From a virus: a DNA stretch of 23,585 bases. Made by a program: the position numbers and the translations under genes. Within the stretch, counting starts at the first letter, position 1. Each line of letters starts with the position of its first letter. Below, in pieces: positions 1 through 23,585 of this stretch. The notes beneath the pieces were generated by a model, which saw nothing but the letters and a program-made list of their open reading frames with translations, ran no database searches and had not been told where the DNA came from. The stretch spans positions 1 through 23,585 of IMG/VR virus record IMGVR_UViG_3300022187_000245. The stretch is one strand, 5' to 3'.

Positions 1-2
1 AT

Positions 3-647
3 AACATATTGGTTATTGGCGATATACACGAGCCTTTCTGTTTAGATGGCTATTTAGAATTTTGCCTAGAACAATACCACACACATAACTGCAACGAGGT
101 TGTATTTATTGGCGATGTCATAGATAATCACTATTCAAGCTATCACGAAACATCTGCTGATGGTATGGGTGGTGGCGATGAGTTAGACCTAGCTATTAGT
201 AAAATAGCAAAATGGTACGAAGCGTTCCCTATTGCAACAGTATTAATAGGCAACCACGACCGTATAATAATGCGTAAGGCACAAACGAGTGCAATCCCTA
301 GTAAGTGGATTAAAAGCTACAAAGATGTCTTAGAAGTGCCTAATTGGAACTTCGTAGAACGCTATGTAAAAGATGATGTGCAATACATACATGGAGAAGC
401 TGGTACTGCAAGAACTAAATGCAGAGCCGATATGATGAATACAGTACAAGGACACTTACATACACAATGCTATACTGAACACTATGTAGGTCAGAAGTAT
501 CGTATCTTCGGCAGTCAAGTAGGTTGTGGTATCGACCACGAGAGTTATGCTATGGCATATGCTAAAGCTGGAAAGAAACCAGCAATAGGTTGTATGGTAG
601 TCAAAGAAAATGGCACACTTCCTATAAATATCCTAATGCCCTTATAA
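3..647 (+). CDS. Calcineurin-like metallophosphoesterase, 5' truncated
   Basis: The reading frame is open to the left edge (codons Asn, Ile, Leu from base 3), so the N-terminus is probably outside the window; a TTG at 9 is the first possible start inside but falls directly before the first motif. Counting from base 9, the metal-binding motifs of the calcineurin-like phosphoesterase fold appear in order: GDIH (4-7), GDVID (35-39), GNHD (81-84) and GHLH (148-151). These normally hold two metal ions and hydrolyse phosphomono- or diesters. Phages often carry such enzymes among nucleotide metabolism or DNA-processing genes, and the substrate cannot be told from sequence. The gene ends just before an AT-rich intergenic region, so it is probably the last gene of an upstream transcription unit. 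Confidence 0.85.
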   Translation, partial: NILVIGDIHEPFCLDGYLEFCLEQYHTHNCNEVVFIGDVIDNHYSSYHETSADGMGGGDELDLAISKIAKWYEAFPIATVLIGNHDRIIMRKAQTSAIPSKWIKSYKDVLEVPNWNFVERYVKDDVQYIHGEAGTARTKCRADMMNTVQGHLHTQCYTEHYVGQKYRIFGSQVGCGIDHESYAMAYAKAGKKPAIGCMVVKENGTLPINILMPL

Positions 648-655
648 TCAGTTAC

Positions 656-699
656 TTACACTTAAAGCGTAACAACGAAGTAACACTAACAAGAATATA
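656..699. repeat. Dispersed 44-bp repeat, copy 1
   Basis: This block matches 10283-10326 with fixed internal spacing: TTACAC, 5 unmatched bases, GCGTAACAAC, 6 bases, then ACAC(T/A)AACAAGAATATA. About 34 of 44 positions are identical. In both places an AT-only tract follows directly (700-769 here). Function unknown; a replication, transcription or mobile-element remnant role are all possible. Confidence 0.7.
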
Positions 700-775
700 C
701 TCTATATATATATTATAGTTTATATATATAATACTATCTAGTATATATATATTTATATAAATATTTTTACAAAAA

Positions 776-808
776 TTTGTTTATATTTAAAAAAAGTGTT
801 TATATTTG
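776..808 (+). promoter_or_regulatory. Bacteroidota-type host promoter for the early operon
   Basis: TTTG at 776-779 and TATATTTG at 801-808 are separated by 21 bp. This fits the known Bacteroidota primary sigma consensus (TTTG, 19-21 bp, TAnnTTTG) with every defined base matched. The predicted transcription start lies near 813-816, about 20 nt upstream of the ATG at 835. The promoter follows about 70 nt of almost pure A/T and has no gene between it and the dense gene block running to 8879, so it probably starts the early transcript with host RNA polymerase. Confidence 0.8.
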
Positions 809-834
809 CCAAAGTATTAACAAAACAACTAACA

Positions 835-1062
835 ATGAAAAATACTATTATTAGTGATAAAAAAATCACACTAACAGAAATTATTGAACAATTAGACATA
901 TGGATTGGAGATGCACAATTTGACATTTCAAATGACCTTCTTGATGAAACTGAAAGAATGGAAATGCAAAACCAAATTCAACAGATGTTGATTGCAAAAG
1001 CAAATCTTGAAACCATAGAGAATTTTGGCGACAAGATTTTTCAAATGTCAATTAGAAGATAA
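835..1062 (+). CDS. Small helical protein of unknown function
   Basis: 75 residues starting MKNTIISDKK. A longer reading with a GTG at 796 is rejected because it would begin inside the -7 promoter element; ATG 835 lies just downstream of the predicted transcript start and follows an A-rich leader (AACTAACA). The protein is acidic to neutral and predicted mostly helical, with an 'ETERMEMQNQIQQMLIAKAN' stretch that looks like an amphipathic helix or short coiled coil. It is the first gene of the operon, a position where phages often place host-takeover proteins, but no family is recognised. Confidence 0.6.
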   Translation: MKNTIISDKKITLTEIIEQLDIWIGDAQFDISNDLLDETERMEMQNQIQQMLIAKANLETIENFGDKIFQMSIRR

Positions 1063-1089
1063 AAAACAACTTTATTTACAAAAACAATT

Positions 1090-1335
1090 ATGGAACTAAA
1101 AAAATTATTTCAAGAAACTTTCCCAAGCTACTACAACGTAAATAGCGAGAAAGAAAGACACATTTATCTATCAACTGCAACAGAAGAAATTAAAGAAACT
1201 ATTGCACGAATAGAAAAACATCGTATAGAAAATATCACAGAAGGTAACTTTGAGATAGCAGAAGGATTAGAGATGGCTAAGAAAGAGATGTACTTTATGA
1301 CTATTGGTATGATACAAAAACAATTAAAGAAATGA
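1090..1335 (+). CDS. Small helical protein of unknown function
   Basis: 81 residues, rich in Glu and Lys and predicted almost entirely alpha-helical ('EEIKETIARIEKHRIENITEG' region and 'AEGLEMAKKEMYFMTIGMIQKQLKK' at the C-terminus). The start is ATG 1090 after the A-rich leader AAAAACAATT typical of Bacteroidota. The stop codon overlaps the ATG of the next micro-gene (ATGA at 1332-1335), which indicates translational coupling. No recognised family; probably a soluble early phage protein. Confidence 0.6.
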   Translation: MELKKLFQETFPSYYNVNSEKERHIYLSTATEEIKETIARIEKHRIENITEGNFEIAEGLEMAKKEMYFMTIGMIQKQLKK

Positions 1336-1433
1336 GCAGAGACACAAAAATAACATACGCTTTAGGGTTAAGTCTAGCCACCCTTTTAATAGTGCTAGAT
1401 ATATTAGGAATTATTAATTTAGTCGCATATTAA
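1332..1433 (+). CDS. 33-residue single-span membrane peptide
   Basis: A short frame from ATG 1332 (ATGA overlap with the upstream stop) to TAA 1431-1433. It encodes a polar start (MSRDTK) followed by a strongly hydrophobic stretch to the end (LGLSLATLLIVLDILGIINL), long enough for one membrane helix. It exactly fills the gap between the genes ending at 1335 and starting at 1435. The overlap, gap filling and clean hydrophobic profile suggest it is real. Function unknown; early-expressed phage membrane peptides can alter the host envelope or energy state, but this is inference. Confidence 0.5.
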   Translation: MSRDTKITYALGLSLATLLIVLDILGIINLVAY

Positions 1434-1434
1434 T

Positions 1435-1824
1435 ATGACAAAGCAAGAAACATTAAACAGAGTGTTTAAAGATAACGGATTAACTTCTGATGATTTGTTT
1501 AAGCACCAGCACTACACTATCATTACTCGTAGTGGCATAGACAAGATACAAGCAAACCTAAGTATATATATCTCTTACGAGGTTATACGATGTGAGCCAA
1601 ACTTTGCAGTAGTTAAGGCTAGTGCTAACCTACACGAAGAAAGTGCCATAGAAACCTTTGGAAGTGCCTTAAAAGGCGAGGGTTACAAAGATGGTAACAC
1701 TAACTCTTGGTATGTTATGGAAATGGCAGAAAAAAGAGCTATGAGTAGAGCAGTATTAAAGTTAGCTGGACTTTACGCATTAGGTGTGTTTGGCGAAGAT
1801 GAAAGTGAAAGTTTTAAAAGATAA
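1435..1824 (+). CDS. Putative ssDNA-annealing or recombination-associated protein
   Basis: 129 residues. The most telling part is the C-terminal half: 'WYVMEMAEKRAMSRAVLKLAGLYALGVFGEDE' region (about residues 92-124), where a helix with AEKRA-(M)SRA-hydrophobics is followed by an acidic tail. Helices of this pattern occur in Erf/Rad52-like and related phage annealing proteins. The N-terminal half reads as mixed alpha/beta, with a strand-rich 'ANLSIYISYEVIRCEPNFAVVKASANL' segment. The gene lies directly upstream of an SSB-like gene, the usual place for a single-strand annealing protein. The family call is by pattern and context only, so it remains tentative. Confidence 0.45.
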   Translation: MTKQETLNRVFKDNGLTSDDLFKHQHYTIITRSGIDKIQANLSIYISYEVIRCEPNFAVVKASANLHEESAIETFGSALKGEGYKDGNTNSWYVMEMAEKRAMSRAVLKLAGLYALGVFGEDESESFKR

Positions 1825-1847
1825 ATTAACCAATTAAATTAAATATT

Positions 1848-2180
1848 ATGAGTTTAGAAATGAAAGGTAAGTTAGTCAAAGTATTAGACTTACAAAGTGG
1901 AACTAGCAAAGCTGGTAAACAATGGGTAAAGCAATCGTTTGTAATTGACACAGGTAGTCAATACAATTCAGAGTTATGCTTTAATCTGTTCGGTCAAGAT
2001 AAAGTAGATTTACTTAGAGATGTAACAATAGGCGATGAGGTTACTGTATTGTTTAACCTATCATCAAGAGAGTATAAGGGCAACTACTATACATCTGCTG
2101 ATGCTTGGAAGTTTAAGCAATCTAAAGAAGAAAAGTTAGAGAGTTTTGATAATGCCTTTGGCGATGATAATCCTTTTTAA
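1848..2180 (+). CDS. ssb: DUF3127 / SSB-like OB-fold single-stranded DNA-binding protein
   Basis: 110 residues. Residues 5-90 follow the Bacteroidota DUF3127 pattern: 'KGKLVKVLDLQSGTSKAGKQ', then a Phe-Val-Ile strand, a 'CFNLFGQDKVDLL' segment, 'IGDEVTVLFNLSSREYKGNY' and a final Trp-containing strand. This is an OB-fold arrangement. The last residues are acidic and end in Asp-Asp-Asn-Pro-Phe, matching the SSB C-terminal tip (acidic residues followed by Pro-Phe) that docks partner replication proteins. It probably coats ssDNA during phage replication and recombination, together with the gene upstream. The start is ATG 1848 after an A/T leader; MKGK at residue 5 is an alternative start. Confidence 0.8.
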   Translation: MSLEMKGKLVKVLDLQSGTSKAGKQWVKQSFVIDTGSQYNSELCFNLFGQDKVDLLRDVTIGDEVTVLFNLSSREYKGNYYTSADAWKFKQSKEEKLESFDNAFGDDNPF

Positions 2181-2182
2181 TT

Positions 2183-2539
2183 ATGTATGAAACTTTCCCA
2201 TATTATACGCAAGATGGTATAAACAAAGGTTCTGATTATGAATGTGCTAAAAACGAGTACGGATTATTAGACTTTGCTAATAAAAGATTTATTATAAAAA
2301 CTATACCACCAGCAGACGATACGATAGTTAAGAAAACTTTGATAACATTTAAAAACAATACTTTAGGTGCAGTTGTTAAAAGCGATATGTTTACAGGTCG
2401 CAGTTATGTAGATAACGTATATGCTAAAGGCATAGTGTTTAAAGGTACAGACAAAGAACTAGATAGCTACGCATTAGAATTAATGAGTAAGGGATATAAC
2501 ATACAAGATTTTTACGATTATGAAAAAGACAACAAGTAA
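2183..2539 (+). CDS. Conserved-looking small protein, unknown function
   Basis: 118 residues beginning 2 nt after the SSB-like gene's stop, so it is surely co-translated or closely coupled. It contains many Tyr/Asp residues (MYETFPYYTQDG at the start) and a central strand-rich part 'FANKRFIIKTIPPADDTIVKKTLITFKN'. The C-terminus is 'YALELMSKGYNIQDFYDYE'. No catalytic motif, membrane segment or Cys cluster is present. Its position in the replication/recombination block suggests a DNA metabolism role, but no family is recognised. Confidence 0.6.
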   Translation: MYETFPYYTQDGINKGSDYECAKNEYGLLDFANKRFIIKTIPPADDTIVKKTLITFKNNTLGAVVKSDMFTGRSYVDNVYAKGIVFKGTDKELDSYALELMSKGYNIQDFYDYEKDNK

Positions 2540-2714
2540 ACTATTAGAAAAGGCTCAATCCCTAGTTACTACGGTAACAGGTACTGACATACCTAAGACC
2601 ACTAGGCAAGAGGTAATGAAAGATGTAAGGGCAATCTATCGAAAGATAAAAGAAATTGAACCTGACATTTATAAGATATTAAACGATGACGATAACCATA
2701 AAACTACAAGGTAA
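2520..2714 (+). CDS. Small basic/helical protein, unknown
   Basis: 64 residues; the start at ATG 2520 overlaps the preceding gene by 20 nt, and its stop TAA shares its last base with the next ATG (TAATG at 2712-2716). It is Lys/Thr-rich with a predicted helix 'TTRQEVMKDVRAIYRKIKEI' and a polar C-terminus. Nothing points to a known family. The chain of overlaps with both neighbours supports it as real. Confidence 0.5.
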   Translation: MKKTTSKLLEKAQSLVTTVTGTDIPKTTRQEVMKDVRAIYRKIKEIEPDIYKILNDDDNHKTTR

Positions 2715-2896
2715 TGTTATATGAGATAATAAAAAAATACGACCTATCTGAAATAGAAGTATTAAGTATAGTACACGAGTGGTACACAATGGGTTTGTAC
2801 GAAGATATACTTATGGACGAAGATGGTGATGAATTAGATGAAATTTGTGAACAAAGAATAGATGTAATATTAAAAAACAATTATGAACTTAACTAA
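2714..2896 (+). CDS. Small acidic protein, unknown
   Basis: 60 residues, strongly acidic in its second half ('YEDILMDEDGDELDEICEQR'). It overlaps the upstream stop by 1 nt and runs 14 nt into the next gene. Such short acidic phage proteins sometimes mimic DNA or bind host enzymes, but no specific evidence is visible here. The operon position and translational coupling are the only support for function in early phage development. Confidence 0.5.
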   Translation: MLYEIIKKYDLSEIEVLSIVHEWYTMGLYEDILMDEDGDELDEICEQRIDVILKNNYELN

Positions 2897-3278
2897 AGAA
2901 ATAGAACTACTGATGTTTATAACATCAAAACATATATCTGTCGAGCAAGACGATATTAACGTAAAATCAAAGTACAAAGAGCAAGTAATGGCTCGAATGG
3001 TAATTAGTAATATTCTGATGGAGTGTGGTATGAAACCAGCACAACTAGCTAAACATTTCTGTAAGCATAGAACTAACTTCTACCATTATCTTAAACTGCA
3101 CAAGCAATACATACAAAACCCTAGAATGTATCCTGAATACATAGAAGCGTTTAATTTAGTGTTTGCAGAGTACAAGACCAAATCTGAACGCATTGAGAGG
3201 ATAAACGAGCTACAAGCGTTAGATGAGGTAGATAGAGCAATAGCAGACCTAATACAAATTCGTAAAGCATTAGCGTAA
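2883..3278 (+). CDS. HTH protein resembling DnaA domain IV; putative replication initiator or origin binder
   Basis: 131 residues. Residues about 36-80 read as a helical DNA-binding unit similar to DnaA domain IV: 'ARMVISNILMECGMKPAQLA', then 'KHFCKHRTNFYHYLKLHKQ'. The His-Arg-Thr-(n)-(n)-Tyr-His run corresponds to the DnaA signature region (Asp-His-(S/T)-T-V in host proteins). No AAA+ ATPase domain is present, so it is a DNA-binding module only. The C-terminal part is a charged helix (residues about 100-131). The downstream winged-helix and loader-like genes suggest a role in starting phage DNA replication; a transcription regulator is the main alternative. Confidence 0.55.
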   Translation: MNLTKEIELLMFITSKHISVEQDDINVKSKYKEQVMARMVISNILMECGMKPAQLAKHFCKHRTNFYHYLKLHKQYIQNPRMYPEYIEAFNLVFAEYKTKSERIERINELQALDEVDRAIADLIQIRKALA

Positions 3279-3526
3279 TGACAAAAGAACACACAATAGA
3301 TTTACAATTACTAATAGCTACCTTTAGATGCTTTAACGAGCAGCTATACAATCTCAAGGGTACACACTCTAAGATAGTAAAGCTAAAGTTTAACAGACTT
3401 TTAAAAGTAGCAGACCAATATGAAAAAGAAATTATTAAATTTACCGACAATAATCAAGACGTAGAAACTATTTATGATAGTCTTATGGATATAATTATGG
3501 AAGTAAAAGAAACCGTTAGCAAATAA
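3278..3526 (+). CDS. Small helical protein, unknown
   Basis: 82 residues, starting on the TAATG junction with the previous gene (1-nt overlap). Mostly alpha-helical by composition, with a basic central part ('KGTHSKIVKLKFNRLLKVAD') and an acidic C-terminus ('NNQDVETIYDSLMDIIMEVK'). Residues 10-55 could form two antiparallel helices. Reverse-strand ORFs covering this area are shadows. No known family. Confidence 0.55.
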   Translation: MTKEHTIDLQLLIATFRCFNEQLYNLKGTHSKIVKLKFNRLLKVADQYEKEIIKFTDNNQDVETIYDSLMDIIMEVKETVSK

Positions 3527-3530
3527 AATT

Positions 3531-3746
3531 ATGAAATTGACACAAAAAGAAAAAGTACTAAGACATCTGCAAGAGGTAGGTGCATTAACTCCTGTTCAAG
3601 CGTTCTTCGATTATAGTATTATGAGATTAGCAGCGATAGTCTTTGATTTAAAAGATGATGGCTATGACATAGAAACTACTATACTCAAGAGTGAGAATAA
3701 GTTTGGAGAGCCTGTAAGATACGCACAGTATAAACTAATAAAGTAA
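3531..3746 (+). CDS. HTH_39-type winged helix-turn-helix protein
   Basis: 71 residues matching the small phage/mobile-element helix-turn-helix family HTH_39 over its whole length: 'LTQKEKVLRHLQEVGALTP' as the first helix, 'QAFFDYSIMRLAAIVFDLKD' as the turn and recognition helix, and a 'GYDIETTI' plus 'YAQYKLIK' beta wing. The usual family length is about 70 residues. It should bind DNA and could regulate early transcription or replication. It lies 4 nt after the previous gene and overlaps the next by 1 nt (TAATG). Confidence 0.75.
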   Translation: MKLTQKEKVLRHLQEVGALTPVQAFFDYSIMRLAAIVFDLKDDGYDIETTILKSENKFGEPVRYAQYKLIK

Positions 3747-4339
3747 TGCAAGGTTACATTAAGCTACATCGTAAGATATTAGATAATGGAGTGTTTGCAG
3801 ACGCAGAACTACTAAAGGTGTTTGTGTGGTGCATACTCAAAGCCAACACGACACCTAACGTAGTCTATGGTAGAAAGGTAGATGTGGGTGAGTTTATTAC
3901 AGGTAGGATAACTGCAAGTGAAGAACTATACCTAAAGCCATCAACTATTTACAAGCGTTTACAGAAGTTAAAATCACAAGGGTATATAGACATATCAAGT
4001 ACTACTAAAAACTCTCTTATAACTGTCGTAAACTATAAGTCTTACCAGCTTGATGATAAGCCTAGAAAGAAGCGCAACTTAGATACTGTTACTAATAAGT
4101 TTCTAATGGAAGTTTCTGCATTTAAAGAACTGTATAGTGTTGAGATGTTAGAAGCCTTTATAGACTATTGGACAGAGCCTAACAAGTCTAAGACTAAGTT
4201 GAGGTATGAATTACAAAAGACTTTTGATATTGCACGTAGGCTAAAGACTTGGAGTAAGAACGAAAGTAAATTTGGAACTAAAAAGAATAATGTAATGGAC
4301 ACTTGGCAAAGTGTTAGAAACGAGATGTTAAATGACTAA
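3746..4339 (+). CDS. Phage replisome organizer-like winged-helix replication protein
   Basis: 197 residues. The N-terminal 105 residues have the phage replisome-organizer pattern: 'GYIKLHRKILDNGVFADAEL', a Trp-containing helix (VFVWCILKANT), a 'VGEFITGRITASEEL' segment, a recognition helix 'LKPSTIYKRLQKLKSQGYI' and a wing 'NSLITVVNYKSYQ'. A Lys/Arg linker follows. The C-terminal part (about residues 120-180) includes 'FIDYWTEPNKSKTKLRYELQ' and 'FDIARRLKTW', a conserved motif in Bacteroidota phage replication proteins. It likely binds the phage origin and recruits the helicase loader or helicase. The next genes fit a replication block. Confidence 0.65.
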   Translation: MQGYIKLHRKILDNGVFADAELLKVFVWCILKANTTPNVVYGRKVDVGEFITGRITASEELYLKPSTIYKRLQKLKSQGYIDISSTTKNSLITVVNYKSYQLDDKPRKKRNLDTVTNKFLMEVSAFKELYSVEMLEAFIDYWTEPNKSKTKLRYELQKTFDIARRLKTWSKNESKFGTKKNNVMDTWQSVRNEMLND

Positions 4340-4460
4340 GAAGAAATTAGTAACTTGCTCACCATATAAATTACTTATGGGATATGAGTATGAGTATAAA
4401 AAGGATAGAATGATTTACAATAAACAATATAAACGCAAAAAGAAAAATGAGAGTATTTGA
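4332..4460 (+). CDS. 42-residue basic peptide
   Basis: A short frame, ATG 4332 to TGA 4458-4460, bridging the replication protein (overlap 8 nt) and the next gene (overlap 14 nt). The product is highly basic with several Tyr residues (for example KLLMGYEYEYKKDRMIYNKQ and a KRKKK cluster near the end). It fills an otherwise empty 107-nt gap in a region where genes are contiguous. It could be a nucleic-acid binder or a chance ORF; function unknown. Confidence 0.4.
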   Translation: MTKKKLVTCSPYKLLMGYEYEYKKDRMIYNKQYKRKKKNESI

Positions 4461-4839
4461 TATGTTAAAAGCTGGTCAAGTCAATGATGTTAAAGTATTC
4501 TGCATTGACTTAGTAGGTATGTGTTACACATCGTTAGGGCAAAAGCCTGATAAGGAACAGATGAAAGGAATGGCGCAACTACTATACAATGACTTAATTA
4601 CTTACCATACTAATCTACCGATAGATGAGATTAAGTTTGCATTTGAAAAAGGTTTAAGAGATGCTGAACAAGGTACAAGTGCCTTTATTAATGTGCGTAC
4701 TTGGTCTGTGTGGATTAATGACTACAAGCAAAGAGCCATAAAAAAACGCAGTCAAGGTAGGCTAACAGAATACCAGCAGCATCAACAAAGTCAAAAAGCA
4801 ATAGCTATGACTATTAACAAAGCAAAGAGAATAAAATGA
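4447..4839 (+). CDS. Putative replication accessory protein (helicase loader-like position)
   Basis: 130 residues, helical. A central part 'QMKGMAQLLYNDLITYHTNLP' then 'IDEIKFAFEKGLRDAEQGTS' is followed by 'FINVRTWSVWINDYKQRAIKK' and a Gln-rich basic tail. The phrase of helices followed by F-(I/P)-(N/S)-x-R-T-W is reminiscent of small phage loader proteins (G40P gp39 style), and the location directly after a replisome-organizer gene fits. No Walker motif is present. Sequence similarity alone is too weak to be sure, so the role is context inference. Confidence 0.45.
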   Translation: MRVFDMLKAGQVNDVKVFCIDLVGMCYTSLGQKPDKEQMKGMAQLLYNDLITYHTNLPIDEIKFAFEKGLRDAEQGTSAFINVRTWSVWINDYKQRAIKKRSQGRLTEYQQHQQSQKAIAMTINKAKRIK

Positions 4840-4976
4840 GAGAGATATATTTAATAGCATTAATACTAGGTATAGCTTATACAGGACTTACATTATACTT
4901 TCAATGGCGAACTGATAAACAATATGATGAATGGCTAAAAAGACAAAGACACACGCACAACTTAAAAAAGAATTAG
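4836..4976 (+). CDS. 46-residue single-span membrane protein
   Basis: ATG 4836 lies in an ATGA overlap with the upstream stop, and the frame runs to TAG 4974-4976, 46 nt into the NinG gene. Residues 4-22 form one hydrophobic helix (IYLIALILGIAYTGLTLYF), followed by a polar, positively charged tail (QWRTDKQYDEWLKRQRHTHN). The hydrophobic N-terminus and basic cytoplasmic-type tail suggest a small inner-membrane protein. It fills the gap between 4839 and 4931. Function unknown; a holin or superinfection-exclusion role is possible but unsupported. Confidence 0.5.
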   Translation: MREIYLIALILGIAYTGLTLYFQWRTDKQYDEWLKRQRHTHNLKKN

Positions 4977-5332
4977 ACAAACACTTTAGCCAATACATTA
5001 GGTGGGCATACGCTGATGATAGTGGAATGGTTGAGTGTTATACTTGTGGTGTAGTCAAGCACGTCAAAGAGATGCAAAATGGTCATATGCAGTCTAGGAA
5101 ACATACTAGCACGAGATGGCACGAGCATAATTGTCGCCCACAGTGCGTAAAGTGTAATATTTATTCGGAGGGTGAAAAGATACGCTTTTACAGAAGATTA
5201 TGTAGTGAGATAGGCGAACAAGAAGCAGAAGAAATAATACAACTTAGCCATAAATCTGTTAAATACTCAAAGTCAGATTTAGAATATCTGATAGAAATAT
5301 ACAAACAGAAAGTAAAAGACTTATGTGGATAA
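4931..5332 (+). CDS. ninG: NinG/Rap-like recombination endonuclease
   Basis: 133 residues matching the lambda NinG (Rap) family: a charged N-terminal helix 'LKKELDKHFSQYIRWAYADD', a first zinc-ligand pair CYTC (C36, C39), the central 'MQNGHMQSRKHTSTRWHEHN' segment with Gly-His 51-52, and a second Cys pair CVKC (C72, C75) in 'RPQCVKCNIYSEG'. Family members cut branched recombination intermediates such as Holliday junctions and D-loops, and have an HNH-like metal site. Family length is usually 130-200 residues, so this is a compact version. Together with the SSB-like and annealing-type genes it suggests a phage-encoded recombination route. Confidence 0.85.
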   Translation: MAKKTKTHAQLKKELDKHFSQYIRWAYADDSGMVECYTCGVVKHVKEMQNGHMQSRKHTSTRWHEHNCRPQCVKCNIYSEGEKIRFYRRLCSEIGEQEAEEIIQLSHKSVKYSKSDLEYLIEIYKQKVKDLCG

Positions 5333-5382
5333 CTATTTATCAACACCTTGAAACTTATATATACTTTTTCGTATAATGCTAT

Positions 5383-5904
5383 GTGATTGATAATGAACTA
5401 TTTACACAATTAAAAGATACTGCTGCTAACTTCATACCAGCAAAGCACTTAGACGATGTTACGCAAGAAGTATTTATGTATCTATACGAAGATGCAGAAA
5501 AGCTAGAACAACTTATAGCAGATAAAAAGATTAAGTGGTACTTCATAAGACTATGCAAGAATAACTACTACTCTAAGACTTCTAAGTACTACTACAAATA
5601 CAATAGACCTTACAAAGATGTTACCTTTAATGATGACCTTGTTAAAGCAGTACATATACTAATTCCTGATGATTTATATTTTATACAGGATAGTGATATG
5701 ATTAATGATATACTGTCTGAATTATATTGGTATGATAGAGAATTATTTAGATTGTATGTGCTTGGCGATAATGATGGTAGAAAATATACCTATACTAGCC
5801 TTAGTAAAAAGACTAAGATAAGTAGAATGAATATATACATAACAATAAAGAAAGTAAAAGAATATATAAAAGAAAGACTAAAACAAAAGCGTAATGATTT
5901 ATGA
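5383..5904 (+). CDS. Sigma-70-like phage factor
   Basis: 173 residues from GTG 5383; the in-frame ATGs are too far inside. Near the N-terminus 'IPAKHLDDVTQEVFMYLYED' resembles sigma-70 region 2 (helix with Asp-Asp-x-x-Gln-Glu-(V/A)-F), and 'IKWYFIRLCKNNYYSKTSKY' follows like region 2.2-2.4. The C-terminal 'YTYTSLSKKTKISRMNIYIT' with 'IKKVKEYIKERLKQK' reads as a helix-turn-helix like region 4. Such small ECF-like factors are common in Bacteroidota phages and could redirect RNA polymerase to phage promoters. It is the best candidate in the window for recognising the repeated AT-rich leaders before late genes, though this is inference. Confidence 0.6.
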   Translation: MIDNELFTQLKDTAANFIPAKHLDDVTQEVFMYLYEDAEKLEQLIADKKIKWYFIRLCKNNYYSKTSKYYYKYNRPYKDVTFNDDLVKAVHILIPDDLYFIQDSDMINDILSELYWYDRELFRLYVLGDNDGRKYTYTSLSKKTKISRMNIYITIKKVKEYIKERLKQKRNDL

Positions 5905-6121
5905 TGATTTACAACGATTAGTAGGCTATGGATTGAGCATCATAGAATGTTATGATGAAATAGGACAACTAGAATACATTATTAACTTAGAAGAAATGAC
6001 CTTTGATGATGTAGATATAGTACTGTCTGACGAACACGCACCAATAGGAATTATAAAACTTTATAGATATGGACAACAGAAAGAAAATGGACACTCCAAA
6101 CTTGATGGTAAAGACCTATAA
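5894..6121 (+). CDS. Small protein, unknown function
   Basis: 75 residues, overlapping the sigma-like gene by 11 nt and the following zinc-ribbon gene by 17 nt. The core is acidic: 'QLEYIINLEEMTFDDVDIVL' and 'DEHAPIGIIKLYRYGQQKEN', predicted as alpha/beta. No motif is recognised. Overlaps on both sides support that it is translated; a role linked to the sigma-like gene is possible but unproven. Confidence 0.5.
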   Translation: MIYDDLQRLVGYGLSIIECYDEIGQLEYIINLEEMTFDDVDIVLSDEHAPIGIIKLYRYGQQKENGHSKLDGKDL

Positions 6122-6323
6122 CTATCTGAAAGCAGTAAGCAAGAGAGTACTAGGTGGTTTTGAAAATGTAGATGTAACAACATATTATGACAGAACATAT
6201 ATCTGTTCTCGATGTCCACACCTTACACCTGATGTAGAGTGTAGCCTATGTGGTTGCCCAATAGAAACTAAAGCAAGTTGGAAATCAGAGAAATGCCCTA
6301 AAGGAAAATGGAAAAACCTATAA
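6105..6323 (+). CDS. Small zinc-ribbon protein
   Basis: 72 residues from ATG 6105; ATGs at 6069 and 6087 are alternatives but would add a polar N-terminal stretch that overlaps more of the previous gene. Four Cys pairs or singles are present in a compact pattern: CSRC near residue 36, CSLCGC around residue 48, and a final Cys-Pro-x-Gly-Lys-Trp (CPKGKW). The pattern 'C-x2-C-PHL-x4-ECSLCGC-x12-S-E-K-C-P' is typical of small phage zinc-binding proteins. It could bind nucleic acid or RNA polymerase; no function is established. Confidence 0.7.
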   Translation: MVKTYNYLKAVSKRVLGGFENVDVTTYYDRTYICSRCPHLTPDVECSLCGCPIETKASWKSEKCPKGKWKNL

Positions 6324-6520
6324 CAGAAGAACAGAAGCAGCGCATACTAAAAGTATGGGAACTATGCAAGACAGGAGTAGCACAAAACAGAGAAGCTAAA
6401 GCAGAACTGATTACGCTATACAATGAGATACATAGAACGAGATATAAGACAACATCTAATTGCAGTAGTTGTATAGCTACTTGCTACAACGGAATTAAAA
6501 AGATAGTAGATACATTATGA
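6308..6520 (+). CDS. Cys-containing small protein, unknown
   Basis: 70 residues, beginning in the tail of the zinc-ribbon gene (16-nt overlap) and sharing 4 nt (ATGA) with the next start at 6517. The N-terminal part is a helix 'ITEEQKQRILKVWELCKTGV'. The C-terminal part has 'NCSSCIATCYNGIKKIVDTL', where three Cys residues spaced CxxCxxxC could bind metal. Such short Cys-bearing genes next to zinc ribbons occur in Bacteroidota phages. Function unknown. Confidence 0.55.
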   Translation: MEKPITEEQKQRILKVWELCKTGVAQNREAKAELITLYNEIHRTRYKTTSNCSSCIATCYNGIKKIVDTL

Positions 6521-6792
6521 AAACACCAAATTATTACAAAGGAACTTATTACAAAATGGAAGCGCACGAAGTTATCGAGGACTTTTGTGGCAACAACTAT
6601 AACTTAGGTGTAGCACTAGCCTACTTAATGAGAGCTGGTAAAAAAGAAGATAACGATATATCTAAGGACATACAAAAGGCAATAGACCACCTCAACTTTG
6701 AACTTAAAAGGCAAGAGCATCTGAACGAAGAACAGAACGAATTAAACGATATTAACGATAAATTTTTTAAAAGTGCAATCAGTACCTATTAA
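6517..6792 (+). CDS. DUF3310 protein
   Basis: 91 residues. Residues 3-65 fit DUF3310: 'PNYYKGTYYKMEAHEVIEDF', then 'YNLGVALAYLMRAGKK' and 'DISKDIQKAIDHLNFELKRQ'. The family includes the SaV-type phage proteins sometimes called nucleotide kinases, though their enzymatic role is unproven. The C-terminal 25 residues are acidic and Asn-rich. It overlaps the downstream ParB-like gene by 20 nt. It follows the zinc-ribbon genes and ends the middle region before the packaging genes. Confidence 0.8.
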   Translation: MKTPNYYKGTYYKMEAHEVIEDFCGNNYNLGVALAYLMRAGKKEDNDISKDIQKAIDHLNFELKRQEHLNEEQNELNDINDKFFKSAISTY

Positions 6793-7216
6793 TAGCATAC
6801 GCAATAACCCTATTAATCCTAGATTAGTTAATAAGGCAAAATTCGAAAAACTAAAGAAGTCAATACAAGACTTCCCACAAATGCTAGAACTAAGACCGAT
6901 AGTAATAAATGAAGATGGTATTATACTAGGTGGTAATATGAGATATAAAGCATTAGTAGAATTAGGGTACAAAGAAGTGCCTGTAATAGTTGCAGAGCAT
7001 ATTACTAAAGAACAAGAGAATGAGTTTATAATAAAAGATAATTTAGGCTTTGGCGATTGGGATTGGGATATACTAGCTAATGAATGGGATAGTGTAGAGT
7101 TAGAAGATTGGGGATTAGATGTATGGCTTAATGAAGATGATATAATAAATAGCTTTGATGAAGAAAACGAACCACAACCAAAGGACAAAATAGTATGTGC
7201 CTTGTGTGGTAAATAA
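6773..7216 (+). CDS. ParB/Srx-fold N-terminal domain protein
   Basis: 147 residues from GTG 6773. Residues 1-75 match the ParB-like N-terminal (ParB/sulfiredoxin) fold: 'PINSIRNNPINPRLV', 'ELRPIVINEDGIILGGNMRY' with the Gly-Gly-(N)-x-R motif at about 53-57, then 'YKEVPVIVAEH'. The rest carries 'LGFGDWDWDILANEWDSVEL', a pattern seen when such domains accompany methyltransferase or packaging genes, and ends in a lone 'VCALCGK', half of a zinc knuckle. In phages these proteins may bind DNA or nucleotides (CTP is bound by ParB). Placed directly before the terminase, it may act in DNA recognition, but this is speculative. Confidence 0.7.
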   Translation: MQSVPINSIRNNPINPRLVNKAKFEKLKKSIQDFPQMLELRPIVINEDGIILGGNMRYKALVELGYKEVPVIVAEHITKEQENEFIIKDNLGFGDWDWDILANEWDSVELEDWGLDVWLNEDDIINSFDEENEPQPKDKIVCALCGK

Positions 7217-7225
7217 TTACAAAAT

Positions 7226-7597
7226 ATGACACCTATGCAAGATAGAACAGAAAAAGGTAAGATAGCGATGCTAGAAGCATTAGAGAAAACATTGGGAGTA
7301 GTTACATCAGCTTGTAAGTTAGTTAATATTACAAGGGAAACACATTATAGATGGCTCAAAGAAGATGAAGCATATAAGTTAGCAGTTAAGAGTATTGATG
7401 ATGTAGCGATAGACTTTGCAGAAAGCCAACTACACAAACAGATAGGCAAAGGTAAAACACAAGCCACTATATTCTACCTAAAGACTAAAGGCAAGAAAAG
7501 AGGTTATGTAGAGAAACAAGAGTTAGATATATCGGGAGAGTTTAAGCCTATTACAATAACTCTAATGCGAGATGATGAAAGCGAAACTAACGGATAA
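7226..7597 (+). CDS. terS: Terminase small subunit
   Basis: 123 residues starting at ATG 7226, 9 nt after the ParB-like gene. A helix-turn-helix lies at about residues 22-45 ('LGVVTSACKLVNITRETHYR' then a Trp-Leu), followed by 'AIDFAESQLHKQIGKGKTQA' and 'TIFYLKTKGKKRGYVEKQEL', the central oligomerization and basic region typical of TerS (phBC6A51-like). The C-terminal end overlaps the large-subunit gene by 26 nt. TerS recognises the packaging site and activates TerL; DNA packaging starts nearby. Confidence 0.85.
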   Translation: MTPMQDRTEKGKIAMLEALEKTLGVVTSACKLVNITRETHYRWLKEDEAYKLAVKSIDDVAIDFAESQLHKQIGKGKTQATIFYLKTKGKKRGYVEKQELDISGEFKPITITLMRDDESETNG

Positions 7598-8879
7598 ACA
7601 ATGGTTAGCGATTGACTACCTAACAGACAAGACCACAACAGAAGTACTGTATGGTGGTGCTGCTGGTGGTGGTAAGAGTTTCTTGGGTTGTGCTTGGATT
7701 ATATGGTTATGCACTTCACACGATGGTATAAGATGTATGATAGGTCGTAGTAAGCTAGACAGCCTAAAGAAAACAACACTAAACACTTTCTTTGATGTAT
7801 GTAGTCAATGGGGGATAGAAGCCAACACACATTACAAATACAACGCATCAAGTAACATCATAACGTTTTACAATGGTTCAGAGGTTATACTAAAAGACTT
7901 ATTCCAATACCCATCAGATAGGAACTTTGATAGTCTAGGTTCATTAGAACTTACTGCTGCATTTATAGATGAGTGCAACCAAATAACAGAGAAAGCTAAA
8001 CAGATAGTAAGCAGTAGGATAAGATACAAGCTAGACCAATACAATCTAATACCAAAGGTTCTTATGACTTGCAACCCTAGTAAAGAATGGGTATATAGTA
8101 CGTTCTACAAACCACACAAAGAGAATAGGCTACCTAAATATCGGAAGTTTATACAATCGTTAGTAACCGATAATAGGCATATATCTAAGCACTACAAAGA
8201 CCAGCTAGAGAAACTCGACCACATAAGTAAGCAACGACTACTATATGGTAATTGGGAGTATGACGATAGCGAAGATAAGCTAATAAACTACAACGCTATA
8301 CTAGGTGCATTTGAATTACAAGACACTCCTAGTGGTACAGGTTACATAACTGCTGACATCGCAAGGTTTGGTAAAGATAAGACAGTAATAATCTATTGGA
8401 ATGGACTAAGAGCCGAGTATTTTAAGGTGCTAGACACTAATAGTATTACACAAGCAGCAGATGAGATACGCACAATACAGAGAAACTACAACGTATCACT
8501 AGGTAATATTATAGTCGATGATGATGGTGTAGGTGGTGGTGTTAAGGATATATTGAGATGTAAAGGCTTTGTAAACAATTCTAAGGCACTTAAAAAAGAA
8601 AACTATATCAACCTTAAGACACAATGCTATTATGCTCTTAGCGAGGCTCTAAATAAGTCTAAGGTGTATATTAACTGCACTAATATAACCCACAAGAATT
8701 ATATTATACAAGAATTAGAGCAAGTAAGGCGTAAGAACTTTGATAAGGACACAAAGCTACAACTGATAAGTAAAGATGAGGTTAAAAGTGCTATTGGTCG
8801 TTCTCCTGACTTTAGTGATGCTTTAGCTATGCGAATGTACTATGAACTAAAACCACAAGGTGTTTACTATGTGCAATAA
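7572..8879 (+). CDS. terL: Terminase large subunit
   Basis: 435 residues with both parts of a TerL. ATPase: Walker A GGAAGGGKS (28-36), Walker B with Phe-Ile-Asp-Glu (131-134), and coupling motif MTCNPS (165-170). Nuclease: acidic residues in 'ITADIARFGKDKTVI' (Asp 262), the 'IIVDDDGVGGGVKD' segment (Asp 316-318) and 'SPDFSDALAMR' (Asp 413, 416), arranged as in an RNase H-like fold. This motor pumps DNA into the prohead through the portal and cuts it. Length is normal. The two candidate starts (7572, 7575) differ by one Met. The gene is followed directly by a GC-rich hairpin. Confidence 0.95.
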   Translation: MMKAKLTDKQWLAIDYLTDKTTTEVLYGGAAGGGKSFLGCAWIIWLCTSHDGIRCMIGRSKLDSLKKTTLNTFFDVCSQWGIEANTHYKYNASSNIITFYNGSEVILKDLFQYPSDRNFDSLGSLELTAAFIDECNQITEKAKQIVSSRIRYKLDQYNLIPKVLMTCNPSKEWVYSTFYKPHKENRLPKYRKFIQSLVTDNRHISKHYKDQLEKLDHISKQRLLYGNWEYDDSEDKLINYNAILGAFELQDTPSGTGYITADIARFGKDKTVIIYWNGLRAEYFKVLDTNSITQAADEIRTIQRNYNVSLGNIIVDDDGVGGGVKDILRCKGFVNNSKALKKENYINLKTQCYYALSEALNKSKVYINCTNITHKNYIIQELEQVRRKNFDKDTKLQLISKDEVKSAIGRSPDFSDALAMRMYYELKPQGVYYVQ

Positions 8880-8882
8880 AAA

Positions 8883-8920
8883 AAAGGAGCAGCACTCGGG
8901 CGTCCGTTGGCTACTCCTTT
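8883..8920 (+). terminator. GC-rich two-tier hairpin after terL
   Basis: Stem AAAGGAG(C)AGC at 8883-8893 pairs with GCT(A)CTCCTTT at 8910-8920 (10 of 11 pairs, one C/A mismatch). Its 16-nt loop contains a second small hairpin, CGG (8897-8899) with CCG (8904-8906) around a GCGT tetraloop. The tip is much richer in G+C than the surrounding phage DNA. Only a short T tract (TTT) follows, so it may be a weak terminator, a 3' mRNA stabiliser, a structured RNA or part of a packaging-site structure. Confidence 0.6.
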
Positions 8921-8975
8921 ACAAAATAAAACAATTTTTAATCAAAAACTTTGCAATTATACTCAATTTTAAACT

Positions 8976-8990
8976 TTTATATTTTATAGT
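8976..8990 (+). promoter_or_regulatory. Repeated AT-rich leader, copy 1 (before the tail chaperone gene)
   Basis: TTTATATTTTATA followed by G-T, immediately before ATGG. The same 15-nt leader (one base different) occurs at 18735 and 21349, always ending right at the start codon of a structural gene. The TATATTTT core resembles a Bacteroidota -7 element (TAnnTTTG) lacking the final G, 5 nt before ATG. A TTTG lies upstream at 8950-8953, but its spacing (24 bp) is long. Confidence 0.55.
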
Positions 8991-9641
8991 ATGGATTTAG
9001 TTATTAACAACACAAATTACTCTATACCGACAAGCTGGTCGCAAGTATCTCTTGGTAAGTATATGGACTTTATGTTAAGTGTAGATGGTGTTGAAGATGA
9101 GTTAGAGAAAACGATAGCTACTATTAGTGCTTTTACTAATGCACCTAAGAAACTATTACAAGGTTGTAAGAAGTCAGATATAGATGCAGTAATGGAACAA
9201 CTAGCAAAGCTAATGGACAACGAAGCTAATAAAGACCTCAACCTAATTATAACGATTGATGGTATAGATTATGGCTTCCACCCTAACTTACACGAACTAA
9301 AGCTAAAAGAGTTTGTAGATTTAGATAATAAACTTGGAGATGGTTGGAGTGCTATGGATAGTGTAATGGCTATCTTATACAGACCTATCATAGAACAAAA
9401 AGGCGATAAGTACAAGGTAGAGGAATATGACTTTAGAACTGCTAAGAAAAGAGCAGAGATATTTAGAGATAATCTAAGTGTAGATACTGTAAATGGTGCT
9501 GCTAGTTTTTTTTTGACTATCGCAACGGATTACATAGCCACTACGCAAGTTTATTCAAAGAACCTGTCGAGGAGAGAGAGGCGCAAACTTTTAAGACAGA
9601 AGAAGAACAATTTAACGAAAAGTACGGCTGGTACAGTTTAA
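8991..9641 (+). CDS. Tail assembly chaperone, unshifted product (lambda gpG analogue)
   Basis: 216 residues. The N-terminal half is mixed ('NTNYSIPTSWSQVSLGKYMD') followed by helical segments, including 'DGWSAMDSVMAILYRPIIEQ', a pattern of Bacteroidota phage tail chaperones. A run of nine T residues (9506-9514) near codon 173 lies just after a zero-frame A-S-F-F, and the -1 frame from there encodes a conserved-looking extension to 9763. The zero-frame continuation is 42 residues of basic sequence (NLSRRERRKLLRQKKNN) ending at 9641. The G-type product helps tail assembly around the tape measure. It is separated from the tape measure gene by about 6 kb, an unusual distance. Confidence 0.75.
   Translation: MDLVINNTNYSIPTSWSQVSLGKYMDFMLSVDGVEDELEKTIATISAFTNAPKKLLQGCKKSDIDAVMEQLAKLMDNEANKDLNLIITIDGIDYGFHPNLHELKLKEFVDLDNKLGDGWSAMDSVMAILYRPIIEQKGDKYKVEEYDFRTAKKRAEIFRDNLSVDTVNGAASFFLTIATDYIATTQVYSKNLSRRERRKLLRQKKNNLTKSTAGTV
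9506..9514 (+). promoter_or_regulatory. T9 slippery site for -1 frameshifting
   Basis: Nine consecutive T in zero frame reading AGT TTT TTT TTG. It contains the heptamers T_TTT_TTT (9506-9512) and T_TTT_TTG (9509-9515), both typical -1 slip sites. The -1 frame has a TAG stop directly before the run (9503-9505) and no start codon nearby, so it can only be reached by slippage here. Transcriptional slippage on the homopolymer is the alternative mechanism. Confidence 0.75.
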
Positions 9642-9763
9642 TTTATAATTTAGCTAATGGCGATATATTAAAATTTGATGAGGTGTTAGAGTTATCGGTA
9701 AACGAATGCTTTAACTTCTTAGCGTACCAAAAAGATTTAACACACATACAGAATAGAAGATGA
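9506..9763 (+). CDS. -1 frame extension of the tail assembly chaperone (lambda gpGT analogue, C-terminal part)
   Basis: The -1 frame opens at the T run and continues to TGA 9761-9763, which overlaps the next gene's ATG at 9760 (ATGA). It adds about 83 residues, including 'FNEKYGWYSLIYNLANGDIL' and 'FDEVLELSVNECFNFLAYQK', a coherent folded-domain pattern with aromatic and acidic residues, typical of the T part of tail chaperones. The fused product would be about 257 residues. There is no independent start codon before a late GTG, so it depends on frameshifting at 9506-9514. Bases 9513-9641 encode protein in both frames. GT-type products contact the tape measure and recruit tube protein during tail assembly. 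Confidence 0.7.
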   Translation, partial: FFFDYRNGLHSHYASLFKEPVEEREAQTFKTEEEQFNEKYGWYSLIYNLANGDILKFDEVLELSVNECFNFLAYQKDLTHIQNRR

Positions 9764-10254
9764 TACTAACGACAGGAACAGAGATTAAAAACGTAACACT
9801 TCAAATGCTTTATAGGATATTTGAAGAAATAGGTAGTAGTCATACACAAATACAAACCACTACAATAGGCGATATATTTGAGATTGACTTAACAGAAACT
9901 ACATACCCACTACTTCACGTTTCTACTGCTACTGCTAACTTTGCACAACACACATTAACATATAACTTTCAGTTTATAGTTATGGACTTAGTAAGCAAAG
10001 ATGAGAGTAATGAGAGAGATGTACTTAGTGATACGCTAGAAACTATTGGCGATGTAATTAGTTTGCTTAAAAATCAAACTGCATCGTTTGAACGCATACC
10101 TGACTTCCAAACAGAAGTAGCTATAAGTCCTAGTGTTAGTTGTGAGCCTTTTACAGAGAGGTTCGATAATGAGGTTAGTGGCTGGACTGCTAGTATCAGT
10201 ATAGAGGTAGGATTTAACGCAAGTCAATGCAGTGGAGATGTTGCTTATGAGTAA
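9760..10254 (+). CDS. Tail terminator-like / tail completion protein
   Basis: 164 residues, translationally coupled by ATGA to the frameshift extension. The pattern 'TTYPLLHVSTATANFAQHTL' then 'YNFQFIVMDLVSKDESNERD' plus 'VLSDTLETIGDVISLLKN' and a C-terminal 'FTERFDNEVSGWTASISIEV' strand group is a common arrangement in Bacteroidota phages next to tail genes, and resembles tail terminators and neck proteins in length and predicted fold (alpha-beta with an exposed beta sheet). No catalytic site is visible. The role is assigned mainly from position. Confidence 0.5.
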   Translation: MILTTGTEIKNVTLQMLYRIFEEIGSSHTQIQTTTIGDIFEIDLTETTYPLLHVSTATANFAQHTLTYNFQFIVMDLVSKDESNERDVLSDTLETIGDVISLLKNQTASFERIPDFQTEVAISPSVSCEPFTERFDNEVSGWTASISIEVGFNASQCSGDVAYE

Positions 10255-10351
10255 AAACGCTAACTATCTAAGAGTGAGTGGGTTACACGATTTGCGTAAC
10301 AACAAAAGGACACAAACAAGAATATATACACTATATAATATATATATATAG
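10247..10351 (+). CDS. Possible 34-residue micro-ORF overlapping the repeat
   Basis: ATG 10247 starts in the last codons of the preceding gene and the frame runs to TAG 10349-10351. The product is basic (GLHDLRNNKRTQTRIYTLYN region). Most of it lies in the 44-bp repeat. In repeat copy 1 the matching frame reads LH-x-x-RNN-x-x-T-x-TRIY, but has no ATG start, so coding is doubtful. The similarity could reflect either a nucleotide element or a short conserved peptide. Confidence 0.2.
   Translation: MSKNANYLRVSGLHDLRNNKRTQTRIYTLYNIYI
10283..10326. repeat. Dispersed 44-bp repeat, copy 2
   Basis: Partner of 656-699 with the same spacing between all three conserved blocks (TTACAC, GCGTAACAAC, ACACAAACAAGAATATA). 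It lies in the 149-nt gap between 10254 and 10404 and is followed by an AT-dominated tract to about 10385. In both copies the repeat and the AT tract form one composite unit. The rest of the gap carries only the A-rich leader of the next gene; no consensus host promoter is visible. Confidence 0.7.
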
Positions 10352-10403
10352 ATATATAATAGTAATATAATAATAATATATAATAAAGAAAAAAAATTAA
10401 AAA

Positions 10404-10853
10404 ATGGCAACAACAATTACACCAGCTACATTAACGGTTCAGATAAAAGAAGAAATCACGTTAGGTGGCACAACTTACGACCAAACAATTACTAAGAGTA
10501 TAGCAAGTATTGGTAACTATTCTAAAAGACAATTTACTATTACTGCTGGTGCATCACATAGCATAGCAGAGTTTTTAGATACAGTTACTAACGATGCTTA
10601 CGATACAGATGATTTAAAGTATATTAGATTGACTAACTTAGATGATACCAATGCAGTTATAGTAACTATCGCTGGTGATAATGAAGCAGCAGCAATAGAG
10701 TTAGAAGCTGGTGCATCTTTTCAAATGTTTGATAGTAAATTAAGTGGTTCTACAAGTAAAGCAGCTATTACTACTGTTGATGATATAGAGATTATATATG
10801 TTCATAACGCATCAGGTGGTGCAGACGTAGAATTAGTAGTAGCAACTGCATAA
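10404..10853 (+). CDS. Beta-rich virion structural protein
   Basis: 149 residues with alternating Val/Ile/Thr strands throughout: 'TLTVQIKEEITLGGTTYDQT', 'KRQFTITAGASHSIAEFLDT', 'KYIRLTNLDDTNAVIVTIAG', 'AIELEAGASFQMFDSKLSGS' and 'IEIIYVHNASGGADVELVV'. This composition (no Cys, low charge) is typical of tail tube, decoration or fibre-attachment proteins. The start is ATG 10404 after an A-rich leader (AAAAATTAAAAA). It sits downstream of the repeat and AT tract. It is 1 nt from the next gene's start (TAATG). The exact structural role is uncertain. Confidence 0.6.
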   Translation: MATTITPATLTVQIKEEITLGGTTYDQTITKSIASIGNYSKRQFTITAGASHSIAEFLDTVTNDAYDTDDLKYIRLTNLDDTNAVIVTIAGDNEAAAIELEAGASFQMFDSKLSGSTSKAAITTVDDIEIIYVHNASGGADVELVVATA

Positions 10854-11371
10854 TGAGTAACGTAGATAAAGTATTAGACACCTTTGGAAGAAAGGTAGTA
10901 CAGACTGCTAGAGGTATATTAAACGCTAAGGGCAAAAATGCTAGTGGCGATTTAGGTAGTAGTCTAGGGTACTTTATCAAGGTTTATCCTAGTGGTGCAG
11001 TAGATATGTCTTTTGTTGCAGAGGGTTACGCTAAGTTTGTAGATAAAGGGGTTAAGGGTAGTAAGTCAAGTGCTAAAGCTCCTAACTCTCCTTACAAGTA
11101 CTCTAACAAGCAGCCACCATCAGGAGTTATAGACAAGTGGGCAGTACGCAAAGGCATACAAGGTGTTAGAGATAAAAAGGGTAGGTTTATACCACGCAAG
11201 AGTTTAGTATATAGCATAGCTAGGAATATAAAGTTATATGGCGTTAAGCCTACTAACTTCTTTACTGATGCTTTTAACGTAGCTTACAGAGATTTACCTA
11301 AAGACTTTATTAAGGCATATGCACAAGACACACAACAATTTTTAAAATTTGTAAGTAAAGAAATAGAATAA
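10853..11371 (+). CDS. HK97-gp10-like neck / tail completion protein
   Basis: 172 residues. The N-terminus is a helix 'NVDKVLDTFGRKVVQTARGI', followed by 'GDLGSSLGYFIKVYPSGAVD', 'YAKFVDKGVKG' and a basic loop, then 'SLVYSIARNIKLYGVKPTNF' with a terminal 'FFTDAFN'. The 'aromatic plus G-V-K-G' segment and the final Phe-Phe-x-x-Ala-Phe motif are typical of the HK97 gp10-like family that sits at the head-tail joint. Overlaps on both sides (1 nt each) show tight coupling. Likely a neck or tail-completion protein. Confidence 0.65.
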   Translation: MSNVDKVLDTFGRKVVQTARGILNAKGKNASGDLGSSLGYFIKVYPSGAVDMSFVAEGYAKFVDKGVKGSKSSAKAPNSPYKYSNKQPPSGVIDKWAVRKGIQGVRDKKGRFIPRKSLVYSIARNIKLYGVKPTNFFTDAFNVAYRDLPKDFIKAYAQDTQQFLKFVSKEIE

Positions 11372-12789
11372 TGGCAGTAAATTTAAGAACAACAATGCAA
11401 GGCAACGCACAATACCTTGCTCCAGCTTATTCAGATATAGTAATATATGCAGAAGATATACCACCAATATTATTTAATCAACAAGTAGCTGGTGTAATAT
11501 CTAACTTGAAATATATTTGTGTAGTATCAATTAATGCTCAAACAGTAGCAACACTTAAAGCACCTACTGATAGTAATGATAAAGCATTATTTAGAATATC
11601 ATCTATATTGCAAGATTATACAGAAACTGATAAGAGTGGTTATGATTTAGACTTTGTAAATAGTACATTCAATACTGACACAATGTATGAAAACAACCAC
11701 GCTATACATCAGATAGACAAGTATGCAAGAAATAGAAACAATCTTAATAATTGCACTTGCTTAGGGGGATATGAATATACTAATAGTAGTGGTACTACCA
11801 TACAAGAGTTTTCTATTGGTACAGATGTTAATTTTAACTTTTTTAATTCAGTATTACAGCACAATGCTGGTTATAGTACAGAAGATTTTAGTGATTATCT
11901 ACTAACAGGGGGTACTAAGAAATTTTTAACTAAGTTCCCACAAAACTTTGCTGGTACAGGTTTATCAGGTCAGAAAATACAAGCTGGACAATATCACACG
12001 ATGGCTTTTTTAAATGGTAAGCATTACTTAGATAGTGAAGTAACTAGAATTAGAATTAGAACCTATGATAGTTCAGATACTATGTTAGGCACTCAATATG
12101 TAGATAACACTACACTAAATGGTGGTGCGCCATTCGGTTCAGATATTACTGCTAACATTTTTACAGGAACAAACAATACAGACGAGGGTTTATTATACTT
12201 TGGCTGTGGTACTGCTCAATTAACACAATTAGGGGTTAGCCTTAATAACGTAGCTTACTATACTGTAACTGCACTAAATGTAAACGCATCTGTTAGTAAA
12301 GTTTACTATTTTACTATACAAGATGCAGACTGCAAAGGCTATGAAACTATTAGGTTAGCATTTCTAAATAGTCTAGGTGCTTGGGATTACTACAACTTTA
12401 CTAAGAAGTCAGTAAGAAAGACACAAATAAATAAGACTGCTATAAAACAAAACTATGGTACTATACCACGTTATGCAACCACTTCTGCTGGTGATGCTTT
12501 CAACGCTGACTATTACAATCAAGGTACTTATGATGGTGGTACAAGAGCATTTAATGTAAACGCAATAGAAACGATAGAAGCTAATACAGACTTTATTACA
12601 GAAGATGAAGCAGAGATATTAGAGGAATTGTTTTTAAGTCCTGATGTGTATATGCAGACAGGTAGCACGTTTGAGCCTGTTGTAATAAACGAGCAAGAAT
12701 ACATAAAGCAAACTACTGCTAATGATATGTTAAAGCAGTATATTATAACAATAGAGAAAGGTCATAACACAAGAGTACAAAGACTATGA
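11371..12789 (+). CDS. Tail/baseplate-type structural protein
   Basis: 472 residues, rich in Asn, Thr, Tyr and Gly, predicted mainly beta. The conserved-looking part is at 326-343 ('TIRLAFLNSLGAWDYYNFTK'), in which 'F-L-N-S-L-G-A-W-D' is a hallmark of Bacteroidota distal tail or baseplate proteins. The C-terminal 80 residues ('AEILEELFLSPDVYMQTGST' and later a terminal YIITIE strand) also fit that group. Being a beta-rich protein, it is not a portal. It overlaps both neighbours by 1-4 nt. Probably part of the tail tip. Confidence 0.55.
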   Translation: MAVNLRTTMQGNAQYLAPAYSDIVIYAEDIPPILFNQQVAGVISNLKYICVVSINAQTVATLKAPTDSNDKALFRISSILQDYTETDKSGYDLDFVNSTFNTDTMYENNHAIHQIDKYARNRNNLNNCTCLGGYEYTNSSGTTIQEFSIGTDVNFNFFNSVLQHNAGYSTEDFSDYLLTGGTKKFLTKFPQNFAGTGLSGQKIQAGQYHTMAFLNGKHYLDSEVTRIRIRTYDSSDTMLGTQYVDNTTLNGGAPFGSDITANIFTGTNNTDEGLLYFGCGTAQLTQLGVSLNNVAYYTVTALNVNASVSKVYYFTIQDADCKGYETIRLAFLNSLGAWDYYNFTKKSVRKTQINKTAIKQNYGTIPRYATTSAGDAFNADYYNQGTYDGGTRAFNVNAIETIEANTDFITEDEAEILEELFLSPDVYMQTGSTFEPVVINEQEYIKQTTANDMLKQYIITIEKGHNTRVQRL

Positions 12790-14855
12790 TAAGATTAGTA
12801 GTGCAAAATCAAGCAACTAATGAGTTGCAAGAGTTAGATACGTTTGGTAATGAGAATATTAACCTAACATTACAAGTAGATGATGTTAGAGATATAGAAA
12901 GTAAGAACGCATCATATTCGAAAGACTTTAACTTACCAGCTACTAAGCGTAACAACAAGTTCTTTGAGCATTACTACAATGTAGATAGATACAAGACTAA
13001 TTTTAACGTATATAAGAATGTTAAAGCATTTTTGTATAGCGATGATGTATTAGTATTAGAGGGTTTTTTAAGGCTTTTAAATGTCGTAGATAAAGATACA
13101 GAAGTTACATACAATGTAGTGTTGTTTAATGATGTAGCTAATATTATAGAAACCCTTGCAGATGCTACTATAAACGATTTAGACTTTACAGATATAGACC
13201 ACGAACTAACACCATTAAATATTATATTAAGTTGGGCAGGATTAACTGCATTAAGTGCTGGTGGTACTACTGATAAGGTTTTCTATCCATTAATAAATGA
13301 TGGGCAAATATATGTAGATGCTGAAAATTTATATATGCGTAGCTATCAAGACAACTATATACTAAACATAAGCCTTAAATATATTATAGATAAGATATTT
13401 GATTATGCTGGATTTAGCTATGATAGTGGTTTCTTTGAAACTGACTATTTTAAAGATATATTCTTTGACATAGGTAGGCACGATAATAGCAGCGATTTTA
13501 CTGATAGTACAATTACTGCAACAATCGGTAGTGGTACAGATAGTGTAGGTGTAAACAATGGTACTAATATAGGTTCTAGTATAGAGGGTGCAACAGTTAT
13601 AGACTTTGTAAACGAAAGTGGCGATACTGATGGTAACTTTAATCACGATACAAGTGTATTTACTGCACCTTATGATTGTTACTTAAACATAGAATACACA
13701 GTAAAGATATATAACGAAAATGATTTTCAATATGGTATATTGAGATTATATGCTAATGATGAAAATTTAGGGCAACACTTTATAAATGAAGCCATAGCAC
13801 TTGGTAACCCAACAGTAGAAACAAAGACTTTTACAGGTAGTGTATTTGTAGCCAATGGTGATACAGTTACTTTACAATGGGTAGCACCTTTAGCAGAGTT
13901 AATGGTAGCTAATGCAGATGCTAGTTTAACATTGAACATATTAGATGTATCTACTAGCAGCAAGATAAAAGCCAATAGAGGTGATATTAAGTTAGCTGAT
14001 ATACTGAAAGATGTAGTTACTGCATTTAATCTGACTTTAGAAAGTAAACAAAACAATTTACTAAAGATAGAGCCTTACTATAACTTCACTACTAACAATG
14101 TATTAGATTGGACAAAGAAAATAAACGCTAACGAGTTTGTAATAGAGCCTATCGAGATACCTAAGCGCATAGAGTTTAAACACGCAGAAGATAGCGATGA
14201 CTATTACCACGAGAGATATAAGAACGCACACAATACAGAGTATGGTAGTCAAGTATTAGAGTTTGATGTGGATAGTGATGAGGTAAATACAATAGAGTTA
14301 AGTGTATTTGCAGCACCTTTTACTAAACAACTAGACAATAGCAATATAAATTTACAACACATAGCTACCGATAATGGTGAAGAACTAGAAGCCTTTGACA
14401 ATGCACCTAGATTAATATTTAAAAATCCTCTTGGCTATGATATAGATTTAGTAGTGCAAGATGATACAGGCGAAATTTTTGGTGCTGGTTATCAATTTAT
14501 AAATAATGGTACACAATATTTTGGTAGTGCTGACAACAACCCACCATTACCACAAGTAGCATCAAACTCGTATTCTTTATTGTTTGGCTTTACCAATCCT
14601 ATATATACACCAACACTAGGAAATATACCTACTAGGACTTTATATAATTTCTTTTGGTCTGATTATATAGATGAGAAGTTTAATGTTACTGATGGTCTAA
14701 TATTAAAAGCAGAATTTAACCTAAAGCCAACAGATATTTATAATTTTAGCTTTGGTGATTTAGTAAAAGTCAAAGACCAGCATTATCGAGTGAACAAGAT
14801 AGAGTATAATACAGATAGGAATAATTTAGCAAAAGTAGAATTACTTAGAATATGA
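12786..14855 (+). CDS. Large distal tail / baseplate protein
   Basis: 689 residues, one of the largest in the window. The N-terminal segment 'ELDTFGNENINLTLQVDDVR' and 'ASYSKDFNLPATKRNNKFFE' (about 15-62) is a pattern of tail-hub proteins in Bacteroidota phages (D-V-R-D-I-x-S-K-N-(A/S)-S-(Y/F)-S-K). The rest is beta-rich, with a jelly-roll-like region (about 240-390, 'NEDGLxx..' style Gly/Thr repeats) and a C-terminal 'FNLKPTDIYNFSFGDLVKVK' and 'HYRVNKIEYN' segment, typical of a receptor-facing hub. The stop is adjacent to the start of the next gene (ATGA at 14852-14855). The hub role is inferred. Confidence 0.6.
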   Translation: MIRLVVQNQATNELQELDTFGNENINLTLQVDDVRDIESKNASYSKDFNLPATKRNNKFFEHYYNVDRYKTNFNVYKNVKAFLYSDDVLVLEGFLRLLNVVDKDTEVTYNVVLFNDVANIIETLADATINDLDFTDIDHELTPLNIILSWAGLTALSAGGTTDKVFYPLINDGQIYVDAENLYMRSYQDNYILNISLKYIIDKIFDYAGFSYDSGFFETDYFKDIFFDIGRHDNSSDFTDSTITATIGSGTDSVGVNNGTNIGSSIEGATVIDFVNESGDTDGNFNHDTSVFTAPYDCYLNIEYTVKIYNENDFQYGILRLYANDENLGQHFINEAIALGNPTVETKTFTGSVFVANGDTVTLQWVAPLAELMVANADASLTLNILDVSTSSKIKANRGDIKLADILKDVVTAFNLTLESKQNNLLKIEPYYNFTTNNVLDWTKKINANEFVIEPIEIPKRIEFKHAEDSDDYYHERYKNAHNTEYGSQVLEFDVDSDEVNTIELSVFAAPFTKQLDNSNINLQHIATDNGEELEAFDNAPRLIFKNPLGYDIDLVVQDDTGEIFGAGYQFINNGTQYFGSADNNPPLPQVASNSYSLLFGFTNPIYTPTLGNIPTRTLYNFFWSDYIDEKFNVTDGLILKAEFNLKPTDIYNFSFGDLVKVKDQHYRVNKIEYNTDRNNLAKVELLRI

Positions 14856-15619
14856 GAAAAATAAGTAGCATAGATAAGAATGGTAAAGTATTATTTGTAG
14901 ATGACAAAGGTACAGGTACTACTGATGGTTCAGAGCAAGATTGTTTAGGCTATGGCTTCAAGTTTCGTAATAGTGTATGTTATTGCTACGACACTACTAC
15001 TAAGCCTGATAGCGATAAGAATAAAGCTAAAGGCAATATACTTAAAGGCGATGGTAACTTTGCAATAGGTATAGGTAATAAAATTACAAGTGGTATTAAC
15101 AATGTAGCATTAGGCTTTAGAAACCTAATACAAAAGAACGCTGATAATGCAACTGCAATAGGTAAGAACGCATACGCAGAGAACTTTGCAGAATTATCAT
15201 ATAGTGCATCTAAGATAGCTAATAGAGCAAAATTTAGTTTTTATCAATTTGATGCAACAACAACTGATGATGTAGAAACAGAAATATATTTAGGTGGACA
15301 TAGTGGCGCAAGATTATATATTAATACAGATTATGAAAGTGGCTTTGCTATTGATTATACAGCAGTAGCGTTAAATACAGCAAGTAATGAAGTTTGGACA
15401 AATTATGGACACGCTACATATAAATATGTTAATAATACATTAACAGAAGTAGGACATCAAAAAAGCACAACAATTAGAGATAGTGCATTAGATTATGATA
15501 TTAATTTTTCTGCACATACACACGATGCAGACCACATATCAGTAGATGTAACAGGCGAAAGTGGACACACTGCATATTGGACAGTAATATTAAGAGTAAC
15601 AGAAGTAAGATATGGATAA
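14852..15619 (+). CDS. YadA/TAA head-like fibre protein
   Basis: 255 residues. Residues 66-112 have the repeat of trimeric autotransporter heads: 'GDGNFAIGIGNKITSGINNV', 'ALGFRNLIQKNADNATAIGK', 'NAYAEN'. Each repeat shows the x-A-(I/L)-G-(I/F/K) pattern of the left-handed parallel beta-roll that forms a trimer. The N-terminal part has a cysteine-containing region (CLGYGFKFRNSVCYCYD) and the C-terminal third is a beta-rich domain ending with 'YWTVILRVTEVRYG'. It is likely a fibre or tail-tip protein that contacts the host surface. No signal peptide or membrane anchor is present, as expected for a virion part. Confidence 0.6.
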   Translation: MRKISSIDKNGKVLFVDDKGTGTTDGSEQDCLGYGFKFRNSVCYCYDTTTKPDSDKNKAKGNILKGDGNFAIGIGNKITSGINNVALGFRNLIQKNADNATAIGKNAYAENFAELSYSASKIANRAKFSFYQFDATTTDDVETEIYLGGHSGARLYINTDYESGFAIDYTAVALNTASNEVWTNYGHATYKYVNNTLTEVGHQKSTTIRDSALDYDINFSAHTHDADHISVDVTGESGHTAYWTVILRVTEVRYG

Positions 15620-15764
15620 GGTAATAGAACTAAAACTAATGGGCGATGTTATCGCAGTAGGGTTTAGTGCATTTAAAGATGTACTACCTATGATAACTAA
15701 GTATAAAGATAAAACAGATTTTAACGAGATAATACTAGGAAAATGGCAGATAGGAGTGAAGTAA
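15612..15764 (+). CDS. 50-residue protein overlapping the tape measure start
   Basis: ATG 15612 overlaps the previous stop (8 nt) and the frame runs to TAA 15762-15764, 22 nt into the tape measure gene. The product is neutral and partly hydrophobic ('KLMGDVIAVGFSAFKDVLPM'). It fills an otherwise empty 120-nt gap. A small ORF between fibre and tape measure could be a tail chaperone or connector, but no similarity is visible, so function is unknown. Confidence 0.45.
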   Translation: MDKVIELKLMGDVIAVGFSAFKDVLPMITKYKDKTDFNEIILGKWQIGVK

Positions 15765-17437
15765 TAATGGAACTAAAAGCCGATGTTGGCGATGCTAAGA
15801 AAAACTTAGAGCAAGTCAAATCATCGGTACAAGACATAGGTGAAGCAAGTAAGACTACTGCAAAAGCCACAACAGGTATTAGAGATGGTATTAAGGGTGT
15901 AGGAGTAGCATTAAAGGCTGCTGGTATTGGTTTAGCACTTAAAGCATTTGAGATGCTTAGTGAAATCTTTATGAAGAACCAAAAGACTGCTGACTTCTTT
16001 AATACTGCATTTGAGGCTACAAGTATAGCTATCAATGACTTTGTAAACTTTGTATTCAATAACTTTGGTAAGGTTGCAGACTTCTTTAAAGACGTTTTTG
16101 AGAACCCTGTTGAGAATTTGAAGTCATTGGGTAATGCAATTAAAGATAATTTAATAGAACGCTTTAATAGTGCAATAGAGGTAGCTGGTTTACTTGCCAA
16201 CACTATTAGTTTGTTAGTTGCAGGTAAATTTAAGGAAGCTGGTGTAACCATTAAGGAAGCTGGTAAAGAAATGGTCGATGTAGTTACAGGTGTTGATGAT
16301 AGCACTACTAAGATAGCAGAAACATTTAACGAGGTAACGGAAGCAGTAGTAGATTATACTAAAGAAACTATAAATAGTGCTAAGGCTAATGTAGCACTAC
16401 AAAAACAAGCCGAACTATCACAAGTTAAGATACAAGGTCTTATAGAGAGTTATGATAGACAAGCAGAGAAGTTAAGGCAAGTAAGAGATGATGAAAACCA
16501 AACTTTTGAAGATAGAATAAAGGCTAATGAAGAACTTGGTGTAATATTAGAAGAACAAGCAAAACAGATGTTAGCTTTGCAACAAATACAAGTTAAGGCT
16601 GCACAAATTGAATACGATAAATTACAAAATCAAGAAAACTTAATAGCACTTACAGAAGCACAAAACGAGTTACTAGCTATTGAAGCACAAATAACAGGCT
16701 TTCAATCAGAACAACTTACTAATCAAGTATCTTTACAAAGAGAGTTACAAGATGTAAAGAAGGAATTAGCATTAGAGGGTGTAAGCGAAAGAGAAAGAGA
16801 GTTAATAGAAGTAGAGCAACAGTATGATGAACTATTTAGATTAGCCGAAAAAAGTGGTACTGATATTACTGCATTAGAAGAACAGAAAGCTAAAGCCATT
16901 AATGAGATACGCAGACAACAAGCTATGGCAGACTTAGATACTGCTAACGCTAGTTTAGAGAATATAAAACAAATAATGGGCGAAGAAACTAATGCTGGTA
17001 AAGCAGCAGCAGTAGCACAAGCAACAATAAACACTTATCAAGGTGTATCAGAAGCTATTGCAAGTAGTCCACCACCATTAAACTTTGTATTAGCTGCTAC
17101 AACACTTGCTGCTGGTTTGCAAAACATAAATAAGATACTATCAGTACAAGAGCCACAATTTGCACAAGGTGGTTTAGTAGGTGGTTATGGTACAGGAACG
17201 AGTGATAGTGTTAGTGCAAGACTATCTAAGGGCGAAAGTGTAATAAATGCACGTAGTACAAGAATGTTTAAACCACTTCTAAGCGCAATTAACGAAGCTG
17301 GTGGTGGTAGGTCATTCGCAAGTGGCGAGGGTGTAGGAGGTACGACTATGGGAGTTGTAAAAGCCTTTGTAGTAGCTGATGATATGACTAAGCAACAAGA
17401 TAAATTAAGTAAAATAAGAAGAAAAGCAACAATTTAA
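15743..17437 (+). CDS. Tape measure protein
   Basis: 564 residues. Residues 1-45 are a charged helix; 45-65 and 145-165 are hydrophobic; a long coiled-coil region spans about 205-400 ('QAELSQVKIQGLIESYDRQA', many Glu, Gln, Lys and Ala). Near the C-terminus, 'GKAAAVAQATINTYQGVSEA' and 'FVLAATTLAAGLQNINKILS' precede a Gly-rich segment at 475-500 ('FAQGGLVGGYGTGTSDSVSA') and 'RLSKGESVINARSTRMFKPL'. This arrangement is typical of siphovirus tape measure proteins. The length implies a fairly short tail of about 85 nm using 1.5 A per residue. It overlaps the small upstream gene. Confidence 0.85.
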   Translation: MADRSEVIMELKADVGDAKKNLEQVKSSVQDIGEASKTTAKATTGIRDGIKGVGVALKAAGIGLALKAFEMLSEIFMKNQKTADFFNTAFEATSIAINDFVNFVFNNFGKVADFFKDVFENPVENLKSLGNAIKDNLIERFNSAIEVAGLLANTISLLVAGKFKEAGVTIKEAGKEMVDVVTGVDDSTTKIAETFNEVTEAVVDYTKETINSAKANVALQKQAELSQVKIQGLIESYDRQAEKLRQVRDDENQTFEDRIKANEELGVILEEQAKQMLALQQIQVKAAQIEYDKLQNQENLIALTEAQNELLAIEAQITGFQSEQLTNQVSLQRELQDVKKELALEGVSERERELIEVEQQYDELFRLAEKSGTDITALEEQKAKAINEIRRQQAMADLDTANASLENIKQIMGEETNAGKAAAVAQATINTYQGVSEAIASSPPPLNFVLAATTLAAGLQNINKILSVQEPQFAQGGLVGGYGTGTSDSVSARLSKGESVINARSTRMFKPLLSAINEAGGGRSFASGEGVGGTTMGVVKAFVVADDMTKQQDKLSKIRRKATI

Positions 17438-17447
17438 AAATAAGATT

Positions 17448-18719
17448 ATGCCTTGTAAAGAATGTGATAACGGAAAGTATAAATGGGGTGATGGTGAATG
17501 TAAATACGACACCCTACAAGAGTGCGAGAAAGCACACGATACTTATGACATCGTAGAACTGATTGTAGATGAGAATAACGAAGAACTAGCAATAGATGCT
17601 ATATCTTTGGTAACAAGTCCAGCAATAGAAACTGACTTTGTATATTTTAACGACATAGAGAGCAACTTAACACTTGCTAAGGTAAACGAAGAAGAAAGAC
17701 TGCTAGTAAGTCCAGCACTTATACCTTACAAACAGATATACAGGTACGATGCTAACAAAGATAGAAACTACTATGTGTATTTTACTGCTGATACAGTACG
17801 TAAGGCTGCTGAAGCGTATATGAAGCACCAAAACACTAACAATGCGACCTTACAACACGAAGAAAAGGTTACAGGAGTGCATACAGTAGAGAGTTGGATA
17901 GTAGAAGATAGCAAAAACGATAAGAGTAACTTATATGGCTATGAATTGCCAAAGGGTACTTGGTTTGTATCTATGCGAGTAAACAACGATGAGGTTTGGG
18001 AACGTATCAAGAGTGGCGAGTTGAAAGGTTTAAGTATAGAGGGTTACTTTGTCGATAAGATGGAAACACTAGCTAAGACTGATAAGAAAAAGAAAAAGAA
18101 AAAGAAGTACGCACAAGTAGGCGAGATAGATGGCTTCCCTGTATTTGACAATATAGAAGATGCAGTTGAGGTTGCTAAAGAGTTAGGTTGCGAGGGTTAC
18201 CACGAACACGAATTAGAGGGTAATACAGTATATATGCCTTGTTCTGACCACGAGATACTAGACACACTAGCAACTATCTTAGAAGAAGATTGTGGGTGTT
18301 TTGATACTGACTTAATTACACCTAATCCTTGTCAAGAGGGGTACGAGCCAATAGGACATAAGATAAAAGATGGTCGTAAAGTACCTAACTGCGTACCTAT
18401 TGAAGCAGAAGTAGAATTAGAAAGTTATACTGACTATCCTAAAGGTGCTACTAGCAACGCTAAGAGAGCAATAGAGTGGAAAGAAGAAAATGGTAGTGAC
18501 TGTGGTACACAAGTAGGCTGGACAAGAGCAAGACAACTAGCAGATAGAAAGCCTATAAGCAGAGATACCATAGCACGTATGGCAAGTTTTAAAAGACACG
18601 AACAACATAAAGATGTACCCTATTCAGAGGGTTGTGGTGGTTTGATGTACGATGCTTGGGGAGGCGATAGTGGTATTAATTGGGCTATAAGAAAATTAGA
18701 TAAAATAGACACAAAATAA
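17448..18719 (+). CDS. XkdF-type prohead protease with extra domains
   Basis: 423 residues. The N-terminus is Cys-rich ('MPCKECDNGKYKWGDGECKY'). The protease part (about 35-205) follows the XkdF pattern: 'NNATLQHEEKVTGVHTVESW' with a His at 137, and 'GLSIEGYF' with a likely nucleophile Ser196. A run of eight Lys (213-220) links to 'DAVEVAKELGCEGYHEHELE' and 'NTVYMPCSDHE', then 'GYEPIGHKIKDGRKVPNCVP' (about 298-317). A C-terminal domain follows: 'YPKGATSNAKRAIEWKEENG' to 'WGGDSGINWAIRKLDKI'. Such fused modules occur in Bacteroidota and T4-like head proteases. It should cleave scaffold and capsid during head maturation. The non-protease modules have no established role. Confidence 0.75.
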   Translation: MPCKECDNGKYKWGDGECKYDTLQECEKAHDTYDIVELIVDENNEELAIDAISLVTSPAIETDFVYFNDIESNLTLAKVNEEERLLVSPALIPYKQIYRYDANKDRNYYVYFTADTVRKAAEAYMKHQNTNNATLQHEEKVTGVHTVESWIVEDSKNDKSNLYGYELPKGTWFVSMRVNNDEVWERIKSGELKGLSIEGYFVDKMETLAKTDKKKKKKKKYAQVGEIDGFPVFDNIEDAVEVAKELGCEGYHEHELEGNTVYMPCSDHEILDTLATILEEDCGCFDTDLITPNPCQEGYEPIGHKIKDGRKVPNCVPIEAEVELESYTDYPKGATSNAKRAIEWKEENGSDCGTQVGWTRARQLADRKPISRDTIARMASFKRHEQHKDVPYSEGCGGLMYDAWGGDSGINWAIRKLDKIDTK

Positions 18720-18734
18720 AACAAAACAAACTTA

Positions 18735-18749
18735 TTTATATTTTATATT
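18735..18749 (+). promoter_or_regulatory. Repeated AT-rich leader, copy 2 (before the helical protein gene)
   Basis: TTTATATTTTATATT immediately before ATGG, one base different from copy 1 and identical to copy 3. Its 24-nt context also matches copy 3 at 19 of 24 positions. No TTTG element is found 19-21 bp upstream here. It begins the head structural block that includes the scaffold and capsid genes. Confidence 0.55.
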
Positions 18750-19106
18750 ATGGAGAATAAATTTTACAACGAACTTAGTAAGTTTAAGAAAGCTGAAAAA
18801 GTTGAGTTGGCTAGTATAGCAGATTTTGACAAAATGTTTAAAGAAGCACAAAAAGCTAGTGCGATTGCTGAAAACAATGGTTTAGGTAAATTAAGAAAAA
18901 TTGTACTAGAAGTAGATAACGATTTTTTAAAACTATTAAGAGTATCTAGTGAAGCTATTGATGTTGCTAAAAAAATAGAAAAACAAGCTAAAGAACTAGG
19001 TATAGATTTAGGTAATGAAATTAGTGGTAAGGTAAATGTTTTAAAAGGTTACGAAAATACTGCTGAATATTGGATAAAAGAACTTAACGCTGGACAATAC
19101 AGATAA
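18750..19106 (+). CDS. Helical coiled-coil structural protein, copy A of a related pair
   Basis: 118 residues, highly charged and helical. It contains 'KKAEKVELASIADFDKMFKE', later 'VSSEAIDVAKKIEKQAKELG', and a 'VLKGYENTAEYWIKEL' end. It shares 'KAEKVELA' and an 'AKE(L/I)G(I/L)' motif with the protein at 21768, at similar relative positions. Between the protease and scaffold genes, it is most likely a head-assembly or minor head protein of a family seen in Bacteroidota phages. The start is ATG 18750 after the repeated leader. Confidence 0.6.
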   Translation: MENKFYNELSKFKKAEKVELASIADFDKMFKEAQKASAIAENNGLGKLRKIVLEVDNDFLKLLRVSSEAIDVAKKIEKQAKELGIDLGNEISGKVNVLKGYENTAEYWIKELNAGQYR

Positions 19107-19121
19107 TATAATTAAATAACT

Positions 19122-19763
19122 ATGGATTTAAAAGAACGTATAAAAGTTGCTTTAGGTATAGATACCGAAGAACAAGAAGTAAAATTAGCTTACGAAGCCA
19201 AATTAGCAGATGGTACTATCGTAGTATCAGAAGCAGATGAGTTAGCAGAGGGTGTAGTACTTAACATCTTATCAGAAGATGGTGAGCAAACTCCAATGCC
19301 ACAAGGTACTTACTCTTTAGAAGATGGTACAGAGTTCTCTACTGATGAGAATGGTGTAGTATTAGAGGTATCTGCTAAAGAAGAAGAAGAAGTTGAGCAA
19401 GAAGAAGAAACAGAAGAAGTAGAAATGGAAGAAGAAACTACTACTGATGAAACTATGCTCGAAGAAGTTGGTAACGTAGTAAGAGAATTACTAGAAAATG
19501 TTACTAGCGAACTTAACACAATCAAAGCTGAATTAGATGAGTTAAGAGGTGAGAACTTAGCAAAAGATGAGAATATCGTTGATTTGCAAAACGAAAACCT
19601 TGAGTTATCTAAGCAAGTTGAAGATTTAGGTAGTGAGCCTAGCGCAGAGCCTGTAAAGGCACGAAAGTTTGCTGCTAACACTACTCCTAGAATTGAATTA
19701 AGCAAAGCAGACTATATGAAGTTGTCTGCTCAAGAAAAATATATGTATAACCTTAATAAATAA
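19122..19763 (+). CDS. Scaffold-like capsid assembly protein
   Basis: 213 residues with an extremely acidic Glu-rich middle (about residues 86-115, many consecutive Glu), then a Gln/Glu-rich coiled coil ('ELLENVTSELNTIKAELDEL', 'NLAKDENIVDLQNENLELSK'), and a C-terminal basic/short helical part ('KARKFAANTTPRIELSKADY') that probably binds capsid. This pattern and its position just before the major capsid gene match phage scaffolding proteins. It would be removed by the upstream protease during maturation. Start ATG 19122 has an A-rich leader. Confidence 0.75.
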   Translation: MDLKERIKVALGIDTEEQEVKLAYEAKLADGTIVVSEADELAEGVVLNILSEDGEQTPMPQGTYSLEDGTEFSTDENGVVLEVSAKEEEEVEQEEETEEVEMEEETTTDETMLEEVGNVVRELLENVTSELNTIKAELDELRGENLAKDENIVDLQNENLELSKQVEDLGSEPSAEPVKARKFAANTTPRIELSKADYMKLSAQEKYMYNLNK

Positions 19764-19770
19764 TTAAAAA

Positions 19771-20673
19771 ATGAGTTTTTCAATAACTTCAAACTATTCA
19801 GGTGAACACGCTGGTCAGTATATTGCTGCTGCGTTGAAATCTGCTACATCTCTTGAATACTTAAACGTATTAGAGAATGTAAAAACTAAAAGAAACATCA
19901 CTAAAGTTGCTGGTGCTGATTTAGTAAGAAACGCATCTTGTGATTTTACTGATAGTGGTACACTAACTTTAACAGAAAGAGTATTAGACCCTAAAGAATT
20001 ACAAATCAATGTAGACCTTTGTAAAAAAGACCTACTTGCTGATTGGCAAGCTGCTCAAATGAGAGCTGGTGCGCACAACAGAGATATGTCAGGTGACTTT
20101 ACTGCATTTGTTATGTCTTATCTAAGTGGAACTATTGCTGATGCAGTAGAGAGTTCTATTTGGAGTGGTGCAGATGCTACAACAGGTCAGTTCGAGGGTT
20201 TCTTGACTGCTAGTACAGGTTTATTTGCTGGTGATGCATCAGTAGGTACTGATAGTGCCTCTGCTGCTTATGATGCTAGTAATGTAATTGCTAACATACA
20301 AGGTTTAGTAGCTGCTATTCCAGCACAAGTTTACACTAAAGAAGATTTGTATATCTATATGAACGCTAAAACTTATCGTTTCTATATTTCTGCTATCTCT
20401 GCTTTATCTGCATTCCCTTTCAATCATATGGGTCAATACACTCCTGAATTTGAGGGTGTTAAGATTGCAGTTTGTCAAGGTATGCCTGACAACCAAATGG
20501 TAGCTGCTCAAAAATCTAACTTATTCTTTGGTACAGATTTAATCTCTGACCACTCTGAAATTCGTATGTTAGATATGGCTGACTTAGATGGTTCTGATAA
20601 CATCAGAGTTGTAGCTAAGTTTACAGGTGGAGTTCAGCATGGAATTGGTGCAGACATCGTACACCAATCATAA
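19771..20673 (+). CDS. Major capsid protein (HK97-like)
   Basis: 300 residues directly after the scaffold gene (7-nt gap). The N-terminus contains 'GQYIAAALKSATSLEYLNVL', followed by 'TLTERVLDPKELQINVDLCK', a long helix 'AFVMSYLSGTIADAVESSIW', and a C-terminal sheet 'EGVKIAVCQGMPDNQMVAAQ', 'NLFFGTDLISDHSEIRMLDM', 'VVAKFTGGVQHGIGADIVHQ'. The arrangement (N-arm, spine helix, P- and A-domain strands) is typical of Bacteroidota HK97-fold capsids. Size and position after protease and scaffold support the call. Codon use appears relatively rich in optimal AT codons. Confidence 0.85.
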   Translation: MSFSITSNYSGEHAGQYIAAALKSATSLEYLNVLENVKTKRNITKVAGADLVRNASCDFTDSGTLTLTERVLDPKELQINVDLCKKDLLADWQAAQMRAGAHNRDMSGDFTAFVMSYLSGTIADAVESSIWSGADATTGQFEGFLTASTGLFAGDASVGTDSASAAYDASNVIANIQGLVAAIPAQVYTKEDLYIYMNAKTYRFYISAISALSAFPFNHMGQYTPEFEGVKIAVCQGMPDNQMVAAQKSNLFFGTDLISDHSEIRMLDMADLDGSDNIRVVAKFTGGVQHGIGADIVHQS

Positions 20674-20687
20674 TTAAAATAAGTACA

Positions 20688-20705
20688 GGGGGGTGAAAAC
20701 CCCCC
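20688..20705 (+). terminator. Perfect G6/C6 hairpin after the capsid gene
   Basis: GGGGGG (20688-20693), loop TGAAAA, CCCCCC (20700-20705), 14 nt after the capsid stop. It is a strong stem but is followed only by TTAACTAAT, so it may partially terminate or protect the capsid mRNA 3' end while letting transcription continue to the next gene. It stands out as the most G+C-rich stretch in the region. Confidence 0.65.
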
Positions 20706-20728
20706 TTAACTAATAAAACACAAAGAAT

Positions 20729-21274
20729 ATGGCTTGTGAATTAACAACAGGTAGAGCATTAGATTGTAAAGACATCATCGGTGGTGTAAGAGCAGTTTAT
20801 TTCTGTCAATTAGAAGATGCTACTGTAACTCATAGTGCTGGTTCTGTTTCTGACTTGGATATTACTACGGACTTGTTTAAATACAACGTAGTAAGGGGTA
20901 CTGCTTCATTTACTGAAACAGTAACTGCAAGTGCTGAAAATGGTACGGTATTTTATGAGCCATCAGTAAATGTAAAACTACACAAACTAAGTGTAGCAGA
21001 CCAAAACGAAATTAAATTATTAGCACAAAACAGATTATTAGTATTTGTTGAAACAAATGGTACTAACTCTGCTGGTAAGAGAGTTATCTTTTGCTTAGGT
21101 GTTACTAATGGTATGGAACTTACAACAGGTACTGCTAATAGTGGTGTAGCATTTGGTGATATGAATGGTTACGATTTAACTTTCGTAGGTATGGAAGATA
21201 GTCCAGCTTTAGTAGTTGCAGACTATACTACTACACCTTTCGATAATGCAGATTTTACAGTAACTGTATCGTAA
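20729..21274 (+). CDS. Putative major tail tube protein
   Basis: 181 residues. The start 'MACELTTGRALDCKDIIGGV' (Thr-Gly-Arg...Cys-Lys-Asp...Gly-Gly-(I/V)-(K/R)) is characteristic of a Bacteroidota phage tail tube group. The rest alternates beta strands: 'TASFTETVTASAENGTVFYE', 'PSVNVKLHKLSVADQNEIKL', 'RVIFCLGVTNGMELTTGTAN'. It directly follows the capsid gene and the G6/C6 hairpin and precedes a clear terminator, so it belongs to a highly expressed late unit. The protein at 10404 is the alternative tube candidate. Confidence 0.6.
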   Translation: MACELTTGRALDCKDIIGGVRAVYFCQLEDATVTHSAGSVSDLDITTDLFKYNVVRGTASFTETVTASAENGTVFYEPSVNVKLHKLSVADQNEIKLLAQNRLLVFVETNGTNSAGKRVIFCLGVTNGMELTTGTANSGVAFGDMNGYDLTFVGMEDSPALVVADYTTTPFDNADFTVTVS

Positions 21275-21292
21275 TTATCAATATAATTTAAG

Positions 21293-21322
21293 AAAAAGGT
21301 GGGTTTATCCCACTTTTTTTTT
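21293..21322 (+). terminator. Rho-independent-type terminator
   Basis: AAAAAGGTGGG (21293-21303), loop TTTAT, CCCACTTTTT (from 21309), with the G at 21298 bulged. Nine T residues (21314-21322) follow the stem, the best intrinsic terminator in the window. It ends the unit containing the putative tube protein. The T tract also overlaps a TTTG (21320-21323) that could be a -33 element for the next gene. Confidence 0.8.
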
Positions 21323-21348
21323 GACTAATTGTAAATAAAACATAGTTT

Positions 21349-21363
21349 TTTATATTTTATATT
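21349..21363 (+). promoter_or_regulatory. Repeated AT-rich leader, copy 3
   Basis: TTTATATTTTATATT directly before ATGG, identical to copy 2. A TTTG at 21320-21323 could pair with TAGTTTTT (21343-21350, 19-bp spacing) as an imperfect Bacteroidota promoter, or the TATATTTT core could act as a -7-like element giving a nearly leaderless transcript. It lies right after the terminator, so a new transcription start here is plausible. Confidence 0.55.
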
Positions 21364-21768
21364 ATGGTGGTAATAAATAAAGGAGTAGCAAACGAGTTAT
21401 ACTTTAATCTTACAAGTAAGAAAAGATTGACTAGCAGTCCATATATATTTATTAAGTTTACCAATGATATGACTAAACAAAGCTATTTTGTTAATCCTAC
21501 TGAAACTGTTGAGCCTAGACATAGCAAAGTAGACTTTACAGAGGGTACAGATATTAGTTTAGGTGCAGAGGGGTTCTATACTTATGTAATTTATCAAGTT
21601 ACTACTAACGATTTAACTGATGATAGTACATTAACTGATGCAAGGATTATAGAACGAGGTAAGGCATTAGTAAAAGATGCTAGTGTAACAGAGGTATCGT
21701 ATACTCAATACACACCAACAAGCAATAAGAATACAACAAATAGTAACACACAATACATAAGTATATAA
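21364..21768 (+). CDS. Virion structural protein, unknown detail
   Basis: 134 residues. Beta-rich: 'ELYFNLTSKKRLTSSPYIFI', 'KFTNDMTKQSYFVNPTETVE', 'GAEGFYTYVIYQVTTNDLTD' and an acidic 'ARIIERGKALVKDASVTEVS' segment, ending in a Thr/Asn-rich tail. The pattern of 'Y-(I/L)-F-x-F-T-N-D' is often found in small structural proteins beside Bacteroidota tail genes. Its stop overlaps the next start by 1 nt. Its exact place in the virion is unknown. Confidence 0.55.
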   Translation: MVVINKGVANELYFNLTSKKRLTSSPYIFIKFTNDMTKQSYFVNPTETVEPRHSKVDFTEGTDISLGAEGFYTYVIYQVTTNDLTDDSTLTDARIIERGKALVKDASVTEVSYTQYTPTSNKNTTNSNTQYISI

Positions 21769-22154
21769 TGGATTTAAACTTTGAAAATAAAGCAAAAAGC
21801 GAATTAGATAGAATTACGCTAAAAGCAGAAAAGGTAGAGTTAGCATTAAATGAAGATATTAAAAAAAATGTTGATGAAATTATTTTTAACTCACAAGGTG
21901 TTAATGATATATTAAAGATATTAAAAAAAGAAATACCAACATTAAGAAAATTAATAGATGATGGTAAAAATAGTTCAGCAGATAATATAAAACTTGTGCA
22001 AAAAACAGAACAATTAGTTAATAAGTATGTAAAAGCAGCAAAAGAAATAGGACTTCCAAAATCTTTAATTGATGTACCTGTCAATTATTTTGAAAAAGCT
22101 AAAAAAGAAGCAGAAGATTTAAAAAAACAAATTCAATCTATATCAGACATTTAA
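21768..22154 (+). CDS. Helical coiled-coil protein, copy B of a related pair
   Basis: 128 residues, highly charged and helical: 'KAEKVELALNEDIKKNVDEI', 'LKILKKEIPTLRKLIDDGKN', 'KTEQLVNKYVKAAKEIGLPK' and a final 'YFEKAKKEAEDLKKQIQSIS'. It shares 'KAEKVELA' near the N-terminus and 'AKEIGL' in the second half with the protein at 18750. The start lies in a TAATG with the previous gene. As with copy A, it sits among structural genes and may be a minor virion or assembly protein. Confidence 0.6.
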   Translation: MDLNFENKAKSELDRITLKAEKVELALNEDIKKNVDEIIFNSQGVNDILKILKKEIPTLRKLIDDGKNSSADNIKLVQKTEQLVNKYVKAAKEIGLPKSLIDVPVNYFEKAKKEAEDLKKQIQSISDI

Positions 22155-22175
22155 AAATTATAATAAATATATAAA

Positions 22176-22451
22176 ATGGCAGTAAAAAATACAACAGATT
22201 TATTAAACGAGCAATTAGGTAAGAAAGGTAAAACAAGAATAATTACTACATCAGCAGTAACAGGTGCAGATTTTTACGCAGTACACTTTGTAACAGAGTG
22301 TGTAATTGCTTCTATTACAGCAGGTAACTTAGATGGTTCAAGTGCTAATCCATCAGCATTAGCAACTACTATACCAGCAGGTACAGTATTATTTATGAAC
22401 ATTACAGGTATCACTTTAACAAGTGGAGTAGCAATAGGATATAACAACTAA
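22176..22451 (+). CDS. Small beta-rich virion protein
   Basis: 91 residues from ATG 22176 after an A/T-rich leader. The central and C-terminal parts are beta strands ending in a Gly-Thr-Val-Leu-Phe-Met-Asn-Ile-Thr-Gly-Ile-Thr-Leu segment and a final 'SGVAIGYNN'. This is typical of small phage decoration or fibre-base proteins. Four bases separate it from the large fibre gene that follows. No specific role can be read. Confidence 0.5.
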   Translation: MAVKNTTDLLNEQLGKKGKTRIITTSAVTGADFYAVHFVTECVIASITAGNLDGSSANPSALATTIPAGTVLFMNITGITLTSGVAIGYNN

Positions 22452-22454
22452 TAT

Positions 22455-23585
22455 ATGTTAGGATTAGGTTTAGCATTAAGTGTAGGTAGAAAACTACTAG
22501 GCGATGCCATAGGTCGTTTGATACAAGAGTTATCTATTAGAGGTACTTATAGTGAGAACCTAATAGATACTAGAAATATAATTACCGATATAGATGATGC
22601 TGATGTACTAGACAAAGCTACTATATTACTTACTCCTACTGCAACAAGTGATGCAAGGGTACACTCTGTAAAGACTTATACAGGTGATGAACTTTTGGAC
22701 GTATCAAGTTTAAGTGGTACTAATTGGACTGCTGATGGTAGTGGTGGATTTACAAATAATGGTTCAGGTGAAGGCTTAAACGGAAGCCTTAATGAAAATA
22801 CAATAATAGGGGCAACGTATAAGTTTACTTTTGACGTTACTATTAGTGGAATTGCTAACGCTACGTTTGGAGGAGTTACAATACCTGTCTTTACTACATC
22901 AGGTTCTAAGGAATACTATGTTATTGCTACAAGTTCTTCTACAAGTTTTAGTTTTTATTTAGCTCCATCAGGTAGCCCATCTATGTTTGTTAACAACATA
23001 TCAATAGTAGATGTATCATCAGACTTTGACTTCGATAGAGCAAGTAGTGCTACAAGAATAAACTCTGATGGTTTAGTACAAGATATGCAGAGTATTACTG
23101 ACCCTGAATTAGTTACTAATGGTACGTTTGATACAGATAGTGATTGGGTTTTGGGTACAGGTTGGAACATAGCAGATGGACATTTAAACTTTGATACTGA
23201 CGATGGCGAAAATAACGCACAACAACAAGGTTTATTAACTGTTGGCAGAATTTACAAAATGACTTTTGATGCTAATGTAACAACAGGAACGATTAGATTT
23301 GAAAGTGGAACAGGAAGTAATTTATTAATAACATCTAGCGACACTACGGTAGAGCATATATTTGAAGCTGATTTAACTGCATTGGTATTCAGAAGAAATG
23401 TAACGCCAACTAGAGGTTATATAGACAACATATCAGTAAAAGACATTACATTTAGTGAAGATGTAGATTTAGCTAGAATAAACTATGATAGTAATGGAGA
23501 GAATGGTCATATATTGTTAGAGCCTACTTCTACTAATCTTATTACTTATAGTGAGGATATAGATTCTCTTAATGATGGTGATGGC
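22455..23585 (+). CDS. Tail fibre / receptor-binding protein, 3' truncated by the window edge
   Basis: Open from ATG 22455 to the last base; 377 residues visible. The N-terminus is hydrophobic and helical (LGLGLALSVGRKLLGDAIGR). Two jelly-roll, carbohydrate-binding-module-like segments follow: about 78-187 (with 'IIGATYKFTFDVTISG' and 'FVNNISIVDVS') and 217-330 (with 'GWNIADGHLNFDT', 'LLTVGRIYKMTFDANV', 'YIDNISVKDI'). Typical phage fibre signatures are 'DRASSATRINSDGLVQ' (194-209) and 'LLEPTSTNLITYSED' (354-368), with the second jelly roll sitting between them. It probably recognises host surface polysaccharide. The C-terminus and binding tip lie outside the window. Confidence 0.7.
   Translation, partial: MLGLGLALSVGRKLLGDAIGRLIQELSIRGTYSENLIDTRNIITDIDDADVLDKATILLTPTATSDARVHSVKTYTGDELLDVSSLSGTNWTADGSGGFTNNGSGEGLNGSLNENTIIGATYKFTFDVTISGIANATFGGVTIPVFTTSGSKEYYVIATSSSTSFSFYLAPSGSPSMFVNNISIVDVSSDFDFDRASSATRINSDGLVQDMQSITDPELVTNGTFDTDSDWVLGTGWNIADGHLNFDTDDGENNAQQQGLLTVGRIYKMTFDANVTTGTIRFESGTGSNLLITSSDTTVEHIFEADLTALVFRRNVTPTRGYIDNISVKDITFSEDVDLARINYDSNGENGHILLEPTSTNLITYSEDIDSLNDGDG

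Follow-up and report, generated by a model that had tools for sequence, protein, structure and literature searches.

Elimination of restriction-type words from the genome of a phage related to Flavobacterium phage 11b: probable evasion of host Type II restriction

Introduction

Avoidance of restriction sites by phages has long been known, and what distinguishes the phage described here is that the avoidance is unusually wide. In the survey of Rusinov et al. (2018, PMC6286503), as far as its central results go, dsDNA phages near-completely eliminate Type II sites (observed/expected below 0.1), avoidance is more marked in non-temperate dsDNA phages, and eliminated sites make up 7.1% of the Type II phage–site pairs. 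The part of the study by Shaw, Rocha and MacLean (2023, PMC10359461) that concerns plasmids describes avoidance of 6-bp palindromes, stronger in plasmids that are small and of broad host range.

The stretch of DNA analysed here (the window, 23,585 nucleotides) is from a tailed phage, a relative of Flavobacterium phage 11b, and represents about 80% of a circularly permuted genome of approximately 29 kb. Of 242 catalogued specificities, 44 are eliminated in the window, and 28 of these are irreducible, that is, are left once nested ones are removed. The window thus contains known Type II sites with observed/expected values below 0.1 under composition-corrected models, and its 44 of 242, which include asymmetric sites, may be set beside the 7.1% given in the results of Rusinov et al. 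(2018, PMC6286503) with the proviso that the site sets and thresholds differ. By comparison, 11 named phages have between 4 and 13 irreducible eliminated specificities. Staphylococcus phage K has eliminated GATC and GGCC, and T7 GATC, all missing from the window too, while Lactococcus phage c2 and Bacteroides phage B40-8 reach 13 and 12 irreducible specificities, respectively, against 28 in the window. Phage 11b itself, the nearest annotated relative (its terminase is 54.8% identical), shares the elimination of GGCC and CCGG but has only four irreducible eliminated specificities, and its ratio for 6-bp palindromes containing G or C is 0.58, compared with 0.20 for the window. Like the plasmids in the relevant part of PMC10359461, this is a small element that broadly avoids 6-bp palindromes, and the logic set out there, of tuning the sequence instead of carrying protective genes, fits a 29-kb phage in which no methyltransferase was found; that study concerns plasmids whereas the window is from a phage, and the likeness is one of kind.

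Genome and gene content

The terminase large subunit gene (positions 7572–8879, + strand; PHROG phrog_2) was used to gather the relatives. The same strand encodes a single-strand DNA-binding protein (1848–2180), a DnaD-like helicase loader (3746–4339), a NinG/Rap-like junction endonuclease (4931–5332), a tail tape measure-like protein (15743–17437), a head maturation protease-like protein (17448–18719) and a phrog_11320 protein of unknown function (19771–20673), which from its position is probably the major capsid protein. A contig 99.9% identical to the window supplies most of the remaining genome and lacks the same sites; part of the gap is represented solely by a related contig.

The initial annotation saw no methyltransferase gene, and we likewise found no DNA methyltransferase domain in the scanned proteins of the window or of the overlapping contig covering most of the remaining genome (L134); the near-identical record G001 gave no matches to PF01555, PF02086, PF00145 or PF05869. 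A stand-alone ParB_N-domain protein (6773–7216, + strand) is similar to the N-terminal region of ParB-methyltransferase fusions but lacks the methyltransferase domain. The proteins scanned in the window and in L134, a subset of the ORFs, included no integrase.

Words missing from the window

GATC, GGCC and CCGG had been reported absent on first reading, and exact counts gave 0 copies of each in the 23,585 bases. The three nulls used for window counts (first-order Markov, second-order Markov and synonymous-codon shuffles) gave, in that order, 30.6, 49.3 and 36.7 ± 4.6 for GATC, 14.7, 11.7 and 9.4 for GGCC, and 6.5, 1.0 and 4.6 for CCGG, so that the 15–20 copies first estimated for each of the latter two from base composition were somewhat high. 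The concern that Markov-corrected expectations might approach zero applies to CCGG in the second-order model, whereas those for GATC and GGCC lie far above it. The deficit of GATC is beyond doubt and that of GGCC strong; that of CCGG is moderate in the window taken alone, because CCG is itself rare, and becomes clear once relatives are included.

The three-site list proved incomplete, as CATG, CGCG, GANTC, CCNGG, GGNCC and asymmetric words are affected as well. CATG occurs only twice, at positions 390–393 and 20638–20641, against 35–73 expected (34.7 in codon shuffles), CGCG is absent (7–9 expected), GANTC is found once (32–50 expected), and CCNGG and GGNCC have 0 copies each. GCNNGC also occurs once, CTRYAG is absent compared with 39 copies in codon-preserving shuffles, and CTSAG is absent whereas CTWAG exceeds its expectation. 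The whole window (1–23585) is, by these word counts, a phage genome fragment with restriction-type words eliminated.

Since the 4-bp palindromes GTAC, TGCA, CTAG, AGCT and GCGC are all kept, the earlier statement that there is no general loss of palindromes holds at that length, but it fails for 6-bp palindromes containing G or C, of which there are 56 against 280–303 from the Markov models and 190–223 across ten codon shuffles; ACTAGT, TCTAGA, TGTACA, AAGCTT and CTGCAG are each absent. The depletion of this class is what would be expected if palindromes were avoided in general for structural reasons, such as hairpin formation, unconnected with restriction. We regard this as very improbable, because AT-only 6-bp palindromes are barely lowered (203 against 195–218 for Markov models and 218–263 for shuffles), TAGCTA, TTGCAA and AGTACT are kept (observed/expected 23/16, 11/12 and 8/8), asymmetric words such as CATCC, ACTGG, CTCAG and CCGC have been eliminated too, and relatives differ in their avoided sets. 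Gapped palindromes such as GANNNNNNTC were also low compared with codon shuffles and were left out of the tally because TC is under-used overall.

Substitutions across relatives

The comparison of the window with 18 relatives covered 94,706 aligned columns, in which 11,303 substitutions had occurred, and used a null that corrects for base and codon-position rates. New GATC sites numbered 0 against approximately 101 expected, CATG 1 against approximately 112, GGCC 1 against 23, CCGG 0 against 12.7 and CGCG 0 against 12.4, whereas the control palindromes GTAC, CTAG and TGCA were gained 182, 135 and 151 times (117, 81 and 122 expected). Selection against the avoided sites is thus ongoing, with new ones being purged.

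These data bear on whether base composition, codon usage or mutation bias lies behind the missing words. The dinucleotides CG (0.59) and TC (0.52) are under-used in the window, which lowers the expectations, and the second-order model brings CCGG down to 1.0. Such an origin is refuted for GATC and CATG by the codon shuffles and the substitution test, and is extremely improbable for the missing words as a whole: the shuffles still yield GATC, CATG and CTRYAG in the numbers given above, the rate-corrected test reveals specific purging while GTAC, CTAG and TGCA arise freely, and CTSAG is lost yet CTWAG is not.

Asymmetric words and breadth of avoidance

The non-palindromic words CATCC, CTCAG, ACTGG, CCAGA and CCGC have 0 copies in the window. 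Compared with the 5-bp sites in Biopython's REBASE-derived list, depleted 5-mers are restriction sites in 8 of 12 cases and non-depleted ones in 31 of 416 (Fisher P = 9e-7), and among 5-mers with three G/C the figures are 7 of 8 and 19 of 134 (P = 2e-5). This strict comparison of known with other words was used, an earlier one with very degenerate sites having been too permissive. When all 5-mers were taken together no shift was seen (median 1.03 for known sites against 1.10, P = 0.14), and the excess of known sites is confined to the depleted tail. The list contains no 5-bp enzyme for some of the depleted words, namely ACAGC (observed/expected 6/35), CTGGC (0/11.5), CGCTC (0/8.6), CGGCA (1/8.3) and CACCG (1/7); gains of ACAGC/GCTGT across the clade were 3 against 56.6 expected. 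No 5-mer or 6-mer was depleted on a single strand at the threshold used, and Type III avoidance was rejected, there being no strand-asymmetric loss of asymmetric sites. The selection against restriction sites proposed in the initial annotation is supported, and the sites avoided far exceed the original three and include asymmetric ones.

Individual 12-kb slices of the window have 14–18 irreducible eliminated specificities. The retrieved loci that are 12 kb or longer provide 169 controls; five of these reach at least 12 in 12 kb and four at least 15, and each of the four was obtained with the Bacteroides B40-8 methyltransferase as query. The breadth lies in the extreme tail but is not unique to the window. 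Few specificities are eliminated in the five regions from genomes of cultured or named Bacteroidota that carry related prophages (L085, L087 and L088, 0 each; L089, 4; L096, 2), and the avoidance is therefore not a signature of shared lineage. Another of the genome loci, a Prevotellaceae metagenome contig (L113), has 14 and may be phage rather than host DNA.

A phage might also avoid the sites of a nuclease of its own, used to degrade host DNA, and the window does encode the NinG/Rap-like endonuclease. NinG-type enzymes act on junctions, however, at least 15 unrelated specificities are too many for one enzyme, and no restriction-type nuclease was found among the scanned phage proteins, leaving this explanation with a negligible probability.

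Relatives and likely hosts

Which sites are avoided changes from one relative to another. Two relatives that share 84.6% identity over 12.9 kb differ in GTAC (observed/expected), with 0/80 in one (L034) and 54/78 in the other (L043); ACGT is 0/33 in L024 and 25/38 in L021, and CTAG is 0/63 in L065. Of 55 sequences in which at least 7 GATC sites are expected, 27 have none, 23 have the site and 5 are intermediate. Methyltransferase families were sought in the records of 50 of the 80 relatives, with matches to PF01555 in three, PF02086 in none, PF00145 in eight (six above the cut-off) and PF05869 in one. The sole record with a Dam-like gene (L031) retains GATC (11/13), as do several relatives with no methyltransferase gene detected in their partial records, and no tracking of site retention with methyltransferase carriage was visible by eye in these 50 relatives, whose records are partial.

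In genomes of the likely host family, complete cognate restriction-modification gene pairs exist for GATC, CATG and GGCC, each rare (0.5–2.5%): a DpnII-type enzyme with adjoining methyltransferase in 3 of 199, an NlaIII/IceA-type in 1 and a HaeIII-type in 5. The comparison with candidate host specificities suggested at the outset yields cognate pairs for these three sites, each in at most 5 of the 199 genomes. A scan of cellular genome contigs gave 32 prophage-type relatives, the best with a terminase approximately 55% identical to that of the window, and none of 12 genomes selected from this group matched the DpnII family.

These data also bear on whether a single host strain or species unusually rich in restriction-modification systems, as opposed to a diverse population, imposed all the specificities. 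Avoidance of GATC, CATG, CTRYAG and ACVGC is common to the whole clade, as a constant host would give, and PF00145 methyltransferases occur in 90 of the 199 sampled genomes, with up to six matches in one. Against this, CCAGD is relaxed between close relatives (0/37 in L005, 18/38 in L006) and every tested enzyme type is as rare as stated above; we consider a single host unlikely, though a serious candidate.

Biological implications

The purging of new sites, the match to catalogued specificities and the switching between lineages together make restriction avoidance the right explanation, and the selection by host restriction first proposed is the best-supported cause. We put at roughly 0.92 the probability that this phage, without a recognisable methyltransferase, evades host Type II restriction by excluding the sites. 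The source would be a tailed phage, apparently virulent, that infects marine Bacteroidota, probably a flavobacterium, and escapes through a site-free genome and not through methylation; sites born by mutation would be purged as the genomes bearing them are cut by host enzymes upon entry. The breadth, with more than 15 independent specificities of both palindromic and asymmetric kinds, and the lineage switching suggest that the pooled restriction repertoire of the host population, and not a single enzyme, may have been the cumulative selector.

The exclusion of more than 15 independent specificities from a small phage indicates how far avoidance can reach where no protective enzyme is found. 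The list of avoided words constitutes testable predictions of host enzymes and may help to find the hosts of uncultured phages, and lineage switches among uncultured relatives could date and trace marine restriction pressure. More tentatively, and with somewhat less than even confidence, the genome might preserve, in legible form, the restriction repertoire pooled across its marine host population, including specificities without a listed 5-bp enzyme. If so, relatives with switched sets would map the turnover of host restriction-modification systems, and avoided words such as ACAGC/GCTGT would predict restriction enzymes yet to be isolated.

Sites missing from the window

Exact counts over the 23,585 bases of the window (33.6% G+C), set against three nulls (Markov models of first and second order, plus shuffles preserving proteins and codon usage), bore out the complete absence of GATC (31–49 expected), GGCC (9–15) and CCGG (1–6.5) claimed in the initial annotation; with so low an expectation for CCGG, the window by itself gives modest support for the avoidance of that site. 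As a list of missing sites, however, these three proved incomplete: CGCG (7–9 expected), CTRYAG (34–39), CCNGG, GGNCC and the asymmetric words ACTGG, CTCAG, CATCC, CCAGA and CCGC are also absent, GANTC (32–50) and GCNNGC (23–28) occur once each, and CATG (35–73) occurs twice, at positions 390 and 20638. There are 56 six-base palindromes with G or C in them, compared with 280–303 under the Markov models and 190–223 in ten codon shuffles, and those of A and T only are near their normal number. AATT is mildly depleted rather than eliminated (171 versus 225 in codon shuffles). CCAGC is over-represented (53 sites versus 24 in codon shuffles), CCAGA, CCAGG and CCAGT each being absent; this excess is probably a by-product of avoidance.

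A greedy motif search, dropping words accounted for by earlier picks, left 19 motifs, with p values up to about 1e-5. Since some of these share sequence, as GATCD does with GATC and CATGH with CATG, the independent specificities number roughly fifteen or more. Of the 242 specificities in the enzyme catalogue of Biopython 1.87 whose expectation is 8 or more, 44 were eliminated in the window, or 28 once nested ones were removed.

The words avoided by this phage are restriction sites. Leaving out words containing an avoided palindrome or CCGC, catalogued 5-bp sites made up 8 of the 12 depleted 5-mers (observed/expected < 0.15) compared with 31 of the 416 non-depleted (Fisher p = 9e-7), and, among 5-mers with three G/C, 7 of the 8 depleted (< 0.2) compared with 19 of 134 others (p = 2e-5). 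The median of known sites is unshifted (p = 0.14), because most known sites are not avoided. The single-strand depletion that marks Type III avoidance was seen for no word at the threshold applied.

Continuing selection and its breadth

Relatives were aligned to the window, and substitutions were taken from stretches of at least 500 bases with 80–97% identity (18 loci; 94,706 columns; 11,303 substitutions, which are not mutually independent), expected new sites being computed from the observed rates per base and codon position. Selection against the avoided sites is ongoing: new sites seen versus expected were 0 versus 101 for GATC, 1 versus 112 for CATG, 1 versus 22.9 for GGCC, 0 versus 12.7 for CCGG and 0 versus 12.4 for CGCG. 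Control palindromes were unsuppressed (GTAC 182/117, CTAG 135/81, TGCA 151/122, AGCT 192/153), ACGT (77/87) and GCGC (22/31) were close to expectation, and TCGA (19/67.5) and AATT (252/370) were partly suppressed. ACAGC/GCTGT, for which the catalogue list used holds no 5-bp enzyme, is avoided clade-wide, with 3 created versus 56.6 expected.

In 12-kb slices the window shows 14–18 irreducible specificities (eliminated, nested ones removed). Among 169 control loci, a convenience choice from four unrelated phage queries and prophage-bearing genomes judged against a first-order null, five reach 12 and four reach 15, and the 38 with G+C of at most 0.40 reach a maximum of 11; for the 26 loci of 12 kb or more in the window's family, the median is 7.5 and the maximum 18. 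Eleven named phages show 4–13 in up to 23.6 kb, compared with 28 for the window. On these control-locus and named-phage counts, the breadth of avoidance is therefore in the extreme tail, but not unique. Four phage contigs reached via the methyltransferase of Bacteroides phage B40-8 (L357, L360, L345 and L338) show 15–25 per 12 kb, L357, with 25, exceeding the window.

Nature of the phage

The terminase encoded in the window shares 54.8% identity with its counterpart in Flavobacterium phage 11b, and among the remaining proteins there are matches to a tape measure protein, a head maturation protease, a NinG/Rap nuclease, a single-strand binding protein and a DnaD-like loader. An IMG/VR scan yielded 572 relatives; 80 of them were retained. 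One, L001/L134 (99.9% identity over 15.1 kb), reaches 3.7 kb past the window's start, and in another, L136, some 5.5 kb separates the two ends of the window; the genome is therefore probably circularly permuted, with a length of about 29 kb. Relative L138 likewise places both ends in one such genome. The extra 3,739 bases of L134 encode the portal C-terminal part, an endolysin and a holin, and contain none of the listed avoided sites except one ACVGC.

Neither a methyltransferase nor an integrase was found among the proteins scanned, which are part of all ORFs, and four methyltransferase families (PF01555, PF02086, PF00145 and PF05869) have no match in the whole L001 record. A stand-alone ParB_N-domain protein (6773–7216) has ParB–methyltransferase fusions among its closest PHROG profiles, but it lacks the methyltransferase domain and finishes in a short tail that contains Cys.

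Switching between lineages and candidate hosts

Across the window and its relatives of 6 kb or more (58 sequences), the avoided sets switch between lineages. For GATC, the expectation is high enough in 55 of them: 27 lack the site, 23 have it and five are intermediate. GTAC stands at 0/80 (observed/expected) in L034 and 54/78 in L043, a pair 84.6% identical over 12.9 kb; ACGT at 0/33 in L024 and 25/38 in its relative L021; CTAG at 0/63 in L065; and, inside the window's own clade, CCAGD at 0/37 in L005 and 18/38 in L006. ATAT, TATA, TTAA, AATT and TGCA are never eliminated. The L034 record (15,405 bases), GTAC-free unlike its close relatives, also has an N6/N4 methyltransferase match. Four further records (L011, L031, L052 and L070) hold short proteins (about 210–230 aa) whose match to the C5 methyltransferase profile is confined to an N-terminal portion; these may be split or reduced enzymes.

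Bacteroidota genome regions with related prophages show few eliminated specificities (L085, L087 and L088, 0 each; L089, 4; L096, 2), and L113, a Prevotellaceae contig from a metagenome, has 14. Among 199 genomes from the family to which Flagellimonas belongs, three carry a DpnII-type enzyme over the cut-off, one an IceA/NlaIII-type and five a HaeIII-type, and a methyltransferase adjoins these genes wherever coordinates were compared. Because each enzyme type is rare, we favour selection by a varied host population rather than by one enzyme set.

The initial attribution to host restriction is thus supported and extended. The window is a strong case of an already known phenomenon, restriction-site avoidance, its main interest lying in the breadth of avoidance, the asymmetric sites, the switching among close relatives and the clade-wide avoided ACAGC/GCTGT.

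Follow-up and report, generated by a model that had tools for sequence, protein, structure and literature searches.

The tail assembly chaperones gpG and gpGT of phage lambda, which are produced from one gene by a −1 ribosomal frameshift at the slippery sequence GGGAAAG, are the closest described products of this type, and frameshifted tail chaperones are textbook cases of ribosomal recoding. Their gene usually lies directly upstream of the tape measure gene, a position that is not defining by itself. Another group of related systems uses programmed transcriptional slippage at runs of nine A or nine T, as described for dnaX of Thermus, mxiE and spa13 of Shigella and IS elements (PMC1088944, PMC5009743). 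Runs of 9 A or T cause efficient slippage in vivo, the RNA-DNA hybrid being 9–10 bp long (PMC5009743), and in many bacteria selection against such runs can be seen at a length of nine (PMC1088944). Frameshifted tail chaperones and slippage at A9/T9 are each known, and a search of the open-access literature turned up no case of their combination, polymerase slippage in a phage tail chaperone (subscription papers fell mostly outside this search). The gene presented here resembles lambda G/GT in that it would give two products from one start, the longer form by a −1 extension, and in that it sits among the structural genes of a long-tailed phage, which include one for a tape measure protein. The main differences are that at least nine T's and nothing else form its slip site, whereas that of lambda is a mixed heptamer, that the zero-frame tail continues for 22 codons or more in every representative, and that no convincing similarity to named chaperones was found. 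Moreover, it follows the gene for the large terminase subunit, and about 6 kb with other genes separate it from the downstream tape measure gene, which the lambda gene immediately precedes; we treat the missing adjacency as a difference and not as proof against a chaperone role. With the A9/T9 slippage genes it shares an unbroken run of nine, a conserved run length, a third frame that is closed early and the avoidance of such runs elsewhere, but those cases are bacterial or IS genes, while this one is a phage gene in which slippage is predicted.

The window, that is the whole stretch of viral DNA analysed (23,585 nucleotides, IMG/VR record IMGVR_UViG_3300022187_000245), carries on its plus strand a zero-frame ORF at 8991–9641, encoding a G-like protein of 216 amino acids. 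The T9 run occupies 9506–9514 in the register AGT TTT TTT TTG, read from 9504, and holds the two heptamers T_TTT_TTT (9506–9512) and T_TTT_TTG (9509–9515). A TAG at 9503–9505 closes the −1 frame immediately 5′ of the run, and from there the −1 ORF for the T-like part (9506–9763, 85 codons) has no start codon in its first 59 codons, the earliest ATG, GTG or TTG being a GTG at 9683. The zero-frame tail of the G-like ORF and the beginning of the T-like part overlap in a dual-coding stretch at 9515–9641, and in the third frame a TGA (9514–9516) stands directly past the slip, where it would terminate U8 or U11 transcripts. At its 3′ end, the TGA of the T-like part (9761–9763) overlaps the ATG of the next gene (9760–9762) in the sequence ATGA (9760–9763), which is near-constant in close relatives. 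On rechecking the sequence, the first-pass annotation proved right about the TAG, the T9 run, the zero-frame stop ending at 9641, the −1 ORF and the ATGA overlap, and also about the two heptamers in the zero frame and the absence of a start in the −1 frame for most of its length. Its remark that a TAG directly precedes T9 is true of the window but not of several relatives, which have AAG or CAG there and in which the −1 ORF opens farther upstream. As a rarity, the T9 run must be rejected: this AT-rich window contains 2 such runs against 1.95 expected, so the significance of the site comes from its conservation. The second T9 of the window (21314–21322) is intergenic, between 20729–21274 and 21364–21768, and is possibly part of a terminator.

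The genes around the slip gene on the plus strand are those for the small terminase subunit (7226–7597, PHROG 309) and, directly upstream, the large terminase subunit (7572–8879, PHROG 2 and Pfam Terminase_6N), followed downstream by a gene of the structural module for a protein of 164 amino acids with no assigned function (9760–10254), a tape measure protein of 564 amino acids (15743–17437), recognised by matches to tape-measure PHROGs and by sequence features, and a candidate for the major capsid protein (19771–20673, Pfam Phage_capsid and PHROGs). A protease-like gene is located at 17448–18719. In eight relatives (L371, L372, L375, L377, L404, L407, L415 and L428) the head-protease-like gene carries A10 or A11 runs inside it or near its end, and in places the frame ends soon after the run, which could reflect a second slippage gene or assembly errors.

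Scans of IMG/VR, together with one scan of bacterial genomes in which only two metagenome-assembled contigs matched, gave 367 loci with the T-like domain. These represent 245 distinct junctions, and 243 of them are informative after leaving out L335, where the junction is absent, and L028, where the two parts are fused in a single frame by a T10. In every one of the 243 the T-like part lies in the −1 frame of the upstream ORF at an unbroken T run, which is T9 in 220, T10 in 22 and T12 in one, and never T8 or shorter; the count includes L036, whose upstream ORF is broken but whose junction is intact, and L254, whose upstream part is too short to judge well. In the T10 relatives the coding is shifted, so that the −1 relation is preserved. 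Close to the window the register is AGT, GCT or GGT followed by TTT TTT TTG, and in most of the distant relatives it is GTT or CTT followed by TTT TTT and TAC, TGG or TAT, with some having TTT TTT TTT TAC. The tree of 233 junctions has a total length of about 56 amino-acid substitutions per site. Thus the slippery run sought in an alignment of homologues is conserved as T9 to T12 in all 243 junctions, the −1 frame is conserved with it, and among the junctions collected a single continuous frame was met only in L028 with its T10, which stands among near-identical T9 sisters. A programmed −1 frameshift that fuses the G-like and T-like parts is nearly certain. Some of the contigs deserve a comment of their own. 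L318 and L319 carry the family gene and were binned in metagenome-assembled genomes named Euryarchaeota and Pseudooceanicola, and are probably mis-binned phage contigs. L036 seems chimeric, its first half being like L026 and its second like L029–L031, and a deletion ahead of the run breaks the frame. The T10 of L028 is at 551–560 of that contig, within a continuous frame of 257 amino acids, and could be either a real variant or a homopolymer error.

The family is a large, mostly uncultured group of marine phages. Its cultured members are the Nonlabens (Persicivirga) phages P12024L and P12024S (Inhavirus), which have a homologous gene after the large terminase gene, again with a T9 and with its second half lying in the −1 frame; a tblastn search with the G and T parts of several lineages found no further cultured relatives. 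Since these cultured members infect Bacteroidota, the earlier description of the window as a Bacteroidota-type phage is borne out. The loci correspond to genes 40 and 41 of P12024L (JQ823123.1, L038: 3992–4686) and genes 38 and 39 of P12024S (JQ823122.1, L368: 1501–2195), annotated as two separate hypothetical proteins in each genome, with the frameshift unannotated. From their sequences, both pairs look like the halves of one gene frameshifted at T9. Compared with the window, the register is CTT TTT TTT TAT and the identity is about 29%.

Past the run, both reading frames seem to be under constraint. Conservation of the T-like part as protein includes its start-less first codons (FFxxYR). In 84 of 84 diverse representatives the zero frame has no stop in the first 22 codons past the slip, where synonymous resampling of the −1 frame codons predicts 40.6 such cases, and the third frame is shut within 5 codons past the slip in 80 of 84, where 60.8 would be expected; shared ancestry is not accounted for in these numbers, which should be taken as strong hints. 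The proposal that the bases past T9 code in two frames thus holds up well. The predicted fusion has 257 amino acids, 174 of them shared with the G-like protein and 83 from the −1 frame, and it is very probably expressed. Ribosomal and transcriptional routes lead to the identical 257-aa protein, so that mass spectrometry, while able to demonstrate the fusion, does not distinguish between the two. An AlphaFold2 model, computed for the fused reading of L028 as it stands in that contig and aligned with 88 partial relatives, has a mean pLDDT of 88.6 and a pTM of 0.79, with T-like helices at 204–256 and a flexible linker around 190–200, and predicts with confidence that the fusion folds as one protein.

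A fold search with this model against BFVD returned full-length homologues of 258–267 amino acids with TM scores of 0.7–0.8, and the P12024S product I6R9M9 was also matched. Most of the matches are uncharacterised, and one weak match is named tail assembly chaperone (E 0.022). Three of the matched entries, A0A6J5N0W0, A0A516L611 and A0A516L5A8, are homologues of fused size (258–267 aa), for which a single frame and a joined annotation are both possible. There was no significant match in the PDB fold search, and Pfam and NCBIfam searches for homology to known chaperones gave nothing decisive and no Pfam family. In addition, three members of one alignment of the family match a 'tail protein' PHROG with E values down to 0.0002. 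The G-like half matches PHROG 32199 and the T-like half, more weakly (best E 0.0004, in relatives), PHROG 38404, neither with an assigned function; PHROGs keep the two as unrelated families, whereas the evidence here is that they are halves of one frameshifted gene. A role as tail assembly chaperone, as the first-pass annotation had it, is thus inferred from the G/GT-like architecture and from synteny, with a tape measure gene downstream, and not from homology to a tested chaperone.

Considering the constant T run, we propose that plain messages would be translated into the 216-aa G-like protein and that one net frame shift at T9 would give the 257-aa fusion. The host RNA polymerase would slip on the nine T's and make a minority of U10 messages, which would then be translated in the ordinary way; some of the fusion may also come from ribosomes slipping on the same U's, and U8 or U11 messages would stop at once at the TGA and give a short form of 174–175 amino acids. 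The two proteins would then serve as the small and the extended tail assembly chaperone, like gpG and gpGT of lambda. The polymerase is probably the main slipping machine, transcriptional slippage being favoured over purely ribosomal slippage, and we also consider probable the explanation as a whole, namely a two-protein gene with mainly polymerase slippage at T9 whose products are a short and a long tail chaperone. A ribosomal −1 slip on a T run requires only T_TTT_TTT, that is T7. The run is never shorter than nine although seven would suffice for the ribosome, and the phase-1 relatives have only one heptamer, with the extra T's outside it, so that transcriptional slippage fits better. On the tree of 233 junctions, the positions flanking the heptamer are in the states Tx in 164, xT in 64, TT in 5 and xx in none, which means that a T is missing on the left or on the right and never on both sides. 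By itself the absence of T8 was not significant in Markov simulations on trees (P = 0.44 and 0.13), because there were only about ten changes of flanking state and because part of the absence may stem from coding needs, namely for hydrophobic residues in the −1 frame. Length selection proven from the two flanking sites was thus given up as a claim and is kept as a hint only.

The other genes of these phages also bear on the question. In 1032 of them, runs of nine or more T were found 3 times against 9.3 expected and runs of nine or more A 25 times against 78 expected, while T7 (91 against 113) and A7 (394 against 416) were nearer expectation; a different, overlapping gene set had no run of nine or more T against 6 expected. 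The avoidance of T runs in other genes is moderate and starts at T8. Furthermore, in another gene set the in-frame T_TTT_TTT is depleted about twofold (47 against 95), as ribosomal slipping predicts. Across the remaining genes at the family loci, two successive Phe residues are strongly biased in their codons, being written TTC TTT 185 times against 57 expected and TTT TTT 183 times against 292 expected.

The depletion of the in-frame heptamer belongs to the purely ribosomal explanation, in which pairs of tRNA-Phe would slip by −1 on U_UUU_UUU or U_UUU_UUG without a stimulator and the extra T's would be kept by the two-frame coding. This explanation also agrees with the presence of T_TTT_TTT in the zero frame at all 243 junctions, but any T9 contains this heptamer in every register, so that finding it conserved does not by itself speak for the ribosome. 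Ribosomal −1 shifts are the known mechanism of tail chaperones (PMC5009743). For the 84 representatives no stimulatory RNA structure was detected (mean z about −0.07 downstream and −0.08 upstream), and folding of single sequences and of the alignment, up- and downstream, gave no supported consensus and no upstream hairpin. Shifts of the lambda type, at a low level, require no stimulator, so the missing structure is neutral toward the ribosome, low efficiency needing none; nor does a bare T9 need a ribosomal stimulator or an upstream hairpin for polymerase slippage. What a purely ribosomal shift leaves unexplained is the absence of T7 and T8 junctions across registers with changing flanking residues, and the T's beyond the heptamer in the phase-1 relatives. 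We therefore regard it as possible but the less probable mechanism. Of the claim of a frameshift at the T run, the conserved −1 fusion stands (243/243), and the part that places a ribosomal slip at the heptamers is doubtful, since the run is never shorter than nine.

That the T-like domain is made separately and unfused, by reinitiation or from an internal start, is highly improbable. It would agree with the annotation of a 55-aa gene in P12024L and P12024S, whose ATG lies at the upstream stop, and with the two families in PHROGs, but the first 59 codons of the −1 frame are start-less in the window and yet conserved as protein, and the T run would be left without a role. Even less credible is a switch at the DNA level, in which replication slippage between T9 and T10 would toggle the fusion within a population. 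L028, whose T10 gives one 257-aa frame while its sisters have T9, would be such a variant, but it is one fused case in about 244 junctions, the T10 relatives have shifted their coding and kept the −1 relation, and the length of a contingency tract would be free to vary. The least probable explanation, a sequencing error or a decayed gene whose true form is one continuous frame, for which the error-prone nature of homopolymers and the fused-size homologues in BFVD could be cited, was rejected because the same layout occurs in hundreds of contigs and in the two complete genomes of the cultured phages P12024L and P12024S, because independent assemblies from other samples (L002/L003) carry an identical 8991–9763, and because the zero-frame tail is constrained.

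The finding gives a joint identity to two PHROG families without assigned function and corrects the annotation of two cultured phages. It also provides a simple signature by which the gene can be found in viral metagenomes, namely nine or more T's in a row at a −1 junction downstream of the large terminase gene. If the ribosome acts alone, the gene would be a known kind of system with an unusually uniform slip site. A slip site that always has at least nine T's, in any register, suggests that the same problem has been solved by transcriptional slippage, as in dnaX, and we lean slightly toward the view that this group of marine phages sets the proportion in which its two tail assembly chaperones are made by slippage of the host RNA polymerase and not of the ribosome. 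If the polymerase reading is true, the stoichiometry of the tail proteins would be set when the message is made.
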